A DNA stretch of 64,000 bases from Sinohyriopsis cumingii. Its lineage: Eukaryota > Mollusca > Bivalvia > Unionida > Unionidae. The stretch spans positions 699,501 through 763,500 of the forward strand of contig JAPYKE020000270.1 of the NCBI GenBank assembly GCA_028554795.2, given 5' to 3'. Made by a program: the position numbers and the translations under genes. This document shows, piece by piece, positions 1-64,000 of the stretch. The notes beneath the pieces are model-generated. The model ran no database searches. It saw nothing but the letters and a program-made list of their open reading frames with translations, and was not told the DNA's origin. Within the stretch, counting starts at the first letter, position 1. The number at the start of each line of letters is the position of its first letter.

Positions 1-1219
1 ATTTCAAACACTCGCAAAAACATATTATTCCTGTCTACAACTGAAAAATATCTATATAAAAAAACGTGTAACTGTGTTTTATGCAAGGGCATGGAGATGC
101 ACAAAAACTTGCACCTGAAGCTTGAATAAATCCCCGACTGTGGATAAGACTTTACCCATCGATTACCCCAGCTTGGGGATAAATTCCGACCGTGGCGATT
201 TATTATATATCCTATGACTGCTCCAGTTTGAGGGCAAAATCCAAGCACATCCCTAAAAAGATAACAAGTATAGCGGCTCTTTACCTTCTGTAAATGCCAC
301 TTGAGCTTCCTGATGCTGTTGTATCTGCCATTTGACAGAATCACGAATGTGGATATATTTCTTAATTGCCTCTAGTTGTTGAGTTAGTTTAGCTGTATGA
401 AATTCCTTTGTGCAGACTCGCTCATTATTAATATTACAACAGTGATTTAATTACACATTACCTGTCAGCACACCGATGATAAGTCAGTTATTTTATAACA
501 CACCAACAAGCTTGCCCCTTGCACCCCCCCCCTTTTTTTTATTTGGGCACCTGTGGACATGAATCTGCAAGGCTCAAATTGTCATTTTTAATATAAGATC
601 TCAACATTTTTAAGGCCTTAATTTTAAAGACATCCTTAAAACCCCCAAAAGGTTATCAACTGGATCACCAGTCTTCGTTTAGAGTAACAGCAAGTATATA
701 TATATATTTAGGTCTAAGGAAACACAATAAAAATGTTTGATTTAACAATGACATATTTGCCTCAGGTCTGTGATCCTGAAGTGAATATTAACTGTCCATT
801 TATTTTCTTGGCTTTTCTTTACTAGGAAATTGATTATAGAGATTTCTGCGATGGTGAAGGCAATGTAAAAATTGGTTACTATAACATACTTTTTACGCCA
901 TGTTTGAAAAAATAAATCCAATGGAAAGGTTATAGTCTGAACATCTTCATTAAATTAAGTTAATATAGGGGAAAAAACTTTAAGAGTTCATAAATATTTT
1001 TCAGTGCTGAATAAAGATATAACATAACACTTTCTGCTGTGATTTTAATAGTTTCTGAGAGCATGAAAAATTTCTAGAACTATAATGTATAAATGTTTTC
1101 AAAAGATTATATTAATATGAGGGAAAAATCTGTTGTGAAATAAACCGACAAGAACTTGTATGAATTCATGTTATCTTTAAATATGATATTTGTGTGAAAA
1201 TATCTGGAAGAAAAAACAA
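1..1219. other. Non-coding AT-rich DNA
   Basis: No open frame of convincing composition is seen. There is a short C-run followed by a T-run near 525-541, and otherwise unstructured AT-rich sequence. Confidence 0.5.
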
Positions 1220-1690
1220 GATGGTGCCACTCACACATACAATGTGGTTGCCACAGTAGCCATATTAAGAAACTTTTTATCGCTACTTCTGAATGGATAA
1301 TTGTGTCAGCGTGTCAACATGTGTACAAAATACTTATGTTGATGTCTAGCAGGTCCTGAATGAGAATTATGGTGCTGTACAGACATCCTATAAGGCCACC
1401 AATGTGGCCATCCTGAAAATCCTGTTATAACTACTTCTCCTGAATGAATCGTCATATCAGTGAAAGACTTCTTATGTCTAGTTGGACGTAAATGAAAATA
1501 GTGCCAATCTAACCTCCAATATGGCTGTTTTAATGGGCATCTGGAAAACCCCTTCCTTGCTACTTCTCCTAGATGGCTGGTCATTTTGACATTGTGCTTT
1601 CACTAGATGACCTATTTGATGTCTGGTTGGCCGTAAATGGAACTATGCATATGGTTTTGATGTCTAGTTGGTCCTAAATGTGGTTTTTGC
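1220..1690. repeat. Degenerate tandem repeat, about 140-bp unit
   Basis: The motif GATGTCTAGTTGG-(T/A)C(C/G)TAAATG recurs at about 1338, 1483, 1618 and 1660. Blocks reading CTACTTCTCCT with ATGGC or GTGGC lie between the copies. The units are too diverged for an exact period. It looks like an old minisatellite or the inner part of a transposon. The short minus-strand ORFs here are by-products of the repetition. Confidence 0.55.
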
Positions 1691-3659
1691 TGCTCATAAA
1701 CTTCTAATGGTATTATAGTTGGTTCCTTAATGAAACTGCTGTACAAAATTAAAAGGCCTTCTGACTTTCTATCAAGTTGGATACAATTATCTTTACTAGC
1801 TAGGATTTCTTGATCCTCTTTTTTATACATCAACCCTTCGCATATGTAGTTAGCTAAAACAGTATTTTGAACAATTAATTGCCCTCTTGCAAATAAAATC
1901 CCAACAGCATGCTTTTACCAGTGTGAGAGCTCCTTATATAAGTAGCTAAGTATTCAGTAACTGAATTTCCACATCCACATGCATCAACTCAGAATTAAAA
2001 GTTGCAAAACATATACAAATTTGAAAATCTTGAGACGTGTCACTTTGCATGGTGGGTGTTATGATTTAAATGCAACAAGGAAATTGAATTAGGGTTAATT
2101 TCTTTAAGCTGTATTCAATCATGGGGCCCTGGATTATAGAATGGTCTAGGCATACACATCACTAATCAACTCTCTCTAGTCCAACCAATGTGTGTATATG
2201 GGAAAGTTTGCCAGTAGCGTTATGTGTGTTCATTTCTTCCAATAAATATGTTGGCTGCCATGTAAAGTCTATGATGTCCTGAAAAATGGTGTTAAGCTCC
2301 ATACAAGCAAGCTAAACAATCAATGATATAATGGAACAGTAGACACCATTTTAGCTAAATATGCCAAGAATTGATTTAGAGACTTGGTTAGTGATGATGA
2401 CTTAAAATTGGCAAGGGATTAAAAAGATAAAAGAAATGACCTTTCATGGCACTGTAATATAACAAATGAGGAAAAACAAAAGTTTATTGCATTTGAACCT
2501 TTTGTTTTTTCACAGTTTCAATTTAAGTCATAAGGCCCCTTATTTTGCCTTACCAAACATATAGCAAGTTATTACCTCAAACCCTAGCACTAATAATGCC
2601 TCACAAGTAAGCAGTCTTTTATGAAGTCTCAGGTCTGAGTATATGTCTAGCAATACTTATGTCCAGTTTCTTTATAAAATTCTTTCTCACATGGTACAGT
2701 TTTCAGAGAGACACGATAAATTCAACAAGTGTGGTAATGAAGGAACAGGCATTCTTTATTTATGCACACATCCCAAAGGGACATTGCTATGTTTGAATCA
2801 ACACTGAACTGAAGAATGGAGCATCAGTTGCATCAATTAAAATATTGTGGCCCATACAAAATACTGCAAGGACTATAATCAATTTATGAGTGCAATGGGC
2901 ATGAATTACTGTAGCAGACTGGAGGAAGTAATCCGAATTTATTAATATCTTGAAGCTAAATATAGTAAAGTTTTCATCTATAATCTGTGGAATCGTTTTT
3001 GCACACAGTTTGCAGGATTTGTCTTTGGGTCATCGTTTTTCTTTTTCTTCATCTTTCTAGCTTATGGTATCTTGATAAGTCTTATGGTGCCGTGCAACTG
3101 CACTTGATGATTACCACAACCAGTGACATTGTATCAGATCTTCTGGGATCAGATGATTCAATGCAAATTCCACATAACCTATCACCATCCTCATGTTTGC
3201 CATCTGACTTACTAAGTTATTTTGCCTAAATAATAATAAAAACAATCTGGTCTGATGTATTGATAGCGTTCTGAATGACCATAATATATTCTCTGTATCT
3301 ACCCTAGAAAATCCTGAGTGGATCGCTGTTTGGTTTTAATAAACCAAAGTAATCCAATGAAAGGCATTTTACAGACACAAGTGTCTGTTTCCTGTATGCA
3401 GTGATTAAATGATAGTATTATGTCTTTATTTTTTTAAAACTGATGATACATATGATCACCTTCAATGTGCAATATTAGTTATGTTAATTAACGAGTGGGC
3501 AATATTTGAATTTCAAAGATAAAAGTGTATGCCATGATCACTTTAGTAGGATGATTTGTCAAGTGAGGTTATCTTTTCTGTTTGAATAAATATTGTTAAC
3601 TAAACTATTTTCGCAAGTTATGACATAAGAATGATTCAAAGAAAGAAAATTCATTAAAT
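1691..3659. other. Non-coding DNA
   Basis: Nothing recognised. An 80-codon plus-strand ORF at 2987-3229 has a hydrophobic start, but it shows no domain and no codon or promoter support, so it is not called as a gene. Confidence 0.4.
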
Positions 3660-3960
3660 TGAACATATAAAATGTAATACTACAACAGAGTCTAGATGAA
3701 CTATTTCTTCAGAGACACAATCCAGACTCTGTGGCAGCAAAATTATCAAATAGGACACAACTAAGAGACAATCACATTTTCAGTCACAATGGTTTGACAA
3801 TTATCAATGGCTTGAATTCATTGACTGTGAAGGCAAAGTGATTTGCAGTTACTGCAAAAAAAGTTCCCAAACTGTCACAGATTTTAAATTCTACCAGTGG
3901 ACTTGTAAGTGTAACTGACAAATTCAGGATTTAATCAAGCAAGTCTCATGATAGTATTAT
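3660..3960 (+). pseudogene. hAT/ZMYM-type TTF zinc-finger remnant
   Basis: One frame reads an aromatic-rich stretch (QWFDNYQWLEFID) followed by a Cys pair in ICSYCKK. This is the arrangement seen at the start of TTF-type zinc fingers in hAT transposases and the ZNF862/ZMYM-like genes derived from them. The frame is soon stopped, and no catalytic region follows before non-coding DNA at about 3960. I see a short orphan fragment. Assignment to hAT rather than to a domesticated zinc-finger gene is inference from this motif alone. Confidence 0.5.
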
Positions 3961-4967
3961 ACCTAATAAAGCAAAATGTAGCACAGTATATTCATGACAC
4001 TTAGGCCAGCATGTACAAAATATTCCTCAAGTTACAGTTGCTAGCACTCCACTAAGAAATGTCATTTTATAATAAATAAAAATGTAATGAAAAAAAAAAT
4101 CGATAGAGTGATTGCACTCTTTAACATAGCCTACTACCTAACTCAATAATGAAAATGATTTGGTTCATTATATCTTTGTGTTTTATGGAATAAATGCATA
4201 CATCTGATTGAATTTTAGGCAAGAGACTGAACTTTTGGGTTAAGTTAAAATGTATGTGGAACAAATGCATTTTCTAAAACTACTTGTATCAGTGTGCATT
4301 GTGACTTTTCTTTAAGATAACTCTAAATGGTACTGGGTATATATCATTTTCTTCAACTGCACACTGTTGTCTTCCATTTGATTTGATGACTTACAGCTAT
4401 ACTGTCTAAACAGTAGGCCTCAGTATCAGGAAAAATTCTGTATACTTCAGTTACAGCTGAAATAAGTTTTGCATTAGTACCTGAATCAGACAAAAAAGGT
4501 TGTGTTCTGGTGTGTGAATAGAAATGGCTAAAAGTAATATAGACAAAAGCCATAAGAGTACACAAGTTACATATGAAAACCACCAATTCACTTGCATGTG
4601 TGGCATACAAGTTCAAAGATTTGCTTTATGTTTATTTGTGTACACACATTGTTCAACTCCTAAGATATTTTAAGAGCTATTTCTCTATTGTATGCATAAT
4701 TCATTTACAAATGTGATTAGTGGGCCACACCGAAGGCCATACTATTAGTTCACTTGGCAATATGGTAACGTCAGCTGAAAAGCATAATCATCCATTAAAA
4801 GAGCATTATGATATGAACATTAGGTATTTAGAACATAGATTTTTCTTTTCCAAATGGAGTCCAAGTAATTATTGCCCAATCCAGGTATAATTTTGTACAC
4901 AAGTAAAGAACAAAATAAGATAAATCTTCATTTATTTGCAATTGACAATACACTTCTTAATGAATAT
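3961..4967. other. Non-coding DNA
   Basis: Nothing recognised. The 87-codon minus-strand frame at 4353-4616 has no supporting features. Confidence 0.35.
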
Positions 4968-5085
4968 ACACTTTTACATTTATTTTGTATCACTTGAATA
5001 AACAATATTTCTTTCAGTTCATTTTAAACTTTTATTTTATATCACTTGAGTAAACAATATCTCTTTCATTTCATTTAACACTTAG
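4968..5085. repeat. Two-copy tandem duplication, about 58 bp
   Basis: Two adjacent copies share TATTTT-G/A-TATCACTTGA, a TAAACAATAT core and a CTTTCA(G/T)TTCATTT end. They differ by a few substitutions. Confidence 0.7.
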
Positions 5086-6353
5086 AAACAGGTTCTTCAA
5101 GTTACAATAATCAACTCTGGAAACAATAAACAAACTGGAACTTTTGACCTAATTATATTACATTTACTAGGGTTAAAACAATAAATTCCTTAACATAATA
5201 AATTAACAGTTCCAGTTAATCAAACACAAAATCATCTTTTATACAGGGTGTGAACTGTTAATATTTACAGGATAAAGCTTATAGTTTCCAAATTGATTGA
5301 AGCTTACATGTTGCAGTTGCTGGCACATATCTATTTCCAGCATGGTTTGCATACATTCCACCTTTAATAATTTTGTTACTTCCCTACCCCACCCCATTCA
5401 GTAACAAGTATCAAAAATCAGGCTCATTCTAAGGCAAAGTCTGTAACTTGTGTACCACAGTCATCAGAGTGACAAAGATGCAAAACTTTATGATGCCTGT
5501 CAAAGGAAGAAAACAGTTTGTTGTTTACCCAAGTTTTGAACCAGTTAACTTGAATTCTCAGACCATCAATTGCTACAGCCCCACTAATTACAATTGTTAG
5601 GGAATAATGAGAACTCACCTTCAGTTATCTGTGTATATATATAATTTTAATAACCAAGAATACCGGATGTCTGGGAACATTATAGCATTCAATGGTAACG
5701 TCAGAACTGAGATGAGAGAATTAAACAAGCATAGTACATGACATAATATATCCATAAACTATTGACTGGGAAAAATACTACAGAACACCATTTCTGCTGG
5801 CAGTAAGATGTTGAACCTATATGTCATAAATATCAGGTTGGACATCTAGGACCAGTAATATTCATAATGGGCAGTACCCACCCCCCACTCCCCAAGTGAG
5901 AAGGGCCTGATTTGTAATCTAAGCCACCCAACCTATCACAGCCTTTATAGTACTTGAAACAAATATTGATTAATAGTAAAACAAACTCTGAAAGTTATTA
6001 AAACCAATTTGTTATATTTCCATAACTCTGCATAGTTAACTGTACAAGCAGACTTAAACATATCAGTGTATGACAGTTAAATTGAGCTATAACATCGATT
6101 AACAGAAGCTACGAATTCATCAACAAGCAGTGAACAATCATCTTCACAATAAATGTCAAACATTAGCATCCATAAGCTGTCAAGACAAGTTGTTACACTG
6201 GATATATAATCATCCATTTATTTCAAACAAGCTGTGAAAAACGAACCTCACGTCCGCTGTATGTACGCTGGCCATTGCAAAGGATGCTTTAATAGATTAA
6301 TGTTTATCGTCGTGTCTTGACAACCATTTTGCGCGCGCACACCGGAAAGTCAT
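5086..6353. other. Non-coding DNA
   Basis: No recognisable gene. A 64-codon minus-strand frame at 5424-5618 lacks domain support. Confidence 0.35.
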
Positions 6354-6478
6354 GCTATATATTTGTTACGTGTGAACGTATTCGTGGGCAGTACGCTATA
6401 TATTGTTCCCGGGGCCGTATTCGCGGGCAGAATGCTATATGTTTGTTCTTCGTGAACGTATTTTTGGGCAGTTACTTT
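6354..6478. repeat. Three-copy minisatellite with GGGCAG core
   Basis: Three successive units of about 40 bp each begin GCTATAT(A/G)TT, continue with CGTATT and end GGGCAG. This is a small GC-richer island in AT-rich DNA. Inverted CTGCCC(A) motifs occur nearby at about 6520 and 6688. Confidence 0.65.
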
Positions 6479-6709
6479 GTCATCTTCAATCTAAAGGTCA
6501 AAACTGCCCATGAAATTTATATATCTGCCCACGAACCGAAAACATGAATAGGACTATAACATAAGTGTATATACTTATTTTCAACATATACATAATTACT
6601 ATGTAAGAAATACAACCTATGTATATGTATTTTGATTTGAAATGTAAACTATATCATGTCCTTCCCGTAAACCCACTTTCGGGATGACTGCCCACAACGC
6701 ACCTAAAAC

Positions 6710-6714
<5 letters not shown>

Positions 6715-6786
<72 letters not shown>
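6715..6786. repeat. (TA)n microsatellite
   Basis: An uninterrupted TA run of about 72 bp, which produces spurious Tyr-Ile ORFs on both strands. Confidence 0.98.
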
Positions 6787-6789
<3 letters not shown>

Positions 6790-7074
6790 TGTACGCTGTA
6801 TCAATGATATACCACGAGATGTATACATTTTTCATTAAAAGAAAACGAGGCTTGCCCGAGTTTCCTTTAATTGAAAAATTTATACAACGTTTGTTTTTGT
6901 TTTCATACATCATAGGATTAGTATCCCTGATGTCCTTGACATTGTATTTGTTTTTGTCTGCCTTTCATTGAGTTCAACATACTCGAGACCATTCGCATCT
7001 TTCTTTAGTGTAACATACCCCATTTCAGATTGTAATGTTCAGTCACACCTCTCTAACCAAATTGCACAGAGTTG

Positions 7075-7690
7075 TTAAACCACAATGTGTTAACAATGGC
7101 TTAATGTGTTTCCATCCCCATTAGTTTTCTACTAAACAAGGCATTTATTTCTTCGTCTGTGATCGGTTGACTCCGACTGGGTTTATTTCCTTTTCCATTA
7201 GATTTTAAATCTTTGCTTAGCCCGAAGAGCTTCCCATGTTAATATACAATATTTGTATGTTCCTCTGATGATTGTACTTGCATAGTTCTTGATTTTAATG
7301 TGGCGATCAATGGAGGTGATGATGCTTTTAAGCTGTTCGGTTCAAACTCAGATTCATCTTTTCTCCTAACACTGAGTATAAAACCAGCCAGGTGCTGATC
7401 CAGTTCAGATGCGCGTATCTTGTGTAAATTTCTGAATTCATTTTTTGAATGCAGAAATTCTGTCACTAGCCTTACATCAAAAAGTGTCTTTTTTAAGTGT
7501 TTGCATTATGTTTCCTTTCTATAAATTTCAGTATATCATCAGGCTCATGGTGTACAAATCTGTCTTCCCTAACACAATGAAAATTTTCATTTACAAATGT
7601 CTCAGCCATGTCTCTATCAAACTCTGCAATTAACTCACAGTTTAGTAGATCAAATGTTGTTTCATTATAATGCTCCTTATCTGATGTCAT
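7075..7690 (-). pseudogene. Crypton/KIAA1958-like (DUF3504-type) tyrosine-recombinase remnant
   Basis: Read on the minus strand from about 7690, the frames give in order: DDILKFIERKHNANT; then, after a frameshift, TLFDVRLVTEFLHS; then ASELDQHLAGFILSVR followed by a KDxSEFEPNSLK block; then, after more breaks, a segment with LTWEALRAKQR and an ITDEE-like end. This order (an N-terminal helix ending in N-T, the SEYEP-type motif, then the ALRAKQR helix before a hydrophilic linker) is what I know from Crypton-derived proteins such as KIAA1958 and the DUF3504 regions of ZMYM proteins. At least two frameshifts and several stops are seen. The C-terminal catalytic Arg/Tyr part is not found, so it is a truncated relic. 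The family call is from memory and was not searched. Confidence 0.6.

Positions 7691-11212
<3,522 letters not shown>

Positions 11213-11244
<32 letters not shown>
11213..11244. repeat. (CT)n microsatellite
   Basis: A CT run of about 32 bp, preceded by an AGAGCGCACGCAC-type segment. A similar CT run with a nearby AGAGCGCACAC segment occurs at about 25.3-25.4 kb. Confidence 0.95.
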
Positions 11245-11247
<3 letters not shown>

Positions 11248-11393
11248 TTTCTTTATTTCTCTCTCACTATGTTCACATTCTCAAGTGCGCGAAAAAGCAC
11301 GCACAGGTAAAATCCCATAAAGACTGAAGGTAAATATATAGGGTACGAATGACAGATCACCATTACTGCATTTTGCGGAAGATTATTACATCT

Positions 11394-11394
<1 letters not shown>

Positions 11395-11442
<48 letters not shown>
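11395..11442. repeat. (TAA)n microsatellite
   Basis: About 16 consecutive TAA units. Confidence 0.98.
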
Positions 11443-11443
<1 letters not shown>

Positions 11444-12559
11444 GATATTAATAATAATAATTCACGTGTTCCGAAAATGACATTATCATGTTGTTACAAA
11501 CTAGGTATAACTTTTAGCCAAGAATAATGAACTAACATGTTATTAATAGCCATCGTTGACAGCTTTAAGCTATTACAAAACCTCTGAAACAATTACCGTG
11601 ATGAATTTTAACTATAATATTATAAACTCTTTCACATGAGGTTATATATCTTGAATGCTCTGCACATTTTAATTTGTTCAAATCGATTTTGCAATGCGTC
11701 TACGCATGACCGATTGAATTTTAAAATCGCAAGGTTCAAATTTCCTGAACTCAGAGATTTCCGTCATATTTCTTTTCTTATGATCTTACGTTCAGCCTAG
11801 TCTTAAAATGTATGTATGTGAACTCCAACTGATGTGTCCGCTGAATTAGACTCATTTTAATTATTCGCTGATGTTTGGTGGACGACAAAAAATTTTCGTT
11901 CAAGAATGATTCTCACTATATTCTTTCTCTATAGGACTTTATTTACATGAGGTATGTCAGAATTTTATACAAATATGTGCTGTTTTAAAGAAATATATAA
12001 TTATTAAAAATAAGATTCGTGTATTTTTTATTGTATTCGCACAGACGAAAATAGGCATATTTTATGATACATTTTTTGTCTCAAACAGGACTTGAATATA
12101 TCTGCAAATATGGGAACTTATGGGAACTTAGATTGATACCATGGTAATATATTTTCACCGTTTAGTCTAATATATGACTTCACTTAGCATATAAATACAT
12201 TTATACATAATTTCTAAGGCTTGAAGGAGCCCACAGTTACCAAAGAAACAATTGTTGACTAGAATCATTTGTAACTCTACTGCTTTGAAAATATAAAACC
12301 GTTTAATTTATGCCTCAACTTGGCATCCGTCCATCTACGGGAGACGATGGCGTAACTCCAAAGTAAGCTTTTGTTTATCTTTCTTTCTCGCTCTCTTTTC
12401 ATCTTGTTTTATTTTTCTCTCTTCCTCTGCGTTTTGAACTCCCTGCCTGACAGCTAGACGCCAGCTGGAACGGTTATTTGCACAGCTCTTCCAGTCGTTG
12501 ACACTGATGTTCGCCGTCTTCGTATCCTTCTTGCAAACATCTTTGTAGCGCAGATATGG

Positions 12560-14221
12560 TCATTCAGTTGGTCGAGCACCTTCTGCTAACTCCCCATATA
12601 ACAGGTCCTTGGGAATGCGCCTTGAATCCATTCTTTTGACATGGCCACGCCAGCGAAGGCGCCTCTCTCTGGAATGGAGAACATGATGTTTATGTTGGCG
12701 CGTTCTAGAACATCGGTGTTGGGTACTTTGTCCTGCCACAGGATGTGCAAAAATGCACCGCAGACATCTCAGGTGGAAGCTGTTGAGTTTCCTCTCGTGC
12801 ATTGCATAGGTGTCCATGTTTTGCTGCTGTAGAAAAGTCAGCTGAGCACGCAGGCTTGGTAGACACGCAGTTTGGTCTCCCCGGTGAGGACGGGGTTGTT
12901 CCAGACTCTCTGGTTAAGTCTGGCCATCACTTCTGCTGCCTTGGCAATCCTGCCGTTCACCGCAGAATCAATGGAGAGTGAGCTGGAGATGTTAGACCCG
13001 AGGTATGTGAAGTTCTCGACAACTTCCAAGCTGTATCCATCAATGGTGACAGAAGGAGGGGAGTCTGTATCCTGCGCCATGACGTTCGTCTTCTTCAAAC
13101 TGACGGTCAGTCCAAATTCCTTACAAGCATGGGAGAGGCGGCATAGCAGCTGCTGAAAGTCCATCTTCCGTGTGTGATGTCAAGGCTGCATCGTCGGCGA
13201 AGAGCAATTCACGGATGAGTACCTTTGTGACTTTAGTCTTAGCACGGAGACGGGCGATGTTGAACAGCTTGCCGTCAGCCCTGGTATGGATGTACACTCC
13301 CTCGCTGCAGTCCTTGAATGCGTACTAGAGAAACATGGAGAAGAAGAAGATGGCAAAGAGTGTCGGTGCAGGGACACAGCCTTGTTTGACTATTCTGTTG
13401 ACTGGGAATGCTTCAGATGTTGCGCCACTGAAGCACACTGTGCTGTGCATGTACTCGTGGAACAACATGATGACAGCGAACAGACGTGGAGGGCAGGCAA
13501 TCTTCTGCAGGAGTCTGAAGAGTCCTCTCTGACTAACCAGGTCAAACGCCTTCGTCAGGTCTATGAATGAAATGTAAAGGGGCATCTGCTGCTCGTGACG
13601 CTTCTCCTTTAGCTGACGTAATGAGAAGATCATGTCTACGGGTTGACCTGCCTGCTCGAAATCTACACTGGGACTCTTGTTAGACGCGGAAGGCTAGGAC
13701 CTGCAAGCACGCCAGGGCAACACGGGCGACAGTTTTCCGACGATACTGGGGAGGAAGGTGCCCCGGTAGTTGTTGCAGTAGCTACGGTCTCCTTTGTTCT
13801 TGTACAGAGTGACGATGTTGGCATCACGCTTGTCCTGTGATATGTATCCCTGTTCCTAACAAAGGCAGAGTAGTATGTGTATGGGCTGGAGCAGTGTTGG
13901 GTGTCCGCTCTTGGAGACTTCAGGCGGAATGTCGTCGCTTCCAGGAGCCTTCCCACAGGCAAGGCAATCGATGGATTTTCCGAGCTCTTCTAGGGTGGGC
14001 TGTGTGTCTAGCTCCTCCATGACAGGCAGGTCTGGAATGGCGTCCAGGGCAGTTCCGGTGACATTGTTTTGGGTTGCATATAGCTCAAGATAGTGGTCAA
14101 CCCATCGGTGCAGTTGTTTCGCCTGGTCTGTGATGACGTCGCCCGTCTTGGACTTGAGGGGGGGGGGTCTTTTAGCTGGCGGGGGCCTGTCGCTTTCTTG
14201 ATACCCTCGTTCATTCCACAT
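12560..14221 (-). pseudogene. LINE reverse transcriptase and C-terminal region
   Basis: Pieces in several frames line up as a reverse transcriptase. They are GKAPGSDDIPPEV (entry to the fingers/palm), FIDLTKAFDLVSQRG (motif A, with its Asp), VKQGCVPAPTLFAIFF (motif B, with Pro-Ala replacing the usual Leu-Ser), a thumb segment (VVENFTYLGSNIS) and a C-terminal RRLRWRGHVKRMD segment followed by IPKDLLYGEL, which is typical of this LINE group. The motif C F-A-D-D box is expected at about 13,180 but is damaged. At least four frameshifts separate the pieces. Confidence 0.8.
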
Positions 14222-14765
14222 GCATCCCCGGTGTCGTCAGCTGTCTGTATACTGTTGCTAAGGTTTAGCCAGTAGGTGTTTCCACAGCGGCGGTCGGTCT
14301 TCTGGGCGTTGTTCCTTGTAATCCTGAGGGCTTGTAGTGTTCTGGGGCTATGTGTAGCCTTGTATGCAAGGAGGGCTTTCCTCTTTGCCTCAGTCATGGC
14401 CTCCATCTCCTCCCACTTTGCCTCATATCTGTCGACATTCTTTCGCTCCCTTTTCCAGTAAGTTGTGATGGCTAAATTGTACACGGAATCACGGATATGG
14501 GACCACTTGGAGTCAATGGTGTCATCACGTGTCATTTTGGTGAGGGCTTCCTTCATTTTGCTGATGAACTGCTGTGTTTTCTCTGGGTTCCTTGCACAGC
14601 AGGTGTAGATGCGTGGGTGACCCTTCTTCTTTGCGTGGTGCAGCTTTTTGGGTAACATTCGCACCTTACTGGCCACGAGGGAATGGTCCGTGTCGCAATC
14701 AGCACTGTGGTAGCTCCGGGTGAGGAGGACACCGGCCAGTTCTGCACGCCTGGTAATGACGAGGT

Positions 14766-15401
14766 CTACTGGTGCCAGTGGCGTGAACGTATGTGTCTCC
14801 ACGACACCTGGTGGACCCCCTTGCATTTGAAACAAGTGTAGGTCACACATAGGCTGTGGGAGCAGCACATCTTGAGCAGTCGCTGACCATTCTCGTTCAT
14901 CTTGCCCCTTCCGTAGAAGCCGAAACAGGAGGACCAGGCCTCATGGTCAGCTCCAACTCTATCATTGAAGTCTCCTAGCAAGTAAAGGCTTTGATTTTTG
15001 GGGATGCTGTATATTGCCTGATCCAGAGCCTCATACAACTTGTCTTTCTCCTCGTGGGTGGAGCAGATGGTTGGTGCGTACACACTGTAGATGTTGACCG
15101 GGCCTAAGGATGTTGACAGCCGGAGGGCACGGTTTCTCTCAGCACCTGATGACGGAGGTTCAATGAAGGTGATTAACGTGTTCTTTACGGCAAAGCCTAC
15201 ACCATGCTGCCTAGGTTCATCCGAGGGCTTCCCCTGACAAAAGAACGTGTAATTGGCTTCCCTCATGGTGCTGCTGTCAGCCAGTCGGGTCTCTTTGAGG
15301 CAGGCAATGTCGATGTTCAGTCCGGAGAGTTCTCTGTCAATGATGGCAGTCTTTCGTGCATCGTCGATCTGCTGTAGGTCAGCGGTCAATCCAGGACACA
15401 T
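14766..15401 (-). pseudogene. LINE endonuclease domain
   Basis: An open frame of about 211 codons shows the apurinic-endonuclease-type signatures of LINEs: NIDIACLKETRL (the Q/K-E-T motif), a YSVYAPT motif, LLGDFNDRVG (catalytic Asp and Asn) and a terminal SWRHIRSRHW segment in which the expected S-D-H ending is altered. The enzyme nicks target DNA to prime reverse transcription. The frame breaks at its end and continues in another frame towards the reverse transcriptase, so the copy is not functional. EN domains of this kind are often mis-annotated as craniofacial development protein 2-like. Confidence 0.8.
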
Positions 15402-16240
15402 GGTCCGGATGTTCCAGGTTGCAAAACGAAGAGTTGGAGTCTACTTATTTCTTTTTTTAGTCTTTCCTGGTGCAGAGTTTTGTGGTCCACTTGTCGAGAT
15501 GGTTCTCTAAGCTCCAAGCACCCAGTGAAGCAGGCAGGCCATGGCGGGCAGCTCCTTACTGACTGGGGCTGCCCAGCTTGAGGCGGGCGGTAGCTGTCCA
15601 GTGAGACCTGATGATCTCTCCCACTGCCTGAAGTAACCCCTGGCGCCAAGCTCTACGCCAATCGAGCTTTGACTTAGAACCGGTAAACTGCTACTTCTCG
15701 TGTTGTGCCGACGCCGTACGACGACGCTGGAATGTCCTTTCCAATGGAGCTATGAAGCCTGGGCAGGGTGGTATGGAGAATCAGCTGTTGTCCATGCAGC
15801 AGATCTCACCTCTCCACGCAGCTGGTGGGCCCAAGGGAACAACGAATGCCGATACAGCTTGGCGAAATGACGTTAAAGTCAATGTCAGACCGCCATAGGG
15901 ACTCCGTCTCCGGATTTTCTATCGGGGTTTACTCCCTTAGCCTTTCGCATGAGTGGGTATAGCCATAAAGCAGCAAAGGTTTGGAATCGGAGTTTTCCTT
16001 CTCCTAGATGAGCTACTATCCAAGGTTTACGAGTCCCATCTACCCGAAGCAACTGGTTTTAAGGCGCCAGTGGCCCGCACCCCTTCTCCTGATAGTGGAA
16101 AAACGTGGTCTGTCGGACTTCAAATCTAAGCCACTCGCGAAGGCCTGGAGCTGGATTTTAGCTGACACAGGTAATCAGAGACGCAAGACGTATGGGGCAT
16201 TTTTGGATGATTGGGACGCTTGTTTCCCACTCCCAATGTC

Positions 16241-19200
16241 AACCTTAGACCACTTTCATTTATACATTATTAGGAATATAAACCTCACTAATGAAAAAGG
16301 AGATAAATTTCATGCAGTGTGTATTATAATGTTTTGCGTACAGATTGGGCAGCTTATAAAATAACACGCTTTCCTAGACTGAAATGTTGTTCACATTAGG
16401 GTAATTTGTACTCATCAAAGAACATTAATGATGAGTCAATGTTGAATTTGGTGTGTATCATCCGAAGAACATCGCAACGTTCGGTTCATTAGACATATGG
16501 TTTTGTTACTCGGGAACGCTCTTTCCCATTGATTCTAGTAGATGACAGGTTTTTGCGAAGCCTAATTTTCATTAAGGGCAGAGGCTGTCCGATGTTGATC
16601 CAATGGCGAATCTCTCTCTCTATCAAATTAAATCAAGCTGGTCATGTCCACGAGCTTTTTAACTTTGACCCAACTTTAACACTCTACCATCAAGGTGTGA
16701 GGTTATGGTATTTTTCATTATTTTAAGGACGGTTAAATATGTCACGTCGGTTGAGATATCTAAAGACTTAACACATCCCCACATTTTGGACCATTTGCAC
16801 ATTAGCACGTTAGTTGGATTTTATTTGGAATATCACATGAATTATATTGGTACTCTTTTGCTAATTTGATTCTTGTAATGTAACTTATGATATGTATTTG
16901 ACTAGCAACTGTAGATTTTAAGTAGACTATTTTGTCATCCAGCCTTTACGATCAGGCTAATTTGTCTTATAACACTGTACTGTACAAATCGTGTTTTAAC
17001 CTAGCGAGCAGTTTAATTTGTCTACATAACTGAGTAACATCTGTGACAACTGGTGTTTAAGGATTGTTATATATCGATCCCTTATATACTGTTCTGGGTT
17101 AGGGTATTCTATTTAATTGTTAATATTCATATTTCCGACCCCATTATCATCATTCTGTGTTGTCCAATAGTATCTTGTGAATTATGATGATAGAGTATAT
17201 TTCATAAACATTTTTATACAATGTCCATCGTATAAACTAAAGATTCTCCCTCTGTGTAGACCTTAGGAAAGAAACCACTCTCTAATTACGTGGGAAGGGG
17301 ACCGAGTCTGTTTGTAGATATTTATTTTTCTGCACTATATTAATTTGTCTTCAGTTGCCACTTTTTGTGTTCCTAGTTTCACGCGCCCCTCCAACACTTT
17401 CCAGGCTTCTTACACTCTAATTAGGAATGCGTGATTTGTGCATATGTTGACTCATTCTGAAATTAGTGTTTGTGTCACAAGGCTCCTGGTGGATGTAATT
17501 TGTTGAATTTCAGTATTTTTCCAGAGCCATTTGGTCTGATATGGGTTACTCTATTTAGCGTGTGCATATCATCTTATATTTTGTTTTATTTACTCTTTAC
17601 TATTTGTCGTGCAATGTTCTTGATCTGGCTTGTCTTCAGCTAGGTTTGTGTAACAAGATGTTACTCAATAATGTATTTAAAATATTTTAAGTGGAATCTG
17701 GGGAATCTGGTTTCACTTATTTAACTTTTGATTTTCAAGCTATCATAGCGATTGTCTCACTTGAGTCTCTTGCTAATATTATAATTGATAGATTTACCTC
17801 CACTTTCTGGATGTTAAATAGATTAGATAAATGACCATTTTTATCATGTACTACGAATATGTTCCTGACGAGGGGTGTTATTGTCTGTTTGTGAATTCCT
17901 ATAATATGTACCGATGAATGACAGTACAAACTACAATAACTTAACTCATATGAAATAACTATTATTAATATACATGAGATACGTACCCATGTACTATCAA
18001 GGAAAAAGTTAAAGCGTTTAATTGACTGAAGATCATAGACATATATATTAAAAACCAATTTATACATGTATAAGCAATGGGCCTGTGATACTTAGAAAGG
18101 AGAAGGCTATACGAATCACTTCTTTTAAATAAACTAAATAATAATCTGGAATTTACCCCCGAAAACGGATGTTAAATGTTAGTTTTGTGTCCTATGACTT
18201 TGTTTGGGGTTTTAATAAAGTTAAAGTATTTATACATAAACTGATATCTGGCAGATCGGAGAATTCTAAGATTTATGAAACCAATTCGAAAGTCACTGGG
18301 GTCGGGTATCATAAAATAATTGAAAATCATTGGCCTAGCATGTTTATTAAGATGTGAATGTCACAGATTATTTGGTTTGTCTTAAAAGTTTCAAAGTCAG
18401 TGGCTTAGGATAAAGGTCTGCGATCTAGTACATTTCCTACAACTTGAAAATTCGTGGCTATATGATCATCAAACAGTTTGAAGTCAGTGCCACAGGGTGA
18501 AAGTTAATGACCCAGGGCTTATATTATAAAATGAAACTGGAAGATTGGAAGGGGTGGTTTAGAATTTTATGTAAATAAAATTGCTTAATGACACGTGTTA
18601 GTTGAAAAAGGTCTATACCTGGTTGTATAGAAACTGCATACCGTTTGAAAGATGATTGTTTGGGAAAAGTGGCGCAGGACGCTAACATTTTAAAAAACAA
18701 TGTTACACATTTTATACAATAAAATGCCATGAAAGAAAACGGAAAGGAAAATATGAAAACTATTTCATATGTGTGTATTTTCGAACTCCAACATTTGTGA
18801 GCTGACCTTCTGGCAGACTCTGTCCGCAGACTCTATCCACATAGTGCGATGCATGTCTGTGATGTGTTGTGTATTATATATATCTATACATGTATATTAC
18901 AGTACTAAAATTAATTAACTCACTTCCTCGTATACCCACATAACATGCCATAGAATTAGCCGTAAGTATAGAGAAATACAGAGAGAAGCAAAACAGACAA
19001 TGACACTCGAGGTGCTCTTGCAAACTGCTACAATAGTTTTTATTTAGATTGCTAAACCAGCACGATTAATCAACTAAACAAATATACAAATGCCCTTATT
19101 ACATTTATCTTTTAGTACTTTCGACTTTCATAATGACAGACAAATAATTTAGACAACGCTTATTTTTGCTAACCCTAAATTTACTTTGTTTCAAGAGATT

Positions 19201-19466
19201 GTTGATCTTTAAAGTAATATCTGAACACGTTATTTCTAAATAATACAGTCAGATGGAATTTCTATAACATGTTTCATTTTTTTTCAAGCGTAAAATGAGA
19301 TACACGTAAATATCTTATACAAACTAAAGCTAAATACATATATTTGCCTTAGTTGAATGTAACCAGAACTCAGTATACAGTATACAAGCTGGAGTAGATG
19401 AAACTCCACAATTATTATCAAAGTATTTGTGGGAGAGTTGAAATGTTATTTCAAAACTGAATGGAA
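16241..19466. other. Non-coding AT-rich DNA
   Basis: No recognisable gene. Around 18,290-18,510 a loose motif AAGTCA(G/C)TGG recurs several times with no fixed period. Confidence 0.4.
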
Positions 19467-20009
19467 TTAAACATAAAATTGCATGATAATGTAGCTGTAA
19501 AGTATTTGTGGTCCGTTTAAGCACGTCCAATACACCTTGATGTAACCTCAAGCTGTTTCCATAGGATCACCAAACACACTTGTGTCAGCAGTTATTGAAC
19601 AATTGTTGGCTTCAGTACAAATATTAATTGCTTTGTCAGTGACATCGTACATTTCACATTTCGCACCACATGTGTTCATCAGACCGCCATAATATATGTT
19701 GTAAAACGGAATTAGAAGATTATATTCATTGCAATATCCATGGTAATTTGCTAAACGAATATCCACAACCATATCTTTCCTGCAAGAAATGTTCACAGCA
19801 GATCCCTCAAACGCACTCTTCGTCTCGTACTCCGTTTATACAAGCAAAACATCTTTCGCAGACTTGTCCTTGCCATCTTCTTTTGAATTGATGGAAATAT
19901 CAATATTTTTGGGGACCTGAGTATTGTTTTCAGCAAGTAGATTCGGAGAAAGAAATAACATGCATAACACAAAACGAATAGATATTCTGACTTTAGATGT
20001 TCCCAACAT
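19467..20009 (-). pseudogene. Secreted SUEL (rhamnose/galactose-binding) lectin-like gene with two in-frame stops
   Basis: From the ATG at 20,009 one frame runs 180 codons without a frameshift. A signal peptide (basic start, then VLCMLFLSPNLLA) is followed by a hydrophilic linker. From about residue 60 comes an SUEL-type lectin domain with FEGSAVNISC, IRLANYHG, NTCGAKC, NNCSITA, SVFGDP and a closing VYWTC. SUEL domains are small disulfide-bonded sugar-binding modules of secreted lectins and latrophilin-type receptors. Two stops interrupt the frame: TAA at 19,836-19,838 between signal region and domain, and TGA at 19,548-19,550 near the end of the domain. The Cys usually following the GDP motif is Met here. 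I call a single-exon pseudogene. Stop recoding is a less likely alternative. Confidence 0.72.
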
Positions 20010-20778
20010 ATTGGCACGACACTTTGCAAAATTAGAATTGTTAATTCAAGAACAATAAACTTGTTTGTTATTGAATATGTTCTTCTGTCACAAGTGTCTT
20101 CAAGGCGATGCTCCCTGATACTGAATACGTGTGGTTTTAAGTAGCAGTTTGAAACATTTATATAGGTATACTAGTGACGAAAGAACAAACTCCACCTACA
20201 TACCACCAGCTGTCAGTCTCGCCTTATTTTTTAGGATTCGACTGGACCGCTGCACACTCTTAGGTGCGTATCTGTTTGATTAAGCTTTTGACATACGTCT
20301 GCCGTGCTAAGCCTGTCAAAATACCTTATCAGTCGCTTTCAGATCATTCTTTCCGTGTCCGTATGTGCCAAACGACCATTAGGATCGTATTAAGACCAGT
20401 GTAAGCCTTGAGTCTGTATATATGATCAGGCATTATGAAGTCCACAGGTAAGCCTAATCAATCTTTCTTAGTATCAGTCCAAGGCAAATTAAAATTTATA
20501 ATTTCAAATACGCTTAGTTTTCTCTACCTAAACATGACAAGTGTGTAATACAAATTGTCCAGCTTGTAAAAAACTTAATATGTGATCATTTACGGACAGA
20601 TGGTTTTAGCAGGTGAAGTCTGGTTTAACATTAGAGTAGGCTAAAGTTGCGGCAATTCTTGATATATAACTAAGTTTTTGTATCGCATGTCAAGTGGCCT
20701 AATTAGGAGTTTTGTCTTGGATTATTATGAGAATAGATATAATAAAAACGAAGGCGAAATATTTTTTTGATTTAAATT
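20010..20778. other. Non-coding DNA
   Basis: Upstream of the lectin pseudogene. No recognisable gene; promoter elements are not evident. Confidence 0.35.
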
Positions 20779-20911
20779 TACAGGCTAAAGTGTCATTTAA
20801 TTCATTTTTGCAAAATGCATCAATGGAGTAATTAATATATGTTACTTAGATTTAAAGCAATACTCGATAATGCATTTTGCTAATATGAATTAAATGGCAC
20901 ATTAGCCTGTA
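20779..20911. mobile_element. Foldback MITE with TA target duplication (Tc1/mariner-like)
   Basis: Nearly the whole 129-bp body is an inverted repeat. It opens CAGGCTAAAGTGTCATTTAA and closes with the complementary TTAAATGGCACATTAGCCTG. Each arm is about 42 bp, around an AT-rich spacer of about 45 bp. A TA dinucleotide flanks both ends, which fits a TA target-site duplication. It has no coding capacity. Confidence 0.75.
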
Positions 20912-21859
20912 GCACTAGCATCTGTTCAGTCCTACATTTGATCTTTACTGAAATCTTCATTTAAGCAATTAATAAGTAGGACTACAAATCTATAAATAAG
21001 GCTCGGATCGGTCAGGTGACATATACGTCATGGACAACAATTACAGCAACATAAACAGAAAGAAAAAACCCCGAATAAAACAAAGAGGAACCACAAAACA
21101 GCCTGAACGTTTCACTTACCTTAGAAACATCATATAAAGGACGAAACCATAAATTGCTATATAGGTAGATGGTATGGAAAATGTTGGATTAAGTGCGCAA
21201 TCTGTGTAACTGTGTACGAAAAACTTAGCAACAGTAAGACTGCAATGTGCCATTCACAAATAAAGATGAAAGGCAGTCTCATATTGAAATATACTTTCCA
21301 CTAATATCGAATAAAAATAATGAAAACTATATTTTCTTTAGTAAAGATCTTATAATCTTTAAATTTGTGAAAGAAACTGATTGCACCAAGAACATATCCT
21401 GATCGTTCCATGTTTACCGAGTAATCCAAACTGCAAAACTATAATAGTTCTGAATGATAATACAAGCATAAAAAACAGGAAACAAAAAAGAAAAAAGAAA
21501 CAAAATCAAAACAGCGTAGTTTAACCGAACGTATAGTTTTTAAAACCCGGCATATGAGAAATGATATGTATCAATACGAATATGTAATTGTAAAAGATCT
21601 ATTCAAACTCTGTGAAAAGATAATATCGATAATATATTTAAAAAGTAAGCGGATTAAGAATAAATGCATGAAATGTAACGTATTTCATTAAACATTGCGA
21701 GTAAAATATTTTGGAGATGTTGGCAACCAGCTGTTAAAATGAAGCAAATAAGGTACACTTAGAAGTTCTGAAAGAATATAGGTTTGTAATGACTGAAACA
21801 ATATATTTAGTATTTGTGTTTACGCATCCATTAATAGCTTTATTAGATTTTAGTTATTA
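20912..21859. other. Non-coding DNA
   Basis: Nothing recognised. Confidence 0.35.
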
Positions 21860-24800
21860 TTTCTTCGATAGTGGGGAATAACTAGACTATATCATTCAAT
21901 GCAATTTTACAACAACAATTGATATGTTTTGAGTGAGTGTATCAAGAGAGTACGTAGTGAAATTTCGATCACTAGTAATACAACTAGAAACTTTTAACCA
22001 AATTGGGTATGGACGGAGCGACTTAGAAGATTATCATTAATAACGGTCATGCTAGGGCAGCTACGACATATTTCACTCTTGAATGATCTCTTCAGTCATT
22101 CATTATATCATAAGCTTTTATGTTTCATACCTTCTCTCACTCTGATGACTTAAAGATATATATTAACACAATGCAGCCTCCACCATGTCGTGATGTCCGG
22201 TTCTTTGATTAAAATATATCTCGTTCTGTTTGCGGTTTGTAAATATGACAATTGGGTCCTCTTTGCGACATTGTCCTAATTTCTAGCCTGATTCTTGCGC
22301 TCTTTTCTGCCTCAGTGTCCTACAGATTGAGATAGGTATATATTGTTTGCTTTTCATACCGTTCCTTAATGTTTGATTTTCAAATATTTCAAACGGGACG
22401 GTCCCTCATTTGCAATATTGTCACTTATATAACCATCTGAACATCATAAAGTTTTATACCTGTTAAAAATTCAATGGATATAGTAATATTATTTTTAGCA
22501 AATCAGAGCGTAGATGTTATAACTAATTACATTTAAACCGAATTTGCTATAAAATTTCCAACCCTATCCCACTAACCCAAAAGATGCATCCTTCGAACAT
22601 GTACGTCTTACTCGAATATACCTCAATCAACAATGATTGAATGTCTGTAAATATAGAGTCAGGCTGATCAATTACTCTGTAAAATAGATGGTATTTAAGT
22701 ATACCACACCATCCAATTGATTACCTCTGCGCTATTCATATATTGGTGGAAGACCAATGCATGACTCTTATTTCATAGGTGTTTCTGAACGGGGCAGAAA
22801 CAAATATAACAGAGATTCCGAATATTCATATCGTATTTGCGGTATTTAGTAGGAGCCTTTTGACGGTAAAGATTTTTCATAAATAACACATTCTGCTGAT
22901 ATTTGGACAATAATATAGATCCACCTGATAAAGATTTTGAGGATAAAATATGGCACTATTCCACACATCTGCATCAACCAAATATATATTTATCGGCTAC
23001 ATAAAAAACATCATACTCGATGAATGAATGGAGGTGCATGAATCAGACCAATTAAAATAGATGCGATTGAGTAGTAATCAATTATATCTTATCAAATACA
23101 TGTTATATATGGTTATGTTTGATTATGTATATTTGCTATGCAATTTCAAATTTGTTTTATTTGTCACAAGGTATTCCGCAAGCAGATCAAATGAGTTAGG
23201 CAGTAGAACATACTGATTAAATTGTTTTTAAAAACAATGTGATTAAACCTGTATACCTGAAACTTTAATTGTGTCCTATTTAGGAAGTTGGATAAAACAT
23301 AAATATTGTTATATCTGTATTTTACTTTCATTCAGAGTTATGTCTTGTTGCATGAAGGGAAATATTCACTAGTTCTCTTCCTCACATGTCATTATTCGGT
23401 ACAAGCGATCGATCAAGGTTGTAAAGAGAATACGATATCGTATGTTAATAAAGTATAAAAATGTACGTTTCTAGAAGAGTACAAAGCAGTTAGCAATGGC
23501 TATAGGTTTCTTTTTTTTTAACCGAGATTTGTTATACGAGTGTTTCATAGGAAATCAAAACAAATAACAATGAATCGACAGTGAAAAAGATAACACTTGT
23601 GGGAGTAGGTATTCAGGAACTTCAATCGCAGTGTAAGTACTTTATAATTTCTTGTGAGGTGTTATAAATGAAACTATAGTAAAGATTGTCCCAAGTCTAT
23701 GAGTGCTCTTTTAATTAATTTAGAGTAATTTTCGTTTGTCGATGTTCTTTTGAAGCAGCGATATGCCTGCAATACATCAGAGAGATAGTGATAAAGGCAC
23801 TGTTGTTGTTTACATCCTTTCAAAATATTTTAAGTCAGGTTCGCACATCGGCTAATGGGTGGCCGAGAAGAGTAAGGCACTAGTGTTTACAGTTCAAGGC
23901 CATCTCACGTTGCGTGGGTTTCACTTCAGGGCTCGTCAAAAGTGTTTACGTCAGAAATATTGAAAGTGGCATCCTATGAGGCGATGGTTTATGCCCGGTT
24001 GTTACTATTCATGCCGATCGCTAAATCATAAACAATCTTGGATTTCCAAGTATAAATCATAAACCATGTCCGTATTGGTTTCACGTACCTTTTGTTTAAC
24101 CTACCTATCAATTGTACGACATTTTCATGTAAATGACATTAAAATTAATTTACACGCTTCAAAAATAGTTTCCAGTCCCAAAGTCTACATATGGATATAC
24201 TCTACATTTATAAGCTTTTCTAGGATCAACAACATGCCCATTAGACGCGAGAATAGCTTGGTTCCGAACCGCAAAACAAAATAACCACATCAATGTTTCG
24301 CTTCTAAGACAGAATATATAACAGGATACTACTAAAAGACAGCTTCCGGTAAAATAATGCTATTAGAGAACACATTGAGCAAAGTTTTATCTCTCTTTTT
24401 ATGGGCAGTTCTGTGATAATCGATTATCAAGGTTAGTGTCATACACCATCATCGTGTAATTTGGTAGTTTTTAAAGTGGCACGATATTGGAAAGTCTATT
24501 TCAAAGCCTGTATCTAGAACTTTCTAGAACTCGAAAGTTCTATAGCCTTTGAAGCTTATTTAACTCCGGTTTTGACCAGGCCATAACATTTTCCGCAGAA
24601 GACAAATGACTTCGAGCAGCGCTTTAAACTTAACGACATTTTAAAGGTTCACTATATGTTCAGACATTATATCGCGCCGGTTTTGGAAAGGATTAAATTT
24701 CATTGGAGAAATGCTTGGCTAAATGCAGGTATATACCCTAATGTTTGTTAATCGGCGTGATTCATGGCGGAAACATGACTATAAAAAATGTAAATAATGT

Positions 24801-24900
24801 GAAATTGAGACTGCCATTCACATTCGGATCGTTGTCATTGTACTTAAATGGGATCATGAGTTATCAAATAGCACACATATCCCAGCAGTATCCTCCTGAC
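21860..24900. repeat. Dispersed repeat unit A, copy 1 (about 3 kb)
   Basis: A long non-coding segment recurs, diverged, at 59,380-61,899, in shortened form at 26,640-27,447, and in part from 63,400 to the window end. Shared landmarks include TTAACCAAATTGGGTATGGA, ATATTGGTGGAAGACCAATG, GGAGCCTTTTGACGGTAA and, at the right end, TCGGATCGTTGTCATTGTAC. No transposase or reverse transcriptase is visible in any copy. It could be a large non-autonomous element or an old segmental duplication. Confidence 0.8.
23850..23940 (+). repeat. tRNA-Ser/Leu-like segment inside repeat A, copy 1
   Basis: A box-A-like TGGCCGAGAAGAGTAAGG is followed about 60 bp later by a degenerate box-B-like GGGTTTCACTTC. This resembles a class II (Ser/Leu) tRNA head. 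Acceptor pairing and an intact T-loop are missing, so it is a tRNA-derived (SINE-like) relic, not a tRNA gene. Confidence 0.5.
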
Positions 24901-25299
24901 ATAAGCAATGCTCCAATTGTTAAGTATAAATGCAATACAGTTCTAAATTAAGGAATATATATATTATGTTTCCACAGTTGCCACAACTTCCCACATATAA
25001 CATTGTTAGGTACTATACAAAACGCATGATCAGCCAACATTTAGCATAATCCATTAGCAATTTACATAGATTAGAAAAAGGTGTGTCTATATTCTTAGAG
25101 GTGTAAAATAACATAAATGGACACTGTCTTCTAAAACATTATCGTCTCAATATTTTACTGCTCTAGGAAGGTTGTTGAGGGCAGTCGACACACGAGAGTA
25201 AATGTTTTTCTTGCACAGTCATCTTCAGAAGCCACATTACTTCGATGCCATAGAAGATGCATAAGTTTATTAGTCCACAACCCAATCCTCCCTATCCTC
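24901..25299. other. Non-coding spacer between repeat units A and B
   Basis: AT-rich with no recognised feature. Confidence 0.35.
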
Positions 25300-25329
25300 T
25301 AAATATGTCTCACATTCTCTCTCTGTCTC

Positions 25330-25374
<45 letters not shown>

Positions 25375-26019
25375 TCTCACTCAATCATAAGAGCGCACAC
25401 ATAAATATAATCAAAACCATGAAGACGAGAAGCATGGTTTTCAACGTTGTGCAGTCTTCTGATATATTATAGTTTTCAAATAAAAAGGCATTAAAATTAA
25501 TATTACTGAAAACAGTCTTACAATTGCACTCACGTTTTCAAAAACTCTGATTTGTATGTTGGTGTTTACTGTCACTATATTGCCTGTAAGTTGAAATCAA
25601 GGTTTCCATTTATAACCATCAGAAAATAGATGTAAAAAATGGCATGTTTTTTTTTTGTTTTTATTTGTTTTTTTTTTTTTTTTTTTTTTTTTTGGTACTC
25701 GGAATTGAGGGCATTGGAGTTTTCTGGGGAAATAATTATTGAAGAAATAAAATTTCGGAATTCTATATATAATTCTCTACATTTTGTTCCGTATTCTATG
25801 TGCGTGTTATCGTTCTATGGACTAAACATGTTTTCAAGATAGACGCTATATATTAGTGATATTAGTATATGTAATTGTGTCTCCTATTGCTGTAATGTAT
25901 ATGTGTTTAGCTGGTGGGTTATTACACTCACTAATAGATAGTTAGGGAAAACATTATTTCTTCTTATGTGTGTCACCTATAACACCATCACAACATATAT
26001 AGCTTGTCAACATTACCCG

Positions 26020-26099
<80 letters not shown>

Positions 26100-26580
26100 A
26101 GAAAGTCCAATAGATAGAGATATATAATGATAGAGAAATAGGCAGAGAGATAGATAAATACAGATATTTATATAGACAGAGATAGATAGATAGATAAATA
26201 GATAGATTTGAAACATTACGGCATGGTATTCCAGTGGAAAAGACCGAACAATGTGTGTAAAATTAATATAGAGGAGTGTGATTGTGATGCAGCTGTTCTT
26301 TGTGTCGCACCTGCTATTAATTAACATGGGAGATTTTCACGTGCACATCAGACATTCCTTTCACAAGGTGTGGAGGAAAGATCACTCAGAAGGAAAGAAA
26401 AACAACAGTAACCTGAAACGAAATAAAGATTCACGAACGGTAATAGGGTCAACGCTAGTTTACGTTTTTCAATAGTTTGGGAAATATGTACAACTCACGG
26501 TCACGAACCTCTAAAGTAACAAGATGATGTTAGAAACTTTTTGATCTATACAGTAAATGACTAACGAACTAACGAAAGAT
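25300..26580. repeat. Repeat unit B, copy 1
   Basis: This block runs from a CT-rich stretch with TTGCTCTCACTCA to the segment TAGTTTGGGAAATATGTAC and CACGAACCTCTAAAGTAACA. The same order recurs at 27,450-28,370. It includes a (CT)n run (25,332-25,370), a T-run (25,668-25,693) and (TA)n-(GA)n (26,024-26,096). No gene is seen. Confidence 0.75.
26024..26096. repeat. (TA)n-(GA)n compound microsatellite
   Basis: A TA run passes directly into a GA run, followed by GATA-rich sequence to about 26,210. Confidence 0.97.
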
Positions 26581-26639
26581 CTAAATCAAGATACCTAGAT
26601 GATTTTCAATTCGATTAGTTCTCTCAGATAAGGAATGTA

Positions 26640-27447
26640 CCAATAATAACTAGACTATATCATTCAAGCCAATTTACAGCAACAATTGATAAGTTTTGAG
26701 TGAGTGTATCAAGAGTGTACGTAGTGAAATTTCGATCACTAGTAATACAACTAGAAACATTTAACCAAACTGGGTATGGACGGAGCGATTTAGAAGATTA
26801 TCATTTATAACGGTGATGCTGGGGCGGCTACGACATATTTCGCTCTTGAATGATCTCTTCAGTCATTCATTATAAAATATAGAGTCAGGCTGATCAATTA
26901 CTCTGTAAAATAGATGGTATTTAAGTATACCGCACCATCCAATTGATTACCTCTGCGCTGTTCATATATTGGTGGAAGACCAATGTAGGACTCTTATTTC
27001 ATAGGTGTTTCTGAACGGTACAGAAACAAATATAACAGAGAGATTCCGAACATTAATGTCGTATTTGCGGTATGTAGTAGGAGCCTTTTGACAGTAATGA
27101 TTTTTCATAAATAACACATTCTGCTGATATTTGGACAATAATATAGATCTAGCTGATAAAGATTTCGCAGATAAAATATGGCACTGTTCAACACATCTGC
27201 ATCAACCAAATATATATTTATCGACTACCTAAAAAACATCATACTCGATGAATGAATGGAGATGCATGAATCAGACCAATTAAAATAGATGCGATTGAGT
27301 AGTAATCAATTATATCTTATCAGATACATGTTATATATGGTTATGTTTGATTATGTATTTGCTATGCAATTTCAAATTTGCTTTATTTGTCAAAAGGTCT
27401 TCCGCAAACACATCAAAGGGGTTAGTCAGTATAATATACTGATTAAT
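26640..27447. repeat. Dispersed repeat unit A, copy 2 (internally deleted)
   Basis: It matches copy 1 from TAACTAGACTATATCATTCA onward but lacks about 530 bp corresponding to roughly 22,110-22,640. It ends after the CATACTGATTAA-like segment, where unit B copy 2 begins. Confidence 0.8.
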
Positions 27448-27449
27448 TA

Positions 27450-27785
27450 GCCTCTCAATATGTCTCTCCCTCTCTATCTCTCTCACTCTTTGCTCTCACT
27501 CATTCATAAGAGGCATTAAAATTAATATTACTGAACATGAAAATGTTCGCCAAAAAAAAGTCTTACAATTGCAGTCACGTTTTCAAAACCTCTGATTTGT
27601 AAGTACGTGTTTGCTGTATCTGTATTGCCTGTAAGTTGAAATTAAGGTTTCCATTTATAACCATCAAAAAATATAATTTAACATCGTAGTCTGACGATAT
27701 GTGACTTAAAGTCCTGCAAGATTATGAAGAGCTTGAGGTAACGAAAATCACAGATAGATGGAATGATAGATAGATAGATAGATAT

Positions 27786-27848
<63 letters not shown>

Positions 27849-27905
27849 GATAGATCGACAGACAGACAGACAGACAGATAGATAGATAGATAGATAGATA
27901 GATAT

Positions 27906-27945
<40 letters not shown>

Positions 27946-28370
27946 ATAAAGAGATAGATAGATAGATAGATAAATAGATATATAGATAGAAATATAGATA
28001 GATACGTAACATTACAAAAATATATTTCATTGGAAAACAAAGACGATTGTGTATAAATTAATAAGGTGGAGAGAGATTGTGATGCAGATGATCTTGCAGT
28101 CGCATGTGCTATTAATTACCATCAGAGATTTTGATGTGCACATCAGACATTCCGTTCACGAAGTGTGGAGAAAAGATCACTCAGAAACAAAAAATGCACC
28201 ATTATACGGACAAAAAATATAGTATCATCAAAATGTAATAGAGTGAACTTTAGTTTAAGATTTGCAATAGTTTGGGAAATATGTACGACGCCCTGTCACG
28301 AACCTCTAAAGTAACAAGATACTGTTTTAAACTTTTGAACTATAAAGTAAATGACGAACGAACTAACAAC
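27450..28370. repeat. Repeat unit B, copy 2
   Basis: This is a second copy of the 25,300-26,580 block. Shared markers are GGCATTAAAATTAATATTAC, AGGTTTCCATTTATAACCAT, CACATCAGACATTCC and the CACGAACCTCTAAAGTAACA end. A large GATA array occupies its middle. Confidence 0.75.
27766..27995. repeat. (GATA)n array with a (CAGA)n core
   Basis: About 230 bp of GATA units interrupted by a short run of CAGA units near 27,858-27,878 and by occasional ATAG/AATA variants. The long minus-strand Tyr-Leu-Ser-Ile ORFs here are repeat artefacts. Confidence 0.97.
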
Positions 28371-30879
28371 ATATAAACTCAAAATTACTAAACTTAATAC
28401 AAAATAACATATCAAGCGAACTCAAAAAGGAGGGGAGTTCTAAATCATCGAACTCAACACAAATTATATGATACTCAGATGCAGCACAATCCAACAAGTA
28501 AATAAGTATATGGCAATTGAACAAAGCGCAAAAATTAGCGCTGCTAGACATGCAGCACTAAAATAAACATGGGAAGCAGGAAACCTACACTAACTGCAAA
28601 CACTAGTACTGAGATCAATCAAAACACACCCCAAAACAGAACAGCAACTGTATATAAAAACGTCCTTAGGCTGCTATGAGAACAACAACTTAAAACAATC
28701 AAACACCACCTAGAAGAAGACCTTGCATATTACGGGTTTAATATAAATAGGGTATACAAACTCACAAAATCCCGAAAACAGTTAACACCAGTTGCTATAA
28801 TCGAATTCAATCCCCCCACCCCAACAACATAAAAAAAAAAAATAATGGTAAGATTAGGTCACTGCAGGACGCTATATAAACTGGAAAACTACAAAAACTA
28901 ACCATGCTTTTGCGGAAACTGCAAATGGTTGGGCCACTTCGCCAGTTCTTGCAAAAACAATTGAAAATGCTACAACTGGGGGGGGGGGGGAGGTGAGGAT
29001 GAAAGATATGAAATGCGCTAACTGTACAAGACCTCACTACTATATATCATATGAATGTCTCCTAACTTCTTGTGAATTTGCTATAGTACAACATATGGAT
29101 TCGAGCCACACATGATACAGAGAAGCAAGACTACATATCATCCAAATTCCGAAAACCCCAACCCTGAAGAAAAACACAAATTCAGAACTAAACATTACCA
29201 TCAATCAAACAAAGCATAATCCCCCCAACAAAACAAAAACACCATTAGCCAAATTGAGAATAAAGACACTTGGAAAGCTAACATAAGCAAAGGAGCACTA
29301 CCAAAACCATCCCCAACTACAATAGATTCTAGTAGGCATTATAATAATAACCAGGCACCCAGATAACAAACAAACCAATTACCCAATATTCACTAGCATA
29401 CCAGAGGAAAGGAACAATCAAGCCACTAAATCAAACAGGCACTCTCCAATTGATGTCCTCCGGTTCATTAGTGAACTTGCTAATAGCATTGAACAAATTA
29501 CAAAGAATGATCATGTCCCAATCAACAGGACTCATCAAGTGCTAACCATATTAATAAACAAATTCTTTCCCAATCAAAACTCGAGATCATAGTAAACCAT
29601 ACCCAAATCACAACAATAGTAAATATCAATAATCAATATGTATCCCACTCAATGCCAATGATTGATACTGTGACTGTGGAAATACTGCGGGATCATTAAG
29701 AATATTTCCGAGCTAATCCAAAACATAAACTCCGACAAACCTAAACCTGACATTATCTGCTTACAAGAAACCGTACTAACTCAGTCCTCTAAGACACCCC
29801 CAAAAAAAAATTTTAAAAAAAGGATAATCAACTGAATATACTAAAAATAGTACAAACGGTACATTAAAAGGGCTGATATAAACTTATATTACCGACTCAC
29901 TTCTAAACACCTAAGAAGTTACCCCAGATCAAAACCTTAACGCATCTGAACAAATAGAAATTCAAACCATCACGATTAACATTGGCCAGTATACTATAAA
30001 ACTGCTAAACCTATATGACCCAAGGGAGAGATAATCCAACAGCAATCAATCACTATACGAAAATGACCACTGACAAAGAGGAATTCTTATCATATGCGGA
30101 GATTTTAACGCCCATAACGTAATATGAGGAAGAATAACGCAAATCCTAAGGGGAAAATTACTTAAAAAATGGATACGTGAATCCGATCTAGTTATCTTAA
30201 CAATGAGGCTGTAACAAGATTAAACCCAACAGAGGTGCACTATCAGCAACCGACCTCACCATAGTCACTCCTAAATTGGTTCTAATCATAGATTGGGAAG
30301 TTGATCAAAGCAGCGCCCTTAATCGATTTAAAAACACATGGAACTCAAATGACTTTAGTATGTACAAACAAAGGAAAAATGGAAATGAAAACAATAATCT
30401 AAAATGCAATAGAAAAATCCTGGCAAGCCTTCTGCTCTAACATAAATTTCAAAACAAACGCAAAACAGGTATGGAAATAGATAAAAACAACAAAGGGGAA
30501 AAGCAAGCAACCAACTCCCAAATTGACTTAAAATCTAACAAACAAAGAAAAGGCAAACTGCTTGGGATAAAGCATGAGCAGCAACTCCAACCATACTCAA
30601 AACTTCCAAGAGCACCACCAAAATGTAGAACAGAAGTATCAAAATCTCTTCTCCGACCTAGGATCCGAAGAGGATAAGTTAAATGAGAACTTCACAATAG
30701 CAGAATAAATTGCTGCTCTTGCTTAGAAAAAGGCAATCTCACCAGGAGAAGACTAACGTAGCTATGAAACATACTAACACATCCCGGAAAATATAACCGA
30801 AATCATAATATATCTACTTTATAATAGATGGAGGAAGGGCCAACTACCCAAAAGTTGGAACAAACGCTATCGTCATTCC

Positions 30880-31510
30880 AATACCCAAAACTGCAAAACC
30901 CCATATGACATCAGTGCATATAGATCCATATCTCTAACTGATAACAAATGCAAAATAGTGGAAACAATGATTAATGACAGACTAAAATACCATCTAGAAA
31001 GCAATAACTATATCGCAGTAACACAAAGCGGATTTCGCTTCAAAAGATCCACCCTGGACCAATTGTTCAGACTTGAAGCAAGCATCAAGCTAGGATATAA
31101 TGCATAACGCAAATGCAATAGACATTTAATCGCAGTATTTCTTAATCTATAAAAAACATTCGATTTTGTCTGGACAAAAGGTCTTATTGTGAAACTTAAT
31201 CTATCCAAAATAACTGGCCGCATACATAACTGGACAGCAGACTTCCCAACTGATCGGAAGATACTGACAAAAGAATGGGATCAATATTCAGATATATATA
31301 ACCTAGAAAACGGTATGCCGTCAGGTAGCGTGCTTAGCCCCACTTTCTTCAACATCATTGTAAACGACCTTGAAACTATAATTAACAAACATAAGGTAGA
31401 TCTATCCCAATTTGCTGACGATAGTGGGATTTGCAAAGCAGCAATCCAAACAGCAAAACAGTCACTGGGCAAAGTACAAGATAATCTTAACCAAACAGGT
31501 CGGTGAGCAG
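30880..31510 (+). pseudogene. LINE reverse transcriptase
   Basis: Recognisable blocks are YRSISLTDNKCKIVE, SGFRFKRSTLDQLFRLEA, a motif A remnant (KTFDFVWTKGL), the motif B region GMPSGSVLSPTFFNI and an intact motif C QFADDSG. The catalytic Asp pair of motif C is present. Stops near 31,107 and 31,150 break the fingers/palm. This enzyme copies LINE RNA at nicked target DNA. Confidence 0.85.
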
Positions 31511-31999
31511 AAAAATGGGAGGGGGGGGGGGGCAATCAAGAAACGCTTTTAACACTATATTAGGCACTTATAATAGCAAAGCTATACCGCGTACTAAATA
31601 AGGTCGCAAGACATAAAAACCCTCCACAACTCGTTAGAAGTCAGGATAAAAAAATTATCAATAGGGTACTAATCGGCAAAACTGAATTAGCCAACAGCTT
31701 TGGGAAATATTTAACAATCAACATAAACTCCTATGGCACATGCCCACACTGTCCATTCCAAAAAAATTTAGAGCATGTTTTTAACACCTGCGATAAGCAT
31801 TTAACCGAAAGTACTAGATTTAGGACTAAAGTTCATAAAATAGAGTCCCCGTCGACCCCTAAAGATTTCCTCAAAGAACAAAACTTAAATAAGGGCATTA
31901 CTTACCAAAATACTCTAAACATCCTCACCAACATTTGGGAAACGGGGGGGGGGGGCAGGTAAACAAAAGTGTATGACCCGCTAAACAATAAATATATAA

Positions 32000-32560
32000 T
32001 ATTCATTTAATTACAACTAATGGACAGGTTAACAAACTAAATGTAAAGAACAAAATGACCAAATGTCTTTGACATGTCTTAGCGACCCGAGTATTCGGTA
32101 AAGATATCAAGATAGATTTAGCCTGAAAAAATCACATAAATAATTCAATCCACAAGCTAGGATGATAATCAAAACAAAATATTTCCAAACCTACCAAAAC
32201 AAGTAGATCTGCTAACAAACTTAAAATTAGTGAACGAATAAGAACATATGTTTTTGACATGTCTTAGCGATATGGCTTATCCAAATAGATTTAGCCTGAA
32301 CATAACATAACATCACATGCATAAAACAAAATAGGAACAATAATCATATTAAAATAGATTTAGCCTGAAAATAAAATAACATCACATAAATAAAACAAAA
32401 TAGAAACAATTATAATAACTAGTAGACAGGCTAATAAACTTAAAATTAGTGAATAAATAAGATCAGATGTCTTTAACATGTCTTAGCGACCCGAGTATTC
32501 GGCAAAGATATGTGTCTTAATCAAATAGACTTAGCCTGAAAATAAAATAACAACATACTA
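32000..32560 (+). repeat. Tandem repeats in the LINE 3' region
   Basis: Three irregular units share GACATGTCTTAGCGA, a following CCGAGTATTCGG (in two units) and ATAGATTTAGCCTGAA. Unit spacing is about 180-220 bp. Confidence 0.75.
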
Positions 32561-32879
32561 ATAGCTTGATCCAGACAACTAAGAAAATAAAACAAAAATA
32601 AAGATAAATTAACAAGCACTTAGCCCAACCATAAACCCACACATATAGAAACAAAAAAACTGCAATAACTATTAATCTACATATTTTTTGGAATTAATTT
32701 CCTAGTACACCACAATCCTGCAACATGAAGTTAAGGACACTAACATCTTTTCCTACCGCAAAGTGACCGCATATTATCTGTAGTACAACAAACGCAACTG
32801 CACTAAGGCACAGCCTCTGCTCAAGGCACTAAAACAATTAGAACACCTAGATAAGACCAAAAGAAGCTAAAATATATCA

Positions 32880-33150
32880 GGTGTTCTTAAAAGCCCAAGA
32901 CCATCAGCACCCGCTGGACTACACGGCGAAGTTTTTCAAGATAAGAAAACCTACCATAACACCAAAATTAATACCTGTAAGGTGTTCCAAATCCCAAGGA
33001 CCATCAGGTCCGCCTGCACAATGTGACAACCAAATACCTAGCAAAACTAGTCAGGAGCCTAAACCTAAGAATATATGAGGTGGTCCGAACCCCAAGTACC
33101 ATCAGGCCCAGTTGCACAATGCGGCGTACCATTAGCCTAGGAAAGTGTAA
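32880..33150. repeat. Three-copy minisatellite, about 95-bp unit
   Basis: Units begin AGGTGTTC or AGGTGGTCC, continue with CCCAAG(G)ACCATCAG and carry a GCACAATGTGAC-type segment. The last unit is incomplete. It lies between the LINE and the Polinton. Confidence 0.7.
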
Positions 33151-33592
33151 AGTTCCATACAAAAAAGGGTGAACGAAACCAGGAACCGCCCCACCCAAAT
33201 ACACTTAAGAAATAACGTTTAAATAACCATACAGAATATCACTAAGCGGTCACTGGTGCAGTGCTATCTTTGAAGAAAACAAGCGGCACAAAATATATTT
33301 CCAAACATCCGTCAAGACAACAATTCATTAATCTTTTGGCAAGTGGGTCAAACATTGTATACCCTGGATGAACCAACGTGCCTTCCTAGTGAACAGGCTA
33401 TTCTCTGACCGAACCTTCCTCCTCGTCAACGCTGGACGTTAAACTAATAAACGTGCATAGCACATATTAAATACACGAAGATAGAGACTCCTTTTCCTCT
33501 CTTTATGAACAATTAACTAACCCTACACATGGGAATAAAACCTAGATATCCCAATGTGACGTCGTAGTGGCGACCAATCGCTACTGGAGTCA
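33151..33592. other. Non-coding DNA left of the Polinton
   Basis: Nothing recognised. Confidence 0.4.
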
Positions 33593-33598
33593 CATATG
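33593..33598. other. Left target-site duplication CATATG
   Basis: This 6-bp direct copy is repeated at 59,027-59,032, immediately outside the AG...CT ends of the Polinton. The site is palindromic. A 6-bp duplication is what Polinton integrases produce. Confidence 0.85.
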
Positions 33599-33957
33599 AG
33601 TAGCGAATGGGGACGATTCAGCGTCAATGGGAATTAGCATTACAAACCACCCTGGGACGATATAGCGTCAATGGGATATTTAACATTACGGAAACCCTTG
33701 GGACGATATAGCGTCAAGGGGAATTTAACATGGGAATAAATCGTGGGACTGTTTAGCGTCAAGGGAAATTGAACAGGGTGAGACTGTTTAGCGTCAAGGG
33801 AACTTGAACAGGGTGGGACTGTCTAGGGACAATGGGAAATTGCACATGGGAAATTTAAACAGGGAGCTGTCTCTTTTTTTAAAAAAGGGGGTAGGCATGA
33901 AAGTCAAGGTCTTTTCGAGGCATATGAAGGGGCCCTGAAAAGGGCCTTTGGGGTTTC
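33599..33957 (+). repeat. Left terminal inverted repeat of the Polinton
   Basis: It matches the reverse complement of 58,670-59,026. The outer 240 bp holds six iterated units (starts at about 33,610, 33,654, 33,700, 33,745, 33,780 and 33,815) around a GAC-N6/7-AGCGTC core. The inner part carries a histone-like hairpin (33,931-33,946) and a shared AAGTCAAGGTCTTTTCGAG segment. Confidence 0.9.
33931..33946 (-). terminator. Histone-type 3' stem-loop, copy 1 (left TIR)
   Basis: On the minus strand the core reads GGCCCTTTTCAGGGCC: a perfect 6-bp stem with a TTTC loop, preceded by CCCCAAA. A CTCGAAAAGA block follows 14-15 nt after. It terminates leftward transcripts of the first arm gene and is mirrored by the hairpin in the right TIR. 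Confidence 0.8.
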
Positions 33958-34176
33958 CGCTTCTTCTTCTAATTTCTTCTATTTCTCCACCAGCTTCTTA
34001 TTTTCTTTCCAAAACTTTTCCTCTTCTTTTCGTTCGTTTCTTCCTCATTTTTCTTCTTTTCTCCTCTTTCTGCTTCTCCTCCTCTTCTTTTTCCTCTTCT
34101 CATTTTCTTCTTCTTTTTCAATTTTTTCGTTCCACGCTCTCATCCTCTTCATCCTCCTTCTCCTTCTTTATTTCTT

Positions 34177-34353
34177 TCAACAGATAACAGATGATTTCTT
34201 TAGTTTTCGTAAGTTGTTGATCTCCATCTTTATTCTATGTGGACCATAAGAATAGCGATCCTCGTCCAGTCTTACTAACATCTGCTCCATTATTCCTAAA
34301 TTGTCCAAAACGTCTAGCAATTTTTTTATTTTGTCAAGGTGGTTCGAAGCCAT
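34177..34353 (-). CDS. Small arm gene 1, 58 codons (probably truncated by frameshift)
   Basis: The ATG at 34,353 starts a 58-residue frame (MASNHLDKIKKLLDVLDNLG...) with heptad-like Leu/Ile spacing, suggesting a helical coiled coil. After the TGA at 34,177 the other frames continue as a Lys/Glu/Arg-rich, strongly polypurine stretch to about 33,960. The original protein was therefore probably longer, with a charged tail that has since been frameshifted. The start is supported by TATATAAG about 60 bp upstream and by the shared arm promoter element. A histone-like hairpin lies downstream. The N-terminus resembles the other two arm genes (Leu-rich L-x-x-L-x-x-L spacing). Function unknown. Confidence 0.55.
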   Translation of the reverse strand: MASNHLDKIKKLLDVLDNLGIMEQMLVRLDEDRYSYGPHRIKMEINNLRKLKKSSVIC

Positions 34354-34400
34354 CTTCTTTTTTATTCTTTGTAGAATGGTGCGAACGACGAACGTTGTGG

Positions 34401-34440
34401 GTTCTTATATAAAAAGTGCGGACGTGAAGGAAAACATCCC
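34401..34440 (-). promoter_or_regulatory. Arm promoter, copy 1
   Basis: On the minus strand, GGGATGTTTTCCTTCACG is followed by TCCGCAC, then TTTTTATATAAG. The same arrangement precedes the genes starting at 35,108 and 42,355. Confidence 0.75.
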
Positions 34441-34744
34441 CTACATTTCTCTTCTCATATTATCTACTATTCACACAGTAATGACTAGACAAATAACATA
34501 ACCATAATCTACTATCCATACACACTCAAATCAGCCAAATCAAACCCAAACTATAATATCCACACACACACGACAAGCAGCAAAACCATATCCATAATCT
34601 ACTATCCACACAAACGTACGCGAGCGCTTACAAACACAAACACATACACTCACACTAGGAAAAAAGAGTTAGTGTTCATATTCACACTACTCTACATACA
34701 CACATTGGCAAATCGATTGCTATTTCTTTTCTAGAGTATAGGGT

Positions 34745-34760
34745 AGCCCTGAAAAGGACT
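34745..34760 (-). terminator. Histone-type 3' stem-loop, copy 2
   Basis: The minus-strand core is AGTCCTTTTCAGGGCT, with one weakened stem pair. A CTCTAGAAAAGAAAT block follows 10-12 nt downstream. Confidence 0.7.
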
Positions 34761-34787
34761 GTTTGTTTCCAACTCCACAGACACCTG

Positions 34788-35108
34788 TTAGTGGTTGCAC
34801 CTCCCCGGCCTGGCACCGCAAACGCATCTTCTACTCCAGTCTCCTTTCACTCTTTTATCTGGAAGTGCAGAGGCGGGATGAGTGGCTTCAGAATCCCAAT
34901 CTTTTGTCTCTGGGATTCTGAAATATCCTTGTTGAGGCTGTGGTACATCCATTTCTCTCTCCTTTTCCACCTCTTCTTTTTTTCTTCTCTCTTACTCTTT
35001 CATCCTTCCTTCTTCCACTATAACCTCTGCAGCCAGCCCATTCAATATGAGCCTGGCATATTCCAGGTGAACATGAAGTTCAAGAAGTTTCGCTAGCCTT
35101 CTGCTCAT
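34788..35108 (-). pseudogene. Small arm gene 2 with one in-frame stop
   Basis: From the ATG at 35,108 the frame encodes MSRRLAKLLELHVHL and a short helical region, meets TAA at 34,992-34,994 after 38 codons, then continues open in the same frame (acidic/basic KKEEVEKERE region, a PQPQQGYFRIPE segment, and a Cys-rich end CVCGARPGRC) to a final stop at 34,788. The N-terminus (M-x-x-R-L-A-K-L) matches that of the gene starting at 42,355, so the two are paralogues. The promoter element lies about 50 bp upstream and a histone-like hairpin about 30 bp downstream. Function unknown. Confidence 0.6.
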
Positions 35109-35153
35109 TTTCTTGTGTTCATCAATCAACAAGGGTAGCTAGACTGCCCAGCG

Positions 35154-35262
35154 GTTTTCAATATATACGAAAAGCGCGGACATGAAGGAAAACATCCCCT
35201 AAAAGCCCAAACGTATATTACCTACATTATAGTCTAAAACGCGCGGACCTAAAAGAAACACT
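35154..35262 (-). promoter_or_regulatory. Arm promoter, copy 2 (with a second, weaker copy upstream)
   Basis: On the minus strand, GGGATGTTTTCCTTCATG runs into TCCGCGCTTTTCGTATATAT. A degraded second copy (TTTCTTTTAGGTCCGCGCG, followed by ACTATAAT) sits at about 35,234-35,262. Confidence 0.7.
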
Positions 35263-35441
35263 CACTTTTTTACTACCCATTACTAATTTAAAAAATTTCA
35301 TTAATCACTTAAAGAAATAATATACTGTCCACATACATAAAACAGTCAAATCAAACCCAAATCTACTATCCCCGCACTTCAAACAACAAAAAAATATTAT
35401 CATAATCTACCATCCACACAAACGTACGTGAGCGCTTACAA

Positions 35442-35442
<1 letters not shown>

Positions 35443-35498
<56 letters not shown>
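35443..35498. repeat. (CA)n microsatellite
   Basis: About 28 CA units inside the spacer of the second arm module. The first module has short ACACAC stretches at the equivalent place (about 34,561-34,570). Confidence 0.97.
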
Positions 35499-35499
<1 letters not shown>

Positions 35500-35597
35500 A
35501 TACAATCACACCATAAAAGAGTGATTGTTTATATTTACACTACTCTACATTTACACATTGGCAAATTCATAATTATTTCTTTTCTAGAGGTTTGTGT

Positions 35598-35613
35598 AGC
35601 CCTGAAAAGGGCT
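35598..35613 (-). terminator. Histone-type 3' stem-loop, copy 3
   Basis: The minus-strand core is AGCCCTTTTCAGGGCT, a perfect 6-bp stem with a TTTC loop. ACCTCTAGAAAAGAAAT follows about 9 nt downstream. Confidence 0.8.
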
Positions 35614-35647
35614 GCTGTTTATGTTGACTTGAAGCTTTGGCAATCTT

Positions 35648-35865
35648 TTAGGTTCTAAGATTGCGGCCTCCTCTGACGATAGGCTTTCTCCAAGGATTAG
35701 GTCTGCTTCTTCGGAAAGATAAGAAGAACTCTTTGGTATCGATAGGACAGTCGACAAAGCCTCTGTCAGGTTCAGGTTGCTGCTGCTGCTTCTGCTGCTG
35801 TTGCTGTTGCTGCTCTCTCTGCTGTTTCTGAAGTCTGTATTTCTCTGTCCATTCTTCTTTCTCCC
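35648..35865 (-). pseudogene. 3' part of a Gln-rich arm gene, 5' end lost
   Basis: The frame is open from the edge of the LTR-like insert (35,865) to TAA at 35,648. It encodes a charged helix (EKEEWTEKYRLQKQQ), a polyglutamine stretch, a PEPDRGFVDCPID segment and a basic end (RRSRPNPWRKPIVRGGR). No ATG is available in frame; the start was removed or displaced by the insert. The Gln/Glu coiled-coil region resembles that of the gene at 57,660-58,222 in the opposite arm. A histone-like hairpin follows about 35 bp after the stop. Function unknown. Confidence 0.55.
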
Positions 35866-36666
35866 TGTTAATTTGTTAGTTAGTTAGTTGAATTATAGTG
35901 TTTTTCGTTGTTTTGACATGTACCACTTGTTTATTCACGCACTGCGTGATTTTTAATTACTCCTGGGGGAAGGAAAAAGAGCCTCATCCCCCAGGCTTTT
36001 ATGTACTCACAGAGTACTTTTTAATTTAGCCACTCAGGTGTAGGACTAACTAGTCCTTAACAACCTGACTCAAAGGCTAATAAACATGAGTGGGAATAGT
36101 CACACCACACACTCATGCTTCTTAGTTGGATTGAAATGCCCCAGGTGTCAACCCAAGCAGTATGTGACGCCCACTACTATTGGTCGGCAGCGATGACGTC
36201 ACATTAGGACACCTGGTCTTGTGGCAGGTGGAAATCTTTCCACAAACTGCCACGTGTACGTTGTCCGAGCGTGGTAAAGGAGAAAGGTACTCGGATAGCC
36301 AGCCATGGATGTCATGTACTCCCCAAAACGCCAGCCCGTACTTATTCCAAATCATGTCCAATTTTACTAATGGACAAAATATACCAATAATGTGTTAGCC
36401 ACCTCTGCAATTAATCAAATCATAAGTTATAAATTCTGAATAAAATTTTCCGAACAAGTTTGAATTTAGTGTACATAGTGTACATGCTTATTGAAATTAA
36501 AAACCAATCGTTCAAGTCTAAACGACTTATAGCAATTGAGTAACGCATAGTAAAAGGGTAAGTGTGAGAAATTAAACGGCGGTACCAAGACAGATCAATT
36601 CAGATGTAAGATTAGTTGATCTAGGTGGGATACCAAGCCAAAATGGATCCCTATTAGATATTTACA
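35866..36666. mobile_element. LTR-like insert (possible solo LTR)
   Basis: This segment starts TGTTAAT and ends ATTTACA, an imperfect TG...CA inverted terminus. It carries an AATAAA site at about 36,442, a CRE-like TGACGTCA at about 36,193-36,200 and a G/C hairpin near 35,965-35,996. It has no coding capacity. It cuts a Polinton arm gene. No matching 4-6 bp target duplication is visible (flanks CTCCC and GGCAA). Confidence 0.5.
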
Positions 36667-36678
36667 GGCAATTTTAGT

Positions 36679-36694
36679 AGCCCTAAGAAGGGCT
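36679..36694 (-). terminator. Histone-type 3' stem-loop, copy 4
   Basis: The minus-strand core is AGCCCTTCTTAGGGCT, a perfect 6-bp stem with a changed loop (TTCT). It is preceded by AACAAA. The stop codon of the arm gene lies inside it. No clear GAAAAGA block follows, perhaps because the LTR-like insert begins 12 bp away. Confidence 0.65.
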
Positions 36695-37188
36695 TTTGTT
36701 TTTAGGAAAACGTTCCCCGTCTATCTTCTGCTTCCCTGCATAGCTGGGCTGTTTGCTTTCTTTGTTAGTTTCCCCTGGAAAAGCATAACCCCGAAGTTTA
36801 GCGATGTATTTAGCCGCCTCGGTCAGCTGGTGTAAGGAGAACTCTGAGTAAGCTTCATAATAGAGCGCCAATTAATGTATTTGACTGCATTGACGAAGTG
36901 GCCCGCTTTCTTGATATCATCAATTGCATTTCCCAGTCCCATATTCCGGTAGACAGAGCCTTCCTTTTCTCCACTCTGTTTAGGTGGTGCAGGTTCCTCA
37001 GCTTCATCGCCGCTGGATGATGATAATTCCAGGGCCTCTGCTAGCGTGGAAGTTTCAAATTCTTCGGGGTCGTCTGCCAACATTGCCTGGATTTGGCTGA
37101 GTATGTTAGTAGAAATAGCTGTGGAAGCTTCATTTAGAATTTCAGCCAGATGTTGTTTAAGAGACAAGGAGACCGTTAAGAGTAGATC
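36683..37188 (-). pseudogene. Small arm gene 3, 3' part (separated from its start by a LINE)
   Basis: This is the C-terminal portion of the gene that begins at 42,355. The frame is open from the LINE junction (37,188) and encodes a helical segment (SLKQHLAEILNEAS), an acidic Ser-rich stretch (LELSSSSGDEAEEP) and, after a frameshift near 36,868, a second helical region (LTEAAKYIAKLRGY) and a basic C-terminus. It ends with TAG inside the histone-like hairpin. The reading frame on both sides of the LINE is the same, which supports one interrupted gene. No known family was recognised. Confidence 0.6.
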
Positions 37189-37564
37189 AGGAAGGCAGTA
37201 TAGATAAAGATTTTTTATATATATTTTATTTTAATTATAAATTTTTTACATTTTTTTTTTCTTAATGAATTCCTTATTTATTTTGATTCCTTATCTTACA
37301 CTGGTCAACAGTGAAATCATTACTGACTTGAAAAGGCCCTAATCTGTAGTATTTTGGTGTGCCGAACACGAATATAACCGTGAAAAATTTGTATTGGCTC
37401 TCGTTTTGAAGATATTCATATACCTCATTTTCTATGTTTCACTGTGTAAATTTCTCCAGTAGGACTGCAGCAACATCCGGAATAATGATGTAACATTGCA
37501 TAATACCATCATGCTCACATCATCCACAGTTGATTGCATCATTTTCTGATGCAATGCAATACTA

Positions 37565-37678
37565 ATGCCATGCGGCTGCTGAAGTAAGTTGACGTCAGCA
37601 GTGTACTATACATGTGTAGGCCTATTATACTAATACCAGGCGGCTGCTGAAGCTGACGTAAGCAGTGTACTATATAAA
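37565..37678 (+). promoter_or_regulatory. Duplicated promoter region of the DNA transposon
   Basis: Two tandem copies share GCGGCTGCTGAAG, TGACGT(C/A)AGCAGTGTACTATA. The downstream copy ends in a good TATA box (TATATAAA, 37,671-37,678), 115 bp before the ATG. The upstream copy has a full CRE-like TGACGTCA. Confidence 0.7.
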
Positions 37679-37792
37679 GCCCAATCAGATAGGTTCAGCA
37701 TTTAAAATATTTTAGACGTTGTGCGAGACAGTTCAAGCTACTGTTACATAAAACTTATTATTTTATCCATTTACGTACAATAAAGAACAGTA

Positions 37793-39480
37793 ATGCCTCG
37801 AAAGTGTGTTAATACCGCGGACAATTTTTGCTATATTTGTGGGGAAGTGACATTTGCCAACCAGAAGAAAAGTATCAATTCTCAAGTGAAGAAGGCATAT
37901 CATCTTTACTTCGGATGCAAGGTTGGTGACCAAGACAAGCCTTGGGCTCCGCATATATGCTGTGCTACATGTACAACACAGCTTTCACAGTGGTTGAATT
38001 GCAAAAGGTCATCAATGCCGTTTGCAGTCCCAATGGTGTGGAGAGAGCCAAGCAACCACCTAAATGACTGTTACTTCTGCTTGGTTCCTCCTCTTTCCGG
38101 CGGAATAACGAAGCGAAAGAAGTCGAGAATAGTCTACCCAAACATTCCGTCTGCATTGAGACCAGTTCCACATGGTGAGGGACTTCCTATTCCAGAACCT
38201 CCAGCAGAATATTCTCTTGATTCATCTGACGAAGACAAAGGTGAGTCGACCTGTTCTTCTCCTGGTCCATCAGCATGCAGTGATCCAGATTTTCACTGTG
38301 GTGCATCATCAACCCCACACAGAATAACACAGGAAGAACTAAATGACCTGATTCGTGATTTGGACTTATCAAAGAACAAGGCAGAATTGCTAGGATCAAG
38401 ACTCCAACAATGGAATCTTCTAGAAGAAGATGTCACAATTACTGCATATCGAAAGCGCCACCAGCAATTGGAGCCTTTCTTCAGAAAGGAAAGTAATCTG
38501 ATATTCTGTTCCGATATTGAGGGCCTCATGAATGCTTTAAAAATCACTCATGACCCACAAGAATGGAGACTATTTGTGGACTCTTCGAAACTGAGTCTCA
38601 AGGCTGTGCTTTTGCACAATGGAAACATTCTTCCATCTATTCCAGTAGCGTATGCTGTCCACATGAAAGAGACATACGATAACTTAAGGCAGCTACTGAA
38701 TTCCATTGAGTATAACAAGTACAGCTGGCACCTCTGTGGTGATTTGAAGGTAGTTGCCCTTTTAATGGGACTGCAGCAAGGATATACAAAATACATGTGT
38801 TTCTTATGCGAGTGGGATAGCCGAGCAAGGGAAATGCACTACATGAGGAAGGAATGGACTCACAGGCAGAATGTAGCCATTGGAGAGAAGAATATCCAAC
38901 ACCCAGCTCTGGTTGAGGCTCAGAAAATCTTGCTACCACCCCATCACATCAAACTAGGTTTGATGAAGAACTTCGTGAAAGCCATTGACCGGACTTTGCC
39001 AGCATTCCGATACCTGCATGAAAAATTCCCTCGACTCAGCGAAGCAAAGATTAAAGAGGGAGTTTTGTGGGTCCTCAGATTCGAGAGCTTTTCAAAGATG
39101 ACCGGTTCAACAACTTGCTGGAAGGTGACGCGAAACAAGCATGGAATGCTTTTCGCCTAGTTTCTACAAACTTCCTCGGAAATGTTAGGGCAGAAAACTA
39201 TAAGGAACTAGTAGAAGACATGTTGATGAAGTATAAGAAACTTGGCTGCAATATGTCTCTAAAGATTCACTTCCTTCATTCCCATTTGGATTTCTTTCCT
39301 AGCAACTGTGGTATTGTTAGTGATGAACACGGCGAACGTTTTCATCAAGATATCGCAACAATGGAACAAAGATACCAGGGAAAATGGTCCACTACAATGC
39401 TGGCTGACTACTGCTGGACACTCCTCAGAGATGCTCCCGAACAGCTGTACAAGAGACAGGCGAAGAAATCTAAGATGTAG
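37793..39480 (+). pseudogene. Putative DDE transposase, one frameshift
   Basis: From the ATG at 37,793 the frame encodes about 425 matching residues. A one-base indel in a T/G run near 39,065 then moves the reading to another frame, which continues to TAG at 39,478-39,480 (about 560 residues in all). The N-terminus has a Cys-rich zinc-binding-like region (CYICGEVTF and CCATCTTQL). The middle holds LFVDSSKLSLKAVLL and HLCGDLKVVALLMG, each with a candidate catalytic Asp, then a CFLCEWDSR insert. The late SDEHGERFHQDI motif supplies a candidate Glu. I associate this protein with multi-copy uncharacterised proteins in invertebrate genomes (from memory). Transposase function is inferred from the TIRs and target duplication. 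Confidence 0.72.
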
Positions 39481-42222
39481 TCAATGACTTGATTTTTTAT
39501 AGGTAGGCTATTACAGTTGACCTTTTACTATTGGAATGCATTTCGTTATGTAAACATTAATTTCTTGCAGATTACAAAAAAACTAGAGCCAATTTTGCAA
39601 TTTGACTGTCATATTCGTGTTCAGCACATAAAAATTGATAAGAATTGACTAATTTTATTTCAGTAACATGACTTTTGTAAAAATTTGTTGTCCAGTGTTA
39701 TTGGTTTGGAGTGAAAACTTGTTTTATTGTTGTTCTTATGTTATTATGGAGTCCTGTTTTAATTAATCCCTATTTTCCTATTTTAATTATTTTAATTTTT
39801 GTGGCCTTAATTGGTTTTTATACTTTTGGGCTATGAAGGGATGTGTCAGTCTGTGAACCCACGAGACCTAGCAGGCCGTCATAATTCCCAAACAGTGATT
39901 TTGTACTATTCGTCCTGAACTGGGTTTTATTATTCGGGCTATGAACGGCTGTGTCAGTCTGTGAACCCACGAGACCGAACCGGCCGTCATAATTCCCAAA
40001 CAGTGATTTGTATATTTTTGACTGGTCTTTGATTTACTTTCTTAGATTTTTTTTTATTAGATTGGATTCGTATATAAAACTTATGACATTTTCGAATGTT
40101 AGATTAATATTGGGGTTGTGTTCATCAAGAAGTCTGGGTATGTTGCAGGGGATCCAATACTATGCTGTTTAACTTTAAACTTAGACCTTTCTTTTTCAAG
40201 TGTGTGGCAGTTGTTAAAAATATGTTCTATGTCTTCTTGGACCCTGCAATGGTAGCAGTTAGGGTTAGGTGTTGTGGTCCTATGTACTGTCCGAAGCTGT
40301 TTGCCAGCTTGGTTTTGCCCGTGAGTATTCTATTTATGAATTTTTGTTCATTGCCTTTTGTTTTTGGTGGTTTCCTATTTCTACAGACTTCTTTAATGAT
40401 GGTTTTTAGTTTCCTGCCTTGAGTGCTTGTGTTCCATAATTCCTGCCATTTATTATCAATGAGGGTTTTAGATATGCTATTGAGTTCGCATATGCTATAA
40501 TCTAGGTTGATGTGAGTGGTTTCGTTTAGTTTTTGTTTAGCTGTTGCATTTGCCATATCGTTACCTTTTATGTTAATATGGGATGGTATCCATATAAATT
40601 CTACTTTTAAGTTATTATTGTTCAGTATTTTTAACAGTAAATGGTTTGCCCAAGATAGTTTTCTCTTGATTTGGTGTTGTTATTAAGTATTGAGTTTATG
40701 ACGCTTAGCGAGTCACTTATTATTACCGCTTGGGGTATTTTGTTCTCTTTGATCCATTTGAGTGCTTCAAGTATGGCCCAGAATTCAGCTGTGTATATGG
40801 AGCAGAGGTTAGGTAGTCTTCGTCCTACTTTAATGTTAAGTTCGGAGATTACGTAAGCTGCTGCTGTTCTGGGTGGTTCTGTTATTTTGGATCCATCAGT
40901 GTAAATCTTAATGTATTTGCAACATTTTGAGTTGATTTCTTCTGTACAGATTGTGTTTAGTTCGAGTTCCTGTTCGTTTTTCTTGCCATATTTTGTAATG
41001 AGGGTGTTAACTGAGGGGTTGATGTTTATCTATGGTTCTTTGTCATAGTGATTTGCAATTTCTGCTTGGAGGTTGTCTATAGGAAGCTGTTTAACTAATT
41101 GATGGACTAATTTCCCGGCTGGTATGTTTTGTGACAATTTAGTTCTAAAAGGTATGTTGCATTTATTTATAGCTAGCCGGGTGGTGTGTGTGTCGGGGTG
41201 TGTTGTTAGCCTGGCTGCATATCTGAGGGTGAGTTCTTGTCTTCTAAGGTGGAGCGGCAGTTCTCCAGTTAAGATTTGAAGCTCCACTAGTGATGTGGAT
41301 GGTATAGCTCCAGTGCAAATAATTAGGGCCTTTCATTGTATGCTATCTAGTTTCTTGAGGTTATTTTGGGGTGCCGAGTTGTAAATTTGGCATCCGTAAT
41401 CTAGTTTAGATCTAATTAACGATTTATATAATGCTAGTAAGATTTCTTGATTGGATCCCCAGGTGGTTCCTTTAAGAGTTGTAAGGAGTTTAAGGTCTTT
41501 ATTGCACCTTTTGACTAGTTCGTTTATGTGGTGTCCCCAGTTTAGCTTGGAGTCATAATGCATTCCTAAAAATCGTGCTACTCTTACGAATTTAATTTCT
41601 TGATTTTGGATGGTGAGTTTGGGAAACTGATTTTGCAATTTACTTTTGGTGGTGAATAATACTGCTATGGTTTTTTCATGGGATAATTTGAAACCCCATT
41701 TATCATCCCATTTCCCTATTTTGTTTAAACTTGTTTGAATATCGCTAATTACTTTGTGGTTGGAGGGGTTCCCTGCTCTCCATAATCCACTATCATCAGC
41801 AAATTGTGAGAGTTCAATTAGTTTTGATGTTAAGTTGGTGTCCAAGTCATTAATCGTGATGTTGAAAAGGGTTGGTACCGTTTTCAAGTGTGTGTGGTTC
41901 AGAGTAGGTGTCGCCGACTCTGGTTGATATTTTACGGTCAGAGAGGAAGTTTTCAATGAATTTAAACATTCGACCTGTGGTTGAGTTTGGCTAATAAGCC
42001 ATTGGTCCATACAAGGTCGAATGCCTTTTCGAGGTCAATAAATACTGCAATTAAATTCCTATCAGCTTTGTGTTTGGAGTTGAACGCTAATTTGATGGCG
42101 GTTTCCAATCTTATCAGTTGATCCGTGGTGGATCTTTTGTTTCTAAATCCGCATTCTTTATCGGTGATTAAATTATTGCTCGCTAGGTGGTGTCTGAGTC
42201 GGTTGGTGACTATGGTTTCCAT

Positions 42223-42355
42223 GATCTTCTATCACGTCCTCAGTGACTTTTAACATTCTCACATTCTCTATCTCTTCAGGCTTCGGTATCAGACTGTGTC
42301 TGACCCTATGCAAATTTACGTAGGCTTCGTTTAGCTTAGCTAGTCTGGAGCACAT
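42223..42355 (-). pseudogene. Small arm gene 3, 5' part
   Basis: The ATG at 42,355 begins MCSRLAKLNEAYVNLHRVR, and the frame stays open to the LINE junction at 42,222. The start is supported by the arm promoter element and a TATAAAA box about 55 bp upstream. The N-terminus resembles that of the gene starting at 35,108, so they are paralogues. Its continuation lies at 36,683-37,188. Confidence 0.65.
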
Positions 42356-42407
42356 CTTCGTAGGAGGATGAGTCGACAATGGATGGTTAGACTGGAGACT
42401 ACCCCCG

Positions 42408-42447
42408 GTTTTATAGTCAAAGCGCGGAGGTCAAGGAAAACATCCAT
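42408..42447 (-). promoter_or_regulatory. Arm promoter, copy 3
   Basis: On the minus strand, GGATGTTTTCCTTGACC runs into TCCGCGCTTTGAC, then TATAAAACC. It is the same element as at 34,401-34,440 and 35,160-35,198. Confidence 0.75.
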
Positions 42448-42797
42448 ACACGGTTTTCGAGTCGGAATGTTCAACGAGTGTCATGGGAGAGATAGAGAGA
42501 GGTCAAAGAGCATGAATCAGGATACCTATAGCCAAACAAACCACAAAGACATTTATTTCATCAAAACACAACATTTTTATTCAAAATCACTTAACACTAA
42601 CAAGTAACACATTTTATCAACATCAACAATAACCATTCAATATAACATCAAACATTTTTTTCAAATACCAAATATTTTTTCTCAACTAACACATTACTTT
42701 GGACAGGGCTGACAACGTTGTGAATTAAATTGTGATTTCCACTGTTGGAAGTCATTAGGCTATTGATGGACAAAGGATAAGTATAATGGTCACATAA
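42448..42797 (-). other. Spacer with polyadenylation signals after the protease gene
   Basis: No ORF. On the minus strand AATAAA motifs occur at about 42,550 and 42,575, which would serve the rightward-lying core genes. No histone-like hairpin is present here. Confidence 0.5.
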
Positions 42798-43280
42798 TCA
42801 TCGATCTACTTTCACATCGTTTCTAGAAGAAGAACAAGGATCAAAATGAGTCACTAAATATTCTAAGGAATATCCAAGACTGCGATGATTTAGAAAATAC
42901 ACACAATATTGTCCACACACCAAGGAATCTGTACCTTGTAATTTCACATTATTGAATCGTGTGGTCTGAGTAATTCTTCTCATAAAGTCAATGATATCGT
43001 CTTCCAAAGGAGGCAATCATTACGAATCAAAATATTCCACACATCCTTCTTGAGGAAAGTAGACGACTACCCAGTGAGTTCCTGGAAGATGACTGTCGTC
43101 CGTGTTGATCACATAATCTTGATGGTCTTGAGGTTTGCGATGAAGGAGTTCATCTTTAGCACTGACGACAGGATTCCAAGAAGCAGTGTACGAACTGTGG
43201 TTCAAAAGATAATAAGTTCCCAGGTATCCATTTATTTGTGTTGGTTTTTTTTTCTTCACAGGTAATGATAAGTGATCAAT
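42798..43280 (-). pseudogene. Adenain-type cysteine protease (virion maturation), broken by two adjacent stops
   Basis: Adenain-like proteases process capsid proteins in adenoviruses and Polintons. The minus-strand frame has GYLGTYYLLN near the start, GTHWVVVYF (catalytic His) and EYFDS (catalytic Asp). Then come two consecutive in-frame stops (43,022-43,017), and the same frame resumes to give SLVCGQYCVYFL (oxyanion Gln side and catalytic Cys) before a final stop at 42,798. All three catalytic residues are therefore still encoded. Length (about 155 residues) is short for the family. The initiation codon is not clear because the 5' end overlaps the upstream gene's stop region. Confidence 0.85.
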
Positions 43281-43756
43281 TCGATTCTGACTTTCTCTTG
43301 GAAAAAGTCGGACAAGAAAAAGGCGTTTAGTTCCGACTTCGGACCCTGGTTCACGAGAGTTTCAATGCGACGGATCTCCAGAGGAGTTATTGGAGGACAA
43401 GAATGTTCACGCAAGCCTTTATACCAATGATGCAACACGACTTCTTTCGAGATGAGACCCCAAGCTTCGTCCAGATACTCGTTCAATTTTTCTTCTTGAC
43501 TCAACATCAGACATTTATCGTGTTGAATTTGACTTGGATGATCGTTGTGACATCCATAGCAATTTTCCTTGATCAATTCCTTCATTTTTTCTGCCATTAC
43601 TGTAGTAAAACAGGATGCTAAATGGGCTTCTTGTTCTGGCCATCGGGACTTCATCATGACTTCTTCGTCGTTGTCTTGGGATTCTTCTTCCATGATCTCC
43701 TCACATTCCATGTCCAAAGTTTCTCCACTAGGTAAAGAGTGATAACAGTCTTCCAT
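43256..43756 (-). CDS. Polinton conserved small protein, 166 aa, intact
   Basis: This is an open frame from the ATG at 43,756 to TAA at 43,256. It has an acidic N-terminus (MEEESQDNDEEVMMKS), then a Cys/His segment CYGCHNDHPSQIQHD, a helical region and WYKGLREHSCPP. It sits between the major capsid and protease genes and overlaps the protease start. I recall similar small ORFs next to capsid genes in Polintons and adintoviruses, but I do not know the function. It is one of few unbroken frames in the element. Confidence 0.7.
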   Translation of the reverse strand: MEDCYHSLPSGETLDMECEEIMEEESQDNDEEVMMKSRWPEQEAHLASCFTTVMAEKMKELIKENCYGCHNDHPSQIQHDKCLMLSQEEKLNEYLDEAWGLISKEVVLHHWYKGLREHSCPPITPLEIRRIETLVNQGPKSELNAFFLSDFFQEKVRIELITYHYL

Positions 43757-43761
43757 AGCTT

Positions 43762-45045
43762 CTAATAGTCTAGAATGACTTCTCTCATACTGTTGATTTC
43801 TATCGTATTATCGAATTCTGCATAGATGATGACATTTACTGTCTCTAGCAGCTCCTTTGTATAGGGTGGAAATGTCCCTCGTCACTGCCCTGGTCAGGGG
43901 TGAAATCAAAAGCCCACAAAGCATAACCTCCTGCGTAATCTTCGTACGTAATGCCGTGACTGGTGTTCGTTCCTAACTGGCCAGTGGCTTCGTACAGGGA
44001 CAAGTACGATCTCAAGTAATGAATCTTCTCAAAGTCAGGTTCGAAAGGTCTGGAACACAAGGTCTTGCCATCGCGACTGACTTTCGATTTTCTTCACCTT
44101 AAAGTGTTGAAAGGCGAAAGGATTTTCAGTGAAGGCTCCGTTGAAGGCTGAATTCTCCACCATACCAAGGATTAAACGCTTGGGTAACTGTCCTTGAAAC
44201 AGATGATCTTCGATCATGGAATGATGGCTAGCGGGAATGGTGAACGTTTTCACTTCCACGCATCGTATTGGATACTTGGCGGTCGTTCTGCTCAAAGTGT
44301 TACTGATGTCATTTCCCACTATAGATAACACTTCCACGCGTCTTACGTAGAGTTTGGCCTCCTTGATTTTGCTTTTGGGATTGCCGACAGCACTATCAGC
44401 CAACAAATGGAAAGCGGTACTGCTACGATTCAGTCTCAAGCGGATATTTACACCGTTCAGCAAATATTTCTCTTCCAGCGACATGTCCAAATACAAACGA
44501 TCCATCAGTTCTAGACTCTGTCCATTTAATATTTTCTCTCTTCGTTCTACAAATCCCGCATTATGTGGTGTTTTGCTTGTATCCTTTTAGGTTTCGTTAA
44601 ACTCGTCCGCATCATCAGGTTCCCATAACACGCTGGCATTGAGATGGGTGTTCTTGGCGTCTATTCCGTACGTCAAGAAAGTTTCCAGGTAGGCACGGTA
44701 AGGGTAAGTATCCATGCTGCTACTGACTAGTTTGTTATTCAAGTACAAATCCACTGAACTGAACAAGGAATGCATGAAATTGTTGACGGGAGCTACTTTC
44801 TCGTCTACTATAATATCTCCTTCCTTACCTAGAACTTTGACTTTCAAGTACAAGTAACTGCTATTCAGATCGATGTAATCTTCGGGCTGTCCTTTGATTT
44901 CAAACTCGATGGGAGCGGAATCTGTCAATGAGGAGACAGGGTGAAATTCCACCCATTGGGATTCTTGCATTGTCATCATGGTGGGTGGCATGGTAAACAG
45001 ATCCAGTTCCGACTTGGAACAGGTACAAGACTCTCGGTGCATCAT
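43762..45045 (-). pseudogene. Major capsid protein (double jelly-roll, hexon-like), broken
   Basis: It begins at the ATG at 45,045. An early block (VEFHPVSSLTDSAPIEFEI, DYIDLNSSYLYLKVKV, NNFMHSLFSSVDLYLN, YPYRAYLETFLTYG) is the typical N-terminal jelly roll of Polinton/adintovirus hexons. TAG at about 44,588 interrupts the frame, which then resumes (the LMDRLYLDM region, a VRRVEVL segment, PKRLILGMV). Near 44,050 a frameshift follows (YLSLYEATGQLG, DYAGGYALWAFDFTP). A second shift near 43,850 moves the reading to the C-terminal segment ending at TAG 43,762. So at least one stop and two frameshifts are present, and the C-terminal barrel is slightly deleted. The homotrimer would build the icosahedral capsid faces. 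Confidence 0.9.
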
Positions 45046-45063
45046 TTGCTGTTTCTCAATAAT

Positions 45064-45453
45064 TTAATAATCAAAAACGTCTAAGTGTCGAACAGTTCTT
45101 CTTTTCTTTGTCATTCTAGCTTTAGACGTGTGAAGTCTTATAAAAGGGTATTTTCTTCGTCGTCTCTTTCTGCCTTGTCCTTGTTGTGGCGTCAGGGAAG
45201 CAGGTATGCCTGACTTGGCAGCGTGCAGGGCATTTATAGGTGTTCCTCGTCGGCCCAAAATGTCTTTGTCCGTTTGCAACAAGACATTTTTGCCTGCTCT
45301 CAGGAAGGCTTCTTTGGGGTTTTGTTTGTCAGTGATGAAATTTTGGAGAAATTCTTTGCCGTGCGTCAGTGCGGCATCTTTCAAGGCATGCAATCCGCGT
45401 GTCAAAATCGGTTTTAACACCTGAGCCACCGAACGAAAGGCTGATTTAAACAT
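45064..45453 (-). CDS. Small basic virion-associated protein (pVI/pX-like), 129 aa, intact
   Basis: An uninterrupted frame starts at the ATG at 45,453. It has an amphipathic N-terminal helix (SAFRSVAQVLKPILTRGLHA) and an AFLRAGKNVLLQTD region. A hinge (GIPASLTPQQGQG) leads to a strongly basic GRKRRRRKYPF stretch and a tail with KKRRTVRHLD. It lies directly between the minor and major capsid genes, where Polintons often carry a small core or membrane-lytic (pVI/pX-like) protein. The basic tract could bind DNA or act as a nuclear signal. Assignment by position and composition is inference. Confidence 0.6.
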   Translation of the reverse strand: MFKSAFRSVAQVLKPILTRGLHALKDAALTHGKEFLQNFITDKQNPKEAFLRAGKNVLLQTDKDILGRRGTPINALHAAKSGIPASLTPQQGQGRKRRRRKYPFIRLHTSKARMTKKRRTVRHLDVFDY

Positions 45454-45479
45454 ATCTCCTAAACCGTGTCCTCACTGTC

Positions 45480-46260
45480 GAGCAACGCCTCGGTACACTG
45501 GATACATGACTTACGAGTCGTTAGAGAACCGTTTTCTAAAATGGAGTGTGTCCCACCACGTTATACTCCACCAACATCGGATAACACAAAGATCAAGTTG
45601 AGTCCTTGGTTCAGTTCTACCGGGAAACGAAAATACCTCGCAAAATGCCCGTTGTTGTCAATGTCTGCGATGTGAATCCTTTTGGTCTGCTTATCCGTGA
45701 CCATATTGAGGTCTCCACCCAAAATTTCATACAATTCAGGACAAAATTTAATACGTATACTTTTTTCCTCACTTTCAAATTTGATTAGTAGACGATAAGA
45801 CACTGTATGGTACTCAATGGTGACACGTTTTTTTTAGTGTGGTCAGAAATTTGTCAAATGCTGCATGGAATTTGTCAGCGATTGCCTCCACCAGATGTTG
45901 ACCACTAAAATAATGGCCTGGGTTAATTGTAAAGTGATAAATGTAAAAAGGAGGAGAAGTGTCACTGCTGCTGCGGGGTACTCTGTCCTTCGGAAATGAT
46001 TTATGTTGATTAGTAGTAATCATGGCTGGCTGCACTGTTTGGTCTAGAATTTCGACGTCAAAAGTGTTTTGAGTTTCAGTGATGTTTTTGATTTGTGTTG
46101 GGGAAATCATTTCTGCCAAAGCCACTTGCCAATGAGCTTAGTGATCTAATTGGATGGCCTGAGATAATTTGGCCGTGTAACAGCAGAAAGTGTTGTTGGG
46201 AAACACCTCCATAGAACTGTCACTGGGTAAGGTTAAATAAAATTGGGTGTTATTGTTCAT
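45480..46260 (-). pseudogene. Minor capsid protein (penton-like), broken
   Basis: The ATG at 46,260 begins MNNNTQFYLTLPSDSSM, followed by VFPNNTFCCYTAKL, a start I associate with the Polinton minor capsid protein that forms the vertex pentamers. TAA at 46,138-46,140 stops it after 40 codons. The frame resumes (WQVALAEMI, FYIYHFTINPGHYFSGQ). A run of eight A residues at about 45,833 causes a frameshift, after which KFESEEKSIRIKF, YEILGG and a NLIFVLSDVGGV segment follow. More stops precede the next gene. It overlaps the upstream membrane-protein gene by ATGA. Confidence 0.8.
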
Positions 46261-46664
46261 AATTCCAGAGTTCTGTGGAAGTCCGAGGGGTTACTGGAAG
46301 TCAGACGTGTGTCTCCGCCCAAAATGGGGTTATTGTTGTTGGAGTGGTGACTGGCACTAGGACTGGACACAAGCTTCCCGTTGTTCCCGTTCGAGGAGAA
46401 TTTGAGGGAGGGATTGGGAAGAAGGTAACCGATGCAACTGCTCAATGCAATGGTACAAAATTGTTTGTCTCCTTGTTGCAAACTCAGATTGGCAATGGCT
46501 GCACCGATGACACAATACATCACAAAGATTTGGCAGAAAAAGACGATTTGCGTTTTAGGCACACGTTCTCCACACCAAACCGACAAGGGTTGTTTCTGTT
46601 AATCTTGCAGAGAAGAACTGGGTGAAGGAGTGGTCGCCGTAGCTGCGTATGTGTGAAAGGGCAT
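46257..46664 (-). pseudogene. Putative single-pass membrane protein between integrase and minor capsid
   Basis: The ATG at 46,664 is 6 bp after the integrase stop and about 12 bp from a TATAAAAAG box. A Thr/Pro-rich start meets an in-frame TAA after about 20 codons. The same frame then gives IVFFCQIFVMYCVIGAAIA (membrane segment), a second hydrophobic region (IALSSCIGYLLP) and an Asn/Ser-rich tail, ending in a TGA that overlaps the minor capsid ATG. Function unknown. Confidence 0.5.
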
Positions 46665-46669
46665 GATGG

Positions 46670-47654
46670 TCACTTCTTTTTATAGTCGACGACTTGCGAA
46701 GCTTCTATCCAATGATCGAAACTGGGTGGATATCCTTTCGAAAGTACTTTGACTTCTTGGACACGTCGTTTGCCCACTTTACGGGTTCTGCGTTCGAGAA
46801 TGCTTTCGGTGTCGTACGCGTCGTCTTCTTTGTTGGTGACACGTTGTAACTCGGGCTAATATAACGTTCCTTTGAGCACATCTCCGTTCACGTATTCCAA
46901 TTAATAGACGGCAGGATGACGGCCATGCACTCGTCCAGTGACACGAAACAATTCGATCGTCCAGTTAGGAAGTAACCTTTGTCGAAAGTGCGTTTGGTTT
47001 TGCCAATGCGCACCCAATCTCCTACGGCCAACACTACACTTTTCCTGGGGACAGCCCTCGTTTTGGACGTACCAAACAGGGGATCAGACACCAGCACTTC
47101 GTTCTCGGGAGTCACTCAAAGTGCGTTGAAAACGTTCCACGATATTGGCTTTGGTTTCAGGATTCTCGGTGTTAAAAAATGAATGTCACGTTTCTTTAAT
47201 TCTTTTTGGAAAGCTTGGTTCAGAAATTCGGTGCCTTTGTCCGTTTGTCATCGAAGAGGGTGGCGACCGCTTTGTTTCAACACCGTTGCAGGGCTCGCAC
47301 TAACTCGCTGCTCGATTTGGAAGTCAATGGCACGACCCAGGCAAATTTGGAAAAGACGTCGATGGCACAAAACAAATATTTGTAGCCATGATTGTAGCTG
47401 GCCAAATGAGAGACATTGGCTAAATCGGCTTGCCATTGATGATCGATGCCTTCCACTCGGGTGCGACTTCTGGCAAACTTGCGTCGAATGGGCTTGTGTA
47501 ACGTGTAAGTAGCTTGTTCTTTTAACCATCGTGGCACTTGAGATAAACGCACACTTTTCAGTCGAGTTTTGGCAGCAGGATACAATTTTTGAACTCCTGC
47601 GTAACCTGCAGGATGGGAGGGATCGTAGTAAATGCTGGCTAACACCTTTTCCAT
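46670..47654 (-). pseudogene. Integrase (rve family, retroviral-type) with C-terminal chromodomain, broken
   Basis: The enzyme inserts the linear element into host DNA. From the ATG at 47,654: an N-terminal segment LASIYYDPSHPAGYAG, then QWQADLANVSH (first catalytic Asp), YLFCAIDVFSKFAWV, and a stop at 47,277-47,279. Downstream the frame changes: a DDKRTKAP remnant marks the second Asp region, and a further frame shows the Glu region (NIVERFQRT). Then come a WVRIGKTKRTFDKGY SH3-like part and, in another frame, a chromodomain-like end (YDTESILERRTRKVGK, KGYPPSFDHWIEAS). At least three frame changes and two stops make it inactive. The final stop lies within the TATA-like box of the next gene. 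Confidence 0.9.
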
Positions 47655-47675
47655 TTTTGTTTGTTTGTTTGTTTG

Positions 47676-48023
47676 TTAATAAGGCACCCACTCTTGGAGG
47701 ATCCTACTCTTTTTCTCGTGGGGTGTTTTCTTGGATTGTGATGCTTCACGTGTGCGACCAACGATAGGTGTCAAAGAGGAGGATGTCTGAACAGGGGATA
47801 TCGGTTCTTGTTTCACTTCTGTTTTCACCTTCTTTTTCTCTTATGATGAAGAAGGGATGGTCATCATCTTTTTAATCCATTCAATTCTGGAGGTAGGTGG
47901 TGTTGTTAACTTGCCTACTTTTTCTGGAGGAGTTTGAAACCCTTTCTCTTCTTTTTCTCCTTTTTCTGTCATGGTCACTGACAGTAGTGGTGGTGGTAGT
48001 GATGATGGTGCTGGACTTTTCAT
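47676..48023 (-). pseudogene. Pro/Ser/Lys-rich protein with tandem SUMO-type motifs, one in-frame stop
   Basis: From the ATG at 48,023 the frame is open to TAA at 47,841-47,843, then stays open in the same frame to TAA at 47,676. It has no domain I recognise: Pro/Ser-rich start (SPAPSSLPPPLLSV), charged middle, then KKVKTEVKQEPISP, which contains two adjacent hydrophobic-K-x-E motifs (VKTE, VKQE), and a basic end. Such motifs are SUMO attachment sites in many nuclear proteins. Function in the element is unknown. Confidence 0.55.
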
Positions 48024-48038
48024 CAGGGTCTTAAAATA

Positions 48039-48296
48039 TTACCGAGTGGGAAGACCTGTTTCCTCTAAAGCTTTTTGGTGAAAGAGTTGCGGTCGTTGCA
48101 AGAGTTGACCGTACGTTTGCGATTTTTCTGTTTCGGACAAATCTTGGCGATCCATCAAGGGCTGCAATTCGTGTTGAGACTGGGACATCTTGCTCAAACT
48201 GGGATTGGGAGGTAAATGCGGGGTGCGTTGTTCTTGCCAACGATAGTATTTCATCCATCGTTTGTAAGGCACTAAAGCTAGTTTTCGTCTTTCCAT
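48039..48296 (-). CDS. Polinton small conserved protein, 85 aa, intact
   Basis: An open frame from the ATG at 48,296 shows ALVPYKRWMKYYRWQEQR near the start, and SETEKSQTYGQLLQRPQLF with helices near the end. It lies 49 bp after the stop of the preceding KK-GG protein, whose last codons overlap a TATA-like ATAAAAAGG. I recall this pair of small genes next to each other in Polintons. Function unknown, probably virion- or DNA-associated. Confidence 0.6.
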   Translation of the reverse strand: MERRKLALVPYKRWMKYYRWQEQRTPHLPPNPSLSKMSQSQHELQPLMDRQDLSETEKSQTYGQLLQRPQLFHQKALEETGLPTR

Positions 48297-48344
48297 AAGA
48301 TGTCAGGAGTCAATTCTGAAATCTTGTGACCCCAAAGGGCCTTT

Positions 48345-48743
48345 TTATCTTGCTCCCACCAGTCCTCCGAACACGGTTCCCAAGACTCCTTTCAGTAATG
48401 GGCCTAACAAGAGGGGTAAAATTCCTCCTCGTTGGACCAACATCTTCTTTTAACGAATGGGGATTTTCTTTTGAACCATTTGGCGAAGAACGTGAAGATG
48501 TTTGCCTAAGCATTGTTTCTGGTGTTTGGACAAAGGGATCGTGCCTTTCAAAACGTTCAAACAACATTCACACACGGTATCTATGACCTCTTTGGAGGCT
48601 GTTTGAATGAGTTTTTTTCGTAGGGGTGGAGAAGCTTTGGACAGGACAGATAACATGTCCTAATGTTTGACTAAACTTGGAGGCAGTCCTTTCCTTTTGT
48701 TTCCTTGGGGTTTAGAAGAGGAATGTTTTCTGGAAGGTGACAT
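48345..48743 (-). pseudogene. Polinton small protein with KK-x-L-x-x-x-GG motif and hydrophobic C-terminus, broken
   Basis: Starts at the ATG at 48,743 with a basic, Ser-rich segment. An in-frame TAG occurs three codons before MLSVLSKASPPLRKKL. A helical Cys-containing region (VIDTVCECCLNVLKG, LSKHQKQCL) follows. After a frameshift at about 48,450 come KKMLVQRGG and a Gly/Leu-rich hydrophobic segment (LLLGPLLKGVLGTVFGGL). The K-K...GG motif followed by a membrane-like tail recurs in other small proteins of this element and is common in Polintons as I remember them. A membrane-interacting virion role is possible. Confidence 0.6.
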
Positions 48744-48819
48744 CTTTGCTTGTGGGATCCGGGACATTCACCAAACATACACTAACGTCGGTGTTTTAAT
48801 ACATGTCCTTTTATCTTTT

Positions 48820-49019
48820 TTTTTTGACTATTGGTGACAATGTTTTTTCCAAAATGCCATGGAATCCTCTCCTTTGTTGACGCTTCTTTTTCTTTGAAAG
48901 ACTGTATCTTTTCTTAGGGTAACGTCGATGCTTGGCTAAGAGCTTTGTCGGATGACGAGTCTGTCTTTATCTCTTTATTTTGTGACGATAGTGACGGTGT
49001 GCACTTCTTGGGGTGACAT
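48820..49019 (-). pseudogene. Very small basic (pX-like) protein, decayed
   Basis: An ATG at 49,019 follows TATAAAAAGG by about 35 bp but soon meets stops. Another frame of the same DNA reads a highly basic peptide (KLLAKHRRYPKKRYSLS, then KKKKRQQRRGFHGILEK) resembling the Arg/Lys-rich DNA-condensing peptides of adenovirus-type virions. Assignment is by composition only. Confidence 0.45.
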
Positions 49020-49062
49020 CTTTTGGAAGTTCACTGATACCCCTACTTTGCCGCAGGCCTTT

Positions 49063-49707
49063 TTATACTGGAACGCGTCGCCACTGATTGTCCTTACGTC
49101 GTATTAACTTGAGGACAGGCATTACACGTCGTGCAGGGGTACGCAACGGACTAAATCGAGCCAGTTCTTGCTTGGACAAATCCAGCAAACTTTGTAACAT
49201 GCCCGATCTCTCTTTGACTTTGATTTTGGGAGAAGGTACTTTGTGAGCAGCGGCCACTGCCGCTAAAGAGCAGGGTCCTGCCACTGGAGAAATTTTTGGT
49301 GTCATCAATGGAGAAGTTCTTGGTGTTATCAACGTCTCCAAGTACTTCTCAGTTCTTGGTGTCATCAACGGAGAAGTGAATGAACCTGAGGCTACCGGAG
49401 ACGTGGTCACCGTCCTTGCAGGTCGTGGTTTGCGAGTGCAAGGTTGCGTCCTGGCCGAAGTGCCTCTCTTGCGACTAGTTTTCTGTGGGCTTTTCGTTTT
49501 CTGGGGACTTTTCCTCTGCTTCTTTTTCTGGGTGCTTTTCTTTTTCCGTGCTGGTGACCGGTAAGAGGACGGTCCCGCCACTGGAGAAGTTCTTGGAGAC
49601 ACGGGTCTCTTTGGAGACCTGGTCTTGCCACCGTGGCTCTTTTTCGTCTTCTTGGAGCTTCGTTTGGCTTTTTCTTGGGGAGAACTTTGGGAGCATTGGG
49701 ATCTCAT
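49063..49707 (-). CDS. Lys/Ser/Pro-rich core-like DNA-binding protein, about 214 aa, intact
   Basis: An open frame, with likely start ATG 49,707 (MRSQCSQSS), overlaps the preceding gene's TGA as ATGA. The frame is open further upstream to 49,752. It is very basic, with repeated short motifs: SPVAGP twice or more, TPRTSPLMTP twice, KSPQK twice. This resembles histone H1-type or adenovirus core proteins that compact DNA. A more ordinary C-terminus (LQSLLDLSKQELARF) ends at a TAA that is part of the next gene's TATAAAAAGG box. Repeats of SP/TP could be kinase sites. The absence of stops over 214 codons is notable in a dead element. Confidence 0.65.
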   Translation of the reverse strand: MRSQCSQSSPQEKAKRSSKKTKKSHGGKTRSPKRPVSPRTSPVAGPSSYRSPARKKKSTQKKKQRKSPQKTKSPQKTSRKRGTSARTQPCTRKPRPARTVTTSPVASGSFTSPLMTPRTEKYLETLITPRTSPLMTPKISPVAGPCSLAAVAAAHKVPSPKIKVKERSGMLQSLLDLSKQELARFSPLRTPARRVMPVLKLIRRKDNQWRRVPV

Positions 49708-50030
49708 CTTAAGAGAGAGCGAATGATGACACCTCCTAGAGTACCGCCTCATCCAGGTTTCAAAATGATTTGTTTTTTGGTCTGAGTGTCGATGCGGAGA
49801 TCGGCTAGTTGGGTCAAAGCGACTTTGTGTCGATCAAAAGATCATTTGATTTGATGAGGAATCTGAATGATCCCTTGTAGTAATTGACGTGCTGTCACCG
49901 TGAACCATCGTAAAACGTCTTTGAGACTGGCTTCTAAGACACGAGCCCGTATTTGTGGATGTTTTTCTCAACTGATGCCATATAAGGCACGAATCAATTT
50001 GACGGGAAGATGCGACTGAAGGGACGTCAT
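49704..50030 (-). pseudogene. Polinton small protein with KK-x-I-L motif, three in-frame TGA stops
   Basis: From the ATG at 50,030: SLQSHLPVKLIRALYGI, then a stop; RVLEASLKDVLRWFTVTA, then a stop; HKVALTQLADLRIDTQTKK and QIILKPG, then a stop; and finally GGTLGGVIIRSL. All three stops are TGA and there is no frameshift across about 108 codons. The ending recalls the KK-L-GG motif of the gene at 48,345-48,743. The promoter box CTATAAAAAC overlaps the end of the ATPase gene. Confidence 0.6.
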
Positions 50031-50070
50031 GTTCAAGCTGTGCGAGACAGGCGAAAAGTGTCTAATGTTT

Positions 50071-50777
50071 TTATAGATTTTGTGTGGGGTTAAGTCGAGG
50101 ACGGAAACGTGTACAGGACAAGTCCTCCGTCTTGGCACCATTGGTGAAACAATTTTGTACGAAATCGCAAATCATCGTGGTAGTAGGTTTCAAATCGACG
50201 ATTAAATAAGCGTGTGGAGTTTGAGTGGCATCGTCGTACGCCTGAGTGAGCCAAGGCGTTCCTAACTGTTTGGCTAAGACTTTTAAACAAGACTACGTAA
50301 TGAGCATTGAGACTAATGGTACGATGGGTTTTACTTTGTTGAAACAAATTTTGAGTGATGTAAACGACACTGGCATTACGATGATCCCTTTGCGTGGAAA
50401 GCAAAGTTTAATTTCTTCTTCTTCTCCTAACATGTGGTCGAAAATGACGAAATGGGTTTGACGGGAGTCAGAGACGAGTCCGTCGTCTTTTTTAGGAATG
50501 CCTTCCACAAACACGATGCAATCGCCTTGACATTCTCGCAAGAAGCTGTACGCCGATTGCCACTCTTTGTAACACCACACGATGCGTTGAGGTGTACGAT
50601 CGATCAAATGATGTTTATGTTCGATCAAACGTTTGACAAATTCTGTTTTGCCTGAACCGCTAGGTAAAGCAATGAGCATGTTAAAGGGATGGCGAAGTAC
50701 AATACCTGCCGACTGGTACGATCTAAGTGTTCGTCGATGACTTTGACAGTTGAGGAAGAGGGAGCAGAGGTAGCCAT
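50071..50777 (-). pseudogene. A32-like (FtsK/HerA-type) genome-packaging ATPase, broken
   Basis: The enzyme pumps DNA into the capsid. From the ATG at 50,777 a short N-terminus (KVIDEHLDRTSRQ) is followed by a frameshift into LRHPFNMLIALPSGSGKTEF (Walker A, P-loop intact), a TPQRIVWCYKEWQ strand, and THFVIFDHML at the Walker B position, where the second acidic residue is His. A second frameshift leads to VVYITQNLFQQS (sensor Q-N motif) and ISLNAHYVVLFK. A third leads to the C-terminal AYDDATQTPHAYLIVDL and the stop at 50,071. Three frameshifts and the altered Walker B make it non-functional. Confidence 0.88.
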
Positions 50778-50836
50778 AGTGATAGGAATGTCATTTGTGA
50801 CACGAAAACAGACAAGACAAGAGTTTATATACTTTT

Positions 50837-51160
50837 TCAGGACACATTTATTGAATGTTTTAAACATGAACACGAAAGACAAAAATACACAAAAAGCCAA
50901 TGGCGTAAGTATAACAATAAAAGGCACATGAAAACGATCAACGTGGAATAGAAACAAGTTTCTGTACAAAATGTTTTGGGTAATGTTCTGACCAGTTCTA
51001 TAGGGGGTAAGGCCACACACGTGTCCTCCCGAAAGGGTCTTTCAGGAATGTCCACGACAGTTCTGTCTGAGTGACGAGTTCTTCTTCTGTTACTGTCACT
51101 AACACAGGTTGAAAAGTGACTTATTTTGTTGGACGTTGAAAGGAAGGATCACAACTCTCG
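50837..51160 (-). CDS. Possible small membrane protein
   Basis: A minus-strand frame gives a polar N-part (VDIPERPFREDTCVALPP) and a long hydrophobic segment (FYSTLIVFMCLLLLYL and following), ending at TGA 50,837 next to an AATAAA on the same strand. No good ATG was found, so the start is uncertain. It could be the 3' end of a decayed gene. Weak support. Confidence 0.35.
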
Positions 51161-51554
51161 AGCATACTGGGCCACTTCTTGGGTCGAAGCCTCAAAACCC
51201 CCTTTTTTCCAGGCACGTACATCTGTCCAGTGGGGGTGTAAGTCTCAAGCTACACACATAAACATCGTCATACACGTCTTCGGTAGCTAAAAGTTGACGA
51301 ATCTTTTTTCCTGTAGAGGTCGAGAAGTATCCAGGCCATTTGGGTTGTAAGTACTGTTCGTAAAGAGTCCACCAGCAATCGGCTGGTAAACGAATTCCCG
51401 GAAAACAAGTCACTAAGACACACACCACTTGTCGACCCAAATTGATTGGATACAGTTCTTGTAATAATTGATGGTAATGATTCACTGTTTGAATATGGTC
51501 ATTGAGTTCCTTCCATGGAATCTGTTCAATCACATGTGATAAAAGTCGTGGCAT
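51110..51554 (-). pseudogene. Unknown Polinton gene, about 140 codons, one frameshift
   Basis: The ATG at 51,554 lies 13 bp after a TATAAAAATAGG box. The first 90 codons read a helical, Trp/Tyr/Leu-rich protein (SHVIEQIPWKELNDHI, RQVVCVLVTCFPGIRLPA). A frameshift near 51,265 separates it from a likely C-terminal part in another frame (VPGKKGGFEASTQEVAQ). No family recognised. Confidence 0.5.
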
Positions 51555-51636
51555 GACAGCCTATTTTTATACTCTCTTTGTTTCGGAAACAATACACGTA
51601 CTTTCTAGCCAGAGATCTTCGTTCTCCAGTTGGAAA

Positions 51637-52044
51637 TTAAAATGCTCCAAACTGTAACCTAAAATTCAAACCTCGTTTACATAAAAATATTTCAAATCTA
51701 AATTCAAACCTTTTGTCTTCCGCTAAGCAGATTCCAAGTAATAGACCTTTGTAATCCTTTAACTCGTCTTCCTCAATGCGTTGCTCTAAGTGAATCTCGA
51801 AGTAGCCAAAATGATGAACATTTCGATCATTCACTAACTCAAAGTGTTGAACAAAGTCTGACCACTGAAACAATTTCTGACGAATCAGTTCTCCTATATC
51901 ATTCAGGTACCAGTGGTTCAAGCACCTGTGACGTAACGGATGCAATTGTTCTTTACCATTCACTTGTGTTTTGACCAGTTCTCGGTAAATGCGTTCTCTC
52001 AATTCCACAGGCAAGTTTCGAATGTTCTCTAACAAAGTATCCAT
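51637..52044 (-). CDS. Small F-box-like paralogue 1, 135 aa, intact
   Basis: From the ATG at 52,044: MDTLLENIRNLPVELRERIY resembles the start of an F-box helix bundle (L-P-x-E-L-x-x-x-I). Then come HPLRHRCLNHWYLNDI, an F/W-rich centre and a charged IEEDELKDYKGLLLG segment. It is open to the end. It is clearly paralogous to the gene at 52,144-52,511, with the same motifs in the same order. If the F-box reading is right, it could recruit host SCF ubiquitin ligase, but this is inference from a short motif. Confidence 0.6.
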   Translation of the reverse strand: MDTLLENIRNLPVELRERIYRELVKTQVNGKEQLHPLRHRCLNHWYLNDIGELIRQKLFQWSDFVQHFELVNDRNVHHFGYFEIHLEQRIEEDELKDYKGLLLGICLAEDKRFEFRFEIFLCKRGLNFRLQFGAF

Positions 52045-52143
52045 GAATAGGTCATACTAAATCCTCTTTTGTCTGACACAATAAATGTACCGTTTGCACA
52101 GACATGGTTTTACTTCAGTGTCGAATTTAAATCGTTTCGTCAC

Positions 52144-52511
52144 TTATTTACACATTACAATTCGTACAGTAGTTTCCTCTATCACTAAGCTGACATTGTG
52201 TAAAAGATGTTGGTAAGTCTTTAACTCTTCCTCTGGAATTCGATGCAGTAAGTTTACAATGTAGTACATAGAATCATCAATAGCAAACCAAACCTTTTTT
52301 ACACCATAGGGTCGTTCATGAATATCTGTCCTATGGAACACTTTCAACTGAATCAGTCCTTGTAGAGCATTAAGGTACCAATGATTTAAAAATTGGTGAC
52401 GTAACGGATGCAATTGTTCTTTACGTTTCACTTGTACTTTGACAGTTCTCGGTAAATGCGTTCTCTCAACTCCACAGGCAAAGCACGAATGTTCTCTTGT
52501 AAAGTATCCAT
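52144..52511 (-). pseudogene. Small F-box-like paralogue 2, one frameshift
   Basis: The ATG at 52,511 opens MDTLQENIRALPVELRERIY, nearly identical to paralogue 1. A one-base indel after about 25 codons shifts the frame. The remainder (KEQLHPLRHQFLNHWYL, IPEEELKTYQHLLHN) continues to TAA at 52,144. It is a tandem duplicate of the gene immediately to its left. Confidence 0.65.
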
Positions 52512-52519
52512 GAAGAGGT

Positions 52520-52928
52520 CAATCCGTACAATTCACAATCTTCTCCTACAGCAATAGTAATCCACATAACGAGTAATTTCTGGCCACTGCCACTCAGGGT
52601 AACGTCCAAGAATGCCATGGAAATATTTTTATGTAAACGGTCTAAAGCGATATAATAGGACGAATGCACACTTGACCCAGAGAAATCTAACAAAATGGTT
52701 GACTTTTTTCACTTTCATCTTGTGAATTTCTCGACACAAAAGTTATACAGTTACCCATTGAGATTTCACTCTGGCAAGCCCCTGCCAAACTTCCTTGTAA
52801 ATCTTCTCTTGCAGTAATTTAGGTAATGATTCAATATCATTGTTGAAATGAAGTTTGAATACTGGTCTCGGTGATGTCCAACATTTGACTCCTAGCCCAT
52901 CTGGTTTCTTCTTCTTCTTCAACGACAT
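52520..52928 (-). pseudogene. Diverged third paralogue, decayed
   Basis: The ATG at 52,928 gives a Lys-rich start and then FNNDIESLPKLLQEKIYKEV, which has the same L-P...I-Y pattern as paralogues 1 and 2. It stops at 52,743. Further conserved-looking pieces in other frames (ITRYVDYYC in one) reach about 52,520. It overlaps the end of the BIR gene. Confidence 0.45.
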
Positions 52929-53549
52929 GGTAAGTTACTTCAATGTCTCGTTCCCACCAAGGGTAAGTAATGACAATTCGGCCGAATCTTGTGGTTCCCA
53001 GTTGTGAAGTGACACACCGCAACTGAAGCACTTGACTTTATCCCCTTCGCCTAAATAGAAAAATCCGGCTCTGGCTAATTCTTCAAGGGTTGGTCCTCGC
53101 AGATACTTAGGCCATTTTCCTTTGAACGATTGAAGATGATTTTCAAAGTCGCAGTATCCAGACAAACGCACAGGGAACGAATATTCGTCTTTAGCAGGTT
53201 CGTTCCGATGAGGGAAGGGTGACATGGACAGGAGTTTGCTCAAGGCTGGATGACAACCGTCGGGAGGTAGACATGAAGGTTGACATCCACATTGACCATG
53301 AAACCCAATAAAGTGCCCACGATGACCAGGGACATCGATTTTGCATCCCTCAGGCTTGTCACGTACAGCATCACTTTCCATGATAGGGATAGTGACACTA
53401 AAGTTCCCATGATGCTTTACGGCATCGCTAAGGTCACAACGTATAGCATCTCTCCCATCGCAAGGCTCACAATCGCATTCTACTTCAGAGGCCCCAAACT
53501 TGAATTGTGCCTGTCTGAACTTGTTTTGTATTTCTCTGAAAGTATTCAT
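52837..53549 (-). pseudogene. BIR-domain (inhibitor-of-apoptosis-type) protein, frameshifted
   Basis: The first ATG is at 53,549. A Cys-rich N-terminal region (about residues 25-115: CDCEPCDGRDAI, CGCQPSCLPPDGC) precedes one BIR domain: RLSGYCDFENHLQSF, WPKYLRG, LARAGFFYLGEGDKVKCFSC and LHNWEPQDSA. The two first zinc Cys (C-x-x-C) are intact. A frameshift near 52,990 then moves the reading, and in the next frame the expected His and last Cys ligands are replaced (TYPWWERD). BIR proteins bind and block caspases. A host-derived anti-apoptotic role is inferred. The promoter box TATATAAAAAGG lies in the last codons of the polymerase gene. Confidence 0.78.
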
Positions 53550-53594
53550 CTTTTTCACTTGGTCTTGGTAGTCACAAGGAACTATCGATCTTGC

Positions 53595-56500
53595 CTAGGG
53601 TTCCTTTTTATATACAGACCAATACCGACGTATCCATACGGTAGCGAAAAAATGATTGGGAAGTCGCACTCGCTTCTGGTACACGATTTGATAGACTTTT
53701 TCCAAGAGTCGACTCACGATTTGGTGAGTGGGTAAACGTACAATCTTGTTGGGCTGATAGGTGGTCACTTTAAAGAGTTCATCTTTTCCAGACTGCAAGG
53801 CTTCTTTCAATACGCCAAAGTTCACCATTCGACTTGTACGATAATTCAGAGTCAATCATTTCACTTTACACTTCGTGTTCACTTCTCCTTGTTTGTCCCG
53901 GTATTCGTAGCCGTAATTGTTAGGACCGCCACTTGCGAAACTTAGAATCTTGTCGTCATGGCGCTCGTCTGTCCAGGGTCCTAAACGGTCTCCTTCGATG
54001 CCAGGGTGCTGTTGACTTGGTGATCGATGTAAATGCAACTGTCCGGGTCAAAGTACAGGACACGTTCCCCTAACAGTTCTAAAGCTTCGTACAATTTTAA
54101 GCGAGCATGAGCTGTCACGTAAGCCGCAATGATGACATTTCCAAAGGGGTCAGCTTCTACAAAGTCCAGATCTTCTTCGTCATTCACTAAGATCAAATCC
54201 TCACGAACGACGTCCACGTGTTTGATTAATTTGGTTTTGTCGTGAATCATCTGGAAGTAGCGTGAAGGTTCTGTCAAATATTCAGTCTTGGGTAAACACG
54301 GTCGTTTTGCCATTTTACCCCACAAGCAATTTAACATCACTTTGGCAAACGATCGCCTGCCTTCGTTTTTTTCGATGTGATCTAAAGAGATGCCTTCTTG
54401 TTCCCAGTATTTCTCTTTGAATTTAATTTGGTCTTCGGGAGTGTAACACCAGGACGGATAGCCACTGGCTTCTTGCTTCAGTTTCAAAAAGCCATCCACG
54501 TAGTCTGCGAAAATGCCTTTCTGAGTGGGGTTACCCTTGTGGCATTGTTGTGTCTTGGGAAAATGGCAAATTTCGTACACTTCTAACAGTTGGTATCCCA
54601 TGTCCATAGCTTTAAACAATTCTGCGCTGACCCAGTTTCCCGTCAAGGCGCGTTCTTCCTGGGTGTAATGACAAGGTTGGTCTTGGTTGCACGTTTCGGC
54701 ACATGTACGACACAACGGAAACATCCGTTTGCCTTGACAATGGTGAGGTAAGACGGGATGCTACAAGTCGGTGGGAGGCAACACTTTGCACTTGATCAAG
54801 CCTTCGTATTGTCGAATGTTGGTCAGGTCGATGTGTTCTGTCAACAATTGTTGGTGCCCTGCAGGAAAGCGACAATATTTGCACACGTAGGGATACAGCG
54901 AACACACCTCTAAGTATTTCATTTCTTCTCCTTTCTCTTCGTCGGTTTCATACAGCAAACAGGTGGCATTGGTTCTTCCTCCGTACATACTATCCCTCGG
55001 ATTCAGGGAGTCCATGAACTGGTAGCTTTACACGAGGCGTTTAAACTCGGGATCGATTTTCAAACGGTGATCGTACTCGTGTTCCCACATTTCCTCCACT
55101 TGGTATCCTTGCTGTTCTAACTTTAGGCGTCGCTGACAAGTGGTCTGGTACAAGTCTTCCATGGCTCGATGTAAAAACTGATTTTTAGTACCACGGTTAG
55201 GGTAACAGACGGGACATCCGTGAAATAAGCAACCGTTAAACTCGTACACGATCTTGGGGTTTTCTAAGTCCCAACCATCGACCGAATACGTTCCTATGGT
55301 CTTTTCGCCACCTCCGTTGCGGGCATGCTGAATCCATTTGTCTTCTTTGTCGCACAAGTAATGTAACCAGTGTAGGGCTTTGACCGAGTACTGACGTTTG
55401 ACATAGTTGGTCGATGAGGACTGATGACAGCCACGGTGTTTTCAGGCATGAATCGTTGTCTGTACACTAAGGAACATGCTTTGGCAATGGTGCAAGCTTC
55501 TTTCAAAGGATCGACCCCTCCGTGTTCCATGAACAGTTCTCGAAATTTTCCACAGCAACCTCGTAAAATGTCCACGTCGGAACGACAATACTTTAACATT
55601 TCTTCCTGAAAGTCAAAAGGGTCCGAGGCATTAGTCTGGTACCAAGCGTATAAAGCTTCTCGTCGTTCGGTACGCATGTTGTCGGGGTCATAATAGTTAA
55701 CCTCAGGCAAGTGGGGTAGAAAGGCATGTTGATTGGCTTCGGTATTGAAAAAGTGTGGAAAATACCCTTTAGTCATTTCTGTCATTCCAAACGTTTTAGG
55801 CATTCGACTCAAAGGCATGGCTAAATAGCTCATCGAATCTTTAAACTGTACTTTTCCCACTTGGATGAAAATGAGTTTGGCTCCGTTCAAAGTGACTTTA
55901 GGACGTTCGGTGCCTTGTTCCGTATAGTATCTGAGAAGAAACTGTCCATCGTATCCCGAGAAATTATGAGCCATCACCGTGGCATGACGATGACAATCTC
56001 CGTAACGTTTGATGTCCTCTTGGCTCCATGTCTTGTCAATGGGGTCTACGACCCATTGGGCAAATTCGGGTAGCGTGTGAGATCCCCGAAAGATTTTTTC
56101 ACGCCCTCCAGGAATCTTGCTGCAGTGAGGGCAATGACTGAAGATGGGTTCTTGAACGCACTTCTCACACACTTGATGAGCCACACAGAAATTAGGAATG
56201 TGAATGCCAGTCTCTTGCATGCATTCGAAATTGAAAAAGATGAAATTGCCTTTCTTGTTGGGGTTGGTACTTTTGCATGTAGCATTGATGTTCCAAGTCC
56301 ACGATTCGGTGACTAATGGGACATTTTTTCTTTCCTCAACATACGTGAAACTTGGCACTATTCTTATGTATGCCTTGTTCACACGTAGGGCACAATCTCA
56401 AGAGTTGACATGCACTTTTCTGTTTTGAAATTATCGCTTGAGTGTGGTGAACAAAGAATCCCACATCTCGGTGATAAACCCTTCTGCTTTCTCTAACGGT

Positions 56501-56794
56501 ATTTCGGACTTTGAAATCTTTAAACTTCACCGTGTATTTGTAAGCCGTGGTTCTAAATTTTCTAGAATAACGCTTTTCCGTCTCTCGAATGGAATAGTAC
56601 TTTTCAGGGTTGACAAAAGGTGGTGATATCTGATTAGAAGAAAACTCTCTGGGTTTGGACTATGGTTCACTCATGTCCTCTTCAAAATCACTGGCATGAA
56701 TTTGTGCCAAGACTTCAGCCCTGGTACATAGAGATAGATCAAGTTTCTGCCCCTTACTTTCTTCATTCTTCTCGAGTGAATTGGATCGTTTCAT
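53595..56794 (-). pseudogene. Protein-primed family B DNA polymerase (pPolB), heavily broken
   Basis: This would replicate the element from its protein-capped ends. The first ATG is at 56,794. The N-terminal region is about 300 residues. The exonuclease has FFNFECMQETG (ExoI, with Asn where the catalytic Asp is usual), AHNFSGYDGQFLLRYY (ExoII) and YCRSDVDILRG (ExoIII). Then come GCLFHGCPVC, palm motif A EVCSLYPYV (Glu for Asp), motif B region FAKVMLNCLWGKMA, and motif C LYFDPDSCIYI (Pro replacing the usual Thr). In-frame stops lie at 56,660, 56,336, 55,028, 54,761 and 53,856, with frameshifts near 56,335, 55,390 and 54,020. Length and motif order are otherwise complete. Confidence 0.92.
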
Positions 56795-56927
56795 CTTGAC
56801 TGCAAAAAGTCAAATGACTAAAGTTTAAACACCATGTGTTACCTTACAGCCATGACAGAGCAGCGTATATAAAGGGTGTGTGTCTTGTCCTTCCACTATT
56901 CGTTTCACTCTCAAACCGAGCACAACG
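56795..56927. promoter_or_regulatory. Divergent promoter with one shared TATA box
   Basis: GCGTATATAAAGGG at about 56,870 reads TATATAAA to the right and TTTATATA to the left. It sits about 50 bp before the zinc-knuckle ATG (56,928) and about 80 bp before the polymerase ATG (56,794). On the polymerase side a GTAAGGT...TTTTTGCAG pair could mark a short 5'-UTR intron, but this is unproven. Confidence 0.55.
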
Positions 56928-57299
56928 ATGGACGAGACCACACAGATCGAAGTTTTCATCAGAGCTTTGCTAGGGGTCACCCGAACATTGTCTTCAGACC
57001 AGCCGAGGGATTACTTACGCTCCCTTCGAGATAAAAGTCAAGATACTTGCTATATCTGTCAGAAGAAAGGGCATTGGTCTTCAGAGTGTCCAGACCGTCA
57101 ACAAAGCAAAACAGGGGCTAAAAGAGACAAAAGTCAAGATACCTGTTATCATTGTCAAGAAAAAGGACATTGGTCTCCAGATTGCCTTAAGAAACAACAG
57201 GAGCAAGAAGAAGAGGGGAGTGATGGAGAGGAAGAAGAGGAAGAAAGCAGACAGGTGAAGAAACAGAAACAGGAGAAAAAAAAGAAGGAAAGAAAGTGA
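56928..57299 (+). CDS. Two-zinc-knuckle (CCHC) protein, 123 aa, intact
   Basis: The ATG at 56,928 is the first after the TATA box (an upstream in-frame extension exists without ATG). After a short N-terminal helix (QIEVFIRALLGVTRTL), two CCHC knuckles lie at about residues 43-56 and 71-84: CYICQKKGHWSSEC and CYHCQEKGHWSPDC, each preceded by a repeated DKSQDT. The tail is acidic, then basic (EEEEEE, then KKQKQEKKKKERK). CCHC knuckles bind single-stranded nucleic acid. The gene runs opposite to the polymerase, which suggests a role early in replication, but that is inference. AATAAA follows at about 57,439. Confidence 0.8.
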   Translation: MDETTQIEVFIRALLGVTRTLSSDQPRDYLRSLRDKSQDTCYICQKKGHWSSECPDRQQSKTGAKRDKSQDTCYHCQEKGHWSPDCLKKQQEQEEEGSDGEEEEEESRQVKKQKQEKKKKERK

Positions 57300-57611
57300 G
57301 AATGAAGTGGAGGAAAAAGCTGTGAAAGTGAAGACATTTAAAAAAAGAGAGAGTGAAAAAAGAAAAAGAAGAAGAAGCTTATGAACTTTTTAAAATATTA
57401 GGTGGTGTTGTGATTTGGACTGTAAAATTTGTACCAGAATAAAAAGTCTATAAAACGTAAGTGTGTCTCTTGGTTTTGATTTTTAGTATAAGAATCTACA
57501 CTCACACGCACTCAATCATTCACACGTACTATGAGGGTAAATAAGGTTTTCTTTTTAGTTTTAATTGATCTTGGCAAATTGAAACATTATTTCTTTTCGA
57601 GAGACATGGGT

Positions 57612-57627
57612 GGCCCTGAAAAGGGCC
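57612..57627 (-). terminator. Histone-type 3' stem-loop, copy 5 (best match)
   Basis: On the minus strand ACCCAAA-GGCCCTTTTCAGGGCC-ACCCA matches the metazoan histone consensus on both flanks. A CTCGAAAAGAAAT block starts about 10 nt downstream, in the position of the histone downstream element. It follows the stop of the gene at 57,660-58,222 by about 33 bp. Confidence 0.88.
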
Positions 57628-57659
57628 TTTGGGTCTTGATGGATTTTAAATAACAAAAT

Positions 57660-58222
57660 TTAGGAAGCAATCAACTTTAACTGCCTTAAGTCTTTGACAC
57701 GACCAAGGCCTACTTGTGGACTGCGTACTGTCGATGATGATTTGGTAGAAATAATTAAGGGTGGTAAGGTAGGTGTTGTCACAGGTTTGGGTTGTTTAGC
57801 TCTTGAAGGTCTTTTTCTCTTCGGTCGTAATAAAGAAGTCTGATACATTTGTTTCAGACTTCTTATCTCCGCTAAAATGTCTAACAGTATCGTGACCGTT
57901 TGATTTTCACCTTCTTGTTTCTTTGCTGATGCTTCTTATTGTTGTTTTTTTCTTACCTCTTCTTCTTGCTGTTGCTGTAGGAGAAAAGCTTGTTCCACTT
58001 CCTTTTGCTGTTGTATACATTTCTCCAATTCTTCTTCTGTCTTTGTTTAAAATTCTCCACATGCGGTAATGAAGGAGAAGGTGGCGAAGGTTCCGGAACA
58101 AATTCTTGCGAAAGAAAATCCACAAAATCCCAATTTACTTCTTCTGGAAGTAAGTCCGGGTTTCCTTGGGTAGTCTCCACGACTGGTGCACCCCAATTCA
58201 CGGTCTTCTGAGTTTGCGCCAT
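57660..58222 (-). pseudogene. Right-arm Gln/Glu-rich coiled-coil gene, one frameshift and one stop
   Basis: From the ATG at 58,222: MAQTQKTVNWGAPVVE, a VNWDFVDFLSQEFVPE segment and a Pro/Ser-rich part. After a frameshift near 58,040 comes a Gln/Glu coiled coil (EELEKCIQQQKEVEQAFLL), TAA at about 57,936, and in the same frame TVTILLDILAEIRSLKQMY and a basic C-terminus (RPKRKRPSRAKQPKP) to the stop at 57,660. The coiled-coil region resembles the left-arm remnant at 35,648-35,865. It has a TATATAG box at about 58,258 and a histone-like hairpin downstream. Function unknown. Confidence 0.65.
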
Positions 58223-58428
58223 GTTTATGCTTACTGTGTCGCAAACTCTAGTGCCTCTATATAGGACATGTGATGTCACGGACTGCTTTCTTCAGATTGG
58301 ACAAAGGGTGACTGAATTTTGTAACGCGTGTTTGGATTGGTCAATTAACTCAATCCGTTTCAATCCTTCCTCTCCCTATAAATAAGCACAGTTCACTGCA
58401 TTCCTTCACCTGTTCTCGGCACCCCAGC
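58223..58428. promoter_or_regulatory. Divergent promoter with two TATA boxes and CCAAT-type motifs
   Basis: CTATATAGAGG faces left at about 58,255-58,264 and CTATAAATA faces right at 58,376-58,384. Between them are ATTGG (inverted CCAAT) motifs at about 58,297 and 58,336. Confidence 0.65.
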
Positions 58429-58662
58429 ATGTGGACCACAGTGGAATCGTCTACTTTAATCTCACCGATGATGTTCCGGACTGACATACCGATGTATGTC
58501 CGATCCACCTGGACTATTGTCCATAGGACAGAAACAAGCCTGTGGATGAGAAGGATTTACGTGGAGAGGCAAGGATGCCTAAAGAGGGTGTTAGTGTATG
58601 GTCCTGAAGTCAGACGTAGTTTAAGGAAAAGAAGAACATCTCAAAGATGCCCTCTATGTTAA
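58429..58662 (+). CDS. Right-arm small protein, 77 aa, intact
   Basis: The ATG at 58,429 follows TATAAATA by about 45 bp, and the frame is open to TAA at 58,660. The protein begins MWTTVESSTLISPMMF, has a basic middle (SLWMRRIYVERQGCLKR) and ends KRRTSQRCPLC, with two Cys near the C-terminus. No family recognised. A histone-like hairpin starts 28 bp after the stop, at the inner edge of the right TIR. Confidence 0.65.
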   Translation: MWTTVESSTLISPMMFRTDIPMYVRSTWTIVHRTETSLWMRRIYVERQGCLKRVLVYGPEVRRSLRKRRTSQRCPLC

Positions 58663-58669
58663 CAGTAGG

Positions 58670-59026
58670 GTATGTTAACATAAACCCAAAGGCCCTTTTC
58701 AGGGCCACTCCTATATCTCGAAAAGACCTTGACTTTCATTGCCTCCATTTTTCTTTAAATGTCTCTTGTCTGTGTACATGTTCTATTTCCCATTGTCCCT
58801 AGACAGTCCCACCCTGTTCAATTTCCCTTGACGCTAAACAGTCCCACCCTATTCAGTTTCCCTTGACGCTAAACAGTCCCACGATTTATTCCCATGTTAA
58901 ATTCCCTTTGACGCTATATCGTCCCAGGGGTTTCCGTAATGTTAAATTTCTCATTGACGCTATATCGTCCCAGGGTGGTTTGTAATGCTAATTCCCATTG
59001 ACGCTGAATCGTCCCCATTCACTACT
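58670..59026 (-). repeat. Right terminal inverted repeat of the Polinton
   Basis: Reverse complement of 33,599-33,957. It contains the same six iterated units (about 58,795-59,016) and ends CACTACT before the CATATG duplication. Confidence 0.9.
58691..58706 (+). terminator. Histone-type 3' stem-loop, copy 6 (right TIR)
   Basis: The plus-strand context is ACCCAAA-GGCCCTTTTCAGGGCC-ACTCC with GAAAAGA at 58,720-58,726. It is the mirror image of copy 1 in the left TIR and ends the rightward gene before the iterons. Confidence 0.85.
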
Positions 59027-59032
59027 CATATG
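59027..59032. other. Right target-site duplication CATATG
   Basis: Direct repeat of 33,593-33,598. Confidence 0.85.
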
Positions 59033-59379
59033 GCTTACTTGACACCTAACGCAGCAAATGCAGACTGAATTGCTACCTTTAACTTGGGTGTGTGCTGGGT
59101 CTATCCCCACTCGAGTATAGCCTTACATTCAGGTCGCTAGGGTCTATGAAGCCAGTCATATTGACCCAAGACCTAACGGTTCAATTAAATAGTGATTTAT
59201 ATGCACAGTACTGCCAGGGGGATGATGCTCTATTTCCTTCCATCGGGATCAATTCAATATTCCGCTTATGAACGTTAACCAGACGAACATGCCCGTATGG
59301 GCGAAAAACAACTACAATTTAAATGATGATGGCGATAACTAACACCAGATGTGAATGAAGGTGTCTAGAAGATATACAA
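59033..59379. other. Non-coding flank right of the Polinton
   Basis: No feature recognised. Confidence 0.4.
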
Positions 59380-61899
59380 TTCGGTCAGTTCTCTCGAATA
59401 ACGAATTTACCAATGACAACTAGAGCGTATCACTCAAGCCCATTTTACAATGAAAACTGATTTGTTTTGAGTGAATATAGCAAGAATGTCATGGTGTGAT
59501 TTCGATCTGTTGTAATAAAACTAGAAAATTTTAACCAAATTGGGTATAGACGGAACGATTTAGTAGATTATCGTCGCTAACAGTAATTCTACGGCACCTA
59601 AGACATCTTTCACTTTTGAATGATATGTTCAATCATTCCTTTAATCATAAGCTTTTATGTATTTTGTCTTCTCTCATCCTGATAACTCCGAGATATATAT
59701 TAAAGATACTGTAGATATGTCCGTGATCATTGTTTATCTGAATGCAATAATGATTCCGTTACATACCCTAACTACTTTCAGTTGTGATTTAAAGCAAATC
59801 ATAACAATAAATTCCTTTTGTAATATTCAGAGGACGAAATCAATTGCAACAAAATGCTACAAATACATAAGTTATACGTGTTTTGCAATGCAAATCAGAG
59901 CGCAGTTGCCACAACAATTTACATTTGGACAGAATTTAATGTAAACTTCCAGTCGGTCCCGCACTAACCCTAAAAGCGAATCTTCGCCTGTTACTAGAAT
60001 ATACCCCCTGCAAGAATAATTAAAGTCTATAAATATAGAATCAGGCCGATCAATTACTTGTAAGATGAATGGCATTTATTTGTGCCACGCCACCCAATCT
60101 AGTACCTCTGTGACATCCATATATTGGTGGAAGACCCATGTATGGCTTATATTTTAAAGATGTTTCTGACCTGTGCTGAAACAGATACAACATAGATATT
60201 CAAAATATTCTTATTCTATTTGCGGTAGTAGGAGCCTTTTGACATTAGTTAAATTTCATAAATCGTGCATTCATGATGATATATTTTAACAATAATACAG
60301 ATCCAGTTGATAAAGAGTTTGAGGATAAGATATGGCTCTGTTCCACACATCTGCATCAGCCAAATATATATTTATCGGCTAAATAATCGAAACATCACAC
60401 TCGAAGAATAAAAAGAGATGCATGAATCAGACCAATTAAGGTCAGTGAGATCAGGGAGTAATCAATTTTATATTATCAAATACATGTCATGCATGATTAT
60501 ATTTGATTATGCATTCTGCAATGCGATTTAAAATTAGCTTTATTCGTCATAAGGTATTCTACAAACAAATAATAAAGATGTAGGTAGTGTTTAATTCTGA
60601 TTAAATTGGTACAAAACAGTTGATTATACCTGTATACCGGAACCTTTATTGTCTAATACTTATGAAATTGGATAAAACCTAAATATTTTTATATTATTAG
60701 TTTACATTCATTCAGAATTATCTTTTACTATTGGCTTTCCGTGCTTTTCCTATAATGTACAAGTGATCGATCAAGATTGTAAAGAGAATACGATATCCTA
60801 TTATAGTAAAGTATAAAAATGTCAATTTCTAGAAGAGTACAAAGCAATTAGCAATATATGTACGTTTCTGTATAGACTGTGCCGAAGAAAACTAAAGAAC
60901 ATAAAAATGAATGAAGATTGAAAATGGAAACACTTGCAGGAGAAGGTACACAGTAACTTCAGTCGCAGTGTAAGTATTATATAATTTTATTGTGAATCTT
61001 ATTTTACCTCCTTTGCAAGTATTTTCATTAATCAGGTTAGTATATCGCTTATGGGTGGCCGAGAAGTCTAAGGCACTCATGTTTTGTTTACAGATCAAGG
61101 CCATCTCACTTTGTCTGTATGGGTTTCACTTCAGGGCTCGTAAAAGGTATGTCAGAAATATTGCCAAGGGTTCCCTTGGGGCAATATGGTTCTTGCCTGG
61201 TTCTTCCTCCGCCACACTAAGCTATGATATGCGACAAAATGGCATTAAACCATAGTGTGGTTCTGAACCTCAAAACGAAATAACTCCATCAATGTGACGG
61301 TTCTAAGACAGAATATTTAACATCTTATTAAACGTGTGCTTCCGGGATAATAATGCTATTAGAGTTCACATTGAGTAACTTGTTATCACTGTTTTTATGG
61401 GTAGTTCTTTGCAAGAAGATAATTGGTTCTCAAGAATGGTGTCCTATACCAACATCGTGTAGTTTGGTCGTTTTGTAATTGGCACGACACCGGAATGTCT
61501 CTCTAAAAGACTGTGTCTGACGGAGTGTATAGATGATTTTGATGATTCGAAAGTTATATAGCAGTTGAAATTTATTTTCATCTTTGGTTCCGAGCCAGGC
61601 CTAACTATTTGCGGTAGAAAGACCAATGATTTTGAGCAGTGATATGAACTTAACGACATTTTAAGGATTCACTGTATGTTCAGATATTTAATCGCGCGGG
61701 TTTTGGAAAGGATTATATATGATTGGGCAATGGTAGACTAAATGCAGGTATATACCCTAATGTATGTTAATAGGTGTGATTCATGGCGGGAACGTAACTA
61801 CAATACGTGTAAATAATGTGGAATTGAGACTGCCGTTCACATTCGGATCGTTGTCATTGTACTGTAATGGGATCATGAGTTATCATATAGCACACATAT
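59380..61899. repeat. Dispersed repeat unit A, copy 3
   Basis: Colinear with 21,860-24,900 through most of its length, with many substitutions and small indels. It shares AACCAAATTGGGTAT, ATATTGGTGGAAGACC and the right-end TCGGATCGTTGTCATTGTAC. Confidence 0.8.
61040..61145 (+). repeat. tRNA-Ser/Leu-like segment inside repeat A, copy 3
   Basis: Same arrangement as at 23,850: TGGCCGAGAAGTCTAAGG (box A-like) and GGGTTTCACTTC (box B-like), with a longer spacer. Degenerate; not a functional tRNA gene. Confidence 0.5.
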
Positions 61900-63399
61900 T
61901 TGTCGGATAATGACGAAGATGATGATGACTATCAGTACTGGTAATGTTATCATTCCTATGATGTATATTAAAGTTTGACACGCGTGAAGGTGTATCTTTT
62001 GTACATCCTTCAGTGATCCTAGTAATATTAAAACTTATAGATCAATCAAGTATCAATATAAATTTTCTTGTAAAGGGATGTCAGTTTTGGCAGATAGAAA
62101 CCAACGGATCCACGACTGTTTCAGGTGAATGGATGATATTACCCACCCCGTCATTCCATATTTTCCAGTGTGAAACGATTTAACAGTTTTCCCTATTCCC
62201 TTTCCCATTCGTGCCTCGAGTTCACGTCTGTTCTATTGTTTGTGTCCAATTATTATGAAGACATGACGGCAAGTACTGCAAGATAATATACCAATTTTTA
62301 AAATATTTGACACCTTGAATTTAGTTTCTTACATACCATGAATATTGAAAAGAGATTGAAGTATTCCGTGAATGTTAAATATTCCTCCCCAAACACGTCA
62401 AGCGCAATTATGTTGTGACCTGCTCTTTTGAAATCATTGCTGTATAAATCCAGGCAATGAATGTAAAGCCTAAATAATGTATCCGCTTTGAAAGCTTTGA
62501 CAATGTTACAATATTCTATTTTTATTCTAGATGTTCACCCCGCTATACACTTTAATAGATCAAAGAAATGTGTCACCCTAAGATGCATAAGTTAATTTTA
62601 TGCAATTCGGTGATTGGCATCTTTCTATTTGATTATGACACAAAAGTGAAAACAGTCCTCTGGGCTATTTTTATAAATGCAAACTGGATAGAAGATTCAG
62701 TTTAAATGTAGTTGTTTGTAACGCAATGCGAACTAATTAAAAATTTGAATCTACAGTTTGGTGTTTCAGCTATATAACCAACTTTATCTATGCACTGAAA
62801 AAAGCATTAAAAGAGATCAAATACCACTGTTGTTAAAAAAGTTTATTGCTGAGAAGAAACTGTTAAGAGATTTTATTATTTATTCCAGCTGAAAGTCGAT
62901 ATATTTCAGAGATTAATTCGTGTCTGACAAACAATCACATTATTCACACACATTATAGCAATCTCGTCATGCTGAACCAAGCTTATAAACAGACATTAGC
63001 GTCTACCTTCATTTAGCCAACCTTTTCCCCAATAAGATTTAATCCTTTACAAAAACAACGCGAACGAACACTAAGCCTGTTAAAACGCTTTTAAGTTTAT
63101 ATAACTGCCCAAAAGTAATTATGTCCTTTGGCAAAATAAAAGATGGCCGAGCTCAGAACTCAAGTCGAAAATGGGCATAAACAACTATATACATCTTGAA
63201 ACTACAGAATCATCTGTGTATTCCATCAGACACTAGCTTTCAGAAAAACATTTCAGTGTATTTTAAAATTACAGCCTGACCATACGTTGCAGATGTGTGC
63301 CCCCTCCAAATGTTTGGGGTTTTTTTTGTTTTATTTGGAGGTGGGGGGTATTTTGTTGGTGGTGGTGTGGTTTGTTTGAAGATCAGAGCGGGGTTGTTA
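61900..63399. other. Non-coding DNA
   Basis: No gene recognised. A G/T-rich tract lies at about 63,315-63,382. Confidence 0.4.
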
Positions 63400-64000
63400 T
63401 ACCAAATCATCTTTAGGACAAATGTTATGTAATCTTCCCAACATTCGCACTAACCCTGAAAATGTTATGTTCCGTCACATCGCTCTCATTCGAATACAGC
63501 CCTCAATCAAATATTGACGGTCCCTAAGTATACAATTAGCGTGTAATTAGTTGTAACACCCCGCCCAAGCAGTTACTTCTCTGTTGTTGATATATTGGTT
63601 GAAGACAAAATTACGACTTGTATTTTACAAGTGTTTCTGACCGGGGCAAACACAGGAATAGCTTATATATTCAAAACATTATTTTTGTATTTTCGGTATG
63701 TAGTAGCAGCCGTTCAACAGCAATGACTTCAAAAGTCACACATTCTTGGTCATATTTAAAAAATAATGTACATCCAGTTGATAAAGATTTTGACGAGGCA
63801 ATACCGCACTGTTCAGGATAAATGTATCAGATAAAAATGTATTTATCGGCCAAATAAACAAAACAAAATTCAAATTCGATGAACGCATGAAGAAGATACG
63901 CATGAAACAGACCCATTACCTTATTTGTCATGAGACTGGTTAGTAGTCAACTTGATTTTATTTCATATATGTCAGGTATAGATCTGTTTGATTATGTTTT
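63400..64000. repeat. Dispersed repeat unit A, copy 4 (runs off the window)
   Basis: It is more diverged but shares GATATATTGGTTGAAGAC, CAAGTGTTTCTGACCGGGGC and GTATGTAGTAGCAGCC with the other copies. It continues past the right edge. Confidence 0.65.

Follow-up and report, generated by a model that had tools for sequence, protein, structure and literature searches.

Introduction

Polinton/Maverick elements and adintoviruses are characterised by inverted repeats starting with AG and a 6-bp target duplication, and by a type B DNA polymerase (PolB), an rve integrase, capsid homologs and variable small genes in the arms; the element described here resembles both in these respects. Replication-dependent histone genes are commonly recognised by their histone-type 3' ends, a feature usually taken to be their hallmark. 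A 2025 study (PMC12220804) tallies six histone 3'UTR stem-loops among the genomes of Polinton-like viruses and virophages, giving no more than the count. This count qualifies the statement of an earlier note on this DNA that its author knew of no such report for Polintons; in the literature searched, no other report of histone-type 3' ends or promoter elements on Polinton or adintovirus arm genes was found.

The window is a stretch of 64,000 nt from the bivalve mollusc Sinohyriopsis cumingii (GCA_028554795.2, contig JAPYKE020000270.1, 699,501-763,500, forward strand). It contains a 25.4 kb Polinton whose arm genes, judging from their sequence, very probably imitate the replication-dependent histone genes of the host. 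The combination of histone-type hairpins and promoter signals suggests that the element ties its own genes to the phase in which DNA is copied.

The Element and Its Core Genes

The borders and the core genes of the element are as follows.

33593..33598 and 59027-59032, no strand: target-site duplication CATATG, 6 bp, by direct reading
33599..33848, no strand: left terminal inverted repeat, starting with AG and containing tandem 35-46-bp repeats; 96% complementary to the right end
58777..59026, no strand: right terminal inverted repeat, terminating in CT, by complementarity to the left end
44587..45045, minus strand: major capsid protein, first piece, core gene; 156 homologs, some named F54H12.2-like
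47277..47654, minus strand: integrase piece (rve), core gene; Pfam E=6.7e-6
55294..56382, minus strand: DNA polymerase type B piece (DNA_pol_B_2), core gene; Pfam, above cut-off
56880..57299, plus strand: gene Q, a zinc-knuckle protein adjoining the right arm; it bears no histone hairpin and serves as an internal contrast

The long terminal inverted repeats and the 6-bp target-site duplication by which a Polinton/Maverick is recognised are thus present, as are the protein-primed PolB and the retroviral-type integrase, the rve match of the latter lying under the curated cut-off. The name F54H12.2-like is one that we take to denote the Polinton capsid protein. The protease-like and ATPase-like core pieces have no Pfam match.

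Histone-Type Hairpins on the Arm Genes

Six hairpins, each with a 6-bp stem and a 4-nt loop, are found in the window where the earlier note had placed them and in the orientations it gave. They are listed here with their genes and with their scores under RF00032, the Rfam covariance model of the histone 3' stem-loop (curated cut-off 34 bits).

33931..33946, minus strand: hairpin of arm gene A, 28.9 bits
33910..33919, minus strand: downstream purine element CTCGAAAAGA of A
34177..34353, minus strand: arm gene A (MASNHLDK...), gene start, with the frame broken further on
34745..34760, minus strand: hairpin of arm gene B, 22.9 bits
34725..34734, minus strand: downstream purine element CTAGAAAAGA of B, equal to the element of host H3, H4, H2B and H1
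34788..35108, minus strand: arm gene B (MSRRLAKLLEL...), with one in-frame stop in the window copy
35598..35613, minus strand: hairpin of arm gene C, 26.6 bits
35578..35587, minus strand: downstream purine element CTAGAAAAGA of C
35648..35875, minus strand: arm gene C, a Q-rich frame ending 34 nt ahead of the stem
36679..36694, minus strand: hairpin of arm gene D, 29.2 bits, without the GAAAAGA element
36823..37167, minus strand: arm gene D piece, its frame breaking ahead of the hairpin
57612..57627, minus strand: hairpin of arm gene E, 37.5 bits, above cut-off
57592..57601, minus strand: downstream purine element CTCGAAAAGA of E
57660..58279, minus strand: arm gene E (MAQTQKTVNWG...), split over two frames in the window copy
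58691..58706, plus strand: hairpin of arm gene F, 35.3 bits, above cut-off
58717..58726, plus strand: downstream purine element CTCGAAAAGA of F
58429..58662, plus strand: arm gene F (MWTTVESST..., 77 aa), an open frame

The core GGCCCTTTTCAGGGCC, described as the commonest, occurs in three of the six hairpins, the outer pair being A-U in the remaining three, and the block CT(C/A)GAAAAGA, said to follow five of them, does so, starting 10-11 nt past the stem and being absent at 36679. That each hairpin lies just after or at the end of an arm gene holds for B, C, E and F (27, 34, 32 and 28 nt from stop to stem, the value for C being that of one of its frames) and is only approximate for A and D because their frames are broken in the window copy. 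A covariance scan had been proposed as a check: RF00032 matches all six hairpins with E-values of 1.2e-7 to 0.034 (4227 families over 32 kb) and, at E up to 5, matches nothing else in positions 30000-62000 or 1-33000 of the window; two of the six matches (E and F) are above the cut-off and four are below it. The predicted minimum-energy fold is the histone fold for four hairpins, another fold being preferred at 33931 and 34745.

Recurrence across Copies in the Host Genome

Genome-wide, the association of hairpin and arm gene proved real and wider than first noted. All 75 scored RF00032 matches in the host genome are above the cut-off (best 45.6 bits), and each of the 48 examined closes a Polinton arm gene, namely F in 23 cases, A in 9, E in 9 and a further gene, G, in 7; several copies of B and E lie under the cut-off, at 21.8-31.4 bits. 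At all 84 Polinton arm-gene ends compared, the hairpin core agrees in at least 14 of 16 positions, with 9 mismatches among 504 stem pairs, and it is flanked by AAA or AAC in 82 and by ACC in 75 cases; a downstream GAAAAG or AAAAAG follows at an offset of 13 nt in 78 and of 14 nt in one, and was not found in five. In the background, made up of window flanks and core, the same core threshold is reached in 0 of 1798 stretches of 130 nt, versus 4 of 1529 arm stretches. Another check that had been proposed concerned hairpins after orthologous arm genes. Among gene ends other than those by which a copy had been detected, 44 of 44 have the hairpin core and 43 of 44 have GAAAAG, and both signals are present in 20 of 20 copies chosen by protein similarity alone. 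A stricter test of stem pairing is passed by 27 of 30 E ends and 13 of 14 B ends. Gene Q has the hairpin at none of 21 matched ends from 13 loci.

The distance from stop to stem is 19-27 nt in E copies (27 ends), 19-25 nt in F copies with a single value of 7 (31 ends), 25-36 nt in 10 of 13 B copies and 15-18 nt in 5 of 6 A copies, the remaining A and B values being negative, from broken frames. G was left out of this count; its ends carry a strict hairpin after the matched end in 2 of 8 cases in one count and 0 of 8 in another, and they are not countable like the others because the G frame (locus L019) runs through the hairpin.

Viral contigs searched with the capsid piece, the PolB piece and the E alignment, and prokaryote genome contigs searched with the E alignment, yielded no relative. 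The hairpin pattern has 0 matches in the viral contigs, and a looser pattern picks out 11 stretches, four of them with a paired stem. Matches judged unrelated are L001, which is inside an open frame and has no RF00032 match; L004 and L007, which are the same sequence (29 bits, 26% GC) within a longer palindrome; and L008, with 25.2 bits under RF00032. The protein database holds 19 E homologs from contigs of 0.9-2.3 kb. One of these, P0129, known as a protein only, ends in SGPPTSLEKR, a tail that resembles an in-frame translation of the hairpin plus the purine element.

The Histone Genes of the Host

The histone genes of the same host bear the same hairpin, scoring 35.0-39.4 bits under RF00032, and a CTAGAAAAGA-type element. 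In these genes, GAAAAG begins 13 nt after the stem in H3, H4 and H2B and 14 nt after it in H2A and H1, and the stem follows the stop at 27-38 nt, with the stop codon subtracted. The downstream block of the arm genes is that of the host histone genes, in sequence as well as in spacing.

Histone Promoter Elements on the Left-Arm Genes

Upstream of A and B, the window contains three stretches shared with host histone promoters.

34418..34438, minus strand: promoter element upstream of A, 20/21 identical to the host H2B promoter
35173..35196, minus strand: promoter element upstream of B, H2B/H1 type, 22/24
35237..35258, minus strand: second promoter element upstream of B, 22/22 identical to the host H4 promoter

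The best identities for left-arm promoters are 24/24 with host H2B (A and G) and 22/22 with H4 (the window copy of B). Across eight promoters of A, B and G, the best match is 18-24, versus a maximum of 13 in 100 shuffles; the promoters of E, F and Q, three each, have no long histone promoter match, with scores of 9-10, 8-11 and 11, respectively. The motif GTCCGC is present in sense in 11/11 A, 3/3 B and 5/5 G promoters, and in only 4/32 of E and 0/33 of F; among host genes, the promoter element is absent in sense from H3 and H2A. In A and B, the histone promoter elements lie close to a TATA-like box, and such a box is mostly found 46-66 nt ahead of the ATG in A, B, E and F. The element may correspond to the HiNF-P/HINFP-type GTCCG sites of S-phase histone promoters. 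Neither the literature search nor the portions of PMC1794435 consulted confirmed an identity with the HINFP site.

Proposed Expression of the Arm Genes

In their build, A, B, E and F are each a short single-frame gene with a very short 3' UTR, its histone stem-loop mostly 15-36 nt past the stop and followed by GAAAAG 13 nt past the stem; A, B and G also have host histone promoter elements (H2B/H1 type, with the H4 type also in B). If the arm genes do imitate histone genes, the host SLBP would bind the arm hairpin, U7 snRNP would pair with the purine element, and CPSF73 would cut between the two. The resulting non-polyadenylated arm mRNA would arise and be translated chiefly during S phase (alternatively, in oocytes and early embryos), so that accessory or early proteins of the element would be made during DNA replication. 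It is somewhat less than an even bet that the full histone cis-regulatory code, promoter and 3' end together, has been taken over, with arm genes transcribed and processed alongside those for the host histones, possibly inside histone locus bodies, and expressed in S phase, the germ line or cleaving embryos, where new insertions would be heritable.

The search of the host genome for U7 (RF00066) gave three matches, all under the cut-off (best 29.3 bits, E 0.27), and the model also matched in 12 of 14 prokaryote controls; the best match, lacking the expected complement to the purine element, was rejected. A U7-like pattern occurs at 455 places, among which is one repeat family, whereas the reversed pattern used as control occurs at 235, and three short candidates among the matches listed were set aside as having no U7-like stem-loop. 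For SLBP (PF15247), an exon-by-exon search of the host genome returned no match, and the controls were likewise empty.

Alternative Explanations

The alternative that survives best, unlikely as it is, is dual use, in which the arm transcripts are polyadenylated in some conditions and take the histone route in others. Overlapping signals of this kind have been suggested for human histone genes (PMC9756948). Of 20 E ends sampled, 9 have AATAAA immediately before the stem and 11 have it anywhere in the 151 nt read, and within 250 nt it is found in E at 10/31, F at 4/32 and G at 1/8, against a background of 0.20; however, A (0/6) and B (0/15) have none, an A-rich 5' flank can yield AATAAA by chance, and the host H4 gene also has one within 250 nt.

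Quite improbable is a passenger origin, in which an ancestral Polinton would have picked up fragments of host histone genes a single time and passed them on, functionless, to its copies. The exact 24- and 22-nt identities with host promoters fit such a capture, and the listed E copies are 92-96% identical to the query and, being so closely related, are not independent; moreover, when conservation is compared over regions of 10 nt, the purine element barely stands out from its surroundings (0.91 vs 0.90 in E, 0.85 vs 0.85 in F). Column by column, in contrast, the stem (whose value is partly circular) and AAAAG are mostly at 1.00 and their neighbours at 0.4-0.8. Hairpin and element, furthermore, follow five different genes (A, B, E, F and G), the spacing being uniform among the first four, and both are kept in the window copy despite an E protein only 60% identical to the reference. 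Median dN/dS among open-frame copies (0.43 for E, 0.15 for F) also argues against passengers. E proteins are free of stops in 139 of the best-scored 150 copies, and E relatives are predicted to form one long helix (mean pLDDT 67.6). No arm protein has a Pfam match reaching the cut-off, and the motif [LI]xCxE (the Rb-binding LxCxE, as a sign of an S-phase inducer) has three matches, none in an annotated arm-gene frame.

More improbable still is that the hairpins act in DNA, as a cruciform or as a replication, packaging or integration signal, and merely resemble histone 3' ends. The outermost pair, 33931 (A) and 58691 (F), does lie inside the terminal repeats and is not an independent pair because both fall in a weakly matching (71%) inverted stretch; the hairpins of B, C and E, however, are inside the arms and oriented with their genes, and a role in DNA leaves unexplained the single-stranded AAA and ACC flanks, the purine element at offset 13 and the match to the host histone genes. 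Chance or low-information palindromes are practically negligible as an explanation, for while two of the six window copies disfavour the histone fold and the viral-contig scan also gave paired matches, judged unrelated palindromes, the hairpins recur genome-wide at the same genes and in 20 of 20 copies picked without looking at the RNA.

Comparison with Known Systems

If arm genes in an expanded Polinton family imitate histone genes in both 3' ends and promoters, a DNA virus or transposon would have a new means, independent of poly(A), of linking its genes to the cell cycle. The time and place of Polinton activity becomes a testable question, and, to go by the signals they encode, arm mRNAs may be naturally occurring substrates of SLBP and U7 other than histone mRNAs in a mollusc.

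In comparison with the 3' end of replication-dependent histone mRNAs, the arm genes have in common the stem, loop, flanks and covariance score, the purine element with its spacing and the short stop-to-stem distance, all of which are also seen in this host's own histone genes; here, however, these features stand on genes of a virus-like transposon that have no Pfam histone match. The likeness to S-phase histone promoters extends to A, B and G, while E and F are mostly without GTCCGC. The stem-loops of Polinton-like viruses and virophages belong to the same RNA class in related viruses, but the non-coding-RNA section of PMC12220804 does not deal with their position after genes, a downstream element, host histone genes or promoters. 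By comparison with Polinton/Maverick elements and adintoviruses, the element in the window differs in that its arm genes bear histone-type 3' ends and promoter elements.

The Polinton and its arm genes

The element that carries arm genes A to F is a Polinton, an assignment that follows from its inverted repeats (250 bp, starting with AG, 96% complementarity), the 6-bp duplication at its ends, the PolB and rve integrase pieces that it encodes and its capsid homolog. This copy has several broken genes, and two stretches listed below, an open reading frame (ORF) and a group of LINE-type pieces, are probably later insertions.

33599-59026: Polinton element, 25.4 kb
33593-33598 and 59027-59032: target-site duplication CATATG (6 bp), flanking both ends of the element
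37793-39480, plus strand: 455-aa ORF inside the Polinton, no Pfam match
40099-42228, minus strand: LINE-type reverse-transcriptase pieces inside the Polinton

A LINE-type reverse-transcriptase piece inside the element matches RVT_1 under its Pfam cut-off. The Polinton core also holds a BIR-domain (inhibitor of apoptosis) gene (52935-53558, minus strand). A basic protein rich in lysine, arginine, serine and proline (49063-49752, minus strand), which has neither a Pfam match nor a histone 3' end, looks like a DNA-packing protein.

Histone-type hairpins in the window and in related copies

The six histone-type hairpins that an earlier note had placed at the ends of arm genes in the window were all recovered by RF00032, the Rfam histone 3' stem-loop family; two of the six pass its curated cut-off, four are predicted to take the histone fold as their lowest-energy structure, and no further member was found in 30000-62000 or 1-33000 at E up to 5. 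The accompanying purine element, CT(C/A)GAAAAGA, is likewise present as described in five of the six, 10-11 nt past the stem, and is absent downstream of hairpin D (36679-36694).

Run on the whole host genome (2.9 Gb), RF00032 gave at least 75 scored matches, every one above the cut-off; genome counts are lower bounds because these 75 come from 589,472 first-look candidates. The counts that follow cover 48 of the 75 (8 + 20 + 20 loci). The closest same-strand arm gene match was F at 23 hairpins, A at nine, E at nine and G, a further left-arm gene known from other loci, at seven, and B hairpins were seen alongside; the expectation that such hairpins sit at arm-gene ends in related Polinton copies is thus borne out across the matches read. 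The distance from gene match to stem is 18-226 nt for A, 22-94 nt for F and 24-30 nt for E. The G match overruns the stem start by 27-38 nt in six of seven cases because its reference frame, taken from another Polinton locus (L019), reads through the hairpin; at locus L015, G stops 21 nt short of it. On the RF00032 scale, the top eight Polinton hairpins, at 44.1-45.6 bits, exceed the host histone hairpins (35.0-39.4 bits), and the B copies (30.0-31.4 bits) and some E copies (21.8 and 28.2 bits) fall short of them.

The Polinton family is strongly expanded, with at least 150 scored E copies in the host genome; 139 of the best-scored 150 out of 29,683 candidates are stop-free, which suggests recent activity. 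The protein-database E homolog P0129 has a tail that reads like hairpin plus purine element translated in frame, the sole such hint from outside the host genome.

Controls and conservation

Because the 48 read loci were picked by hairpin, two less biased sets of ends were used. The first comprises arm-gene ends in the read loci other than the search hits themselves; the core (6-bp stem plus 4-nt loop) reaches at least 14/16 in 21/21 E, 10/10 F and 13/13 B ends, with GAAAAG downstream in 43 of 44. The second comprises 20 E copies, about each seventh among the best 150 scored protein matches, and in all 20 ends the core reaches 15/16 or better and GAAAAG starts exactly 13 nt past the stem. Under a stricter pairing rule, a hairpin follows the matched end in 27/30 E, 31/31 F, 13/14 B, 6/6 A and 2/8 G cases. 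Among 1798 background stretches of 130 nt, drawn from the core of the element and the flanks of the window, none reaches 14/16 (maximum 13), and 4 of 1529 arm stretches apart from exact hairpins reach 15/16, possibly as imperfect arm hairpins themselves. At 21 matched ends of Q, the zinc-knuckle gene beside the right arm, in 13 loci, the hairpin is absent.

Mean pairwise identity by column is mostly 1.00 in stem, loop and AAAAG (minimum 0.78) and drops to 0.4-0.8 in several columns between them; the contrast is small when averaged across 10-nt regions, and stem conservation is partly circular because the hairpins had been selected. A, F and 27/31 E ends have G-C as their outer stem pair and 13/14 B ends have A-U, which is one compensated change, host H1 showing another; mismatches affect 9 of 504 stem pairs across 84 ends. 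The window copies of E and F, at 60% and 81% identity to their references, still have their hairpin signals. Median dN/dS is 0.43 for E (16 open-frame copies, 98 pairs) and 0.15 for F (15 open-frame copies, 53 pairs).

Match with host histone 3' ends

The histone genes of the host form a tandem array with a unit length of ~8.3 kb, and their 3' ends were taken from two units (L050 and L051). Of the 120 top-ranked relatives listed for host H1, those with names come from molluscs, chiefly bivalves (Mytilus, Saccostrea, Crassostrea), with the exception of one labelled a bacterial MAG. H3, H4, H2B, H2A and H1 all terminate in a hairpin, after which comes CTAGAAAAGA, or CCGAAAAGG instead in H2A; GAAAAG stands 13 nt past the stem in H3, H4 and H2B and 14 nt past it in H2A and H1. 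Among Polinton ends, GAAAAG or AAAAAG is found at offset 13 in 78 of 84 and at offset 14 in one, the remaining five carrying TAAAAG (three), GAAAGG (one) or an A run (one). A third block, CAATTTGCC or similar, trails the purine element at most arm hairpins and resembles sequence behind the host histone genes; 83 of 101 exact hairpins, 10 of them from host histone genes, have it at offset 28-31.

57573-57581, minus strand: third block (CAATTTGCC-like) behind the E purine element, ~30 nt past the E stem

At another host histone locus, L054 (G000:C14:13108901-13116800), the array is broken by a 986-aa ORF that looks like a LINE protein.

Histone-type promoter elements

A TATA-like box stands within 120 nt upstream of the ATG, usually between -46 and -66, in A (10/10), B (3/3), E (28/32) and F (32/32); it also occurs in Q (11/11) and, at other distances, in G (3/4). 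With the same pattern, host H1, H2A and H2B have the box and H3 and H4 do not. Longer matches to host histone promoters stand 5' of A, B and G. The sequence GATGTTTTCCATCACGTCCGCGCT, found 5' of A (loci L012 and L016) and of G (L015), agrees with the host H2B promoter at 24/24 positions, and the window holds three histone-promoter features:

34418-34438: H2B-type element 5' of A, 20/21 against the host H2B promoter
35173-35196: H2B/H1-type histone promoter element 5' of B
35237-35258: TTTCTTTTAGGTCCGCGCGTTT 5' of B, a 22/22 match to the host H4 promoter

The best score among 100 shuffled promoters was 13, and the E and F promoters show no long match to host histone promoters (scores 8-11). As host H1 and H2B share the H2B-type element (23/24), it looks, from sequence, like a histone promoter element rather than one gene's accident. 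Sense GTCCGC occurs in A (11/11), B (3/3), G (5/5) and E (4/32), in none of 33 F and 11 Q promoters, and in host H1, H2B and H4, being absent from H2A and H3. Presumably this GTCCGC-type element resembles the cell-cycle element that HiNF-P binds in vertebrate H4 genes; a literature check of that likeness gave no confirmation.

Proposed mechanism and relation to known systems

At the level of sequence, the signals, their spacing, their recurrence and their identity with host histone signals are established for the arm genes. By the known histone pathway, SLBP would bind the arm hairpins, U7 would pair with the downstream element and CPSF73 would cleave the arm transcripts; the arm mRNAs would lack poly(A), and the arm genes would be expressed in S phase. 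The benefit would likely be expression while nucleotides and replication proteins are available, or in the germ line or early embryo. Profile (RF00066) and pattern searches of the host genome identified no U7, and an exon-by-exon search, equally silent in its controls, identified no host SLBP. Dual processing of arm transcripts is possible because 9 of 20 E ends carry AATAAA directly 5' of the stem.

Among the openly licensed papers searched, none came up that describes histone-type 3' ends for Polintons of animals or for adintoviruses. For related viruses, histone-like proteins are described in PMC11071296, where neither stem-loop nor polyadenylation is mentioned. The one parallel found to the histone-type ends of the arm genes comes from PMC12220804, in which six histone 3'UTR stem-loops are counted in Polinton-like virus and virophage genomes.
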